This document shows, one piece after another, positions 1 through 64,000 of a DNA stretch of 64,000 nt (the first letter of the stretch is position 1; every line of letters begins with the position of its first letter). The notes below the pieces were generated by a model. The model saw only the letters and a list, made by a program, of their open reading frames with translations, was not told the origin of the DNA and did not search any database. Made by a program: the position numbers and the translations under genes. This DNA is from Phlebiopsis flavidoalba (lineage: Eukaryota; Basidiomycota; Agaricomycetes; Polyporales; Phanerochaetaceae). Location: contig JAOCPU010000025.1 in NCBI GenBank assembly GCA_035772785.1, positions 62,001-126,000 on the forward strand, written 5' to 3'.

Positions 1-215
1 GGACTGTTGGGGGTTGGTGTATAATTAGACACCGAAGTTGGAATAGACCGGTGGGGGGATTTTTTTTTTTTTAGCGAAGCTATGTTGAGCGGCAGAGGCG
101 TTCTTTGCGTAGTTGATGACGACGGAAGCACCATCCGCGGCGAGACGCTTGACAATAGCAGCGCCGATGCTACGAGATGAGCCAGTGGACCAAGGCCACC
201 TTTGCCCAGCAAGTG
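1..215 (-). pseudogene. N-terminal part of a short-chain dehydrogenase/reductase (SDR), cut by window edge
   Basis: Read on the minus strand, 62-215 encodes the start of a Rossmann-fold SDR: a short lead (LAGKVALVTG), the TGSSRSIGAA cofactor-binding glycine motif, then IVKRLAADGASVVINYAKN, which is the usual beta1-alpha-beta2 unit of NADP-dependent fungal reductases. Reading it needs three single-base insertions to be ignored within about 33 bases (extra G, A and C near 185-215). The rest of the gene would lie to the left, outside the window. The family reduces or oxidises small carbonyl substrates in the cytosol; the substrate cannot be inferred. A second SDR of the same orientation lies at 553-1403, so this is probably a tandem pair. 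Whether it is a true pseudogene or poor sequence cannot be settled here. Confidence 0.6.
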
Positions 216-552
216 GGGGTGAAATAACGACCAGAACAACAGTTGGAAGGGTAGTTCAGGTAGTAGGATGCAAGAGAGCTAGAACGACAAGTGGGATGGT
301 GGGAAACCTGAGGCCCCGTCTATGTCAGCATTGATGGTCTTGCGTCATTTTACGATCGAAGACTACTGTAGATAGGATGACCGTTTTCCTACCTTGAGAA
401 AACAGCATCAGGGACTCGTTCTTTTGGGGTGGTGCAATATATTTTGGCAATGATTGCATCCGATGGATTGGTTCGTTTTACAACTATCATGGAACAGCAT
501 ATCACCTAGTGTGGGGAATGTCAGTTAAAATTCGTCTGCACGATAGCTTCGA

Positions 553-1403
553 CTACTCACCCCGTTTACAAAGATGGTCTGCCCGTGATCCACCCGGCCT
601 CATCACGAGCCAGGAATGAACCATGGGCGCAATCTCCTCAGGTTGCCCGATTCGCTTCAGCGGGGGGGTACAAAACTGGCCAGGTAGTTCAAGAACTCCT
701 GTGACTTGCCCTTTCGGAAAAGTTCGGTGTCCGTTGATCCAGGCGCAATGCAATTGACTGTCACGCCCTTTGCGCCGAGTTCTTTGGCGAGTACGCGGGT
801 CATTTGCTCGACGGCACCCTTGGACGAGGCGTAGATGAGGGTAGTCTCCCAAACGCCAGGAGGAATTTGGTAGTCGCAGACGAAAGAAAAATGACATGCG
901 CGCCTGCGCCGTGACGCTATCAGTGCAGTTCATTGCGAAAGGGGTTTTCTGGCGTACCGGGGTTAGAAGATACTTTGATGCCGTCTGAGTCGCATGAACA
1001 ACGGAATTTTGACCATTGGTCGAGAAGGTCTTGTCAAATATTTCTTCGGAGATATTGTCGAGTGTTAAACCCTCAGCAAACGCTGCGTTTAACACAAGGA
1101 TATCCAGCTTCCCCAGACGCTGTACAGTCACGTCCCTCCATCTAAGATGAGGGCCTGTTCCCTTCAGCGAGAGAGGACATGTCTGCGATTTGTATAGCAA
1201 TGGCCGACACCGTCGCGCTGACGGGTCATTGATCATCGTCGGCGAGCTTGCTGCTGCGATGTCTGCGGCTGGACATAGTTGATAACGACTGTGGCGCCGT
1301 CTGCTGCGAGGCCAAGCCGCCTCGCAATGGCGGCTCCTACATAATAAACCGCGAGAGGAGCCGGTAATCAAAGGCGGACCTTTCCTGCCAGTGCTTCATC
1401 CAT
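553..1403 (-). pseudogene. Short-chain dehydrogenase/reductase (SDR), near full length, frameshifted
   Basis: Nearly all landmarks of a classical SDR appear in order on the minus strand. There is a start at 1403 (MDEALAGKVR), the ITGSSRG glycine motif, VGAAIARRLG with ATVVINYV, KLDILVLNAAF (the NAG-type motif), the catalytic YASSKGAVEQM at about 830-855, TVNCIAPGSTDTELF at about 720-765, RIGQPEEIAP at about 625-660, and ITGQTIFVNG at the 3' end just before a GTGAGT splice donor at about 553-560. A short last exon is therefore likely beyond it. The motifs fall in different reading frames, so several single-base indels separate them. The Y-x-x-x-K dyad is intact. SDRs of this type use NADPH; the substrate is unknown. 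It is the same subfamily and orientation as the fragment at 1-215, which suggests local duplication. Confidence 0.7.
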
Positions 1404-2270
1404 GCTGGAATTGCAGAATTTACGAGTGTATTGGATTGTGTGAGAGTTGAAGGAGCAGCAGATGACTCTGCTTGGGGCTGTAGAACGCGAAGGTTTTGTA
1501 CGTATCAGCAAAACCGTTCACACGCTGTGCTGACGCGAGCAAAGAGCCCCCACAACTGGAACCCGCCAGTATAGTATACTAAGTGCTAAGTGGTGAAATT
1601 CCGCTATGGCAAGGTTGCAGCCTAACCCGTTCCTTCAAAATCATGACACCGTTGTCAGGATCGTAGGCGCAGCGTTTTCAGGATAAGAGCTTCGCGGGGC
1701 TCTTTCGTAACCCCAGTCATGTCGTTGATATTGAACGAGCAGCGTGACGGTTCTGTTGGCGACTGGTTTCTTGTTGAGGGAGTCTCTCAGATATCTCTGG
1801 AAGTCAAACGTCGAAACGTGTGATGAGGTTTGTGAGGAAGAACAATGGTCATTTAAATTCAGTGTGATGTGCGCGAATGAGTAGCGCCTCCATCCCAGAA
1901 TGGCTGATGGCGCTCACAGTCCTCCGGGATTTTTTTTTGCCGCAAAAGCGAACCGTACGGCATGGCGTTAGGCGACTTGACAAATACACGGCCTCTGGGG
2001 GCGTCTACTTGAGCGCTAATGTCCCACCACATCGTCCATGCCTTTTCGACTCCGCGCTGATGGAAGCCGCGCGGTAGGCTCACAGCCTCAAACTGGCCCA
2101 CGTATATGCTGATCAAACGAGTACATTCAAGCGGAGTGTGCTGCAGTCTATCGGCTATGCGCGCGGCTCTCTCGGTGAGGACCGAGGGTCGTTGGTTCGA
2201 CGAACCGCGGTAAAAAATGCAATTTTTTTTTCATTCCCCGCGGTGGCGCTGTCGAGCGCGCCGCTAAAGG
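1404..2270. other. Unassigned interval with possible exon relics on the minus strand
   Basis: I recognise no family here. Two minus-strand stretches read like protein: about 1640-1830 (contains LNKKPVANRTVTLLVQYQ) and 1859-2110 (contains YVGQFEAVSLPRGFHQRG and GRVFVKSPNAMPYGS). They may be exons of one decayed gene. At 2171-2206 two small perfect hairpins are followed by a T run, treated as a separate finding. Confidence 0.25.
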
Positions 2271-2274
2271 GCTT

Positions 2275-2505
2275 ACTACGTAGGGGTTTTTAGTGGTTTA
2301 TGGGTCTTTTTAGTGGTTGAGGGTTTCTTTTAGGGTTTAGGGTTTTCTTTAGCGGTTTTAGGGTTTTGGTTTAGTTTTAGCTGGTTTTAGGGTTTTTTTT
2401 AATGGTTTAGGGTCTCATTTTAGGGGTTTGTAGGGTGTTTAAAAAGGCTAGGAATTAGTGTTTTGGGTTTAATGTTTAGGTTTTTTTAGGTGTTTTTTTT
2501 GGGCT
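2275..2505. repeat. Degenerate TTTAGGG-like telomere-type tract
   Basis: About 230 bases are built from irregular units of the form GGTTTTTAG, TTTAGGG and TTTTAGGGTT on the plus strand, with varying T runs. This resembles telomeric G-rich repeats but is far from an exact array, and unique sequence lies on both sides. It may be an old interstitial telomere-like tract or a simple GT-rich low-complexity expansion. The surrounding genes show no other subtelomere sign. Confidence 0.6.
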
Positions 2506-3739
2506 GGGTATGATATCACTCCCTTGCGGCCCTTGGGGCCGCGTCGTCCACAACTGCCACACTGCAAAGTAAAATCTAAAGCGCCGGAACACGCGTAAGC
2601 CATCACGGCGGAGTTCGAAAAGGCATGGACGATCTAGTGGGAGGATTAGCCTCTAAGTGGGGCGTCTCTCGCTCGTTCTCTGTGCATACACGAGTCCTGT
2701 ACACAGTGCAGGGGAAACACTCCGTAAAAAATGCTCCCAGCTCACTTATAAATCAACCTGTTCACCGTAAACCACACCTTGAAACGTTATATACCAGAAA
2801 GCAACTGGGCTATAATCGGTCTTGATGTCATCTCCTGCTAGACACTCAGGGGACCCGCTGGAGCAGCCAGGTGCTGCGTGACACCTGTCCGTATTAACAT
2901 TAGGCGCACATTGTGCCTCACCGGCTGTTTGTAGCAACGCTCCCATTCAAAACGGAGAACGTGCATGATATAGACCAGACCGGGCTAGATCCTGGACATG
3001 GGCTCCTGTGTGCTCGCCCATTGTGTCCGCCATCTCACACTATACAATTTTCCTACATACCATCCGCAAGATGTGTTTCATATCCTCGACAGCTCACAAT
3101 TGCCGCATCTATCGCCATGTGGGGGCATCAGCTACTATGGCTGTTTTACCTGGATAGCATGAGGGGTGAGAGGTAACCCAAATTCACACCACTTGAGTAC
3201 ATCTCCCCAGGACCCGTCAGACCCGGGCCCCTACCCCGCATAGTGTGGCCCCCTTTTTTGGGGCAAAGCTTCAACGAGTCATAGTCCGGACAGCGGAAAA
3301 ATTCAGAGTTGTACCTCAGGAACAATGGGTCGCCCAGATACGGACCACACACATCGACTTATCAAAGGCATTTTATTTGGGGTTCGTTAATTTAATACCA
3401 GAGGATTATCAAGGCTCCACCTATTTCCAGACGTGGCGGCCCTTTGTGGAGTCTACGAATACGAGGTTAACTTTGACAGCTGTGATTTACGACATTTCGG
3501 ACGGAACTTCAATAAAACTTTGACAGAGAGTTCCTCCATCATGTTCTTACCCTGTACCCCCCCTCATTACCACAAACCCCCGCCACGAACTAGCACATAT
3601 ACCTAAAGGCCTGCAATCTAGCTCTGGAACCACCTGACACGCATTCTTGGGCCCATGGCGTTACTTGGTGACTGAGCGTTGCGTTAGGGAAATGATTACT
3701 TCTATGTTAGAGTCCGTACTCGGACTAAGATAGACTCAG
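2506..3739. other. Interval without a recognisable gene
   Basis: Only short open frames without family resemblance occur. The plus-strand stretch 3294-3530 reads as plausible protein (EKFRVVPQEQWVAQ, STYFQTWRPFVEST), but I cannot assign it. The missing 5' part of the P450 copy that starts to be readable at 3740 should lie here, yet no P450 N-terminal motif is visible. Confidence 0.3.
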
Positions 3740-3837
3740 ATGAACAACACAGAAACCAGGTCAGCAGAAATAACTCGTATCATCCATACACGCGAGCTCA
3801 TCCGTCCACAGAGGCGTGTCAGCCCTTCGGAACCCAT

Positions 3838-3945
3838 CAAAAAAAAAGAAAAAGCAAAAAAAAAAACAAAAAATCAAAAAAAAAAAAAACATCAAAAAAA
3901 AGAAAAAAAAAACAAAGAAAAAACAAAAAAGACCAAAAAAAGACA
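3838..3945 (+). repeat. A-rich low-complexity tract inside P450 copy 1
   Basis: About 108 bases consist almost wholly of A runs broken by single G, C or T. The flanks align with P450 copy 2 (3740 with 6844 and 3930 with about 6960), where the tract is absent. It therefore looks like an expansion or insertion in one copy. Lysine-rich or phenylalanine-rich frames across it are artefacts of composition. Confidence 0.75.
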
Positions 3946-5217
3946 TCAACTTCGAGAATCAACCGAGATATTTGTTCAAAAATCCAAACCAGGCTTGCAT
4001 CATTCGTCTCCAACATGTGTTGCCTTCCTAACCGTTTTGCTTAGTTTACGCGACTTGTGGTCTGCGGAGATCGCAAAAGCAGACGGAAGCATCCGCGAGA
4101 GTTGACGCGCTCTCGTGGCTAGGCCGTGCGACGCTCGACATCATCGTGTCCTGGCTGGTAATTTGACACTACACGTAGTGCTAAATGCAAGCTAAATCAG
4201 AGAAGATCACGTAGGATTCAATTACAACTTCGAAGCGTTGAACCCAAGTGCCATGTCAACGAACTGAGCGAAATCTTTCAAACGTTGTCTTTTCTCCCCG
4301 CAAGGGACCCGTCGCTGGCCTCTTCTCGCTCATGCAAGGCATACTACCACCATTGCGCCTGATTGTAAACGTTCAATAATATTCCTAACGAACATTTTCA
4401 CGTACTGACCGTGGATCGCACAGCGTACGCAAAACAATCGCCGTCAAGAAGCTGCTATGGCGTCAATGGTCGCGCATCGGTAGACAGCTCATAGCTGAGA
4501 AGAAGCTGCCATTCTAGCTAGAGTCACGTGACAAGGGCCGTGTGCAAAAGAAGGATGTTAGGTGGCCGGTATTTTGCTCACCCTGCGTCATCAAGGCGAA
4601 CAGTGGCCACGGAATATTCCGGACAGTCAGAGACTCACGGGAAGATGAGTGTTAGCCCGTGAGTAATCCAGATTGTTTTTTGTCTGCCTTTGCGGTCGCT
4701 CTAGGATAGTCCGCCCATAGACAGTGAGGTGCCCACGTAAGTGATATCTTTGGATCGTGTTGTTATAACTATTTGGGCTCCATCGCTTCACAGTTTCTAT
4801 ATGTACAGCCGGGCTATGAGACCCGTACGAGCTCCGCAACCCAACGTGGTGCTTGTTCCAAAGCTGGGACACAGAGTCCTACTAATCCAACAGAAGCTGC
4901 GTGATGAGTGCTGCTTAAGGTCCCATACAGAATACGCCAAGACGATGGAACGATCTCAAACCTGCCTTTACCCTTGATCTTGACATGGTGTTCTCAAGAG
5001 AGATCTATTTGCAGTCAGCCGACGGCACGGGCCGTCTTTTCCTGCAATCAACGCGGCGTCCGCGGTGCAAGACGACACTATCCCTGTAGACATTCCTTTC
5101 ACAGACAAGAAAGGCAGACGATGCGATCACGTCAGGCTCGTGCCCTTTCGACTCTCGAGGGACTAATGCGCAAAATGTCTGATTCCATAACCTCGTTAGC
5201 AGGTTGGACACTGGGGG

Positions 5218-5320
5218 TGTAGGGATGACGGGAAGAAAGAAAAAAAGCAGGGTGGTGGGAGGAGAGGAAAAGGAGAAGGAAGAAAGGGGGGTGGGGGGAG
5301 GCGTGTTAGGAGTGAGTGTG
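5218..5320 (+). repeat. Purine-only tract (GA/GGGG-rich) inside P450 copy 1
   Basis: A stretch almost purely of A and G on the plus strand (GGGAAGAAAG, GGTGGTGGGAGGAG, GGGGGGTGGGGGGAGG) lies between the conserved DIPFTDKKGRR block and the [11 protein letters not shown] block. A short intron and a few conserved residues would be expected there. Several G runs of three to six could in principle form a G-quadruplex. Confidence 0.6.
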
Positions 5321-5809
5321 GGAGAATCCCTTTTATACTCCCTCCTGGCTACCAACCGCTCAAAGGAACTCTGGGGTGAGGATGCAATGGAATTCAAGTG
5401 CGTCAATATCATCTTCCAGTGCTAGGAAAACTTCGTCTTACATTGATACATAGGCCCGAGCGGTGGGAGCACTCCCCGCGAGTCCGCGTCAAGTATTCCG
5501 GGCGTCTGGGCCAATGCTCCTCCTCATTCCTAGGCGGGCCCCGCGCCTGCATCGGCTACCGCTTTTCTCTAGTCGAGTACGTGGATCGTCGCCCATGGTA
5601 TGACTGCGGCCTCATTGCTGCGTACTGCGCTTCTAGGACCAAAGCACTGCTATTCGCGCTTGTCAGGGCGTTTGAGTTTGAGCTCGGAGTCGACCCTGGG
5701 GCTTATCAAGAAGAAGAGCACGATTGTGCAGAGGCCGGTCATACACAACGGGGATAAGAAGCAAGACAGAGTCGAAATGCCCCTCATCATTAAGCCATAC
5801 AGGCCGTAA

Positions 5810-6087
5810 ATTTCTGGACCTGCGTGCTGTCGACAGGATTACCAAGGCTATGCTGGAGGATTCGCGTTAGTCTATAGTGAGTGCGCTTAGTGGGCGCAGC
5901 ATACCAGTAGCACACCAGGGACACTAGAACTAGCTTCATATTTCGCCTCTTATTTACATGCAATGTTCATCGCTCTTTGTGTCAAGCGTCATCATACTAA
6001 GCATGCTGAAGCCCTGGGGGAATATATGGTAGAGTAAGAATCCGGTGGTCGCGTAAGTCGGAGGCCGAGTGACGCCAACCTCGGGAC
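5810..6087. other. Intergenic spacer between the two P450 copies
   Basis: This holds the 3' flank of copy 1 and the 5' flank of copy 2. I see no gene or clear regulatory motif. Confidence 0.5.
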
Positions 6088-6094
6088 ATGCCGA

Positions 6095-8646
6095 GTGACG
6101 GAAATCAGGATCGTATGCATGCCGCAGATGTTTGTTGCAACCTACTTCATTGCTCCCAGGACAGCCATGTGCGAGAAGGACCTCACTTCATACGCAGCCG
6201 CGGACAAGGAGGCATACAAACTCTCTTTGCCCAAACTCCCACCTCAACTGCCCTTTCTCGCGTCCGCCGAACACCCTGTCATCGTACTCACAAGGCTCGA
6301 CATGACACTCGCTGTGCTCCTAGTAGTCCCATCCGCGCTCCTAATCGTAATAGGACGCTAACCTAGGGCCCCTATTCTGGAGAACGTTGACGTCTCCATT
6401 GCGACTGCTTCCGGGACCTCCCTCTCCGAGTTTCTTTGGGGGCACACACGAGATTATCTCAACAAATACGAGACCTCCCTTCCTCAAGAAGAGTGGGTTA
6501 GGATATATGGACCTACGATATCGTTCAACTTTCTATTTGGGGTATGTGGCCACGTCGTTTTTATAGATGGTCTCACTGAAATCAGACACCAGGTGCCCCG
6601 TCTTTGGACTGTTGACACCAGGTCATTCCCCCCCTTCCTTGCCATAGCAGTCAGGAGCTAACTTACGTCTGTATAGAGCAGTAACGCACATTATACATCA
6701 GACTGCCATTTACCACAAGAAACCACTCCCTGCGCGCTATTTCCTCACCCGTCTTCTTGGACCTGGTGTCCTCGTTGCCGAAGGTGAGCCCTCTCCATAA
6801 GGGCCAGTACATGGGGAATACTCACTGCTTAGTAGCCCCACAGATGAACAGCACACAAAAACCAGGTAGTTTATGGAGGATAGTACTACGTCGCGCGCTG
6901 GTCCTGACCTCAATTCTACCAGCGGAGGGTTCTCAACCCAGCCTTCGGGTCCGTCACAACTACAAAGAAATCACCGGTATCTTCACAGAGAAATCAAATC
7001 AGGTTCGTCGCTCACTTCGCGAGAGATTTCATCTGTCAACACTTATTATCGCACAGTTACGAGATCTGTGGATGGCAGAGATCGCCAAAGCTGGAGGAGC
7101 TTCTGCAAGAGTCAATGGTATCTCCTGGATGAGTAGAGCGACCCTAGACATAATTGGGCTCGCAGGTGGGCTTGAAACTCATATTGGCCGTTTTTTTTTT
7201 TGTTGACGAGTATCAGGATTTAACTACAACTTCGAAGCCCTTAATCCCAGCGGGGACATTAACGAGCTCTGAGCCAAGCCTTCAACATCATGTTCAAACC
7301 AAAAAGGTTCTGTCCGACTATTCGGCTTCCTCCAAGGCATAATTCCTCCGCTCCGCTCATAGTCAGTCACATCTCCCACACATCATATCGAGGAATGATA
7401 ACGACTGCTGCACTCCCCACTTTGATGCAACGCATCAAGAGAACGGCGAAACAATCGCTTAGAAGCGCAAGCTCTGGAAGCTATGCAGAGAATTGGCAGA
7501 CAACTTTTGGCAGAGAAGAGAAAGCGGCAATTTTGGCAGAAGCGCGGAAAAGGGTAGAGGAGTTGCGATACGAGAGGAGCGGGATATGACCGACCGCGTG
7601 ACTTGCTGAGTTTGTTGATCAAAGCGAATATGGCAACGTGATATCCCCGAGAGCCAAAGGTTGTCCGACGAGGATGGTGTTGGCATTTCGCGTAAGCCCC
7701 CCTCTGCGGTTTTCCTCTTCCAGAGCATGTTGCTGACTTTTTGCATACGCAGAGGTTCCCACGATAAGTCAACACGCATCTATGCGGTCAACGTGCACTC
7801 ACGAGGGCTGTAGGTTCATCGTGGCAGGCCACGAAAACCACAAGCGTAGCGACAACGTGGGCTCTGTACCAACTCACTCAGAGCCCGGATGTCCAGATCA
7901 AGCTTCGCGAGGAGCTACTACGAACTTCGACAGATCATCCAAGTATGGATGAGCTAAACTCTCTTCCATATCTTGACATGTTCGTGAAGGAAACTCTCCG
8001 GTTCCATACCCCGGTGCCTATTTCCAGTCGGGCGGCGATGCAAGATGACCGTATCCGGTCCCCCCACGGTGGACACGCGCGTTTATTGACAAGAAAGGGC
8101 GCACATGCGACCACATCGAGTACGCTTTCTCCTATTTTCCTACTGATGTCCGGCCCCTCATGAAAAAACAGAATTAAAAAGGGCGACCTCATCTTCCTCC
8201 CTCTCAAGTCTATCAACAGATCCACAGACTTGTGGGGCGACGATGCTCTCCAATTCAAGTATGTTATGAAACATCCTACGAAAAGTTTCAATTTATTGAT
8301 TGTGTTGTAGACCCGAGCGCTGGAGGGGAGCATCCTCAGGACAAAGCAGCTCACGTTCCCGGAGTTTGGGCAAACCAACTCACCTTCTTCGGCGGACCGC
8401 ATGCATGCATTGGCTACCGTTTTTCTGTGGTCGAGTAAGTACACGTGCGGCACGAAGAGAACATGTCTGACATTATGTGTCAGAACCAAAGCCCTACTGT
8501 TTGCGCTCGTGCGTGCATTTGAGTTCGAGCTCGCTGTGAAACCCGAAGAGGTGAAGAAAAAAGGCGAAGTTGTACAACGCCCTGTGCTCGCTGGATCTGA
8601 CGCGTCAGACATGCCTCTCACTATCAAGCCGTACCGCCAATACTAG
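6095..8646 (+). pseudogene. Cytochrome P450, second copy of the tandem pair, frameshifted
   Basis: This copy is more complete than the first. A hydrophobic segment that could be the membrane anchor (LAVLLVVPSALLIVIG) lies at about 6310-6355, but it is not at the very start. Then come FLWGHTRDYL (about 6430), THIIHQTAIYHKKPLPARY (about 6690-6745), LLGPGVLVAEGE (about 6755), LRDLWMAEIAKAGG (about 7056), SWMSRATLDIIGLAG (7123-7166) and FNYNFEALNPSG. RDLLSLLIKANMAT (about 7597) and the I-helix [17 protein letters not shown] (about 7825-7875) follow; one extra base splits that oxygen-activation motif. The ExxR sequence is [18 protein letters not shown] (about 7987). [19 protein letters not shown] comes next, an intron (about 8257-8308), the haem motif [17 protein letters not shown] (8386-8436), a second intron (8436-8483), then [14 protein letters not shown] and LTIKPYRQY before TAG. 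About four or five one-base shifts break the frame. The introns match those of copy 1 in position. Confidence 0.8.
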
Positions 8647-9534
8647 ACTCCGCTTAGACGTAAGTTCTTCGCGGGCACATTGTTCCAAAAGTAAGCGCGG
8701 TTGGTTCGTCGTTCGTCGCTCATGGTTTGTTCAGAAAATTTGGTCTCGATGCACGTTAGCAAAGCTCTTCTCGCCTGTCATAGATACTCCTAGTACTCAC
8801 ACGCATGGCTTGACTAAATGGCTTATAATGCACGACAGAATGACTCTGCTCAATTGAAAACAAATAATTATAGGATAGGAAATAAATATAAGCGTATGTC
8901 AAGTCTGAGTGGCCGTTAGGGAATAAAAATCACAAGCAGCTACAGCGCCCGAAGAAGTACAAAGTTTTCTCCTTTGGGCTGCGTGTCCTAAAAACTAAGT
9001 AGCGAGCGAGAACAGCCATGAGCGTATTGTCCTTTTCGCGGTCTCGAGGACAAGTGCCTCTGAGTTGGTCAAACATCTATTTAAATCCAATCGAAACGAA
9101 ACACTCACCTTCTTCGTCGACGTTGCCCCACGTACATGCCGTTATATTGTGCCCATATTACACACACCAAAATCATGTTGGCATTCGCAATGCGTGCAGA
9201 TGCATGTATGTCGCAAATCTTCCACGTCTGAGGTGACGTTGGGGTCGGACGATCCGTCAACAAAAAACGAAACAACTTTGGCCAGCAACGCGTTCGTTGA
9301 AGTTGGCAGCGTGCACGCATAGTTGTTCAGTTGAGACTTGTGTGCGGGACATGTGGTATAAATACTCAGCGGCAGAAGTTGTGAAGTCCATTGCTTTTCA
9401 AGTATGTGTACTTGTCAGTCCGCTGACGTGAGGGTATGGTACATGAGGTTCATTAAGCTTTCGGAGCTGGCCAAGACAATTTATGCTAGAGAGGTTCGGT
9501 CAACGTCAGGTGCATGATGCCGCCTCGAAAAAGA
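8647..9534. other. Interval without a recognisable gene
   Basis: The AT-rich stretch 8860-8900 follows the P450 and includes AATAAA-like hexamers that could serve its 3' end. The rest has short open frames only, with no family I recognise. Confidence 0.4.
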
Positions 9535-10134
9535 CTCACCCTCTTGCGCACGCCACACTTGGTTTCGGCCGTCCCACTTACCACCAGATGGATACGGGCT
9601 AGCAGGCTGTGAGCTGTTGCGTGATATCACATGAGAATGGGACGTACCGTTCCGGGCGTTGGGTTTCCATGATCACTGAGGTCGAGGTTGAACCAAGTGT
9701 TTCAGGACGAAGATTCTGCAGCCACGAGAATCGCATCAGGTGGAAAAATACTCGGACGAAGCGTCCGCACCTGTAGCATGAGGGGATCCTGCTCGTCACG
9801 ACGGACATCCCATTGTGTGGGGTCGCTGGAGACGCCAATGACATGGACGTAGCGCGCCGTCTCCGGCGCCCTGGCTGATCGAGAGGTACTGCCAGTACCG
9901 ACGTTCTGAATCACCCAGCCGGGGCCTTCGTGAAGCTTTTCAAATCGCCACTGTGTTCAACATGAGTACCAGGTAACCCATACGTTTTTCGACGAAGATA
10001 CATACCTTCTGGTTGTCACCCGCCGTGGAAGTCCCAGCCGATGACGGACTCGCCGTCGGTGCCAGAAAGATCGACACAGTTGCCGGCTTGGCATTGAAGA
10101 GGATGTATTCGTGTCCGGGTTCGATGGTAGCCAT
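9535..10134 (-). pseudogene. Ricin-B-type (beta-trefoil) lectin domain protein, frameshifted
   Basis: The minus strand reads as a small basidiomycete beta-trefoil carbohydrate-binding protein. It starts at ATG 10134, and an AT-rich CATATAAG at 10184-10191 lies about 50 bases upstream. Segments: EYILFNAKPATV (about 10085-10115), an IDLSG/GGDNQKV block (about 10010-10070), an intron (about 9952-10012), WRFEKLHEGPGWVIQNVGTG (about 9890-9950), FEWD-like TQWDVRRDEQDP (about 9785-9815), NLDLSDHGNPTPGT (about 9660-9695), an intron, and the last QxW-type unit GRNQVWR (about 9560-9580). Three repeats with GxxNQxW-like endings are the hallmark of the fold. Fungal members bind sugars and often serve in defence against grazers. 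No catalytic toxin domain is present. At least three single-base shifts break the frame. The 3' end is not fixed. Confidence 0.65.
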
Positions 10135-10828
10135 GGTAGATCTGGTGGATGCGGGGTTGGGGATTTAGGAACGAGCTCGGGACTTATATGTCCCTTCAGG
10201 GCGCGTATGATATCACCGTCTTTGCCTAGTTCCATTCATGCTGTACTCTGCCGTTCAGCCAAAGGTACGGCAGTACGGCCGAATTTGACCGCCAAGCGTG
10301 ATTTCTTCGGGTCGAGGCGTCAGTGGAGCTACGAGGATGAGTAGATCGAGATGAGAGGACTGATGACTGTCAACGAAGTACGCGCAGCACTCACGGTCTA
10401 GCCCGCCGAAAAGAATTTGTGCCATACTCAGGTGCTCGACGCAAATGCTCGAGTGCAATAACTATTCTATAGGTAAAATAATGTTACAAATAGAGTGAGT
10501 GGTTCGAACAGCTAGGAGAGGATGAAGTCTTGCGCACCACGCATACCAATATGACCCCACGGGAGTGGCAGCACCGCACTCCTCACTGAATGAGCCGTTC
10601 ATACATCAGATACCGATACACGCAGCATCGATAAATCTTGTTATGATGGATATTGAAGAGGGTGCGGGTTCGTGAAGTTTGATTTGTCGAGTTTGTGGGC
10701 ACGGAAGGCGACTGCATCGGTGGGAGGTCTGGGCAGAATGGGGCAGGTTGCTCCTCGTTTTCGTTTGGAACGCACGAATGAAAGGACGCGGCGAGTCAGC
10801 TAGAGCAAGCTGCGTGGCCGTAGGCGTC
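10135..10828. other. Upstream region of the lectin and unassigned sequence
   Basis: This contains the probable lectin promoter (TATA-like element at 10184-10191). I recognise nothing in the remainder. Confidence 0.4.
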
Positions 10829-11179
10829 TCAGTGGTGCCAAAGCGATGACCGCTGCTGACGCATCAGATACGCGTCAAAGCGCTTCTGACCAGCTCGATG
10901 ACGTAGGTAGATAGACTCATCGTCCGGGAGGCTCAAATGTTCAAGTCCAAGTTCATAGACTCGAACCAGTCCTACTTGGTAGCGGGAGAGTATTGACCGA
11001 GGATGTATTATTACTACCAAGTAGACTGGTCCCACTGGGGCGCCCTTTGGGCACACGAGCTTTTTTAGAACTCCGCTCGAGAACCAAATAGGAAGGTCTG
11101 ACGCCCATCGGCTCTCTCTCTCGCGCGCCGTGTGTGCTCTGTCTGTCGCTCGACGCGTCCGCCAGCACCGAAACTTCAT
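10829..11179 (-). CDS. Unrecognised open frame, 116 codons
   Basis: I do not recognise this. It is an uninterrupted minus-strand frame, and its C-terminal half (VRVYELGLEHLSLPDDES, YLRHRAGQKRFDAYL) has a plausible protein composition. The N-terminal half is arginine and serine rich. No signal peptide, membrane helix or domain motif is evident. It may be one exon of a decayed gene or a chance frame. Confidence 0.2.
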   Translation of the reverse strand: MKFRCWRTRRATDRAHTARERESRWASDLPIWFSSGVLKKLVCPKGAPVGPVYLVVIIHPRSILSRYQVGLVRVYELGLEHLSLPDDESIYLRHRAGQKRFDAYLMRQQRSSLWHH

Positions 11180-13090
11180 TCCTATGTCATTACAACTTCA
11201 TATTTATCCGTTCTACACTGTCACCTAAATGAACTGCGATGCAAGAAACAGAGAATGACGCTTTCATCCTTTACATGTCCGAGCAGCACTACTCACTCCG
11301 CAAACCCCCCCCAAGCGGGCCTATCACTCATTAACCTGATATCAACAACGCGGAATTTCGGGTGCGATGACAAAGAGACAAGGAGGAAGCGTAGCGCTAG
11401 AGAAAGGAAAGAAGAAGAGACCCAGCGTGAGGCTGCTGCTCGTCACGCAGCATGGCCCATGGCAGCCAATGGTTTCAACTTTTCGTGCCGCACTCTCGAA
11501 TCTTAATGACCACGGATATACAAAACACTCAGCAAGCTCCTATCTTTCTCCTACTGCAGCTATCTGCCACGAGAACGGCTTTAATCTGTTGAGCTGGTCT
11601 CGGGCGCGAGTCTCAAGGATATCATTGAAGTTGTCGTCAATTTTGTCTTCAGTATACTTGCAGACCTTTGAATTTTGTGTTCGCGCCATGGCAGTAGTAT
11701 TAGAAAGAAACTTTTATCCCCTGCCGCCACTCATCGAGCAGCGTCGTCAATCGTCGAGGCGGGCCCGACGTCTCATGAAATCTCGCGGCGGCATGGGCGC
11801 TACACCTGCCTTATTGGTCTGCGTCGGAGTTTGAATAGTTTTTTCGTCTCCCAAGAGCCCTCGAGTGGAACCAGCCGCCTTGGAAATGTATTATCCATCC
11901 ACATATCCCTTTTTTTTCTTTCCCAAGGCGGCTGGATCGAGCCTACCAAGTTCAAGCCACGCTTGAGTTTGAGTAGCGAAGGTCATTCTGAACTCAAAAC
12001 AGTCGGCATGAATGGGGGGCCCCTTAAGGTCGTTAAAATCGTCCGAATTCGAGTGATGAAGACAAACAAGATTTCAACGGTCGGTTTGTGTGCCTTCACA
12101 CACGCGACAAGCATCGCTGTGAATGCGGGTACATACTGGCTGAAAAGGTAAGCTTAGATACCTCGCTCGACACATGGTGAACTTAGGTCGAAAAAAAAGA
12201 GCTCTCGGCGGCCCTCAATACCATCCTCAGGAGGAACGAGGCCGGCACTGTCGCATTTTTGCGAGGGTAGGACTTAATTCCCCTGAGATTCTCTGCATCC
12301 CTTACGTCCTAAACCTGAGCCGGTGTTACTAGGGCGATATATCAGAAAAAATTGAAACGCACCGCAGTCAGACTGTTGCACGTGTAGCTACCGGCAGGTA
12401 GCCAAGCACGGCTGGCTCGGTGGGAGAGCTTAATGACCTGGTGTAATGGTGGCAGGAAGAGAACCCGCGCGCGCAACTAGCATGAGCAGGGTCATCAGAG
12501 TCTACTGCAAGACAAGGGCAGGTGGCAAGCTCCGAGAGCTGTCAATGGCCTCCGTCCCCTGCCCGAGTGATATCTTGTACGGCTTGTTGTTCCTATCGAA
12601 TTCGTCGACGTTTTGTGTTGATTCTGATAATCTGTGCAATGTGAGAACAGTGAGTGGAGGAGAGTGGGAAGAGTTTTTTTTGAATGTCACTCACTATGAA
12701 AGCACACCGCCCCGTAGGAGAATCCATAGGCAGATTAATGCCAGATGTGCATAAACAGAAGATTTATAGCTGCAGACCGTTTCAATTAACGAAGCTCCAG
12801 TACGATTTTTTTCGGAAGGTCTCAGTCTCACCGCTCGCCGCTGACGAGAACGCTTAGAGCTTGCATAGTCGTTAACGGGAGGGACTGAGATGCGGGCGAA
12901 CCCATCCAGAGACCGTTACTTCTTGCGGTCGGTGGGGCCGATGCCGCCATTGGAGATCTTGGGTCGCTAGCAGGTCGGGTCCATCCTGCCTCCAGTTTGA
13001 AGGTGAGGTTCACGATCCGCCGAAAAGATTAAAATTTTTGCATCAACAAGAGGACTGACATAATTAGGTCGTGCAGGTTCTACGGGGAAC
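11180..13090. other. Unassigned interval with overlapping open frames
   Basis: Plus-strand frames of 155 and 158 codons overlap at 11367-12151 (charged segment ARERKEEETQREAAARHAAW near 11395; GGWIEPTKFKPRLSLSSEG near 11933). None matches a family I know, and the overlap in different frames suggests an indel-broken exon at best. At 12410-12480 a D-arm-like GCTC/GAGC pair occurs without a T-arm and was not called as tRNA. Confidence 0.2.
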
Positions 13091-14599
13091 ATGGTAGTGG
13101 AACGGGAGAGGGAGACGACGTTCGACATGCATGCAAACGGCCAAGCGCTTCTTGAAGCCCGCTTATGTCATCACTTTCACCGTGATCTAATTAAGACCTC
13201 ACGTTCTGTGCGGCCAAACGTCCCTCATGCCTTGCTGCCGACCCCAGGGACAACAATAATTGGCCCCTTGTACAGCGCTCTTTTTTCGTATGGTCTGAAT
13301 CTTCTCATACTCATGGGACCAACCCGGAACCTGCATACGAACCCGGTTCTCGACATCGCGCCAGTTTGGCCTTTGATTGGGTTCGTCCTCCGAGCATGCT
13401 TTCACTTCACGGTGGACTAAACTACAAGCAATGGGTCAGGATCGGACGCAGTGAGAGGGCTGAAGCTCTAGTGCCCCACAGTCGCATCTATACTCATGCA
13501 ATCAGATAGGCTCTTGAGTCTCGCTGAGGTCTCTCACGCCGTGCTGACATTTCGGTACATTGTCAAAACACGCGGCGGGAAAACCAAGACAGCAACGGCT
13601 CACTGACAGCCGCCGATGGAGTGGTTCCAGATCGTGAGGGCTACATAATTTGTTGATATCGGCTTCCCCCCCCCCGCTGAATCATGGCCCAGGGTACGTT
13701 CTTCGCTTGAACTCAGAGAAGGTTTGGCTGGTGCCGTCGGCATAATACTCAACCTTGTGAATTCTCCCCCAGTTCTCCGTCACATAGTAACGTTTTCAGA
13801 GATTGAGGCTCAGGAAATAGGGCACCCGTCAACCAAGCCCAATTCTGGTGCCCATGATGCATGTCACTGACGATCACGTTTCGTCGCAATGTTTCCTACG
13901 TTCCGCTAATGTCTAGTGTGCTCGAACACCTCCTTTTGTACGCCAGCATACGAAACGGGTGCTATTCTCTCTCCTTGTCCAGTTAGCGAATGGCCCGCAA
14001 CTGACACTGCGGTACAAAACGCTGTTCGGATCAGGACAGCACCATCAAACCTCATATCTGAGCTCTGTGGCGGAGGCTCATCGCCTTGACGTAGCGAAAC
14101 AGTGCGGCGAATGCTTCGCACTCTCAGGGTGCGCTCCCGGATTGACCTAGCGCACGCACATGTTGACGAGCTTTATGCACTCTTTCAGACCCATCCGAAG
14201 GTCTCCTAGATACTCCGCAAGACCTGCGCCTTTCGAGTCTGATGAGGCGAACGTGCATTTTTGCGAAAGACGATGTTACCCCCCATTCGGATATCGCCCT
14301 ACTACTGGGATCATCACGTGTGGACAACTCTTGATTTTTCGGGTGCACTGTAGGCCCTCGCGGCGTCCCTACCTATGCCAGCACAGACATCCGTGGATAC
14401 ACTTGGCTGCACTGGGGGAATACATCTTTTGTTTAACAAAACGCTTCCTTAACGCACCCGTTTGAGCGGTGCTCGCCGGCGGATGTGAGACCATCGAGGC
14501 CAGTCGCTAAGCAAAACGTTCGTTTCTGTATCACTATATAGCGTCGCAACCGCGTCTGCAATTTCTAAACACTTGCAGACGTCCACACGACGCGCCGTC
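13091..14599. other. Unassigned interval
   Basis: No gene is recognised. A hydrophobic plus-strand segment (YSALFSYGLNLLILMG, about 13272-13320) might be a membrane helix of a relic related to the next gene. This is speculative. Confidence 0.2.
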
Positions 14600-15420
14600 A
14601 TGGGACAGGTTTCGATTGCTTTCGTATATGTCCTTGGTACTCTCCTCACACTCGTTTTATATGGTGCGCATATTTGTGCACTTTCCATCATCGTTCACTG
14701 ATTCACGGCTTCAGGTATCTATTTCGTCACGTTTACTCTGTCGATATATTACCACTACGTCGTGCAGAGAAGGCGTTCCGGAGATCCGACAATTAACACC
14801 CTTCTAATAATGACCAACTTCTATCCTTTTCTCCCTCATTTCTACAGTGCGTTCACACTCCCTATCTCACGAAGTTGCTATAGTAAGGTGACCTCTTCAA
14901 CAGCAGGTCGGAATTTCGACCAAACGGATAGTCGCCCCTTTCATCGGGCGCCGCGATCGAGTCCCCTTTTATACATGTTGTTCTTGGGGAAGCGTCGTCG
15001 GTCCGAATACATTGCTATGTTGATCCTACTGGTCGCAAACAGAATTATAGCAGTTTCGGACATCATTTTTTGGTTAGTCCTGTTCGCGACTCCTCACGAT
15101 GTTTTCGGTGTCTGAAAGCATTTTCACAAAGATTTATCGCTTGTGGATATTCTCAAAGCGTAGTTGGGCTGTAATCATACCGCCATCCGTCGTGCTCATT
15201 GTCGCGATCAGTAAGTGTTCTTCCGCACTCGGTTGCACACCTTGTCCATCATGCTGATCTGCTCAACGTACTTATCGTGCTTAGTTTCTGAAAAGTATAT
15301 TTATCATAATACTCGCTACTTATCCGCAGCCGGGGATTCTTTTGAGGCCCCTCCGGAGATGGTTCGGTTCTCTATCCTCTCCATGTCCTGTTGGCTTATG
15401 ATATGACCCAGGATGGCTTA
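14600..15420 (+). pseudogene. Multi-pass (seven-helix type) basidiomycete membrane protein, decayed
   Basis: This matches a large, functionally uncharacterised family of mushroom seven-helix proteins. It starts at ATG 14600 with helix 1 VSIAFVYVLGTLLTLVLYG, followed by an intron of about 51 bp (GTGCGC...TTCAG, about 14662-14713). GIYFVTFTLSIYYHYVV comes next and then the short polar loop QRRRSGDPTINTLLIM. That helix-loop-helix arrangement, with a basic RxxG loop and INT, is characteristic. Later pieces include EYIAMLILLVANRIIAVSD (about 15007-15063), SKRSWAVIIPPSVVLIVAIS (about 15155-15212), a further helix-like part, and SAAGDSFEAPP. Stops and frameshifts separate the pieces, and the usual ligand-like VWRAW motif was not found. 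At least three minus-strand relatives lie at 27.7-34.9 kb. Confidence 0.5.
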
Positions 15421-18400
15421 TTGCGGGACTTGGATGTGACGTCTTGTACGTGCGAAGTCAGCACCTGGATAGAGTGCTACTTATGTCGTGATTTAGCGTC
15501 AATGTTTACAGCACTGGTTCGTGGCATGCGTTAACCTATTCCCTATGTCAAGAAATGCACTCATAGCGCCACTAAAAATTTAGAGGACTTCTCTCTACAA
15601 GATATGGCGCGATCAGCATGGATCGAAACCCATATCCGCTTAACCTGCCGCGATCTAGTTCTGCAATCCGTGAGGCTGCCCATCCATTTCCTTCCTTTTC
15701 TAAAAAAAAAAAGATACAGTCCAGAACGGACACACTCCGATCACTAATTTCTCAGAAATATCTTGATTATCATTTATCGAAAGCGCAGCCATCTACGCGT
15801 GAGATTTGTCAATCTTCGAGAACCACCTCCGGGACTGACGAACGTTGTCGCAGAGCATGCATGTACATCACTATATTGATTCTGTATATAATGTCATTCC
15901 GGAGGGGTTCATCACCGTATAAGGTTCTTGTCTTTTAGACGAAAATGTCGTAAGTCCCCTCGAAGCTCTAGATTATGACCGGAACCTGCAGTTACTTTTC
16001 CTCTAGAAGAGAACCAGTGCACAAGGGCCGTCATCGGTATCGGCTTTATTTGTTTGATAATCCTCCGCCCCTGTAAGTGGTGTGTGGCGTGATAGAATAG
16101 AGAGAACCGAGCGGTACCCCCCTTGGGCTTCCGTCGCCGACACGAACTACGTTTTCTCTGCGTGGGAAACGTGCATGTCGAGCGCAATCTTGGCGGTGCC
16201 ATGTAGACGCATTCGTCGTTCAAAATTCGACATTCGCTGTGCGCCAGCGCGCGCAACCAAAACGACCGTGGTGCGGACGTGGTGGTAATCCCTCGGTACC
16301 TGCAAGCCTCTGCTGTGTTGCGATGCATTAATCAGTGTTCTGGAGTCCACTCATAGAATAAAACTAGGGGTTGTTATAGTTACATAGGCCTTTAATCTTC
16401 TATGATTCGTTGAGCCGAGAGATATTTTTCCACAACAGGCATTATGTCGTGTCTCCGCAAATTATCAAATGTGGGTCCAGGACACGGCCGGTGCTGGTAC
16501 GTTGACAACGATAGACAGTTCGAATTTTGATACACAGTCTCTTGATGTATAGAATGGGTATTGCTTTTTGTACAAGGACTAACACACATAATAACTATGA
16601 TACATGCTCTGGAAGACCACTTCGACTCCTCATGTGTGCCTATGTAAAGAGATCAAAACTGAGATATGCTTGCTTTGCACAATATAAACTAGAAGGCTCA
16701 CATATCTACGCCAATGGAAAGCTGTTGAATGCAACGTTTTTATGCGTGTGACGCTACGGCACAGGCATTCAGTAAATAATGCAGGTTTGAGCAACTGTGA
16801 GGAGACCCACAATTGGGTACAAGCAGAGAAAGAGAACTTCTTGGCACACGGGTTGGATGCAAACCAAATCCAAAAAACCAATCGTCACATTGGGGAAGCG
16901 CTTAGCGCATCTCATCTCTCATGTGACCACTTTATGCTGTCCGACTGATGTTACTTAAGATTTGTTAATTGATTAACATCAATGATTTACTACCCGGGAA
17001 GATATATTTCTTGCCAAACCCTTAGACAAACAGATCAAGTGTGCCCTGGCGAAGGGCTAACGCAAGAAGTAACAATCACCGAACCCAGTAACGGTTAAGT
17101 TCTTCAGAAGCTTGTGAAAGTCGCTCCAGAGTCATGATAGCAAACAATGTTATTAGCCCCACATGTGGAATCAAACTTCTTCAGATGTACGTCAGTACTC
17201 GGCTGACCACGGGGACATCTCAGTCGTCCATAGGAAAAAAAATCGTGCTCATGTAGAAAGTGTCAATGGAGTGAAAAATGAAGCTCATAGCACAATAACC
17301 ACTGTGACAAAGCATCAATCTGAAGACATCACACCTGAATTCGTGAACATGGCCTGCCATCGCACCGAAGAACTAGTGCTTCGGATCGTGTGAAACACAA
17401 CACACTGAACAATCCATGGATCTGATAGGCACTGAACGGGCGACCTCAATTTTCATATTTTGATTAGACTTCAGTAGACTTTAGCTTCCCGGCCCTTTAT
17501 ATAGAAACCCTTCTCCTGGATGCACGTTGGATCATTTTGCATGACCACCTTATTCCTGTTTTCTTCACACTCATTTGCCCTTTCTTCTCCGTGGTGTCAA
17601 AATGCATGACCAATATACCCCCGACTGAGGCGCTTTTATGACGAGCTTGAGCATGCTCCTCTCCATTCATGGCATTATTACGGTGCGTGAGTACGCCGTG
17701 ACCTCACCCAATTTCTTTGCCTCAAATGCGTCCCGATGCTTATCAACGGTCTTTATCGTGTCTACCTTTGACCATGTCAAATATATTATCTTGTGTCGAA
17801 GAAATCATCTGTCGCAGAATAACCCACCAACAAAGCCGCTCTGTTGGCTCGGGAAATAGTTTCCTGTTTTCTACTCATAAAATAACTATGGTGAGTTGGA
17901 GCCTTTCAAATGCCTAGCAAATGTGAACAGCGTTGAAAGAATACTCCAGCAACGATTATTGGAGCCATACTAGGTTCTAATGGCCCCATTTGCCTCGACT
18001 GCCCTAGCAACACACCCGTTGATCAAATTTTGCTTCAACATGATGTGTCGACTTCGGAGAACATTATAAGCCTCGCACTGTGTCATTTGCAGACTGTTAG
18101 CGCTCCTCAAACGCATTCTTCTGGTAGTTGATCTGGCTGTGTGAAGGAGTTCTTAGTTAAGGGTCAATGTACTGGACCGTGTGAGGCATCAATTGCAGAT
18201 ATATACAGGGTGTGGACGAGTCTTAGTTTCGGGAACGGCAACGAAAGCTAGTCACCATCATAAACGTGTATAGCCTCATGACTATGGCAATAGGGTTAAA
18301 TCGAGCTTTTCATGAGTATGGGTCAAATTATTTAGATTGCTGTGGCGGTTCGCACCTTTCCGTCTCTGGTGCGAAAACCACCTTTGTATGCCGTATAGCT

Positions 18401-21400
18401 AGTTGTATACCTCCAATGCGGCCTATTCGATCTGTTCAAATAATAGGGTATGTATAGCGTGGATAAAGTCTGCAAAGTAATATTCTGAATTTGACAATTT
18501 GTGATCATATTATGGGTTTATATGCATAGGCCTCGTTGCGATCAACATTGTAAGCTTCAACCCTTCGAAGAATTTCCAGCTGAATCTACGGCGATACTCT
18601 TGACACTTAGTATCAACGTTTGTGATCTCACAGGTCGTCGAATTCGATTTCATTAAGCCACTCTCATTATAATACCTGTGGTACAGTGCACTACTTTCTT
18701 CAATATACGTGCGTTCGGCAAACACGGAGAGAACGAAGTGACGCGTCGAGATATTTGCTCTCCGGGTCTCCCTGCAGTCTGTATATCATTATTTCATCTC
18801 TCTTCGTCCTACAATGAGTGACCTGATCATGACCCACCCACGATATATTTTAGAATATAGCCTTAGCGCCATTATGAATTGAAGCTGCAGCCTATACACG
18901 TTGAGTTCTACCAAAATAATCATCTTCACTCTTCTTGACTTACGTGCTTCAGCGCCTGTATGCTGTCTGATGTTGATCACGTTTATGTGCGGCTCTCTTG
19001 GTGCACTTATACTGATACGATCTGGTGATTACCTCATTTCGCGCTGCATTTATTCCGAAGGCACTATATTGACTTCCAGTGCAGGCATGCCCAATTATCG
19101 GGGTTGCATTTTTGCTTGATCATTATTCGCTTCGGTATGGGAGGCGCTATCTCATAAGAAAAGACTCAGCTGCAGTCACTTTGGCGTGGCAACTCTCCGT
19201 CACATGGTGGGCTCAGTTTTAAGTAACAAAGAAGGAGCTTGGATCAGTGACCAATCAGAGCATCACGGCGGTAGTGACACATTGCCTGTCTACTAACAGA
19301 AACTGCAACTTGCTCCAACGAGATTGGTCATGGAGCAGTGGCCACAGAGTTTATTAAATGGTGTATGGATTCTGAAGATTGTCATTCTCTCTATTGAGCC
19401 CCTTATTTAGCGCGGCTTCTTTGTTGTTGTAATACCTGACATCAGTCATTCCAGGCACTCTTTGCACCTCGACCCAAAGCCTGTAAAAACATAATCAATA
19501 TAGCCCAATGTAATGCGCGACACCCATGATCTAGGAGAAGTTAAGTACACGCTCAACGAGTCAGTTCAACGCGCGACATTTGATCTACTGTCTAGAGAAA
19601 ATTGACAAAAACAATCCTTTCAGGCTTCTCGCAGATTTTCCACAGAAAAGGCTCCTCCTCCCCTTGACATTGCAGCTTTTCGTAGAGTGCAGTCGCGACA
19701 TATAGTTCCCTCGTGATTGTCTTCCCTAGCCAGCCTAGGTCATATCTCTAGAATGCTTGTGCTCTTGACCTTAGTACTAGACCCGACTCGCCGCCCTTGC
19801 GAGGAATTGTTATGTAAAATGGCCAGTAATCAACATGATTATTGAAAGGGCCGCCAAACCTGAGCCCCGGGCTATATCGTAGTAATATCGAATATTCATG
19901 CTTGAATAAGTGAACGTTATGCTCGCTTACCGTAGATTTACTTATCTAGATATATCATTAACCTATCAACACCGTGGAGTAGACAGAAGCGCGATTTTAA
20001 GAACGTACTGCAATTACTTCTTTCCACGGTTACAATACTCGCACTTTCTGGCCGTGAAGGGCTTGGACTTGTGCATTTGTGAGATTATCCCATGCGCGCG
20101 TGGCTCCTTGATTTGCACCGTAACCATCTACGTGTTCAAACTCAACTTGAGAGCAGGAGCGTAACGCACCTGCCAGTTACACGGCATGAAGGCAATTAGC
20201 TTTTGCCAGTGAGGGATATTCTACCCAGGTCGAGACCTAGCCGATTGTATGTCATGAGCGATAGTAGCGACGCCGGTGGCCGCGTCGCTTCATATTGCTG
20301 GGTATGGACTCGAGGATCATGAATTACAAATAACAGACTTCCAAACGATTACAGCAGCGTTAGCTCCTCCGATAATGGACAAGGTATTATTTTCCAGCTT
20401 CTCGCTTGTGCGCTTGTGTGACCGGAAGAGCCATAGCATCCGTGTCGGCTCAGCGGAGCCAAGTTGCCATAAATTTGCCAAGCTATGGAGAGATCAGTAT
20501 CGACTCGCCACCCCCCCCCCGGCATAATTCAATTTGACTATACTTGCAATCAGCTCGGGATCCCGACGTCCTTTGTCCCCGAACGACCCCAATCCGTTCC
20601 TGACCTTCTGATGTACTGCCGGGCAGCTTGGATTGTAAATTACAGGGGTTGCGCATACTGGACCTCCGTAGTTCCATCGACCCTTCAACCGCGTTGTGGG
20701 TTATCTCTTTTGGTAAATGGGAGAGTTCAACATTACACCCGCCATAACGTGCAGAGTAGAGATAGTTGCTGAAACAGGAATTGGTTAGGACAGTACACCT
20801 CATAGTAAACGAGATGGCTTACAACAGTCTGAAGCGACGACGACACAATTTGTGGGACTGACACTTGGGGTCAAGCTTACGATAGTACCTTTGCGTGTTA
20901 TTGCCACGTCGTATATTGGGAATGTGGAGGCCAGTATCATAACTGGCAGTGTGATAGGTAGAGGTAGAGGATGCGTTAGTCGGGTGGCGGAGCGTATGTT
21001 GAGAGTACGAGATGCTTTAAACAAAAATTAACGGTAGTAGATACTGCCATAAGCAATATCATAGCTGATTAGATTATGGAGGTGGCAAATGCTCACATTG
21101 GAGAAACCGAGACACTTTCGAAAAATCGCTCCCAATGAAATAATCGGGTATGAGAGGTAGCCCTATCGGGTGTTCTGGCTTGGCCGTTACTCCTGTGAAT
21201 TTTCTGGCAGGTCACGTCTGTGAAGGCGACGCCGTTTCGTGAATGAGGTGGCGCCAAGCGGATGTGAATGCACGGCACATTATTCATATAGGACTATGTT
21301 GTTTGAGAGCCCCGCCGTGAGCACGTTCATTGTCTTGCATAGATGAGGTAAAATGTCGACCACCGGGAACGCTTCACGGATCCGTGGGGCATACGTGGTT

Positions 21401-24240
21401 AATTGACAGCATTCAAGATGTCTCTATGTAGTGATGATGTGACGTACTGATCAAGATCTTGACGCTATGATGTGTTTTTGTATATATCTAGTCAAAAGTT
21501 TCTGAAAACTACTTGACGTTTCCGTAGGTCGCTATCGGATAGATGAATGATGGAGCCAGATAGCCTATTCCTTCTCCTGCGGCCAGATAAGCAACAATCC
21601 CCAAAATGTTTGCCAAAAGTGAAATGAGCTCCCCCCAATTTCCATCTAGATGGGTTCTTTCGGCGGGACTTGAAAAAAGGGTGCGATACTGAAAGAGAAA
21701 ACGAGCGGAGATTTGTATACAGGTGAAGCCCAGGTCTTCAGTTTATCATGCATGGCGGTTGAGTGACTGAGTCGTGTGTAGATTGTTCTCGAAAGCAAGC
21801 ATTTGTGTGACGATGAGGAGTACTGCCCAGATCACCTACTCGTTTGCGATGAGTTATTGGATGATTCCATATGAAAGAATCAATTCACGTACCTTAAAAA
21901 TGTGAGTTGATGGATACTACCGCCTGATAGAAGAGGAACGCAGACACAAAGTGGTCTTGAGGTATGTTCACGTGGGTTGTCGTTGTGACGGTAGCGCAAG
22001 CCAATGAGAGCGACGAAAAAACGCTGATGATGGAACAATATGCAAGACAACACATATGACAAAAAGAAAGCAGCGTGACTTTGAGGCCAACAGCGTTACC
22101 TCACTCGTCTCCTTGGCGGTCTCCGAGTGATAGTCGAGAGCATCAATGCCAGGAGGGGCTACAAGCTCTTTAGCAGGAGTAGTCGACTCGTCTCGAGTGG
22201 TATGCATCGACATGGGAAGCTCTTGACAACTTGTGGTAACGAGAGGTGGTAGATGTAAGTGTTTTGACGGTTGTGGGTGCCAGGTGCGGATTATATGCTT
22301 GCCTTGAGCTAAAATTTTTCCGCGTCCAAGCGCCTTCCGAGCTCATTTTTGCCGCGCTCTAGTCTGTATGTGGGGATGAGGCTTTCGATAGTCCGATTCT
22401 GTTTCTTACTCAACAGAATAGGGGCCAGCCGCAAAGGCCACCAATGGCTGTGTTGCTAACGCCCTTGATACTGGTACAGGGTCGCGCGTGGCGCCCCCTG
22501 GTATTCGGCTTCGATTCCCTGTGAGCTACAAGACCGCCGTTGAAATCATCAAAACAATGCATTTGATATGTGCTTCTCGTACCGTCGCAATGCCACACGC
22601 ACGGGTATGTCTTTGCCGGGGGTGAGTATTTGATCCAGGTTCCGTAGTGTCGGCTTACAAAGCCAAACGTACTAAACGGGGCACTTGTACAGTGAATTTA
22701 GGTTTATACCTAGCGTGTGTGGTATTGCTCCGGCTATGCATATCCTATTCACAGATATCGTCAGTAACAGTTGCTTCACATATGTTAGACAGCCCCACAA
22801 TCCATCGCAAAGGTTTTGTCAGCTCGAGAGCTAATTTCTGGGCGTTGATGGGGTAGCAGTTTTTGACACAACCGATCTGGTGCATTAGAAAGTAAAATGA
22901 TAGCAGCTTGCGCAGCCACAGGAGCCAAGTTTCGACATAGTGGACCCAATGATTTCTGACAATGCTATCCATAGCGCCGTCTGTCATGAATTTTGCTCTC
23001 GAATACAGAATATACGGCGTAACTGCCAGCGGTTGCAGTCAAGGGTTTTGCTAGCCAGTTAAGATCTGCACGTTTTGTTTTTTTGTTTTATTGAGTAGTC
23101 GTAGTAATACATGGATTGGAAAAACGATGAGCGTCGCGCGAAGCACGGGAGTGACTGCTTACAGCTGTCCTTCCTCTGGCTCCGATCTGATGTTCTGGTA
23201 TCTGTCGATGTCTCCGGCGGGCGGCAGCTGACAGCCCTTAGCACTGATTGGGCCTGGGATCTGAGAGAGAGACATGCGGAAGTGCGATCAGCTAGAATTG
23301 CGAATGATCATATGGACATACTTCATACATACACAGCAACCGAAAATACCGGTTACATATGTCATAGTCGACTGACTGCAAAAATCAATGGGCCGTGATT
23401 AGGCTACTGGATTAGGGAGATGCACTAGTTGCATGGTGATGCGCGACGTCTGTTACCTGAGCATTGTACAGGGTCAGCGGGTATATAGCCCACGATAGTC
23501 GAGGTGACGCACCAGCACTATCGAGGGTAGGGTTAATGCGCCTGTAAGAGTTAGGGCAATACTGGCAGTCCAGCGGTCCTCGCCCCTGCCTGGGGAGAGA
23601 ATAATGTTGAACTTGAATCAAGAACCGACGGCAGTACAAACACCCTGCACCGGAGAGTACGCCGAGCGTGAGTACGAGCCGATCCGAATCGCACGCAGTA
23701 GTCATGTGTAAACGCCAACAGTAGGACTCGGAAGCCACTGTTTGGCGATCCGCCGTAAAGTATGCGCGCTGCGTGCCTCTGTCCAAGAATCAGTTATCAT
23801 CTGGATAAAGATCCTGTCACGCCGCACACGCTTGGCGAACTGACAGGAAGCCCGTCATCTCATCTGACGAGAATATTGGCACCTATTTTGGGTGATGAGT
23901 ATCATCATTACTGTTCAGGGAGATTATACGTACGTGAAATATACATTAGAATGTATCATGTAAAGCCTGAGCCATCGGTTGGGCATGTATCCCAAGTACG
24001 CCATCGCTTAACATTCATATATAACACAATCGCGAACAGAGATCGGCAATAGGCCCAGATTACCGTGGCTGTATGACGGCCTTGTATAGAAAGAGTGCTT
24101 GCAGGACGGTTTTTTTGTGCAGTAGTTTAGCATAGCTGCCTATAGCATTCGACTGCTGAGGCTCAGATTATAATGCGCGAGGGTGAAATTCTGAGCGGGC
24201 GATGTCAGTTGGGGACGCTTATCTCTAATACTGATCACGT
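15421..24240. other. Long stretch with no confidently recognisable gene
   Basis: About 8.8 kb holds only short, mutually overlapping frames. To my eye it is richer in A and T than the island at 35-41 kb, though I did not count. Fragments that could be membrane-protein relics are TKIIIFTLLDLRASAPVCCL (about 18907-18966), followed by MLITFMCGSLGALILI (18970), and SVVSKCMTNIPPTEALL (about 17590-17637). The minus-strand segment DYHSETAKETSEVTLLASKS (about 22075-22134) reads like a conserved C-terminal tail but is unassigned. Homopolymers include 10 C at 20511-20520. Confidence 0.35.
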
Positions 24241-24639
24241 AATACGATACGACCTACCGCAGCCTACCGCCCGACGACCGCCCGTGCGGCGTACGGTGTG
24301 TGCGCTAAATAACATGACCGTGGTCCGTGCCCCATGTTGGTGAAAATCCTCGTAGTTGGCACTTTTCTGATTGTCCAGAAAGACTTTGAGAGAATGGTCA
24401 CTTATTTTCTTCTTTACGTTTGGGGTGAACCCCCGAAAGCGAGCCTGGATTATGGTCAATGATACATTGGCTGCTCGGTGCACAGCACCGGAAATGTTGT
24501 GACATGGTAGTAGGGTACATTGAGTGGGATGCAAAGAGGGTAGTACACGAATGCTGGTACAAGAAAAGGTACATGAGTCCGCATAAAATGAATACAAGTA
24601 GGATTAACGCGGTTATAAAATAGAGAAATGGGTAGCAAA
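24241..24639. other. Unassigned, with one membrane-helix-like segment
   Basis: On the minus strand at about 24555-24640 the reading PFLYFITALILLVFILCGL, continuing MYLFLYQ, is a convincing hydrophobic helix. Its context is not recognisable. It may belong to the 3' flank of the next gene or to a separate relic. Confidence 0.25.
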
Positions 24640-25834
24640 GCAGTTTGATCATTGCGAATCTCTTCTTGAACATACTCTTCATGCTCATCTTCAACCCCGA
24701 CTTCTTCTATATATCCAAGGACGCCTGCGACTCCATCGCAGTCGCCGTAGGGACAAAGGAAGACTGCAGGAACTCCCTCCGGCGCATCTACCGAGTCGAC
24801 GGCGTAGCACACGTTGTGAGCCGTGCGGCCTCGACGGAGCGAGGTCGAGGGGTTCGGGGCGTCGCTTCGACCTGCCGTGGTGTCTCGAGGGCTCATGGTG
24901 GTCAACCGAGGAAGAACTCGACGTCCGGCCGGAATCCTCGCTGAAGCGAAACCCAGTCATGGCTCTCGACACGGCGCGTACCCCCTCTCCAAACAGGCCC
25001 GCATACTACTCCCATCCAACACTCGTCCTCGTCCTCGTCCCGCCAAACGCGCCCCCTCAGCGTCCCTATGCATAGCGCCGACGCCCGCGTACTGTCCCCG
25101 TTCACCTTCTTCGCACCTGCACGTTTCGCCTCCTTCTCCGCAGCCTGGCGAATATGATGCTCCATGGTACCCCCGCCTAGGAGCTGGGCCAAGGCGAGGT
25201 CGGTCGCGAGAGGGACGGGACGGGCGTCTTGGTCCGTACTTCTTTTTCTTCTCCTCCTTCGCTTTCTCTTTGGCCTTGTCCTTAGAAGACGAAGTGGCCG
25301 CGGATGAGGACGAGGAGGAGGGTTTTGAAACAAGCGCGAGATGCCTTTGCGCGAGGGGCTGGCGTGGCCGGCGCGGTAGGCGAGGTAGGGGTAGGGGGAG
25401 CGCAGCCCTCGGGTAAAGTCACAAACACAGAGGTATATCCAGTCTGCAGATCCCCTCTTGAAGTCCGGCTTCGTTGTGGGAGTAACAGATTGGTCACTGC
25501 TACCAGGTGAGTCGGGGATGTACTCCATCGGTGAGGGAAGGGTGCGGGTCCCAAAAGTCCACGACGGCGTTTAACAGAGTGGCGACGTGCCAGACCGCGC
25601 CCTTGTCTCTGCTGGGCGCGCAGGTACAGGCTGCGCGGAGTGTCCCATTAGGCTAGAGGGGAGGCGGGAGCTGGTGACTAACCTGGCTGGACAGTTTTGA
25701 TGCCCAGTTGAGAATATGCTGATTGCCGGCGAGGGAGCGACGGCGTGCGCTGCGCGCCTGAACGGCCGAGTCAGAAGACGGGTATAACTCCTGGTGGGGG
25801 CTGAGAGAGAAAAAGGGTATGCGGGTGTGGCAGA
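24640..25834 (-). pseudogene. Conserved fungal protein of unknown function (LGGGTMEHHI motif), frameshifted
   Basis: I recall this pattern from basidiomycete hypothetical proteins of unknown function. On the minus strand, from a start near 25834 (MSATPAYPFSLS), there is a serine/proline-rich lead with ARRRSLAGNQHILNWASKLS (about 25690-25750). An intron near 25670 is followed by TPTTKPDFKRGSADW (about 25440-25490) and a probable second intron. Then come SRKGISRLFQ (about 25320-25355), a Ser/Lys-rich linker (SSSKDKAKEKAKEEKKKYGP, about 25240-25300), and the best conserved block ALAQLLGGGTMEHHIRQAAE plus KEAKRAGAKKVNG (about 25110-25195). The tail is charged. These blocks fall in different frames, so several single-base indels are present. 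GC content is visibly high. No enzyme or membrane motif is seen. The 3' end is uncertain. Confidence 0.5.
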
Positions 25835-27729
25835 CATGGTCTCGGATCGAGTTTGCATCCTTTTGTCGCGTTATATAGCTACTTTGAGACCACATGTAAG
25901 TACACTCCAATGACACAAGAATGACAACCTTACCAAGGGTCTACGGGAATTTGTGGAACCACGAACAAGGTATATGTGGCGCGTGCCGAGACAAGCTGGA
26001 ACCGTCTCAAAGTCGCGAAGAGGAAAACGGGGTAGGAAACAGCGCTAGACGAAAGATGAGAGGTGCGAAGATACTTTGGAAGTCCAATGTACGGGCCGTG
26101 GCCAAAGGCGGGTGGTCCTAGCACGATCATCCAAATATCAAATCTCGCTTTTGAAGCGTTGAAGCCTGACAATGCGGGGGTAAGGCGCCCATTGCAAGAA
26201 ACAATAAGGGCTGTCAGCCCAAGGCCACTTGCCCGACGATGCGGTGCTGAGTGGTAGACCCGCCCTCATGAATGTGGAAAAGATGGGCGCCCACCATGAT
26301 GAGGACCAAGAGGACCCCGAATGCGAGGGCTAATGACAATAGCCATTCACAATAACGGGCGTTTCAGTGTCAGTAAAGGAGACGACCGTGGGGAGAGATA
26401 ATCGTTATCAGTAAAGCTCCAGGGTGCAATTTGATGTTCAGGGGGTCCTACATGTCGCTCGGCAAAATCCTGCAGAATCGTGTACAAGGGGACTGCCGGT
26501 TTAGGACAGATCCACGTGCGGCGCTACTCCCACTGAACAATAGAAGACACGCTTCGGAGCCAGGATAAAAAGGTCCTGTAAGCCTAGACACGACATCCCT
26601 TAACAATTGGGACTCACTGTGCTAGAATTCCTTCATCACGTCTCTCATCTTTGTTATTCCGAGAGCAGTACGCCACCCAATTGTGTCGGCACACACGGCG
26701 AGCGCTGCCACACCAGGGATGAGAATTGCCCTCACAATAAGGTGGACCTTCGGCCGTCAAGCGTGCAACGAGCTCCACAACGATTCTGTAAGAAGCCTGC
26801 ATGGCTTCCTTTCCGCCAGGAAGATAGTCAGGCGCAGATCTTTCGTCGTCTGGCGGGGCGGAATTTTTTTCTTTAGTTCGTGTTGTGGTGTCAGTGAGCC
26901 CGCTTGGAGTCGAGACATTGATGAGGACCGTGGAAGGAGTTATGCTCACTGTTCGCTTCTTTCGCCAATATCTATCCGAGTATGGTTACTTCTGTTCATG
27001 TTGTGGCTCAAGCCGCAAGGACAGCTTTAGCCATAGGCACGAAGCGCACAAGACTCTGCCGCGCCTCACGAGAGTGACCTAATAAATTATTGAGTGATGC
27101 ACAACAGGAGCATCGACAGAACACAGTACTTCGAGTTCGTTACTTGAAATTTTATCCCAAAGTCGGAGAGTTTGTCTCCTGCTTCCGCTTGAAAGGAGGG
27201 AAGAAGAGTCAAATCGAGTCTACCAGCGGCATACAGGGGCACCGAAAAGGAGGATTATCTCCATGGCACCACATTTCCACTAAGCATGCGCGCATATCAT
27301 AGCCTAATGTTCTGTGAGCTCAAAATCGAAAACACGATGAACATTTGGCTCACACACCGCCGGAACCCGTTGACGTGCAAGAAAGCGATGACGCAATTGA
27401 CGTCGTGACGGCCACCAAGTCTTGATAGTACCAACACCAACCACAAATCAGGTGCAGAGGAATTTTGAATCTTTTCATTGTCCTAAACTATAGCAAGTCT
27501 ACAAAAAAAGCCCGGGGTTGCGGATCAAAACCATCTCACAACGGTGAAAGTGCAGTGGGTACTCACATAAGCGTTGCGAACTGTCGTTTTGATGTAAACA
27601 ACAGCGGGACGGGAGATGCATAGACGTGTACCGTGTAGTACTAATTCAGTACTCATGACTCTTGTGCGCGGAACTCCGTCCCCCTTAGGGGTCACGGCAC
27701 TTCTCCCTCTTTTCTGCGGAGGAAGTGTT
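25835..27729. other. Unassigned; possible minus-strand membrane-protein relic at 26240-26950
   Basis: Minus-strand readings LSLALAFGVLLVLIMVGAHL (about 26280-26340) and LIVRAILIPGVAALAVCADT (about 26685-26745) are helix-like and lie in one orientation about 400 bp apart. They may be parts of one decayed multi-pass protein. No defining motif was found. The remainder shows nothing I recognise. Confidence 0.25.
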
Positions 27730-29330
27730 CTAGGAGGCGCTAGGGATGAACGCTGCTCCAAGTTGCCGAATATAGGATGCTGGATCTGCGACGGCTTTGG
27801 ACGCAGTCCGCTTGTAATGCTTGTGAGGCGTCATCATGAAAGTTGGAGAACCGCAAGGGAGAAAGCACATAAGGTAATGAGCTTCGAGGTGAGATAAAGG
27901 TTGTGACACCTGACGGAGGGGGGTGTGATTCGAGGAAACGGAGTCTGCGGGATACGAGTTTGTGTTTCGCGAGGAACTCGGGAGAGAGGCCGGAGCAAGG
28001 GAAACTGCGTTTTCCATGCAAACTTCGCCAGGGCAATGACGACCGGTAGGATATGCGCCCTGCGGACATTCATGAGCGATATCCACGGGTCCCAGTAATC
28101 TTGGAATACATACCGATACATGTAATAAGAACGATACTAGCTATACCGCCTGCGGAACTGGCACCTGAACAGGCACCATAAAAAAAAAAATCATGACGAT
28201 GATTACAAAAACACTGTCGCGAACACCCGCGTTAGACGAAGATGTTCAAGGATTTCAAACAGCACACGTACGACGTAGGTACGATAGAGCCAACCAGACA
28301 CGGTCACACCACCCCATAGAATACGGATGCTTTTGGTGACGCCGCTACAGAAGGGATGTTGTCACGTAAGAATGCCCGGTTTCGACCTCCAAGTGGTGAG
28401 CCTCCCCCACACGATCACACAACAAGATGATAGACTCACCAATACATGGACACCGATGTATGAAAGTAGTCAAAATATTAGCTGGACTGCTGACCATTAG
28501 CAGCGTTCCGATGACAACATAATTAAGACCTCGATCGACTTGTGTACGTGGTGTTCGCACTGAGCGTCGCATCGTGAAATAGATCTTAAGATAATCGCCA
28601 TTGCGACGAATACTAGAGGTGCCTGATGAGAACCGTACGACAGGTACATGCACAAGCGCGACTCACTCAGAGTTAATACGGAAGTGATCAACGAGACCAG
28701 CAGCATCTTCGGGATACTCGTGCCTACAAATTAAGCCCAAGCTCTCCAAACGAGACTGCGTCCGCCACTACGTACTGTCGAGAGTAGTCAGATCCAAAAA
28801 TTGCAATGAAAAATGCTGGCGACCCGCTCACGTTGATTCTCGCAATGGCCGTTATAGTTGAGCCCAGCTTGCCGGAAATCAGCTCAGCTGAGGTGACGAT
28901 TCGTCGCACAAATAACGCCACATAGATGACCCAATGAGTGGTCGAGAGTTATCAACATGATGCTGATCATTACTGAGCGTGATCATAGCTTGTCGGCTTC
29001 TCCACTCTTGTCTCCTAGATGTTATCTTGGATCATTGTGTGATCTAATCTGACTTCTTCTGTGAAACTCACGCTCCAATAACAATCGTCACCAGCGCCAG
29101 AACAAAGAGCCTGTACACCTGTAGCAGAGCTTTCAGGAACAGCAGAAAATTTTCCAGAGAAAAGACCTAGCTTACGCATACACCAAGCTTTCCAAGACAA
29201 CTTCTAGTACGGCGAAGCTCGTGAGCGAGAGTCCCCTTCGCCCTTCGGTCAACATAACGGCCGTAGCTCGGTCGAGACGCATAGAGCCCAGCCAACAGAA
29301 GGGAAGAAATTTACCCATGATAGTGACGAC
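27730..29330 (-). pseudogene. Seven-helix membrane protein relic (VWRAW family)
   Basis: Minus-strand pieces of the same uncharacterised mushroom seven-helix family appear in order: a helix-like SLFWRW/LVLALVTIVIGA reading (about 29075-29110), TAIARINVSGSPAFFIAIFG (about 28770-28840), the family signature SLVWRAWA (about 28730-28752), PKMLLVSLITSVLTL (about 28670-28710), LNYVVIGTLLMVSSPANILT (about 28460-28530), and SGGIASIVLITCIGMYS (about 28110-28155). Arg-Ala-Trp after a hydrophobic stretch normally marks the helix that follows the extracellular part in this family. Frames differ between pieces, and stops occur. The relics at 30.8-31.6 and 34.1-34.9 kb share orientation and motifs, which suggests local duplication followed by decay. 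The boundaries are approximate. Confidence 0.4.
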
Positions 29331-30844
29331 GAACGGTTATATAAACGTTGCGAGTTGATGAAAAAGCGATGATAGACGACTAGAGACGGGTCAAGCAAGC
29401 TGATTTAATGTTAAGAGTCGAGACTGACATAGGTTCCTGTCATCAGCAACTGCGTGTTTATCAGCAACCAAAGGCAATGTAACAAATTCAAATGGATCTC
29501 TCGACGAAGGTGGTTCTTCATACGAGACTTTACGGCGGGGGCGGTCATTGGTGCTTGATACCCCAGAGCAACTGGACCACGATTAACCGAGAACGTCAAA
29601 CGGGCGGACAAAGCAGTCCATTATCATCGGGATAAAATGAGATGCCTAGACAATGATGAGTTGATGAACGGGGGTATAACATAGCCAACATACTGACAAG
29701 CGATGAACTCGCGCTGGCTCGACGAAGTCGGTCGTAGCGGAAAGTCATACAGAACAGACTTGTGTTCTGACCACGGACACGAAAGTTGGACGCAACGTTT
29801 CTTCTCGACGTTGCGCCTGTAGCAGAAGGCCGAAGTTTGATTGCTGGCTAGTCAAGTATATTCAAGGAAGATGAAGAGTGCACCGCTCGTGTCTGTGATT
29901 GGTATAACAGGGTAGGCGATATTACGTAAGCCTTTGGTTTTAGGGCAGGCCATAGTTCGACTTGAGCGGCGCGCACCGGTTGCCCCTTGAACACACTATC
30001 AATCAGTTATGACTGCTTCCAGCACACTCCTGAATTGCGATCTCTATGGCAGATGGCTCAATCATGGCCTTCCAAGTCTCTCAAGTGTACACTGTACATT
30101 CTGAAGCAGCATGACAGTGTAAGTACTCCACGAGACCCCAGACGGAGAAGTTCCGCATCGTCAAACCTCAAGTGCTAGAAATCCTATTCGAAAAGCGATA
30201 CTGCTTAAGCACCATTAGGCTCGAGTCGAGGTGCTAAGATGCCTGGGATAATTCGCTTCAATTCGGGGAGACTGACAGTGCAATGGGTAGCCGTACCTGT
30301 TACCTTCTTCTCTCTGAGCCGTGTGCGAGTTGAAAGATGCTGCGAGATCGATTGTCCCTCCATGCGAGACATATGATGAACGAGGATTTGACACCTGAGG
30401 AACATTGTCCAGTTTCCGCAATTTGAGCGACTGTGGCGGGGGACTCTGTGCCATCCTGAATATTTGCAAGCGTTTATGACTAATGTGGGATATACACCCT
30501 GCTCGGTAAAACAATTAATACACTGCGACGCAAATTAGTTCAGGTTGGTAACATACGGAAATGTGGATAAGTGCGGCACTTGCTACGTCCCCGATGCTTC
30601 CGATGGAGGACGCGATAGCAGGTTGCAAAGAACTGGAGAAAAGCACTTTCCAGGTTTGGGTAAAGCCAAAGATAAAGCGGGATCAAGACATGCCTTGTGG
30701 CACAAACATACTACTACTGTATGTATGACCAGCCCTACCGCTAGATCACTATCATGAGGCAATATGTTTGTGACCCTTCGTTGACCTGGTATGCGGCATA
30801 TGCTAGATTATGCATAAACCATAGAGTTTTCTAGACGATCGAGA
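29331..30844. other. Unassigned interval
   Basis: Only short frames occur, and I recognise no motif. A C-terminal tail or promoter of the flanking membrane-protein relics may be present but cannot be shown. Confidence 0.3.
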
Positions 30845-31640
30845 GGTTATTCACAACCAAGAGCCCCGAGTCGGTTAAACAGCTCACGAAAGCCCATGTA
30901 GATAGTCACAACTGCACTAGCTAGAACATTAGTAACGGCAGAAAATACGAGCGTGGCAACTTGGGACACATTCAAGGCCCGTAACGCGGGTCCATCTTCC
31001 TGCCCACCGTCCAAAAAAAACATCGACAGCAATTCTAAGCGGAATCGTCGCTTAACTGCGGATCCTGTTTGTGTTATTCTTAAGGCGCAAATACCTCAAA
31101 GACGTAGCAAGTACATTGCTGGAGATTAAACTTACCTGCTGTAATACCCAGTGACATCAATGTAGCCCAAAGTACTCTTGGACAGTCCGGTTCTGCACAC
31201 TATCCAGGCTCTCCAGACAAGTACTCCATCTGCAATAACGTACTAAACCTTTCGATTAGTTTTTGAGTATAAAATGCCAGAAAGTTCTGGGATTACGTTT
31301 ATCTTGGCTATTGCAGTGAAAATATTACCGTAAATGTGCATAGTAGAGTCAACCACTTCTCGTGGTTCGGTAATGCGTCGTATCAGCAAAATTAGATCTG
31401 CCATCCACTCTGAAGTGGAAAAGGCAATCATTGTCCAGATGGTGCCAAAGAGTACTATGCCCATTTTTGTCTTCCGCACTCGACGTCTATAGATCACCGC
31501 ATCGTGAGCAGGGAGTCGAAGTTTGGGCGTAATCGAGCAGCGAGAATTCACGATTGTATTGACGGTTGACGCAATTGCTAGTACGACGAATACTCCTGGA
31601 TAAGCGAATTGAAGCTTCAGTCAGTTGAGGAGCTATTGGG
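30845..31640 (-). pseudogene. Seven-helix membrane protein relic (VWRAW family), best preserved minus-strand copy
   Basis: On the minus strand a probable first helix at about 31560-31600 is followed by VLFGTIWTMIAFSTSEWMAD (about 31400-31460), then LILLIRRITEPREVVDSTMH and IYGNIFTAIAKINVIPE (about 31270-31330). After an indel comes the signature GVLVWRAWIVCRTG (about 31180-31225), followed by an intron-like boundary with GTAAGT-type ends near 31135. Beyond it lie FFLDGGQEDGPALRALNVSQ (about 30960-31020) and the helix VATLVFSAVTNVLASAVVTI (about 30900-30955). The helix FSAVTNVLASAVVT closely fits the known TNxxATxLI helix of this family. The function of the family is not established; receptor-like topology is often assumed. 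The gene is split by a few indels. Confidence 0.5.
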
Positions 31641-32089
31641 GTATGAGCGCTCTCGTAATTTGCTAGTGACACACCATATGCTTGAGTATCAAACGCAAAC
31701 ACTATAGGCCGAAGAGAGTAATTCATCGGTGTCTGATTTGGTTGGCATGAGATGATCGAGGATACGCGAAGGTCGCAGGTTGAGTAGTTGTAGCTGAGGC
31801 GTGTCTCAAACAACACACGACATCGAGCCTGAACCTGTTTATATCTCTTCCATGGTACTATCAACCGACACAGGCTCATGACACACATCCATCGACATTA
31901 CAACCATCTGCCGGCAGTCGCAGAACGTGGATACCGAGGTACTTGTCGATACTACGTCAATTCCTATGTTTTGATAAGTACATGATTTCGAGGCTTGTCC
32001 ATGTGGCCGTTACGCCATTTACACGGCTTGTCCTACCGATGTACATGGACTACATACGGATGACTCGCGCCCCTTATGAAGCATGCATC
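31641..32089. other. Unassigned interval
   Basis: This may include the 5' flank of the membrane-protein relic. I recognise nothing. Confidence 0.3.
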
Positions 32090-33688
32090 TTAACTCTGGA
32101 ATTTGAAGAACCTACACTCCGCGTGCCGCAGAGGTGATGTGCTCCTAGTCCGTAATGAACTGAAGTATGCAATCCTCGGGCATCGCGTTTCGTATGGTAC
32201 CCCGGATAGAATTTGATAGCGACTCCACATCCATCCGATGCACAGCGTGCATTCTCCAATCGAGCGGCAGGGAGAAGAGTCGGCGCCGACAGGTCCACGC
32301 CATCTTGAAACGGTATCATCTTGAGGTGTATCTCTTGGATGCCGCTTGCCGCAATGGCGTCTCCGAGGCAAAGTCCATTCGTAGGCTTGTTTCGCGAATG
32401 GCTGTGGCGCGCAGCCTTCGCACAGAATGTTGTCTAACATTTCCTCGGAGTCGCATGGAGCGATAAAACCGGCAGGCTCCCAGCTACGCACCATTGTAAG
32501 TTCTAGCAGTTGGAGGGTCGGTGGTGCGTCCTTGAGCATGGTGATCATGGCGTCCCACATGCCCTCAGCGCAATCGTTTTTTCTCGAGGTCCAAGTCGGA
32601 ACCATTTTATCCATCGGGCAGAGGGTTATCCCAGTGAACTTCAGTTTCACGAAGCCGAGGGTGCGGATGCTAAGTCCGGGAGTAACATGCCCTGAAAGCG
32701 AGAGAACGAACATCTATGATGGTCTTCTCGATCAACCTGCACGACGGGCCGAATAATTATTAACTTACCTATACCCTGATCCTCGCAAGCTTCCACCCGC
32801 TTCATGCACGTGTAAAAGTCCGTGCAAATTGTCAAACTTCAAGATTCGCCATAGATTCCATCGGAATGAGCGCCGGTACGTTTACATAAGGCGGCTCCCA
32901 AGGCCCGATCGGATACAAATAAACGTTCGCGACTCGAGTTTTGCTGGTGTCGAGGATAGCTTCTTGGGCGGGGCCACAGTACACCACAAATCCAACGCTG
33001 CCGTATATCCGGAGCAGTGCACATATCCAAAAGACCATCAATCTGTAACGGTCGAGAGCGTTGAAGCAAACCGTCGGAAAGGCCCATCGTGTTCATAAAA
33101 TCTTCCAGGGTAAGCCACTTCAGACCGAAGTTGTGAGGGTTTTGGATGTGTAGCAACGAGATGTTGCCCAAGCCAGAGAGCCAGAAGCATATGAGACCCA
33201 ATACTGATAGGTGCGGGAACTGGGTGGAAGATGGCAAAATTATCAAGGATAAGTTTGTTTCGCTAAGAATTGCTGATAGGCCTCGGCGTAATCGTCTTTA
33301 GCGTGAAGATAGAGGCCAGCCAGTGTCAGCTGCTTGAGCTTAGGCAGGCGAGCCAGAACCTGGAGCAAATTCGTGAAGAGGACACTGGGGGTCGCGCCGC
33401 TATAGGTAGGGTCTTGGCCGAGTTCCGATCCGAGCGTGAGGTGGCCCAGGTTTGTTACGTACACGCGCAGAGCTGTCCAACAGTACTTGTAGGTCCGAAT
33501 CGACTTCCTCTGCTTTTTTGAGGTGGAGTTCGTGAAAGAGCGACCTAGCACTCTCGATTGACCAGGACTTGCAGACTAGACCAGTGGCCGCCAGTGTGCG
33601 TTTGTCCTGCATCCCGGCGAGCTCGCGCATGACCTTGGCATGACCATGCCGGCCAGCTCGAGGGGAAAGTCATGACGTCGTTTTTCAT
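32090..33688 (-). pseudogene. F-box protein (mushroom F-box/LRR type), frameshifted
   Basis: On the minus strand, a start at 33688 precedes DFPLELAGMVM and, after an indel, MQDKRTLAATGLVCKSWSIE (about 33560-33610). This is the F-box-like degenerate motif in which L-x-L-V-C-K-S-W is diagnostic in basidiomycetes. Next come SARSLFHELHLKKAEE (about 33510-33560), TNLGHLTLGSELGQDPTYSG and LARLPKLKQLTLAGLYL (about 33300-33350), LSVLGLICFWLSGLGNISLL (about 33145-33205), and LRTLGFVKLKFTGITLC-like text at about 32610-32670. The block PTLQLLELTMVRSW (about 32470-32520) resembles the leucine-rich half. F-box proteins bind SKP1 and bring substrates to SCF ubiquitin ligases. These mushroom versions form a huge family with unknown targets. 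Several one-base shifts are present, and the C-terminus is uncertain. Confidence 0.6.
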
Positions 33689-34149
33689 GGGCGATTGTTG
33701 GCATGGCGTAGCGTGCAATTTGAAACGCGAGAGGAGTCGCTTGATGTTAACGTGGTCGGGGGTCGGGCGTGGTGGTAGATGAATGAGAAGAAGGGTTCGG
33801 AGGTGGCGCTTATTTATCGACCGTGTGGCCAAGGACTAGACGCTCGAAGAGGACGACTCCGCGGAGACGTCTCGTCACATCAGGTTTCCTTGTTTTGAAA
33901 GCTGTATTAAGGATATGACACGGTGCGCCCCCGTACGTTGATTTGCCGGTACGGTCAATATCAAAACATGAAAATGAAAACATGGATGCCTCGACTCAGG
34001 ACTGGGGTCACGCACGTGATGTGAAATCGCAGCGCAGAGATGACCAGACGTATTTGCATGCAGAGGGTTCTCTGCAATCCGCTGGCAGGATATACAGGAG
34101 TGGAAACAAAGACCCAATTGTCAAGGAACTCTTGTTCTGAAGTCTCCTA
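33689..34149. other. Intergenic sequence
   Basis: This is the region 5' of the F-box gene and 3' of the next membrane-protein relic. No motif I can name is visible. Confidence 0.4.
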
Positions 34150-34950
34150 CAATTTCTTCGACAATGTCAGCGATATACGTTCGCTGAACTGTTGCGAAAT
34201 ACGCACACGATCTACAGCAATATTGCTATACATCCTAGAGCGGCTTGGAAACACTTCCTTCGAGTAAGTAGCTGATGTATTTGAGGCCCCTGGATGACAT
34301 CTCAAATTGATGTCGTATTGCCTAAGAACACGAAGATCAACGGAACTTAGATAGTCAGTGTCCGCCGTTGACCACGGTAGACGGGAGGGCGTTTGGCACC
34401 GTAAAAACACCATTTACTCGCGCTGACGGTCGGTACACAATCTTATCTTGTGGACAATCACAGGAAATGAGTGACAACACGGATGTTAGTGTTGGGTGTG
34501 ACCCTTCTGTAAATCCCATCAGCCAAAAACGTCTTGCAAAAGCGATCACGTACAATTTTCCCTGGCGTCGCCGTCCTCAGGCTGGTACAGAAGATAATCT
34601 GCTTTTCACCGCCATCGAGAAAAAGCCCGCAGAAGTTGTGGGAACGAATTCCAAGAGCTGCGACTATGACATAGCCCAGTGCTCTGACAAGAGCCTTTGA
34701 GGAGGCTACAGCCAGGCCGACAGACATCGAGGACCGTACGGTGGCGGCGGTTTGGGGCTCAAGGACGACTGCATGAACGTGCTAGCCTGGGAAATGTTTG
34801 CAGACGTCTGATAGTTAGAGCAATTGCAGGAATCAGTGCACTCGTCGGATCCTAATCTTCTCGCGTTCGACGCTTGTCTTGTGGGATCGTTTCGTTGTGT
34901 AGAGGGTCTTCGTTTGAGGGTACCAGGGTATATAATCCAACTAGACATAC
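34150..34950 (-). pseudogene. Seven-helix membrane protein relic, third minus-strand copy
   Basis: On the minus strand, SKALVRALGYVIVAALGIRS (about 34640-34700) leads into CGLFLDGGEKQ (about 34610-34635), which matches FFLDGGQED of the relic at 30845-31640. Downstream is SRMYSNIAVDRVRISQQFSE (about 34175-34235), which resembles the helix-8/tail region, but its frame differs. The VWRAW signature is not seen, and the 5' half is hard to read. The shared FLDGG loop is the main reason for the assignment. Confidence 0.35.
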
Positions 34951-35018
34951 AGTATATAATAAATACTGTAGCTTGTTAGTAATGGGCCATGAGTATAGGA
35001 GTAAAACGTACTTGTCCG

Positions 35019-35481
35019 TTATTCACCTAAGCCACAGGAGCCAGTCGATGAAGGCCACCACCACCACATAATCTTCAACATGAGCCATACGCCAAGAAAG
35101 CCCACGACGCAGTATCCAATCAGCCGCCATGACTTCACACCCCCGGACGTGAGTCCGAACGCTTGCCCGGCTCGTCGCGCGGACTGTGACAGCGAGTCGC
35201 CAAATGATTGGAATGTGTTGCGCTTTGGAGGGAGCGTTAGTGTAGTACAGCTCAGAACAAGACAAGCACGCACCGTATCATCCAAAGACAGATTTTTGCC
35301 TCTCCGCGTCGTTGTATATATCCGTTGTCACCTGTTCTGAGGTCAACCAATGCGCGCAGTAGATATCAAGGGCACGTACACCTCGCAGCAGCGTGCGTGT
35401 CGCAGTTTTCGAATGGAGGGCGTCGAGTTGCTGATCGTTCTGGGCCTCATACGTATCTTCCATGTTTCTTGAGCTCGACAT
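35019..35481 (-). CDS. BET1: BET1/SFT1-type Qc-SNARE (one apparent 1-base frameshift)
   Basis: Membrane fusion protein of ER-Golgi or intra-Golgi traffic. Exon 1 starts at 35481 with MSSSRNMEDTYEAQNDQQLD and continues ALHSK..TLLRG. An intron of 50 bp (GTGTAC...AACAG) follows. Exon 2 is VTTDIYNDAERQKS then SLDDT, the core of the Qc SNARE motif; one extra base before SLDDT breaks the frame. A second intron of about 51 bp (GTGCGT...CAAAG) precedes exon 3: RNTFQSFGDSLSQSARRAGQ, AFGLTSGGVKSWRLIGY, then a single C-terminal membrane anchor (CVVGFLGVWLMLKIMWWWW) and a TAA at 35019. Length and layout fit fungal BET1-like proteins, which are tail-anchored. Because the splice sites and all motifs are sound, the one-base shift looks like a sequencing error. 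I cannot separate BET1 from its paralogue SFT1 with certainty. It shares a 273 bp divergent upstream region with the YTP1-like gene. Confidence 0.85.
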
Positions 35482-35754
35482 CTTACGTGAAATAGGCCGC
35501 GTGCGTGTATTCGGAATGAGCTCGAGGATGGGCGGTTGCAGAGCAAGGGTTTGACGCTCACCGGCCGAAGGAGCATCCACTGACGAGTACCGTCTGACAC
35601 ACCTCTGTCTCTTCCTACCATCATCACGAATCCGCCCGTGTGCTCACGGTGGCGTAGTCCTCTGTGCTCGTCGAGCTTTGTAGCAGCTTTGCTCCTTGAC
35701 TCGAGAACAAAGTCAAATCGTTTCACCTTGAGGACCTTGCACCCGCAGCCCAGC
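35482..35754. promoter_or_regulatory. Divergent upstream region of the SNARE and YTP1-like genes
   Basis: The start codons face away from each other across 273 bp, so both promoters must lie in or overlap this segment. I see no clear TATA box. This is inferred from gene positions only. Confidence 0.5.
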
Positions 35755-37770
35755 ATGTTGACCAAGGACTACCTTTCGACTGCTGCGGTGCTCCTCGTGT
35801 CGCTTCCCCCTGCTCTCGCGCACGCACACCATGAGCACGTTAACGAAGAGCAGGCCAATGCGCCAGTCGACTCGATCCTGTGGATCCACATATTTTTGCA
35901 GATGATCATCTGGGGCGTGTTATTCCCGGTGGGCATGGTCCTGGGCATGTCCAGAAGTAGATGGCACATCCCATTTGCAGGTGCGTATCCACACGCTTGT
36001 CCCTCACAGAATGCATATGAATAACAAAGCGATGTGCTTTGAAGTCTACGGGCATTGCACTCACACTGGGTGGATATCCTCCTCGGTCACTCGCATGGCG
36101 GCCGAGCCTTCCCCCGCGAGTGCGCACGGTACGATGGCCAACGTCGTCCTCGGCCCCCTCTTGCTCCAGCTCGTATTGGGAATCTATCTTAAAATGCACA
36201 TCAACGAGGAGACTGTTCGCACCATGGGCTGGTACGCTTACACGGCATCGTCGGCAAGAGTTACCCCATCTTCGGCTGGGTGCAGATGCTATTTTGGTGC
36301 ACTTACGTTTGGAGGATACTGTCGCGGTGACAATCTGGGGCAGTGTCTGGCACATTATATTATGGTGCGTACAGCTGTCTTTTACAATACGTTGTTAGCG
36401 TTGATCATAACGGAACCAACTACCAGGGAAGCGGGTTCATTGCATACGGTACTATCATGGCTATCTGGCTCCTAGTAGGCGAGGCTTGGATACGCCGCTC
36501 TCAGAAGAGCCCAGAGTGGTGGGACTCCTGGATTATCATGCTTTGGGTGAGCTATATCGTCTTTCGCTACATTTGGTGTCTAACATGGCCTTTAGGGGAT
36601 TGGTACGCGATCACGACTGTTGTTCAGTATCACGACCACTGACACGTTTCTTCTAGTCAATACTTTCACTGAACATCACGGTGGAGGATGGTCGCACAAG
36701 GATATGCAGCACACGTGGGTGTCTCATACGCATAGAAGGATGTATTTACTAACAAATTGCTTCTAGTGTTCTTGGCGTTCTCTGTAAGCATCAAAGTCCT
36801 GCCTTCGACGCGCTAATCTAACGTCGTGCAGGGTGGGCTGGAGGCATTCTGGGCATAATTCTCGCCCGCAACAACCAAGTCAGTGTTTTTTTTCCGTCAG
36901 AAACGTTAGCCAACGCTCACATAGTGTAGCGCACCGTCATACCGTCGCTCATGTGAGTAACCGTCGACTTCGCATATAGCCTCACCAACATCCCCTAGTA
37001 TCATCATAACCGGCTGGGCTTTCTCGGACCATGCCCAGTCCATGATGATCTCTACCCGCGTATGCTCCATAGCTGACTTGCATTCCCTTTAATCTGATCA
37101 TCGTCACCTACAGGTACACGCAATCTTCGGTGACACCCTCATGATGGCCGGAGTGACGCGCATCGTCGAGATCGCCTTCGTCTCACCAAAGTACACAACC
37201 ATAAACGACTCTGCGTCCGCGGACGATAATCATAGCGAACACACCCTCGCAGACGCACCGAACCCAGGCCTGCTCGCCACTGTTAAAGCGTTCCGCCACT
37301 TGCCACCCCATTCGTAAGTTGCGACCACCCTCCTTGGCACCATCCTCACTGATTGAGGCGAATCAGCTACTCGTGGCTTCGGGGTAAGTTGCATGACGTG
37401 TATCCCTAGGTGCATGCGCTTACGGGTCTCGTAGGGTGTTGTTTATGTCTGCGACAGATGAGGAGTTGAGATATGTCTCTGAGAAGCTCGAGATGGACCA
37501 TGTCACCTATATTCTGGGCATGTTTAGGTGTGCCGCGTCCTATGCTCATCTCGCCGTTCTGTACTGATTTCCTGCACGACAGCGAAAACCCTGGCATTCC
37601 TCATATACTCAATTATCGTGTCGTGCATTCGTCTATGGGCCATCAGCGGACGCAACGCGCCGGGCGGAGCTCCTGCCGAGGGCGCGATTGAGCTCCAAAC
37701 GACGAACAAATGGTACGAGCGTGTGCCCGTTGGCGAAGACGGGACACACGTTATCGGAGACGACGACTAG
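35755..37770 (+). CDS. YTP1-like multi-pass membrane protein, at least ten introns, few indels
   Basis: Fungal integral membrane protein related to yeast Ytp1. It starts at 35755: signal-like MLTKDYLSTAAVLLVSLPPA, a His-rich stretch (AHAHHEHVNEEQANAPVDS), then helix ILWIHIFLQMIIWGVLFPVG. Exon 2 (from about 36040) gives TGIALTLGGY, GHSHGGRAFP, SAHGTMANVVLGPLLLQLVL and GIYLKMHINEE. Next are HGIVGKSYPIFGWVQMLFG, TFGGYCRGDNLGQCLAHYIM, GSGFIAYGTIMAIWLLVGEA, SPEWWDSWIIMLWG, VNTFTEHHGGGWSHKDMQHT, WWAGGILGIILARNNQ, IIITGWAFSDHAQ, DTLMMAGVTRIVEIAFVSPK, FRHLPPF, LFMSATDEELRYV and MDHVTYILGM. The end is SLxFLIYSIIV and ISGRNAPGGAPAEGAIELQ before TAG. Introns of about 45-60 bp all have GT/AG ends. Three one-base insertions disturb exon 2. 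The His motifs suggest metal binding, but the function is unknown. Confidence 0.85.
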
Positions 37771-37883
37771 AGGTGTTTTTTAAATGAGATGTTTGTGGGC
37801 TCCTGGTGTTTCACTACATGTTGTGCATCCCTGTATTCTACTCCATTGCAAACTAGTATCTGTGTTTCTACCCATGATCTTGT

Positions 37884-39572
37884 TCACGTGTAATCATACA
37901 CAACGACCCGCCCGTCCGCACAACTCACCGCCAACCGCCCTTCATTATCGTCTACGCCCACACGACACCACTCCTCTCGCTCCTCTTGTAACATGAACAC
38001 GGCCACTTCGTTCTCACCCGTGCCTGTCGCCCTGCAGATCTGCCACACGCCGCGGCGCCTCGCCCTCGACTTCCGAGGGGGGCGGGTACCCGAGGACAGC
38101 ACCTGCAATGCGCTGCCCGCGGTCGGCGGCCTGGCCGGGTGCTGCACCTGGTCCAGCCGCGTCGAGCCAGAGTGCGTGTGTCGAAAAGGTCCGAGTAGGA
38201 GAGAGGTTGGTGAAAAGAGGCGTACGGGTGACGGAAAGGACGCGGCGAGATACGGCGCGAGGGTAGGGACCGCGGAGGACGCCGGCAGTGGGAGGATGTA
38301 GTGATGCAGGATGTTGACGGGCCAAGGGAACCAGCTATCGTAACGTAGGAGGATATGTAGGGGTCGTCCGGGCGGGAAAGAGGTAAATGCGGAGTGGAGG
38401 GGGTGAGGGCGCGCCGCGGAGAGCTTGAGCGTGTCAATGCGGTAAGGCCAACGGTGGGCGCTTGTGGGATCGATTTCGACAGCTCCAGAGGCAGATACCG
38501 CGCAAGTTTCGGGAATGGTGTACAGGTGGGTCCATTGTTGACAGAAGGTGAGGATGTAGGTTGGTGTGGCGTGAATTGCAAAGCAACGGTGCTCCTGAGA
38601 CAAAGGTTAAGCGGACACGCATCAGACAAACTTCAAACTAACCTCTAGGAATACAGTTGCATCATTAACGTGTAATGGGTACGCGTAAGACATACTTGAG
38701 GTCGCCTGTGGAAACATCGTATACCCCAATTCGGTGTGACTCGTTCGTCGAGAAGAACAAGGAACCGAACAATTTCAAAGGTGTGGATGAACTTTCGAAT
38801 GATCGAACGAGTCTGAATCCAAGATCTGGAAAAAGAAGGTATGGCTCAAGCGTGTAAACATTGGTCTGTATCTTACTATTTGGATATAAATTCCCGAGTA
38901 GATGTAACCGAAGGCGCGACGCACTTTTCAGGTGAACGACATGTCACTGCCAGAACAGCATCGTAGCCCGACTCAGAGTTAACTTGGAGCCCAAGCATGT
39001 TTGTAAGGAGGAGTCGCCCCACCCGTGCGGGGGGGAGAGGCATGTATATCCCAGCACTGTAGGATATACTGATGCTGTCCCGTATGTCCTTCTGTACGAG
39101 TGAAAGAGATAAGATATCGACCATCGCTTCCGGGTACGAAGTATGAGACCCAAGTGCGGGCATTCTCAAGATCTTCAACTAAGTCGATGGGGGAGATCTC
39201 GGTGATCCTAGTTGATTTGGGACTGGGAGAGATCCAGTTGCGTCGGCAGCCGCATTGCTCGGAGAGTGATGTGTTCGAGTTCAGACGACGAAAGATCCGA
39301 GACATGTCTATCCTTGAGCCCATGGTACCGGAATATTTCTCTCAACCACATGACGTAGCAAGGCGTCGTGCCAAACACGCGCGCTCTTGCGCTTCGCGTC
39401 ACCTCGGATAAGACGCGACACGTCTAGTCACATTGAGCGGTGAAGGGAATCAATATAGCCAGGGAGACGCTTCTCACTAAAGACTCACGCATCGAGTATT
39501 GAGAACATCGCCGACGGATAGCAAGGTGAATATCTGAAGGAGGAGTTCAGTGGGGAGAGCATCGAGAGACAT
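37884..39572 (-). CDS. F-box protein with WD/beta-propeller-like C-terminal part
   Basis: It starts at 39572: MSLDALPTELLLQIFTLLSV plus GDVLNTRCVS, a textbook N-terminal F-box (SKP1-binding), followed by a GTGAGT intron. Exon 2 contains VMWLREIFRYHGL (about 39310-39350) and LRAMRLPTQLDLSQS (about 39215-39270). After an indel comes RTWVSYFVPGSDGRYLISF, and LQCWDI closes a WD-like strand (about 39040-39160). Exon 3 carries TLEPYLLFPDLGFRLVRSF and FFSTNESHRIGVYDVSTGDL (about 38690-38870). The last exon, open from 38603 to TAA at 37884, has HRCFAIHATPTYILTFCQQW, a proline/serine-rich middle and GRLAVSCADGRVVVYDYT at the end. This layout is common for mushroom F-box proteins, with propeller repeats as a putative substrate-binding part. 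It converges on the YTP1-like gene (113 bp between stops). Confidence 0.75.
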
Positions 39573-39743
39573 GGAGGGCACAACAGGAAACGGCCGGCCG
39601 CACGGTAAAGTCCGTTGACCGGGCCCGCCATCAGATGGCGCCACAACGCCGGCGCCTCTCCCTGACCCCGGATTGCGTACGCGCGCCTCATTACGCCTCA
39701 TCCTTGTCCTTCACCATCTGCTGCATCTTCAGTCTTCGCGACT
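39573..39743. promoter_or_regulatory. Divergent upstream region of the F-box and UBX genes
   Basis: Only 171 bp separates the two start codons, which point away from each other. No TATA box is obvious. Inferred from gene positions. Confidence 0.5.
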
Positions 39744-41199
39744 ATGTCTGACAAAGAAGTCTTGCTCTCCATGGCTTTGACGCCTCTCGTGTTGAATGTG
39801 TGTCAACCTCTCCACCCTCCACATCTCACCTACTGATTCCCTTCCTCTTTCTCCCAGGGGCACTCAAGGCGACCAACAACCGCGGCCTCCAGCCCGCGAT
39901 GGATTTTCTCATTGAGAACGATGGGAATCCCGTGCCAGACATATCCACTTTTTTCTGCTTCCTCGCAGCCATCCCGTCCTGCAGAAGATGACGATGAGGA
40001 GACGGAAGCATTAAAAGCCATCTACGGTCACAAGGGAGGCGCGGACGCGCAAGAGGCCGCCGCCGCCGCCGATGCCCAGGCGGAAGCGAAGGTGCGCTTT
40101 TCTCCTCGTTACTAACACTTGGATCAAATTTGACTTGAGTGGGATTGCAGAGCATCAAGTGCTCCGAGTGTGGCAAGATCTTCAGGAATACCGCGCTCGC
40201 GCAGTTCCATGCAGAGAAGAGTGGGCATGACCAATTTGAAGAATCCACAGAAGAGGTGCGCTTTCATGCTTTAGAAGAAATCATACTCTAAGACCTGCAT
40301 AGATTAAAACCATTGACAGAAGAGGAAAAGAAACAGAAACTCGCCCCGGACCTACGTGAAAAGATGGCCGCCAAGCGTGCGGTCAAGGCGAAGGAGGATG
40401 CGAAGGAGGCTAAAGCTAACGAAGCCATCCGTCGTAAATCTGGAAAGGTACGTCACCTCCCTCCCAGCTCTCTAACCCCTCCTGACATACCTTGCCGCAG
40501 GACATGAACGCCATCCGCGAAGAGATGAAGCAAAAAGGAGCTCATCAAAGAAGCCGAAGCAAAGCGCCCGCGGTGCGCCTTCCCCGCAATTCCCTTTCGT
40601 ACGACTTCACTGACGTCCACATAGAAAAGGTTTGAGGACGCAAAAGCACGCGCCGCGATCAAGGCTCAGATCGAGGCAGACAAGCGCGTGAGCGCAAGGA
40701 GCGCGTACCGAACGCGAGAAGGCTCTCCGCGAAGGCCGCACGTACGACCCATCCTCCTCTTCTGCCCCTCCCGCCCCTGCGGTGACTGCGCCATCCACTG
40801 CCAGTGCATCAAGTGGGCTCGCAGGACGAGACTATCCCCAGACTCGTTTACAGATAAGGATGGCGAGTGTGTGGGCCAGCCCTATACAACGACGCTGTCC
40901 AAGCGACGCTAGTGAGTAGAATATGTCTTGCATTTTGCGAGTACTCATGAGTATCAGCCTTGCGGGATGGTGGTGGCGGAGTATCTCGCAGGGCAGACAC
41001 TGGCAGTCGACGTGGAGGCGGTTTCGTGTTTGCGCAGCATTTCCCGCGGTGCGCATCCAGAGGTTCTCATCCGCTTGGTCTTCACGCTTACGATCGAACG
41101 CTCAACACAGGAAACAAATTTCACAAGCGGACTTTTCGAAGACGTTTGCGCGATCTGGGGCTTACTCCGTCCGCTGTGTATATGTCGACGACAATTGAT
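39744..41199 (+). CDS. UBA - C2H2 zinc finger - UBX domain protein (p97/Cdc48 adaptor type), several 1-base indels
   Basis: Ubiquitin adaptor of the SAKS1/UBXN1 type. It starts at 39744 with MSDKEVLLSM, then GFDASRVEWALKATNNRGLQ and PAMDFLIENDGNPVPD (UBA domain; intron 39797-39856). One G is missing after the second ATG. SSQPSRPAEDDDEETEALKA and an Ala-rich stretch follow, then an intron and the zinc finger KCSECGKIFRNTALAQFHAE plus KSGHDQFEESTEE (C-x2-C...H-x5-H). After another intron comes the long charged coiled coil LTEEEKKQKL..REKMAAKRAVKAKE, and two further introns lead to FEDAKARAAIKAQIEADKR. Then come SSSSAPPAPAVTAPSTASAS and GRDYPQTRLQIRMAS. The UBX fold is VAEYLAGQTLAVDVEAVSFA, then QHFPR and LRDLGLTPSAVYMS. 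The FPR turn contacts Cdc48/p97 in known UBX domains. Indels sit in homopolymers (AAAA, GG, TTTTTT). The 3' end is approximate. Confidence 0.85.
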
Positions 41200-41739
41200 C
41201 TCCTCGAATTTAAGCTCATGGCGGTTTTGACAGGTAGCTCATTGCTTCACAGTAGTTTAAAGTTTCCAGGGATAGGACGGAAACAACAGAGCACTTTTGT
41301 ACAACCAAGAATCTACATTCAGACAACCATCTCACGCTATCCCCCCCCCCCCCCCCGGTCCGAAAGCATGTGTGCCTTGTGCTCTTGAGGCCTGATGGAA
41401 CCATACTATCTTTTGATTCTAAGTGTGGTATGTCGCGACCACAACATCAAGGGGCGCCCGTCATTCTCGTCAGTGGTCAACCACAGTACACCAACGAGTC
41501 ACTCCGTCCCGGGGGGCACGAACTTCCTCGAAGATATCCATACCAAAGCAGTTTTTTGCCCGCAGTGTGTTCCCTTTCCGTGTCTCAGCAAACAATAGGC
41601 GAGTGCAACAGAACCTACCGATGAGGCGAGTGGATCCCAGCGACGGAAAACCGGTGCGAGTCGTTACGACGATCGCAGAGACACGCATCTGCGGTCCACT
41701 GCAAATGGTATGGCGCAGGAATTCCTATTGTTTCTCTTA
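41200..41739. other. Intergenic sequence with a 16-base C run
   Basis: The 3' flank of the UBX gene lies here. A run of 16 C occupies about 41341-41356. Short overlapping frames at 41370-41740 resemble nothing I know. Confidence 0.4.
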
Positions 41740-42490
41740 ATGCAAAAGTACAATGTGCGTTTCTCGTTAGTGTTTCCCCTCGAGCCGCCACAACTCTCGC
41801 GCGGCTCGAAGGTACTTGTCCCTCGAGCCACTGGAGAGGCCCGCACTCAGGCAGACCATTAGCGGCTACCCTCTCCAGAGAAGACGAAACGAATGAAACC
41901 ATCTAGTCACCTTGCGGCTTGCCCGTACTGCGCTAGGTTGTGTGAGACCATATCTCGTCTAACAACAGCTTCTCGCAGGCCATCAAGCGACTTGAGTGCG
42001 GGGAACCGTGGACTGCGCCAGGCGCCCGAGCTTCGACGGCAAACGTTCCGCGGGGAAAAGGGTAAATGACAGCAGCTGGGCGAGCCCTGGCAACCCCAGC
42101 GATTGGGCTGCCGATTGGCGGTGCAAGTCGACAGCATGCAAAACAGGGCGTTTGCGAGTCACCACGAGACCCTGGGAGCCGGAAGCACTACAACTACTGA
42201 AATAAAAGATAAATGGACAGCAGCTGGGCGAGCCCTGGCAACCCCAGCGATTGGCTGTCCCGATTGTGCGTCGACAGCACGCAAAACAGGGTGTGCGAGT
42301 CACCGCGAGGCCCTGGCAGCCGGAAACACTACAACTACTGAAAGCCGCAGCCTCAAAAAGAGGCAGACGAGGAGAGTAAAGCTAGGAAGAGCGATGTGGG
42401 CGGAGGAGGTCGACGGGGAGTCGGAGGAAGGGACTGGTGAGCGCTGGAGACGGCGAAGTGGGTAGTATTACTTATATATGTCTGCGGCGG
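41740..42490 (-). mobile_element. LTR-like element, copy C (minus orientation), with internal tandem duplication
   Basis: Read on the minus strand, this carries the same blocks as copies A and B. A TATA-like box lies at 42470-42478, then the CCCTGTT(T/C)TGC block, the GCTGGGGTTGCCAGGG block, and near the end CTTCGTGGC-related text, GGGACAAGTACC, a hairpin (41778-41788 with 41801-41812) and GGGGAAAC at about 41773-41779. The middle section is duplicated (42067-42211 and 42212-42345). No open frame for reverse transcriptase or integrase adjoins it, so it is a solo element. The ends are approximate because I could not define a target-site duplication. Confidence 0.6.
42067..42345 (-). repeat. 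Tandem duplication (about 135-145 bp units) inside copy C
   Basis: The two units 42067-42211 and 42212-42345 both begin GACAGCAGCTGGGCGAGCCC and both end ...ACACTACAACTACTGAAA or a close variant. Scattered substitutions and short indels separate them, so the duplication is not very recent. Copies A and B have a single unit. Confidence 0.85.
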
Positions 42491-43440
42491 GTGATCAAGA
42501 GGCTGACGCGCACGTGAATAGGATGTTTATTCGCAACCAAACAAGGACTACGCGGAGTCGGCGGGGCGCGACGCGTCGAGGCTCCCAGGCATTCGAAGAC
42601 GCAACAGCCGCAGTCAAGCCGAGCTGCCCGAAACGGCGAGGACGCCGCGGGCAGACGCCACCTTCGTGGCAAACACCGTGGCACCTTCCAAGGCTATTTG
42701 GCACGTTCCGAGAACCGGCGACTTCGATTGCGAACTACACACTCGTAATTTAAGACACCCGTTCATTCAATGCAGGCAGTCCGCGAGCAAACATTTCCAG
42801 CTATGAGCAGGGCGTGCGGCTACGACCGCATGGTAAGAGAAAGAGTAGGCCCTGGGGCTCGAATCACGACACAGAAACGGATCGCTTCAGGGTGTCCCAG
42901 GCTCGGGAATGACGTGTCTATGGTCCGCGGCGACAGTGAGACATCGTAACCGGCGGTACCAAGTGAGCAGCTCGGTGTGTGCCGCCACAGCCTACATCAA
43001 TAGGTGTGGGGCTGAACCCACCAATTTTTGGTGGTTATCGTGATCTCTTACACGCATAAATGTACGCCAAACAGAGAATGTGACTAGAAAGCCATTCTGC
43101 TCGGGGCGACAAGAATAAGGGGGACACCACCCGCCGGCGGCTGACCGCGTCTCCGATGGCGCTACACGGCCCGTACCCAGCAGCGTCAGAGCCTCGTGAA
43201 GTTGAACATAAGAGTTCTTTCCACCCCGCTGTAGGCTCTCCTATGAAACCACCCACATTCTCTCCCCACTATACGTCTCAGGACCTCTAGCTCATACCTC
43301 CCCGACGCTTGCCAACAGGCCGGACATGCTGTGACTGAGCACGGGATGTTCTCTGCAGATGCGCTATTTTGTGTCTCAACCGACGGACGATCCACGATGT
43401 GGTGTTTCGAAGCTGAAGGCGGTATGATAGGATAAAGGCT
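42491..43440. other. Unassigned interval
   Basis: GC-rich sequence with open frames on both strands (for example 42478-42753 plus strand, arginine-rich) but no recognisable protein. It may belong to the upstream (U3-like) part of copy C. Confidence 0.3.
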
Positions 43441-44150
43441 TGGTTGCACTGATTGATCGGAGGGGCATGCGTGAGTCTCTGCAGTGAGGGCCTAGAACGA
43501 GTAAGTCATCCACACGATTTCGCCGTCGACAGTGGTTTCTCCCACCGTTTGCCCTGTCATCGAAAACGCTGCCTCATATCGGTGGATGTCTCTTGCCTGC
43601 CGATCAGACAGCCTGAAATGGCTGTTTCTCTTTGTCACGCTACTACTGACCACACACTACTGACACACCGAAGGGAAGTATGCTTGCGTTTAGGTGCCCG
43701 GGACCTCCCATGTGCCGATGGATCCGTCTTTGTGCGACGATTTGGTAGTTGGCCTCACCCCTCCTCGTGCCGACCGGTTTACGTGCTGGTCCTCAACGGG
43801 GCTTGGAAGAAAGACACACAATGCACATGACCACAAACCATCGACAGGCCGGATAAGCGCACTGCAGTCGACTTTCCGTCGCGCCTGGAGCTCGACGTCC
43901 CCAGCACAGAGGACGTCGTTTACATTATCTACCAACAGACCTTCGGGCATCTTCTTCGTGCTTCGTGCACGTTTGTGGCAGGTAGGTCAAGGTAGGTTGT
44001 TCTTTCCCCCTCCCTGGATAAGGGCGGGCGTTCATCAGCGTTGGTGACGCTTGTCCTGGCACAGCCTCTTCGTGGCATCCGGGACGACGTACCTCTACGT
44101 TGCAAGACGTAGAGGGAAACGAATGTGCCTTAACTTTTAAGTTCCGTTCT
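43441..44150 (+). mobile_element. LTR-like element, copy G (diverged)
   Basis: The 3' part matches the family: GCCTCTTCGTGGCATCCGGG at 44064-44083, ACGTACC, a perfect 9-bp hairpin (44092-44100 with 44107-44115), then GGGAAACGAATGTGCC, where other copies have GGGGAAACCAACACGC. Upstream, 43893-43900 pairs with 43911-43918 at the place where other copies have hairpin H1. The 5' limit is a guess; sequence before about 43850 has no clear match. Confidence 0.45.
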
Positions 44151-44988
44151 CTCCTCGACCCCGCTTGGTGATGACGCACCCCTCTATGTGTAGATCGTTT
44201 ATAAAGCTACCGAGTCATCAACCCTGTTCTAATTCTCTCATAGCCTCTATGTTTAACACCAATTCTTCATTATGTACCTAGTTACATCGCACTCGCTGAA
44301 AATATCACCTTGCTCATTTGAATGCTGAGATAACTAAGACGATATCCTCGCTCGGAGTTACTGTCGGACTCACTTTCTCCGTACGTTCTCTGGACGACAC
44401 CAGCGAACATCCGTTTTTTCGATGTCCGCTTCAGCAGGCCGAAAGCCTTGCGCTTTCGGAGTCCGTGTGCGGGATGGGAACGAGACTACGTCGTCACGGA
44501 CATTGGCGCGGAATTACGAGCGTCATCCCCGCTTGGCCTCGCCCGGTTCAGCCAAGTCGGTTCAGCCTTCAATTCAAGCAATAAAGGCGGCTCTGCGCTC
44601 TCTCTTCATACAATTCGTCTGCCACGATGTACTTGTCACTCAAGGCCTCAAGCTTCACTGCACCACCTCAAGGCTTCAAACTTCACTTCTCTCGTACAGC
44701 AGCTGCGGAAATGGTGAGTGGCAAGTGCGTCGCTGCATGGTTGGGCATCTCATTGTCACATCTCAACCGTTGACGTGTGTATGTACCGACGACGACCCAG
44801 GCGACGATTCGAGTGGACTACTCAGGCCCACACAGTGCACGGAAAGCACTAGTGTTAGTCACGCTTTGGTAAATCGTCATAATATTTCATGTCCCCTTTG
44901 TGCACGACAGAAACTCATCTCAGCGGCTACCTCTGTCGTATTCTGACTCGTATACTGCAGGTGTCCAAGTCCAGGATACCTCCCACGC
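44151..44988. other. Unassigned interval
   Basis: A TTTATAAAG box at about 44199-44207 followed by a pyrimidine-rich stretch resembles the core-promoter layout of the LTR-like elements, so a further, very diverged copy is possible. No conserved 3' block was found. Open frames on the plus strand at 44318-44946 match nothing I know. Confidence 0.3.
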
Positions 44989-45029
44989 GTGCACGGATCC
45001 ATGGACCTATAGTCCATAGATCCGTGCAC
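44989..45029. repeat. 41-bp near-perfect palindrome
   Basis: Arms 44989-45006 and 45012-45029 are complementary at 17 of 18 positions around a 5-base centre (CTATA). It lies just upstream of LTR-like copy A and may be part of its U3-like region. Confidence 0.9.
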
Positions 45030-45785
45030 CGCCAACGATGGTGTATGCCGACGGCGTAGTGGGTCGCTGGCGCGCAGATGCTGGACGCGCCGCGTCACGC
45101 GTCACGGGTGACCGGTGACGGCGCAGAACGCCGTGACCGCGCATAGCGCGTGACGACGCGTGACGCGGCTTGTTGATCCCAGATAAACGGACTGGTCACA
45201 GCGTCAGCCGCTCAGCCACCCGCCGCGGACGTATATAAACTGACCCGTTTCCGTCCAGCGTCCATCAGGCTCTCTCTCCTTTCTCCCTCATCGACATCAC
45301 CGACTTTCACCTCTCTTCAGTAGTTGTTTTAGTGTTTCCGGCTGCCAGGCGTCCAGCGGTGACTCGCGCTCCCTGTTCTGCAAGCTGTAGACCGAACACG
45401 CCTCGGGTCAGTCCATTGCTGGGGTTGCCAGGGACTGACCCCCCCGTGTCTTTACTTTGTCTGTGGCATGTTGTCCGCTGAATCTTGTATCCTCTGGTTC
45501 TGTCCTCCTCTGGTTCTGTGATCCTCCGACATAACGGTCGAAGCGTCAAGCCACCTGGGACACGCGACACTGGTCGCAAGACGCAGTTGAGTGTTCGAAG
45601 TTCTCTTCTCTGGATGACGAGAGGGCAGCCATGACGGCTGCCTGAATGCGGGCCTCTTCGTGGCTCCAGGGACAAGTACCTTCGAGCCGTTTCGCGCGGC
45701 TCGAGGGGAAACCAACACGCATTTTGTATCGTAGTCTAGAATGGGCGTCCAACAATTAATGAGCATTTTCACTGATAAATCTCCC
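45030..45785 (+). mobile_element. LTR-like element, copy A (reference copy)
   Basis: Order of parts: a CGTGAC/GTCACG-rich segment (45088-45172), a TATA box TATATAAAC at 45232-45240, a pyrimidine-rich probable start region (TCTCTCTCCTTTCTCCCTC, about 45271), CCCTGTTCTGCAAGC (about 45371-45385), hairpin H1 (45406-45414 with 45432-45440), TGTCTGTGGCATGTTG, hairpin H2 (45624-45630 with 45636-45642), CTTCGTGGCTCCAGGGACAA, hairpin H3 (45679-45689 with 45697-45707), and GGGGAAACCAACACGC. This resembles the U3-R-U5 order of a retrotransposon LTR. No polymerase or integrase frame adjoins it. The exact ends and TG...CA termini are not resolved. Confidence 0.6.
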
Positions 45786-46649
45786 GCGAGTGTCTCAAAA
45801 GGAACAAGCAAGTGATACGTTACGGAAATCCGAGTTTTCAGAGGACTTTCCGGTTTCTAGTAATTTAGTATGCCGCACGCAAAGAAGCGAGCGACCGTGT
45901 ACGAAAAGCGACCAGCACATGATACATGTTTTGACTCGCGATGGTCGCGCAGCAGAGCATAGATGTGGCCGAGAGGGGAACGTATCATCTCCTGCTTGAC
46001 TCAATCTATCCTGCCAAAAATCCCCACGCAGGTTGATGTAGATGCAACCACGGTTCAGACGTTCTCCTTCATTTCGTTTGGTTACCGTGGCGGGGGAGAG
46101 ATGTTCAAGGGAGATCTCTAGTGGACTTCTAAGGTATCGACAGATCAACGTGAGGCATTCATATATCACTCGTCGATCGAGCATGCTCACGTCTACGGGA
46201 GGCCATTACATCCTTTCCTTCAGCTGTTGCGATGAATGCACATGCGCGTGTGAGAGGACAGCACACGATTGATTATAAGTTAGGTTAGTATATACGATAC
46301 AGGGTGGGCCGACTCTCGAAGTCGCGCCGTGTGGTCTACGGTATTAGGACCTTTCTTTCGTACAGCTACAGTATGGAGAGCGAGATATGAGAATATATAG
46401 CATATATGCGGAGATCCCAGGTGAGGGGTGTGCCGATAAACAAGACGGACTTAAAGAGTTCTCGTGAGAGGCGCGAGGGATATCGTAAAGGGGCGGGTAT
46501 TTCATATGACTCGTTCCAGGCCGGCAAGCTATGCGCCAGAATACCTCGGGCGGCGGCTCGAGTACAACACCCGCGGCGGGGTGCGGTTCAGACGGGCTCC
46601 CGCGCAGACCCCGACGATGTTACTCAAAAGGCGTGATGGCGACTTCCGT
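45786..46649. other. Unassigned interval downstream of copy A
   Basis: No primer-binding site or retroelement frame is recognisable here. Frames of about 70-75 codons occur on the plus strand, but none is convincing. Confidence 0.3.
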
Positions 46650-48870
46650 CAGAGGCTCAGGCGATCGCCGCACCGCGCCTTCTTCGCCGCTGAATGCTGT
46701 CGCGTGGCGTCGGGGTCTTGCGTTCCCGCCCACGGCCATGCGTCGGCCTGCTTGTATTCAGTGTTCGAAGTGCGCCGTTCGAGTCGTCGCTCGGGTTCTT
46801 GTGAAACGCGCACACGTATAGGCGGCTGCATGAGACGTGCACGCCGTCGCGTTTGAGGCGAGCCCGAGCGGAGCGCATCTTGTTTCGTCGTCGGCAGCGG
46901 AGACGGTTATTGGAGGAAAATGTCGAAGTACGAGGGATCGCGCGCTTGTGGCGTGAGGGTTCTCGGGATGTGGGGCTCATGTGGGATGATTACGTCGACA
47001 TAAGTATCTGTCAGCGTGAATCGTAAAAAGCGACATACTGATGGTAGCCTCCATGTTCGAGTGGGGAGCGCAGGGACAGGCTGTGAGCGTCGACGGGCTC
47101 GCGGGGCTCACGGGCCTCGTCTCATTCGATCTCCAAGAAGGAATCATCCTTTGGGACTTCTTCAGGCTGGGCAGTGTGTACGACTTGTCAACGTAGGCAC
47201 ATCGGTGGCTTGACCATTCCGCAGCTACTAGTGGACCGGCCACGCCCGTAGCAGTTGGCAACGCGTGAGCGGCGTGCTGCTGTGATGCGCGCGCAGCTGC
47301 GGACAGCGGCAGACGGAAACCGGCGACGAAGGCTCTCTTGCTACGACTGCGGCCGGCTACCACGCGAGGTGATGGAGGCGCGCTCCACCCACGGGGGTGT
47401 CGGATGTTGCACACTCTATTGGTGTCTTGGGGAGCCGCACAGGCTGGCCTTGGAGGTCCGGCTATCTACGTCCTGCGGGCCGCAGATACGCGCTGAGAGT
47501 TGTTGCGAAGTCATTCGAACCGCTCTCGTTCGCGCGGTGGACGCTCCTGGTTCGTGTTCGCGTTCCCTTTGCCGCGTCTTGTGTGTAGCTGTGTGATGAG
47601 GGTGGCTCGCATGGCGACTGCTTTTGCCACCACCGGACACGATAAACTCGGCTAAGAGCACGCTCTCGTCGTCCATCCGAGTGAGTCAGTCTTTCCCCCC
47701 TTCACTGTCTGAGCTGAACCCTGTCTGGAAGTCTATCGAGGTCGTCCATCTCCTGCGCCATGTCTTCCGCAACCTTCCACGCCTCCTCAAGCTCGGCTTT
47801 GAGGTGCCTCGACCTGTTCACGTGCCTCTCGCATTCCCCCCTGTGCGCTTTGCATATGCTCGCATTGAGTTTCCGCAGTGCCATCGCATAGGGCAGACGA
47901 GACGTGTACTTCCTGAACACGTTGGGATCCACCCCTGCGCACGTTGATCAAGGACCTGCACAAGCTCCAGCACCCTCAGCCCATCACACGCTACGCTAAC
48001 TTCGGCGAGCTGGGGTCGTAAGGCTGCACGCCGCAGCACAGTCGGATTCGCCACTGGTGAGGAGCCAGGAGGGACTGAAGCAGCATAGTGCGTCGGTGCA
48101 TGTTGAAGCGATTACATAGATTGTGCAAGTGGCTTTTGATCTTGTGAGCATTCTAAGGGTAAGTACTTACTAGGAGTATGATGCTGTTATAGTTATGGTA
48201 GGGACGCACCGAATCCAGTCGCTCCTCTGAATATATTACTCGCCACAAGTTCCTAACTCGATCCAAAGGTCTTGAGACAATAGACGAATAAAACGATTCC
48301 TGTGCCGTCTTGCGTATGCTCCTCGAGACACACTCTCCTGCAGCCTACAGCGGAGACGAGAGCGTCCACTGGGCTTCTCCAGGGGCATCCCGCGCCACGC
48401 AATAGGCACAGAATCAAAGTTTGAATGCCGAGTGGCCCCCGGCGGGTGGGGCCAGCGTCGGCGGTCTTGGCGATGACTTTGACCGCTGGCGCACTGGACG
48501 CTGTGGACGCAGGCCTGATGGGTGTCAGGCCCTCGAGGCTGACCTGTACGCCCTAGTCCACGCATTCCCGTGTGTCTCGGGGCTCGGGCTCCGGTGCTCG
48601 CGGAATGACGAGCGGGGCTGGTAGGGGCTCGAAATCCGTGGTGGTCGGCGAGGTGCACTGAGCCTGCCTGTGAGCTCCGCGTGTCCCTGTTGGGGAGTTG
48701 TGCCCAGAAAAGCTCGCGAGAAGAGGATTCGGCGGGCGATGCGGGGGTCGAGCGCGAATGGCATCGCCTTGATGTTCCCTGTTTTATTCTGCGATTTATT
48801 GTGCGCGGACCTGAAGGGCGCACAGGGCGGGGAGAGGTTGGCGAACGGAGAGAGTCCATGGTCGGGTCGT
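46650..48870 (-). pseudogene. Uncharacterised Arg/Ser-rich protein with a coiled-coil segment, broken
   Basis: I do not recognise a named family. The minus strand has high GC and long overlapping frames in all phases, as expected for an indel-broken coding region. The most protein-like part is 47702-47932: FRKYTSRLPYAMALRKLNAS, ICKAHRGECERHVNRSRHL and KAELEEAWKVAEDMAQEMDD, a short coiled coil. Just upstream, in another frame, is LAEVSVACDGLRVLELVQVL (about 47950-48010). The N-terminal part (48236-48860) is Ser/Arg/Pro-rich. It might be a host gene or a gag-like remnant tied to the neighbouring LTR-like element. No zinc knuckle or protease motif was found. Confidence 0.3.
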
Positions 48871-51188
48871 GGCGTTAAAGAATAAACCCCCGAGCGGAAG
48901 ATCCGTGGACGCCCCGGGCAGTAATAAGGAGTGCCTCGGACGGCGGTGAGGGTGATAACTAGACTTGGAAGAGGGAGTTGAAGCGCATCGCAGGGCGATG
49001 ATGGAGGGGAGACACCAAAGCGCTACAAGACTTTGACGCCCATACGACTATCCCCTTAATTATTCCAGGTTTTCTGGAAGACCCGGTTACCAGGGAACCT
49101 GATTAAAATCACCTCAAGAAAAAAACGACTCTCGAATGATCCCCGTCCAAAACGCGCGACGCGGGAGACGCGTGGATAGGACAGTGTAGCACAACGAGAG
49201 GTTCACAGCGGATGACGAGAAGTAACACACATCATTTGTGATGACGGTTGACGCTACAGCGATGTGCAGTGTGGTCTTGCTGGCATGAGGAGAGAAAACC
49301 ACCAAGATTCCTTTGACAGCGAAGAAGCCACTAACAACATCCGTAACCTCATCAGCCTAGAATAGGCGTACACTGGCCGCGTCGGCTATGCTGTCGTTGA
49401 TGCTCGCGTCGACATCTCCAAATTCCAGGAAAGACGCGTCGCTGTACAGAAAGATGGTAGCCGACGCACATCGCTGGAGAGTTCGATTCTCCGCGTCAGT
49501 GAGTTGCAACGATCGCTGGCTCTCAACCTGGGAAATCCGTACTAGCCGCTCTCCGCCGCAAGCGGACCCTGGGCCTGGGACGTAGAAGCTGTTCTATGCC
49601 AGGTCTGGAGATTATCATCCAATGTTTCCCCCGGAGCGGGAAGACGTACTACTGACATCAGTGGTATTGATCCGATTCGACATACAGTATGACGAGGGGT
49701 CACATCGGCTGCGTTGGGGGCCTCAAGGCCTCAGGTGTCGCATCATTTTACAACGAATATCCGATAGGCGTATTTTGTCCCATCTTCACAAGCGATGCAG
49801 AGACGAGGTCTACCAGGACAGACACCTGCTGCTATCAATATTGGCCCATAGATATGATGAGACAGGCTTACTACAAAATCGTAGTGATTTCTTGAGATGA
49901 GTTAATCAACCCATCAAACCCAGAGGGTGGGGGCAATCATGCTGTTGATAGCCCGCTAATACTTCATCGCAGCCAGATAGTGAGATCATGTATGAGCGAT
50001 GAAGTAGCCTGATAAGGCCGAGCTCACCGATGACCTAGTCAACAGACACAACATCGTACGCCGCGAGGGACGACATGAGTGCTCATCACGAGACCGGTTG
50101 TTTCCACGGAGTTAGATGGCCATACTAAAGATTGGGATAGTATACACTCGGATACCATTAGATAGATCATGTCAGCCGACCCAATAACGTTAAACAGTGA
50201 CCACAAGGTCACGCCATGCGAGTTTGTTCGAACTTGGCTGGAACGTCAATGGCAGTCATACGTGCGGGAAGAGACCGTGAGTGTATAGAAGCACGGAACA
50301 TATGTCATGAAGATCATGGTAAGTATAGAGAGAGAGTAGGTACGTCAGGGAACCTCTCGTATGAGGTCGTCAGAGAAGGAAGAAATCAAAGACACCACCG
50401 TCTCTTGTTTGTCCGTGTTGCGCAAAGGCCTGCGATCCTAACATTACCAAATATCATGAAGCGCCGAGCGGTTTAGGAGCTGTCTCACTTCATGCATGCA
50501 GCGTCAATATTGCGGGGCGGAGAAGGTCCCCTCCCCCCCGGCGAAAAGATTGTGGTAAGGGTTTTTCGTTTTTTGATCTCATTTTTATCGCCTATTCCTG
50601 TCTATAATGGGATTCATTTTACATCAATCTTACTCAAATAAAGCACGTGGGGAAAGTCAGACCTTTGTCGACGGCCAAAAGGCTTGGAAAAGGTTACCCA
50701 TTTCCACGTGTCTCAGCGTGTCTCCGCGCTGTAGGGGCCCCTTGGTTAGGTACTTAAAGGTTACCTTTGTTCACAGTCTTTGTCCTTGAATGAGTTTGAC
50801 TTTGCCACATGGGAAGACTGTGGTAAAAGGAGTGTAAAAGGCATGGAATAGTCTACCCATACCTGATCCAAATTGGGACAGAGATTGTGTCAAAACGAAA
50901 ACCTTGCCCCATGCTTTTCTCCCATTTTCTCCCCAATTATATCGGCGCTTGCATGCAGTGTCTCCGACGCCGATGCGCAGAGAGACTAGGAGGCGTGATG
51001 TGATAACCGTGGTAGGTCGCTCGGGAATATTTGAGTTAGTAACTGAGACTGTTATTTATATAGCGCAAACTCTGCCATACTATCAGTGCGCATTGACCCC
51101 ATCGACATAAGTACACCTAGCCAATGTTTCGTCAAACAACTTTTTACTGTCGCCTTTACCTACACTTATATCTATTTAGACACATTAT
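48871..51188. other. Unassigned interval
   Basis: About 2.3 kb without a recognisable gene. The open frame 49622-49900 (plus) has ordinary composition but no motif. At 49433-49499 a T-arm-like hairpin with a matching acceptor half-stem occurs but is too short for a tRNA. AT-rich stretches with AATAAA lie near 50635. Confidence 0.35.
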
Positions 51189-52768
51189 CTAAGCTTTACA
51201 GAATTCAATAGAGGGAGGATTTGCAGAAACAGGACTTGATCTCGAAGCCCGCTCCACATTTTTGAGGTACTGCTGCTCTTTGTCAGCTGCCTTGCAAAGC
51301 ATGAGCCCAAACACGTCGGGGGCGGATGGGCTCAATACAATCTTCCGACCGTCAACAGTATACTCCGACTGCGCAGACATAACCTTTGAGGAATCGGTGT
51401 ACGTCCATAAATTCCATTGTTTCCCGATGGATTTCTGCCACCGCAAACTGGAGCTTCAGCTTGCCAGTATCGATCACGCATCCTTTCCAAATCGGGTGTT
51501 CTTTGGGACGACCTCGAGGAGCATTTGAAGAGATGAATTGCACGATCGGAATCTCCCCTATGCTCAACAATTACGTCAATGAGATGAGGATGAGGATTGA
51601 TATCGTGGATAACATCCTCGAATGCTTTCCAGTCTACCCGTTTGAGATCTTCGAGGGCAGCCCTGGGGACGTATTCGAAGCTGAATAGTGGTTATATGCG
51701 GTGATGTCAATTTATTGGCCTGGGGGAGAGGGTGAGATGTGAAACTCGAGGAGATGTGTGCTGGCAAGCTTGGACCCCTCGGCGACCTCGAAATTGATCC
51801 CTAGATCTGATAGAGATTTTGTCAATTTTATTCGCAAAAATGTGTAGTTAGTGGCGCGGTAAACTTCACCTTGCCCTCGAAGACTAAGGCTAATTTTCGC
51901 CGAAGTAGGGAAGAAGACGAGGATCCGCGCTGCCTTGGCCATTTGGATCCAGTTGTTCGAGAGGTAAAAGCAAGCTCATGGGCACCTTTTTCTGCTGCGA
52001 CTAGAAGCATGATTCGGAGCTCCATGTCGATATCAGTCCACTCAGAGGTGGTGATCGTCTCCATCCCAGCCACGCTCGCCGCTTCCGGGGCCGTGGAGGC
52101 GGAACCACCACACCCTGATCGAAGGAAATGCGGGTCCAGTTTATGATGGACAGATCCGCCTGGTCGTCTATGAGTCGAAGCAGGTCTGCGACAGATCGAG
52201 CGAAAGCGCAGAAATCGGTGAGGTGAAGAACGCTCTGTGTGCAGAAGAGTGCGCGTGGCATTGTGCGTGGTAGAAATTTACTGAGGGAGCGCGGCGCGTA
52301 GTTTTGACTTCTGAGACGCTGGAGACATCGAGTCGGTGTCGCCGGATTCTGGGACATAGGCTTCCCTGATCTCCAGAGAAATACGATCGGAATCCAAGTC
52401 AATATCGCGGCTTTGGAGTTCCTTTAGGATGTGGTGGAACCACGGGACCGTCCATGGTCCGAAATGGATGACGTCGAGTTCCTGTATGCACTCGGCGAGG
52501 GACGGAATGTCGTCCATGTCCTCCGCCGTGTCGATCAAGTGCAAGAATGCATCGAATGCTTCACGCGAGTCGAGTGTGAGCGAGGCAAACGCCCAATAGC
52601 GGCATCGCGCAGCCCACCGGCGACACGTTAAGCTGTGAGATCGGATTTTCGCGCTTTGACATGCGCACACCGAGCTGTGGCCTAAAGGTTGGCCAGTCAG
52701 TGAATGCGTTTGATGACGATGTCGAGGACCTCGACCGGTAGACAACGGTCTATGGAGTTATAGATCAT
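51189..52768 (-). pseudogene. F-box protein (mushroom type), frameshifted
   Basis: It starts at 52768: MIYNSIDRCLPVEVLDIVIK plus RIH, the first half of an F-box. After a shift come SLTCRRWAARCRYWAFASLT (about 52565-52630), whose L-T-C-R-x-W core corresponds to the usual S-L-V-C-R-x-W, and LDSREAFDAFLHLIDTAEDM (about 52510-52570). Next are LAECIQELDVIHFGPWTVPW (about 52430-52490) and an LRR-like stretch TQSVLHLTDFCAFARSVADL, LLRLIDDQADLS (about 52150-52245). The strand near 51600-51670 reads LKRVDWKAFEDVIHDINPHP, matching the late 'W-x-x-x-D' turn of such proteins. Role: probable SKP1-binding adaptor of an SCF ubiquitin ligase, substrate unknown. The pieces lie in at least three frames. The C-terminal end was not resolved, and 51189 is the limit of the last plausible frame. 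Confidence 0.6.
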
Positions 52769-52830
52769 GGTAGTAGTGGGGGTAGTGGACGTGGTGGTGG
52801 CAGTGGGGCGTGGACGTGGACGTGGCGATG
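52769..52830. repeat. GTGGNN-type short tandem repeat upstream of the F-box gene
   Basis: About 60 bases of GTGG(A/T)CGTGG and GGTGGTGGC units, probably in the 5' leader of the F-box gene at 51189-52768. Confidence 0.6.
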
Positions 52831-53153
52831 GTTTTAGTCGAAAATGCACGATGCGGACTGGGTGCAGCAGCGGGAGAGCCTGATCACTCAGCACTTGCCA
52901 AGGGCTAAGTCGACGTCTCAGTACCGCATTACTCCCTTAGCGTCCCGAACTACTAATTCAATGTGGATTAGGGTAGGTACTGTGCCGCAGTCGTCGCGTA
53001 AGTTCCCGCTCGCTCAATTACATGCGCTGCTTTGTAAAGCTTGTGTCATTTGTGTGCGCTGGAAACTGAATCCATAGTTTCAATCCAGTTTCAAATCTAA
53101 TACCGAGCGACTATTACTCACATGAGGCCGGTCCTAAGGTTCAGTCTGTTCTG
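52831..53153. other. Intergenic sequence
   Basis: This lies between the start of the F-box gene and the 3' end of the oxidoreductase gene; both are on the minus strand. Nothing was recognised. Confidence 0.5.
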
Positions 53154-54997
53154 TCATTCGTTAAAGTCGATATCCTCAGAGCGATTCCACCCCAGCCTCT
53201 GCCACATCATGGGAGCATTCCAGTCTTCTGGTGAGTCGGTCATCTCCCCGAACTGTGTACCTATCTGCCAGATTGCATGGTGCTACGCGAGAATGAATGA
53301 GCGATACTCCCCTTCAATGACAATATGATTCATTCTCTCACCAGTCCAATGGAGATCTTGATTCCTGGCTCACCCGGCTCGTAATCCTCCAGAGGTTCAG
53401 CCTGTTTAGATTGGTCTGCTTGATTTCGAATGAGTCTCAAGATGTTCTTAGCAGCGATTACACCCTGGAAACCCCTTGAGCTCATAGGCAAAGTGCACAC
53501 GGTAAGGACGTACCTGATCGTTTGCGTATCTGGCCGCCTTGCTAGCTCCGAATGCATCTGCAGCATCTCCAATGGCGAAGATGTGAGGATGGGGTGCGCT
53601 AAACTCGTCCGGGTTTGCGACGGACGGAGTAGCGATCTGTAGAGTCTTATTCACACGGACAAAGCCCTTGTTGGGGCCGTCTGGAATGACTGATTTGGGA
53701 CTAAAGCTCTCAATGATCTGGGTATTAGGGCGCTGGCCGGTGCACAGCAGCTGTGGAGCTACTCAGAATGACTAAGTATGCACGATGTTTTTGACCACGT
53801 ACCACAAGACCCGCTCGAATTTCTTTGCCTGAGATGGTGCGTAGAACATGCTCTTCACTAGAATGAAGAGCACTTGTGGGCACAGTTGACAGGTCGAGAC
53901 GTTCGCCTAAGATGACGTTCACGCCGAGGTCAGACATGCGCGAAACCACTGGTCAAAGGAAAGGGGGTCAGCTGAGATTTATTCGTCAAAACCGATGCGC
54001 TTACCCTGCTCGTGCATCTTGATATCAAATCTGGGTAATAGCTGCTGTCGTGAATGGAGGAGTGTCACCCCACTTGTCCGGAAATGCCTCCGCAAATGTC
54101 CGTGGCGTACTCTGATATGGGATGAGACGTATGAGAGAGCAGAATGTCCATTACAGCGACTTACGAATGCCTAGAGCACCGCCACCAAACAATCAACACG
54201 CTAGGTGACCTCGTGATTTGCTCCCGGGCTTCGTTCAGAAACTCGATACCCTTAGATTATTCGTCCCGTCATACGGGACAGTCGCGAGACTGACGGATCC
54301 CCATAGATCAATGGGCATCGGGTAGATGTGATCCGAGAGCATAGACAAGATAATCGAATTCGAGCTTGGGTTCTGGAAGCCCTGCGTCAGGGATAGCCCT
54401 GGACAGTGTCAGAGAGCGAGCGTCCATGCCCGTGACAGTAGCTTGAAGAATTTTGTGAGGTCCTTCAACTTTCGGTGGCTGCCAGTTGCCTTGCTCCTCC
54501 GTCCAAAACACGCGCTTGTATGGAACGACTGGCGTGGAAGGTAAGATCATTGACTTTGTTGCGGGCACATAAACTTACAAGCTTTCGGTCCATGGCCGGA
54601 GACGACAGAGTAACGATTGAAGACAAACACATCTATAATATGACATAGATTTATTTTCGCAGTGACAATTTCGTTGCTCTGAAGGGCCAGTACTCACGAT
54701 TCAAATGGCTATGGAAGTTACCCACTTAGCACGGATATGACTGCAAGGGATACCAGGCTTACCTGTTCCTGTCAATGAGCACTACTCTCCAATTTTCGGG
54801 CAAATATTTTTGCAAGTGTTTTGGGCAGCGCCAATACCTGGAAGAGCAAGCTTGAGCGACTACGACAGACAGCAATCTACGCCAACGCTTCCGAATGCAC
54901 GCACCGCCGTAGGATACGCCGAGAACTGCGACCCGTCCGAGAAAGCGAGGTGACCATAGCCGATTTTTCGATGGTGGCGAGGGTTGAGGTCATTGTG
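53154..54997 (-). CDS. AIF/AMID-like FAD-NAD(P) oxidoreductase, multi-exon, with single-base shifts
   Basis: Pyridine-nucleotide-disulphide-type flavoprotein of the apoptosis-inducing-factor-like group (AMID/FSP1 relatives). It starts at 54997 with MTSTLATIEKSAMVTSLSR. RVAVLGVSYGGA is the first dinucleotide-binding turn (about 54940-54965), then ALPKTLAKYLPENWRVVLID (about 54775-54835), VFVFNRYSVVSGHGPKA (about 54575-54630), and VPYKRVFWTEEQGNWQ. TVTGMDARSLTLSRAIPDAG and LEFDYLVYALGSHLPD follow (about 54310-54450). LGVNVILGERLDLSTVP and VLRTISGKEIRAGLVV (about 53810-53930) form the second nucleotide-binding part. NKTLQIATPSVANPDEFSAP and HIFAIGDAADAFG (about 53545-53650) form the FAD-closing GD motif, then AAKNILRLIRNQA and GIKISIGL. 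A final intron (about 53284-53343) leads to a last exon ending in MMWQRLGWNRSEDIDFNE and a stop at 53154. Introns look normal. Frame breaks are single bases, and the region 53960-54300 is poorly readable. Confidence 0.75.
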
Positions 54998-55430
54998 AGC
55001 ATCAAATTCCAATTATATGCGAGGTAGTCGTGCCGTGTTTGAGGCGTTTGTCCGACGGGGACGAACGACTGGTGTCGTCACTCGCTTCGGCAGAGGGCGC
55101 TTGCTAAGTCACCAAGCGACGGCTTGATCATCTTTATCTGATAAATTCTCTTGACGCGGCGGGAGAGACGCCATGCCCTGATTGAGGGCCTGATTGGGCA
55201 AATGTGCCGTGTCCGCCCGTTCGTCGCAAGAGCTGCATGCCTCGCGCGGCCAATTGCAAGGACATGAGCGTATGGATGAGTTGGTCAGCTGGGTCCTAAT
55301 CTGTGCCATATTAAGCTGAGTCACCAGCGTGTGAAATATAGGACGATCCCCTGACGAATAATAACCTGTACGCACGTTTTACACATAAAAGATATCCGAA
55401 CGGATTGTGTTCTTCCCAGAAGATGCGCGA
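54998..55430. other. Upstream region of the oxidoreductase gene
   Basis: This probably includes its promoter. The minus-strand frame at 55109-55375 is not convincing. Confidence 0.35.
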
Positions 55431-55439
55431 GTTAGATAG

Positions 55440-55625
55440 CGGTTGAGGCCCAATGTACACGCGTGGCAATGGCGGAAGTGGAGGGTACGCGGTGTCTGGC
55501 AACTCGGCGACGCAACGGCGGGACTGTTGTCAGCACCGGCTTCGGGATCGTGACTGGTGAAAGGGTAGGGTGAAAATGGTGGGATTAGCAAGAGCGGAAA
55601 CGCCGTCGCCGGAAACGGGGGGTGA
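55440..55625. repeat. Dispersed repeat, copy 1 (partner at 58780-58965)
   Basis: The segment shares ordered blocks with 58780-58965 in the same orientation: GGTGTCTGGCAA, TCGTGAC(T/A)GGTG, and GGTGGGATTAGCAAGAGCGG compared with GGTGGATTGAGCAAGGAGCG. Both read on the minus strand as Pro/Ser-rich text with a PTCQTP or PSCQTP core, so a decayed shared coding exon or a mobile-element end is possible. Confidence 0.5.
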
Positions 55626-56969
55626 GGCTTGAAGACCGAGTGTAGTTTAGCTTTTCAAGTTTTGTACCTTGAGCTGTGGCTGTACTTGCAAGGTGCTTTA
55701 CTTCTCGTGGACAAAATATGGTACTTGCAAAAAAGATCGTATGAACACACATTAGTTTTCCTTATCACTGGTTGTACGAGTATCATCATACCTGTTGAAC
55801 AATATCCATAGTGAAGTACGATGTGGGTGTAGCTTGCCGCTCTTCGTAGCGAATGAATAACCTACAGCCAGCCGGGAGGGGTTGAATACGACGCACTCGT
55901 TTGCCGATTGTCGCACTCAAAGGCGTTGAAATACGCACTAATAGAAAGTCAGAGGGAAGAAAGTAGTATACTGATTACGCATACACTCACATTGTGACTG
56001 GTCAGCACAACCAGACAGTTTCTCAATCTGGCGGCTTCGGGTCATCAATCTTCCACCGAACGTGCGCGCATATCAAAGGAAAGTACGAGATCTTGCGCAG
56101 TATCCACTTCACAGGGGATTCAGCCACTGCAGCCAACGACAGGACATCGACGGGCACGAAATCCCAAGGCGTTAGAGTGTCCGGGAGACGCGTTATTCAA
56201 GCGAGATGGTTAGCACTCTCGACTTGATGGCGTCGAGCAAATGAGGCTTATTGCGCGAGAAAACGGAGGTAGAAAGTGGAGGTTTGTGGGCTAGGACGAC
56301 CAGGAGAACGCGAGCGAGTGTCGAAGCGACGCATGCGCGCGTGGACTCTTGTATATCGAGGCGATTGATAGGGACGCTGACCCTGCCACTCAGGAGTCAA
56401 GCACGACTTAGAGCGACTATTAGGCAAGCGGTGAGAGAAAGCATGTAAACCCCAAGAACATGGCACCTGGCAACGATGCGACATGACCTTGCTCGCTTGC
56501 GACCGATACTTCCCCAATGATTGCAGCACACGAGATAGAATATATCAGACCCCTAGTCATCTACCGATGGGACGGTGATTCACTACAATCCTGAGTAAAA
56601 TTGAGTTCGAGTTGGGGGCAGAATAGCGTAAAGAGAGTAAAGATATCATGAAGTGCGCGTCTTTCCTTTGTCCTTGTTTTGCGGCGGCTTTCGATCCTAA
56701 CAGGGCCAAACAATAGACACACTCGTGCTGAGATGCCTCTCCTGTAACGAACGCATTCTCGAATAGACCGTTCCCTTTGCTTTTTGACTGTGAGGAAGAC
56801 AAACGCGATGAAATTTTAGCTGAGCCTTTGTGAAATGATCACAGGCTGTGCACAACGTGAGTGCGTCGAAACAGATCTATTACTAGCTGCCAGCACGGTC
56901 GGTCAATCTAACGACATCGCTCCAGTGGTAAGAGCTACCTATGTAGATTGTCTAACTACTCATCCTATG
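55626..56969. other. Unassigned interval
   Basis: No gene was recognised. A GCTC...GAGC D-arm-like pair at about 56926-56942 sits just outside LTR-like copy F, but no T-arm follows at the right distance, so it was not called as tRNA. Confidence 0.35.
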
Positions 56970-57560
56970 CATCTTTTAGCGCATGTTGGCTTCCCCTCAG
57001 GATAGCAATCCTTGAGGGTACTAGTCCCAGGGGCCACGAAGAGGCCTGCGCAGGAGCAGCCGTCTACAAAGAAACGACGACCGACCTTCCCTGAGGAAAG
57101 AAACCACCTACCTTCCTTTGCGCTTTATGAGTGGCGGTATCGTGGAGTGATGGTTTGTGGAACGCCTCATTACGCCGTGCTTGAGGTCAATGTAGCCTGG
57201 GACAAGCATTCAGCAAGACTGCCGTAGCGTGGTTTTCCGCCCCCCAATTTTTTGCTCGCTGTGAGGAAGAAGTTAGCCGCCTACAACTAGAGCACTCTCG
57301 CAAAGCAAAAACGAACGCACCTGCAATCTTGGTCCCCGAACGAAGACGAACGTGTACTCAGCTCCCAGGTTCTCGTCCCGAGCGAGCGCCCACGCCGTGT
57401 CCCATCGTCGTCCTACCACTCCCCAACTCTCGAACGCAACGGGTCCACGCTTGAGGATGGCGAACGAAACGCTCTGCCCAAAGTGTCTTGCAGGCCACTA
57501 GGGATAGGGGCACAAATCGCCAACTGGCCCCAAGCGCTCTGCTCGAGCCATCGCTGGATC
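56970..57560 (-). mobile_element. LTR-like element, copy F (minus orientation, diverged)
   Basis: Read on the minus strand, the end matches the family: GGCCTCTTCGTGGCCCCTGG, GACTAGTACC, then a hairpin (56994-57003 with 57008-57018, ten pairs with one bulged T) and GGGGAAGCCAACATGCGC where copy A has GGGGAAACCAACACGC. Upstream (higher coordinates) the match fades. A GCCCCTATCCCTAGTGGCCTG stretch at 57493-57513 (minus) recalls GCTGCCCCTAGTGGTCTG of copy E. The right-hand limit is uncertain. Confidence 0.45.
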
Positions 57561-57999
57561 CCTACCCGGGGGCCTAGGATCTTCCCCGTAAGGGTTTGTC
57601 CCTGGCGTTGGAAAAACGGCCCACACAGCTTGCAAGAGGCGGCGCCATAGGCAGCGGCTCACTGTGTCCGACGTACTGGTGATAGTACGCATGTAACTAT
57701 GCTGTAACGTACCACGGTCCGCTTTGAAGGAGTATCTACGGAAGGAGCCCACGAAGACTGGAAGCAAGTGGATTGGAGGGCTGGGGGAAACAGCGCGACA
57801 GAGTGAAGGCTCAAATACTCTAGTGGAGTGTGTGGCGCTATTCGTTCGAATCTATTGAACGAGAATAAACATGCGCGTCACGTTGATGCTTCGCAACTCG
57901 GAAGTCGGAATCGACCCCCCGACGTGCAGCGCGAGAACACTTTATTTCCGCCCGCAAAAACTACCTAGTCCCATTCGCAGGCTATATAGTATTGAACAC
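57561..57999. other. Unassigned interval between LTR-like copies F and D
   Basis: This may contain the U3-like part of either element. No gene was seen. Confidence 0.3.
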
Positions 58000-58720
58000 G
58001 GCGCGCCGTTGGTGGATGCGTAGATTGCGGATTAGGCCTTCGGTGCAACGCTGGAGGGCGCCTATTCTGTCGCGCGTCAACGCGTCGACGCGCGTCGCGT
58101 CCATGTTTTATTCGCTTTCAACACAGACAGGACAAACAGCAGCATACATCGAGCAGCCATAAATACCCCACTGTCCTGCTCGAAACCCCCAGCAATCTTC
58201 TCCTCTCCTCTCATCCACTATCCCGAGTCCCCACTTTCAGTAGATAATCCTTTTCACCTCGTGCACAAGCCCGGGCGCACGCTGCCGGCGACGTCGAACG
58301 TCGGTCGTCACGCTGGTGGTAATACGCCTGGGCTTGCACCCTTGTTGTCCTCTTCTCTACAGCCGGAGTCGGGTCGCAGTGACTTGCACCCCCCGTGCTC
58401 GGGTCTGGCGGCGGCCCGTTATCTGTCGCTGGGTCGAACTTGTGAAAACGCTACTGTCGCCGGACCCGTTGTAGATAATCCCTTCGCGTTCTGTTTGTCA
58501 GCTATTCCGCTGGTTGGTAAGTCTTTCCTCAACCTCACGTTTTCGTTTTTCCTGGAGGAGGGCGGTCGCTTGGCGGCCGTTCCTGGCGATGTGGAGCCTC
58601 TTCGTGCTCTTCAGGACAAGTTACCCACCAGTGGGGAAACCAACACACGCCTGAATCTTATATTTATCTTATTGTATCAGCATCTTTCTCTGTACAAAAA
58701 TAAACTATTTCTGTTGAGAA
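58000..58720 (+). mobile_element. LTR-like element, copy D
   Basis: Same order as copy A: a GCGTCAACGCGTCGACGCGCGTC segment (58071-58095), a TATA-like CATAAATAC at 58159, a pyrimidine-rich start region, a 12-bp hairpin (58266-58277 with 58325-58336), hairpin H2 (58561-58568 with 58574-58581, three wobble pairs), CCTCTTCGTG, GGACAAGTTACC, a weak H3 (CCCA/TGGG) and GGGGAAACCAACACACGC, then AATAAA at about 58698. The long open frame across it (58261-58917) shows no protein resemblance and is read as chance. Confidence 0.5.
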
Positions 58721-58779
58721 TCTTGAGAACGGCGCGTCAAAGAAGTGCGAATGGCAGAATCAGCTTCGGCCGGGAGGCG

Positions 58780-58965
58780 GCTGTCGGCGGGCACATAGAA
58801 ATGGTAGCGACGGCAGTGCATTTTGGGAACGGCGGGAGTGGGTGTCTGGCAAGTCGGGCAAAGGCGAATGGAGGGTTGGTCGTTAACATGGGTCCTGAGA
58901 TCGTGACAGGGTGGTGAACAGAGTGGAAACGGTGGATTGAGCAAGGAGCGGGGAACACGGTGGGA
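58780..58965. repeat. Dispersed repeat, copy 2 (partner at 55440-55625)
   Basis: See the partner entry for the shared blocks. This copy begins just after LTR-like copy D. The minus-strand reading contains LCPTCQTPTPAVPKMHCRRY, which has a C-x2-C pair but no clear zinc-finger partner. Confidence 0.5.
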
Positions 58966-59869
58966 GGCGCTCCATAGAGGGAGCGTATTGCTCGATACTC
59001 GTGCTTTCGAATTGGAGAAAGACGTGCGCATTCGAGCACTAAGCAATGACATGTCCTATATCGCCAGTATGAGATGATAGTTATAACCGCGTATAGAAGT
59101 TGCGTACTTGTATTCGAGCCCTCGTAGCGGGGGGATATTTGTTATAGCTGTCATGGCCCATGAAGGTGAGGGTCGCCACTTCGAGAACGACTGGAGCATA
59201 GGCTCAAAGTGGAATTCGCACCTCTCTCCACAAAGACATGCGACGATTGAGATATATCAAGACTACACTTATCGAAAAATCTGTAGGATCGCATTCAGAA
59301 AGAGTTTATGAGTTCTGGAGCATAACGTACCTTTCCCAGTGTGTGTGCTTAGCCGGGTTTCTACGCTAAGTCTGGTGTGGGTTTTTGCACAATTGTAAGG
59401 ATGGAAACATGAATACATGTAGAAGTGACTGCTGAGATGGGAAGGGGCACGTACTAGGAGGGGAGGGGGGAGGGTAATTCGCCGCCGTCCACATATAGAA
59501 AAAAACACTGTCGACTTCCCGAAACGGTTCAATACGATTAGTGGATGCGACTGACCCGCAACAACACAAGTTGTTACTGCCAAAAAAACCCATAGAAATC
59601 TAGAGACAGACGAGTGGGCTTCAGTGGCCAGTAGTCGTGAGGCCAGTGGTAGCTGTAGTCAAGTCCGCGCACTGAAAGTTGTGGAAGTGAGAACCTCGCT
59701 CAGGAAAAGATGATGAGGATGAGAATATATTGCAGAGCAAGTCTATCGACGACCCGGCCCCGTGCAGAAAGCTCGATTCGTCCTCGTCGTCCGTGCGCGC
59801 TGTTGTGAGTGAATGGTAGGTCTCCGTCGTCGCATGCAAGCCCTGCGCGCCGCGATAGCCGGCCATCCC
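58966..59869. other. Unassigned interval
   Basis: Short frames only. A G-rich stretch (GGAGGGGAGGGGGGAGGG) occurs at about 59457-59474. Confidence 0.35.
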
Positions 59870-60620
59870 TGCTACGTGACGTGACAGATCGTGACGTGTC
59901 GCGTCGCTCGTGTCGCCAGCGTGATCGCGTGACACACCATGTTGAACTTCCGTTAAAACATTACCTAGCCACTCACGTGCATGCGCTCTCGTCAACCACA
60001 TAAATACCGGGGGGCTCCCGCCGTCCTTGATCTCTCAACCGCCTCCTCATCTACTCATCTCCTATCCTCGTCTAGTCTTCCTGCGGCTGTGTTTTGTAGA
60101 TAGCCACCCCCTCTTCAACCTCCATCGGAATCACGTGACATTAACTAAGCAGTTACTTGCGGTCGCACCACGGGAGCCAGCAGGGCGCTGCCCCTAGTGG
60201 TCTGCTGGCTTCATTGACTTTAGTTGTGGGATGTTGGCTGCACGCGATTTGTATATAGGTGTTGAAGCTCGTCCACCATACGGGGGCCTCTGAACCTCGG
60301 CCCCGTCCCGTGGTCATGCAACTGACTCTTGTAGTATAAACTTTGAGACGTGGTGCTATTTCGCAAGGGGCAGCGAATTCCCCAGCTCAAGACTGCAGGC
60401 CAGAAATCTGGCTTGGCCCGTGCTCGCGAAAACCGCCTGGATTCCGTCTGGATTCAGTTTCGGTTTCAGGTTTTTTCCTTGCTACGCGGTCTATTTCTTT
60501 TCCCCGAGGGTGGGTGTCATGCAGCATGGCGAGAGGCAGCAACATCCCGGCGTGGACCTCTACGTGGTCCTCGGGCACGCAGTAGTGTGAGCCACTGTGG
60601 GCTTGACACGAAAAAAAAAA
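59870..60620 (+). mobile_element. LTR-like element, copy E (most diverged)
   Basis: A CGTGACGTGACAG...CGTGACG segment (59875-59935), a CATAAATAC box at 59999-60007 and a pyrimidine-rich start region are followed by an 11-bp hairpin at the H1 position (60173-60183 with 60202-60212). Then comes GACTTTAGTTGTGGGATGTTGGCTGC, which matches ACTTTGTCTGTGGCATGTTGTCCGC of copy A in the same place. A GGACC/GGTCC hairpin lies at 60554-60570. The CTTCGTGGC and GGGGAAACC blocks were not found, so the 3' part is doubtful. Confidence 0.4.
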
Positions 60621-62597
60621 AGCCAACTCATGCCAAATCTTCTGTACACATCCATATCATTAGTATCTCATGCCAGCATATGTTCTTGAACAATGTATTT
60701 CTCTTGCACATACGCGCCAATTTACTCGTGGCGATCGCCGTCTCGGTATTCCTATGCAAACTCGAATGTGACCAAAGTTTTTTGACCTTTTTCACAGTAC
60801 AATAGTGGTTGAGTCTTGTTTGTGAAAAATAGAGGTTTATGCTGCTGGGCAAATACATCCTATGTTTTCCACGACTGTCTTTACTGTGGTGAGTGTGCCA
60901 GACCCTTCCATCCCCTGTGACGTCAAGAGGAGAAGGCTCCATATAGGTCTATGACGAGGTTTTAAGTACGCCACTGATGTTTTCATCTCATGTCCACGCT
61001 GACGCAGGTGGAAAGTCTTGGTATCTCCAGTCTTTCCGTCTAGCATACGTCCAGCTCGAGCACCCATCGCATATCGCGAGGAGCTCTGTTTGGCTCTGCA
61101 TAAGCCTACGCCTAGTGCTGTCCCGTCAAAAATTTGGCTTCGTGTGCCAGTTTCTACATGTCACGTTCATCCGTCAAGGCACGACACAACACAACGACCA
61201 TCGCCACGTAACGCAAGCGAGAATCCTGCGAGCCGCTTTCCGACATCAGATGCCAGCACTTGTCCCGCGTGAAGATTTCAACAGACACACCAACCCGTTA
61301 CGCTAAATCTCATGATGTGCCACGCATTGTCGGCAGACAGGTCTTCACTCACCCGTCCGTGGACAGCGTCATCGCAAAACGACTGTCACTGCTTGCTTTC
61401 TTGATCTAATAGACGTGTCTGCGAGTATCCCTGCTTCACAGACAAGCAGATCATTGGCAATGCCCAGTGGAAGCTGGAAGGGTTAGGAGAGACCGAGGAG
61501 CCGAGGGCTGGGTCATATGCACGCACGACATGACCTGGGCGGGAGGTTTTCTCATATCGAGCTAGCGTTCTTCGCGTTCTTGAATTTACCCGCTCTCGTT
61601 CGTTGCCTGTCTCGACCTGAGCTCCGCCGAGGAGTATGAAATAAATCTCGGCAATAGCTTCGTTACTAATTGGTAGATATGGTCAGCGATAAGAGAGCGG
61701 GCTAGCGCAGGCGAGGGGCAAATTACCTCAGACAAATGGAGACATCGCGATCAGTAGACTAGTTGGCGCACGAAAACTAGCTCCTGTACACTCAATCCAT
61801 GTCGCCATGGTACCGAGAAAATTCGTCGATTGCGAAAGTGCGCCTGCATGAGGCCTCGAGAGCCCAGAGGGAAGAAATTGCTAATCAGAGCAAGGGGATA
61901 TGTGACTAAGAGATCGCCGCCTGTGATGTGGCTCTTGTTCTGCAACACCTTCTAGACATCTAACACCGACCAAATACGGTGAAGAACGCCCCCGGGTCTA
62001 AGTGAACTCTCAACTCATCGATCAGAGTGAAAGAGTCCGTCAGCTGAGTTATCCACAAGCATGCCAAAATGGCGTCGTGTTAACGTTCCCCCAAAACCCC
62101 CGGCATGTTTTTGCGATGCTGAGGTGGCCTTATATCACAGTACGTCAGCCACATTTTTCAAATTGCTGCAATTCCTTCACAAAGCGCGAACTCAAGCCGC
62201 CGGGTCGGAAGTCCAAGGGCGAAGGTTGATGTTTCGGATTATTTCTACATATTTTAAATTTCACATTCTTTTCAGTGCAAGCCCAAACCTTCCTTGTGTG
62301 CATTTTATCTACGCTGGATGACGGACTCAATCAGCGGTCTGGCTTTGGGGGGCCCCCATGCGGCTCAGAAATCCTGTGATGTCTCCACGTCCTTTGTTGC
62401 GGCCATTCCTTCACGGCCGTGCCTTCCAGATTCGCAAGCAAGCTCTAAGCGCTTTCAGACTGAGAGCTAGGAGTTTCTATCGAAAATTGTATTGCCCGCA
62501 TAACTAGATGGTAACGAATGCGAATTACCCTACACTCAGGTGTACCCCACCCGCGAGTCTCTGGGCACAAAGGCGCTGTATCACACGCGACTGACTT
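60621..62597. other. Unassigned interval
   Basis: No recognisable gene in about 2 kb. The plus-strand frame 60977-61306 and its shifted neighbour 61018-61272 have plausible but unassigned composition. Confidence 0.35.
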
Positions 62598-63065
62598 TCA
62601 CCCAGTCGTGCGATGGCGAGACATGCGTGCATCCCCGAAACTCGTTAATGTCAATATTCGAATAATCCTTTTTTGAAGACTTGTGCAGTCGTAGTGGCAA
62701 TCATTCGCTCGACCACTGATGGATTGGTTTTGGACGATGGTATGTGTTCCCCAGGTGAGTGATATGTTTACCGCGTCCATTGCGCCCACTTGTTTTTTGT
62801 GTTGTTCACGCAGCTCTGATTGAATTACTGCTACCGTTCCTTCGGTATATTTAAATTTCAAACATATATTCAGGAACCGGCTATGCCACGAGACATTGGG
62901 GCAGTAAACCCATCCTATAGCAATAGGGAAATGCTTCAACTGAGCACGCTTCCGACCAGCGCCCTGTAAAACGTGTTCGCTTGTGAACGTACCGCGTTGA
63001 ACAGAGCATGGTATGACGTCGGATCGTTTGAATTTCTGGCAGAATTCCCCATACTCAATGGTCAC
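62598..63065 (-). CDS. Unrecognised open frame, 155 codons
   Basis: I do not recognise this. It is one of the longer uninterrupted frames in a region where real genes are usually broken, and its composition is balanced (for example MTIEYGEFCQKFKRSDVIPC, RFLNICLKFKYTEGTVAVIQ). No signal peptide, membrane helix or catalytic motif stands out. It overlaps or abuts the upstream part of LTR-like copy B. Chance is a serious alternative. Confidence 0.25.
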   Translation of the reverse strand: MTIEYGEFCQKFKRSDVIPCSVQRGTFTSEHVLQGAGRKRAQLKHFPIAIGWVYCPNVSWHSRFLNICLKFKYTEGTVAVIQSELREQHKKQVGAMDAVNISLTWGTHTIVQNQSISGRANDCHYDCTSLQKRIIRILTLTSFGDARMSRHRTTG

Positions 63066-63785
63066 GCGTCAGGCCCGTTCACAGCTCACCCCGCCGCGGA
63101 GCCTATGCTATAAACGCTAACCCGTCGTTTCGACCAGCACCAATTCCCACAGCAGGCAGTAACTCTCCCCATACTCCTCACCTCATGTCGAACAACATCG
63201 TGGAGGTGCTACACTATCCACCATTCTTGCAGTAGGTGTGTTCAGCTGCTTATCCTGGCTAGCCAGGCGTCACCGTAACTTTTCTATTGCACACGGTGAC
63301 CTTCGCGCGCCCTGTTCTGCAAGCCCATGTGACCGTCGCACCTGGGGTTCAGCCCCATTGCGGGGTGGCCAGGGGCTGATCGAACCTCACTGCGTTCTTC
63401 TTCTCATTGTGTCTGTGGAATGCTTGTCCGCTATGAATCTATGTATCCTCTGTTCTCTGTCCTCCTTCTTGTTATGTGCTCCTCCGCCCATTCACTGGGT
63501 CGAAGCCTCAAGCCACCCAAGACCGCACCTTGCAACAAGCCACGGTCGCATCAGACGACGCAGTTCTTTTCTTGAGTTGTTTCACTCTATCTTCTCGCTG
63601 GATTCGAGGGCAACCGCGATGGTTGCCTGAAGTGCGGGCCCTCTTCGTGGCTTATCACGGAGGACGAGTACCTGCCGCTCTCGAGCTGCTCGCCGCAGCG
63701 TGCACGGGGAAACCAACACGCACCTTGCCCTACCGTATGTGTCCGATAAGTCGTCGTTACCAATAAAAGATTTCGTCCACTTGTC
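63066..63785 (+). mobile_element. LTR-like element, copy B
   Basis: Closest relative of copy A. It has a TATA-like GCTATAAAC at 63108-63116, GCCAGGCGTCACCG, CCCTGTTCTGCAAGC (about 63310-63324), hairpin H1 (63349-63356 with 63372-63379), TTGTGTCTGTGGAATGCTTG, TCGAAGCCTCAAGCCACC, hairpin H2 (63609-63615 with 63621-63627), GGGCCCTCTTCGTGGC, GAGTACC, a weak H3 and GGGGAAACCAACACGC, then AATAAA at about 63762. No coding region of a retroelement adjoins it within the window. Confidence 0.6.
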
Positions 63786-64000
63786 TCGGAATAAATGAGT
63801 GTGCCTCTGTCTCAAACAGAAGTGTGAAAGCAAACATTTGTACCAAGTTCGACTAGTAAACTCATATTACTTTCAAGCTTGTAGTCGCCGCGTCCCGTTG
63901 GGGACTACAAGCTGTTACACTGATGTAGACCTTTCCTGGGGCAGGTGACGCATCACCTAATGGCACCGACTCGGCTGACCGCGCTCAGAATCCGCCATAA
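63786..64000. other. Right edge, unassigned
   Basis: Nothing was recognised apart from a short inverted pair CTTGTAGTC/GACTACAAG at about 63879-63912. Confidence 0.4.

Follow-up and report, generated by a model that had tools for sequence, protein, structure and literature searches.

In classic HDV and HDV-like ribozymes, P1 has 7 bp and begins with G, P3 has 3 bp, and N-A-A follows the catalytic C. Retrozymes are plant elements that bear hammerhead ribozymes. In fungi, a variant of the HDV ribozyme has been described in which the first P1 pair is C-G, a loop E replaces part of P4, and an extra nucleotide lies between P2 and P3; the report gives 230 such variants in 26 fungal species and demonstrates self-cleavage in vitro for two fungal examples (PMC5640933). 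Delta ribozymes also occur in the circular RNA virus genomes of ambiviruses, which belong to fungal systems (PMC10162972).

Here, we describe a family of repeated units recognized in a 64,000-nucleotide stretch of the Phlebiopsis flavidoalba genome (the window), where seven copies, A to G, have been named. The feature common to all seven is an RNA fold of about 115 nt at the 3′ side. These "LTR-like" units are likely to represent a mostly non-coding transcription-unit family carrying a fungal-variant HDV-like ribozyme near the 3′ end; this estimate covers the ribozyme-bearing family, and each mechanistic step proposed below is less sure. The best reading is a locally duplicating family whose ribozyme belongs to a class already described in fungi. 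A literature search of titles and abstract starts, with most subscription papers outside its scope, returned no description of the repeated unit.

Copies in the window and in the genome

The original prediction had listed six copies and a probable seventh, E. With a covariance model (R1), copies A, B, C, D, F, and G, all of them used in training, score 57 to 110 bits, and copy E, which was kept out of training because it is degenerate, scores 25.3 bits (E=1.3e-4). Copy A looks complete by eye; F is one base off (in J4/2), and B, C, D, E, and G are damaged. The features are placed as follows.

41755..41880, minus strand: ribozyme domain of copy C, with L3 and J4/2 altered; TATA-like motif at 42478
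42057-42202 and 42204-42343, minus strand: internal duplication in the upstream part of copy C
44013..44131, plus strand: ribozyme domain of copy G, with one extra loop E base; GGTAGGT at 43981 and 43991
45232..45237, plus strand: TATA-like box of copy A, 376 nt upstream of P1; kept in alignment rows H, I, and K, altered in J
45316..45607, plus strand: upstream body of copy A, starting TTCAGTAG, with a predicted long-range stem and conserved boxes
45608..45722, plus strand: fungal-variant HDV-like ribozyme domain of copy A, placed by model match, covariation, and conserved positions
45608-45614 and 45665-45671, plus strand: P1 of copy A, placed by eye, since an insert there causes the model to misplace it
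45624-45630 and 45636-45642, plus strand: J1/2 hairpin of copy A
45646-45650 and 45718-45722, plus strand: P2 of copy A; extra nucleotide at 45651
45652-45654 and 45662-45664, plus strand: P3 of copy A; L3 at 45655-45661
45675-45678, plus strand: AGUA of loop E in copy A; P4 at 45679-45707
45712, plus strand: putative catalytic C of copy A; predicted cleavage 5′ of 45608
56976..57095, minus strand: ribozyme domain of copy F, with P1 paired 7/7 and J4/2 GAAG, not GAAA; GGTAGGT at 57112
58158..58653, plus strand: copy D unit, with CATAAATA at 58158, body, GGTAAGT at 58516, and ribozyme domain at 58551-58653, its loop E one base longer; AATAAA further downstream at 58699
59999..60636, plus strand: copy E unit, with CATAAATA at 59999, body, and degenerate ribozyme domain at 60502-60636, in which an A-run is inserted in J4/2
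63107..63726, plus strand: copy B unit, with TATA-like motif at 63107, body at 63228-63597, and ribozyme domain at 63598-63726, its P1 damaged; AATAAA further downstream at 63762

R1 was trained on 15 of 16 extracted copies and recovered 50 copies at E<=1e-5; the training set had not included 35 of these. The best E among decoys was 0.21 (160 loci, 80 prokaryotic and 80 viral, 1.27 Mb). Stretches around 28 pattern sites, picked for spread, were scored with the model; 26 gave a match at E<=0.1, and L054 and L056 gave none. A strict intactness test of six criteria was passed by 23 of the 50 copies, including 18 of the 35 non-training copies; L042, L048, and L055 are examples of intact ones.

Other identities were also considered. 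An ordinary protein gene family was rejected on account of non-triplet indels between near copies. Group I introns and hammerhead ribozymes were considered by their known motifs only, and Rfam gave no fitting match. At E<=2, no Rfam family matched the 40-64 kb part of the window, and at E<=5 a scan of 12 loci returned only two weak matches, both to unrelated families; across these regions there was no HDV match, the curated cut-off of the Rfam HDV models not being reached.

The 3′ domain has the fold and marks of the fungal HDV variant

The helices of the 3′ domain form a nested double pseudoknot in the order P1-P2-P3-P1′-P4-P2′, which is the topology of the HDV ribozyme. The original prediction had stated that the arms of the inverted repeats differ between copies while staying complementary and had proposed a covariation check on many copies. 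In the alignment of 50 copies, 30 of 32 base pairs have changes on both sides, and the covarying stems stand well above chance: paired cells reach 92.4% against 76.4% in shuffled alignments, the covariation score is 0.489 against 0.230, and none of 500 shuffles attained any of five covariation measures. Slid controls were 29-51% paired. For P1, which is absent from the model, all lettered positions (6 or 7) pair with their own mate in 35/50 copies, compared with 6.3% for swapped mates. A ribozyme fold would account for hairpins that stay paired although their bases differ between copies.

The domain also carries the three published marks of the fungal variant. At the predicted cleavage site, the pair is CG in 43/50 copies, UG in three, and another in four; the first P1 base is C in 44 copies and its partner G in 49. 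The AGUA/GAAA columns, in which we take AGUA/GAA to be a loop E motif partly replacing P4, are well conserved (A-G-U-A in 49, 44, 44, and 44 of 50; the facing G-A-A-A in 48-49 of 50). Finally, the column for the extra nucleotide between P2 and P3 is filled in all 50 copies (G 40, A 6, C 3, T 1). Beyond these marks, the conserved L3 letters U, C, and G are found in 49, 48, and 48 of the 50 copies, respectively, and J1/2 is longer and folds as a hairpin in 42. The C at the putative catalytic position is kept in 48/50, and the two copies that have lost it fail five and four of the six strict criteria.

The low number of copies passing the strict test, together with a first P1 base unlike that of classic HDV, could indicate that the fold has been kept here as a non-catalytic, exapted structural element, e.g., a 3′-end stabilizer. 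We regard this as improbable, because a first pair of C-G counts among the marks of the fungal variant, for which cleavage was shown in two species (PMC5640933), and because the catalytic-position C is so widely retained.

A second mechanism could also keep arms complementary. P4 of copy H is nearly the reverse complement of P4 of copy I, and the same holds for two tandem copies on contig C52, each pair being otherwise near-identical. This lends direct support to the earlier suggestion of a process that rewrites both arms together. Among 102 close pairs, drawn from the 42 of 50 copies in which both P4 anchors were found, the inner P4 fits better as reverse complement in 20 and directly in 25. 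The P4 hairpins have probably been rewritten by template-switch inversion, a known mutational mechanism (PMC8794818), and these inversions form a natural test bed for hairpin evolution by template switching. That pairing is maintained mainly in this way, rather than by selection on RNA, is very unlikely. Template switching would not be expected to preserve the unpaired L3, loop E, and J4/2, yet these rank with the best-conserved positions, and P1 and P2 are pseudoknotted helices and not adjacent arms of one hairpin.

Upstream bodies and flanking signals

Several short blocks had been described as shared by the copies. Exact matches do occur: CTTCGTGGC in A, B, F, and G (and once more at 42662, where no copy lies), GGGACAAGTACC in A and C, GGGGAAACCAACACGC in A and B (one mismatch in D, two in F), CCCTGTTCTGCAAGC in A and B (two to three mismatches in C), and TGTCTGTGG in A and B only. 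From this distribution, the upstream blocks can be assigned to a single subfamily, with the 3′ domain alone common to all seven copies. Selection on RNA structure, one of the options raised in the original prediction, is supported in the 3′ domain but only weakly in the body. Signs of constraint are few in the upstream bodies: both sides change in 4 of 34 predicted pairs, folding of single sequences gives z-scores close to zero, and minimum-free-energy folding of two bodies is ordinary.

Flanking motifs were counted in 36 representatives of the 50 copies, for some of which the upstream stretch covered was shorter than 700 nt, and compared with resampled sequence. TATAWA occurs upstream in 12/36 (1.9 expected) and AATAAA within 120 nt downstream in 4/36 (1.0 expected), each being absent from most representatives. 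Of the core promoter claimed for the window copies, a TATA-like motif precedes copies A to E, but in F and G the 700 nt upstream contain none of the tried patterns.

Some copies have a TATA box and a downstream AATAAA, and A, H, and I share units of ~600-700 bp whose flanks show little homology; this would fit solo LTRs, or a family of non-autonomous LTR retroelements, with incidental hairpins. Unit borders are diffuse between copies. The genome contains at least 22 RVT_1 and at least 23 RVT_2 matches; among the matches listed, none is on C25 or C52, in keeping with the earlier remark that no polymerase gene is attached to any copy. The copies show a tendency to cluster by region of contig (21 label changes against 31.4 when shuffled, with 0/200 shuffles as low), although those on C24 are ungrouped and near-copies favour such an outcome. 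As the 3′ domain also covaries and is a ribozyme fold, the LTR-like label is unsupported, and an LTR origin appears highly improbable.

Splice-donor-like motifs bear on a further alternative, namely that the ribozyme sits at intron starts within larger genes, competing with splicing, and does not end a dedicated RNA gene. GGTRNGT occurs within 60 nt upstream in 9/36 (1.7 expected), and CAG|GTGAGT-like motifs lie ~30 nt or less upstream of P1 in L036, L037, L038, L039, and L040. By eye, sequence upstream of L045 and L048 looks coding; thus, not all copies are free-standing RNA genes. A looser donor pattern, GT[AG]AG, gave a non-significant 7/36 against 3.8. In copies A, H, and I, and in both tandem copies on C52, the sequence is CAGTTGAGTG, which does not constitute a GT donor, and TAG within 40 nt downstream is not enriched (19/36 against 16.8). 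As a general account of the family, an intron-start location is somewhat unlikely, though it deserves consideration.

Spread, proposed processing, and relation to known systems

Within a 7.5-kb segmental duplication, ribozyme identity is 0.95 for D, 0.92 for E, and 0.84 for B, and body identity is 0.83 for E and 0.72 for B, against a flank median of 0.85. In this one duplication, constraint therefore appears modest for the ribozyme, and none is seen for the body. Tandem ribozyme pairs are present at six loci, with 89 to 242 nt separating the domains. A translated comparison of regions around the copies revealed no recurrent neighbour protein beside most of them. It gave 444 matches, of which 202 lie outside masked ribozyme units; these correspond to segmental or tandem duplications, local repeats, P450 exons common to C1 and C25:28-30 kb, and a short weak ORF match linking C25:4 kb, C25:40 kb, and C52:16-17 kb. 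A protein search with the P450 exon returned 37 proteins, of which a single one carries an organism name, Schizophyllum commune, pointing to an agaricomycete-like host; a search with an exon labelled BAR-like by eye returned one fragment. Six contig ends of 500 bases each and the initial 10 kb of C25 contained no telomere-like tandem run.

For the ribozyme-bearing family, the following course may be proposed. Transcription would begin behind the TATA box, with the TATA boxes suggesting an RNA polymerase II type, and a body of ~300-450 nt would be transcribed together with the ribozyme. Cleavage by the ribozyme directly 5′ of P1 would then give the body a 2′,3′-cyclic phosphate end and separate it from both the ribozyme and a poly(A) tail, if present. 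In some copies, cutting may compete or cooperate with U1/spliceosome recognition, as the CAG|GTGAGT-like site just upstream suggests. Local duplication probably accounts for most of the family's growth, along with some dispersal from contig to contig.

A bolder version is a self-processing RNA gene family in which TATA-driven transcription releases body RNA, tandem loci give rise to RNA circles, and selfish spread proceeds through RNA, a fungal HDV-ribozyme analogue of retrozymes. We consider this a long shot; if true, tandem-ribozyme loci would yield RNA with 5′-OH and 2′,3′-cyclic phosphate ends, which could be circularized by the tRNA ligase of the host. As the genome has at least 50 copies, some in promoter-bearing units and some with a donor-like motif by the predicted cut, any in-cell role would be testable with ordinary RNA sequencing, with naturally broken sister copies as controls.

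Compared with classic HDV ribozymes, the domain has the same topology, 7-bp P1, 3-bp P3, and a putative catalytic C before N-A-A, but it differs in its first base (C, not G), its loop E, and the absence of an Rfam HDV match. Like retrozymes and ribozyme-bearing LTR elements, the units are repeated and non-coding and carry a self-cleaving motif (here predicted), some with tandem ribozymes; retrozymes, in contrast, bear hammerheads and belong to plants. With the fungal HDV variant, the domain shares the nested double pseudoknot, a first P1 pair of C-G, the loop E in place of part of P4, and the P2/P3 nucleotide (PMC5640933). Set against the text of that report only, three differences, which may not be real, are the longer J1/2 hairpin in 42/50 copies, a P2/P3 nucleotide that is mostly G (40/50) rather than most commonly C, and the placement of some copies in a repeated unit with TATA promoter and body (PMC5640933). 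The domain also resembles the delta-type ribozymes of ambiviruses, likewise from fungal systems, where they reside in circular RNA virus genomes (PMC10162972).

The shared 3′ domain and its covariation

Within the window (bases 62001-126000 of contig C25, in a genome of 36.3 Mb and 129 contigs), a sensitive self-comparison linked copy A to B, C and F, and a genome search returned 15 matches to copy A, confined to C25, C52, C1 and C24. The copies form a real family, as originally predicted, but not one of about 700 bp throughout: side-by-side reading of the copy-A matches with D, E, F and G showed that all copies share no more than their final ~115 nt. Genome-wide, GGAAACCAACACGC with at most one mismatch occurred 62 times (reversed control, 4) and CTCTTCGTGG..GGAC 30 times (control, 6); among 28 sites sampled from these pattern matches, 26 carried the domain at E<=0.1.

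A covariance model of the domain, R1, was based on the RNAalifold consensus of 15 aligned copies (26 pairs, with double changes in 15). Across 249 kb searched it found 50 copies at E<=1e-5, of which 35 had not been used for training, and its best E on decoys (160 prokaryotic and viral loci, 1.27 Mb, chosen for containing part of the motif) was 0.21. Reading the copies by their loops revealed a further helix outside R1, P1, in which the stretch preceding P2 pairs with the one immediately following P3. The resulting order is P1-P2-P3-P1'-P4-P2', a nested double pseudoknot. P1 was unused in building R1; all of its lettered positions (6 or 7 of 7) pair with their own mate in 35 of 50 copies, compared with 6.3% fully paired when mates were swapped between copies less than 75% identical. 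Taken over all helices, pairing holds in 92.4% of cells, against 76.4% after shuffling and 29-51% when slid, the slid controls allowing for the relatedness of copies that the shuffles ignore. Changes on both sides occur in 30 of 32 pairs across the 50 copies, and no shuffle reached any of five covariation measures (0/500); the counts for the remaining helices are inflated, because these helices guided the alignment, and those of P1 are unaffected. The 3′ domain is therefore a real structured RNA, in which pairing is kept while bases change, as had been proposed.

The proposal that both hairpin arms are rewritten together also found support. In two near-identical pairs, copies H and I and the tandem copies on C52, P4 of one partner is nearly the reverse complement of the other, with one mismatch in H/I and small indels on C52; in each case none of 20,000 shuffles matched as well. 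Such P4 pairs were located at loci L027/L028 (C52) and L019/L020 (C25). Among 102 close pairs, 20 have an inner P4 that matches better as a reverse complement and 25 one that matches better directly. Template switching is described as leaving loop inversions as a footprint (PMC8794818). Template switching would act together with selection, because conservation is among the highest at the unpaired letters of L3, loop E and J4/2.

Spread and state of the copies

The copies had been described as LTR-like, with no polymerase gene attached. The latter statement agrees with the genome profile matches: among those listed, RVT_1/RVT_2 is absent from C25 and C52 and, on contigs with model-confirmed copies, occurs only on C1 (2,557 kb) and C4 (442 kb), where every copy or pattern site seen is over 50 kb away. 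In a quick domain tree, contig-region labels changed 21 times against a shuffled mean of 31.4 (0/200 as low), although 25 of 47 inner branches are unresolved, near-copies alone can give such grouping, and grouping by region fails for the C24 copies. An inverted segmental duplication of ~7.5 kb, 78-80% identical, includes the D, E and B ribozymes as one set, with their counterparts, and its edge cuts D. Its arms are:

C25:120505-128292, first arm (window 58505-64000 and beyond)
C25:150714-158238, second arm

Regional grouping, the joint duplication of D, E and B and the distant RVT matches favour local duplication with occasional spread over a retroelement. Some movement is left over, since A, H and I share the unit despite little flank homology.

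A strict test leaves 23 of 50 copies that look complete, and 18 of the 35 non-training ones. In the window, copies B, C, D, E and G are damaged, F has a single base change in J4/2, and A is complete by eye, R1 misplacing its P1 owing to an insert. The window's own duplication arm looks like the decaying one. Between arms, ribozyme identity is 0.95 (D), 0.92 (E) and 0.84 (B), and body identity 0.83 (E) and 0.72 (B), against a flank median of 0.85; these values point to modest recent constraint on the ribozyme, with none visible for the bodies of E and B. Conserved boxes occur in the body and one long-range stem is predicted there, but covariation is weak (4/34 pairs) and the folding energy ordinary. 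The suggested selection on structure is supported for the 3′ domain, and weakly for the body.

Several features of the surroundings were also observed. Tandem domain pairs in one orientation, 89-242 nt apart, occur at L041, L034, L033, L053, L049 and L020, the second domain of L020 being degenerate. On C25, C4 and C80, three closely related ribozymes (L016:5445, L051, L059) lie 5-12 kb from a contig end, and the contig ends looked at showed no telomere-like tandem run. For a P450 exon of the window, 37 relatives were obtained; Schizophyllum commune is the one organism named among them, which makes an agaricomycete host probable. Related exons lie at C25:28-30 kb and, in tandem, at C1:2373-2383 kb (L031), and in both places ribozyme copies stand no more than a few kb away. 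Three places, C25:4.2-4.4 kb, C25:40.2-40.6 kb and C52:16.6-16.9 kb, are linked by a translated match that is short and weak (E about 1e-7 to 1e-9); the first and last of them lie downstream of a ribozyme copy, at a distance of ~1 kb.

Upstream and downstream parts of the unit

Motifs were counted in 36 representatives against the number expected. Enriched were TATAWA upstream (12 vs 1.9), ACGCGT (12 vs 5.3), the donor-like GGTRNGT within 60 nt before P1 (9 vs 1.7) and AATAAA within 120 nt downstream (4 vs 1.0). The donor-like pattern was weaker at -120 to -60 (4 vs 1.5) and not enriched at -300 to -240 (2 vs 1.6); neither the looser GT[AG]AG (7 vs 3.8) nor downstream TAG (19 vs 16.8) was significant. 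The clearest donor-like cases have CAGGTGAGT directly 5′ of P1 (L036, L037, L040); A, H, I and the two C52 tandem copies carry CAGTTGAGTG instead. By eye, L045 and L048 have coding-looking sequence that lies at least ~0.5 kb upstream of the ribozyme and ends in donor-like sites. The ribozyme may thus end a dedicated RNA gene in some subfamilies and lie at an intron start in others. For these units, transcription, end formation and interplay with U1 are inferred.

Match to the fungal HDV ribozyme variant

The nested double pseudoknot has the same topology as the HDV ribozyme; Rfam searches returned no match to the 3′ domain. The position that we take to be equivalent to the catalytic C is C in 48 of 50 copies; of the two that deviate, one fails five of six strict criteria and the other four. 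A longer J1/2, folded as a hairpin, characterizes 42 of 50 copies. The hairpin is missing from eight short copies, located at C1:178-236 kb and on C60. Separately, in the alignment, the second bases of L3 and J1/4 are pyrimidines that co-vary same-with-same rather than as a Watson-Crick pair (UC.. with AC, UU.. with AU; L055 and L034 are among the exceptions), possibly through shared descent or a tertiary contact.

In the published fungal variant, three points depart from the classic ribozyme: the cleavage-site pair is C-G, loop E replaces part of P4, and P2 and P3 are separated by one additional nucleotide; cleavage at the base of P1 is reported for two examples (PMC5640933). The present domains would presumably cleave as well. 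All three marks are present: the CG cleavage-site pair in 43 of 50 copies, AGUA facing GAAA (the loop E mark), where conservation of single bases ranges from 44 to 49 of 50, and the additional P2/P3 nucleotide, which every copy has (50 of 50). The 3′ domain thus matches the fungal HDV variant, differing in that the extra nucleotide is mostly G here and mostly C in the published variant (PMC5640933).
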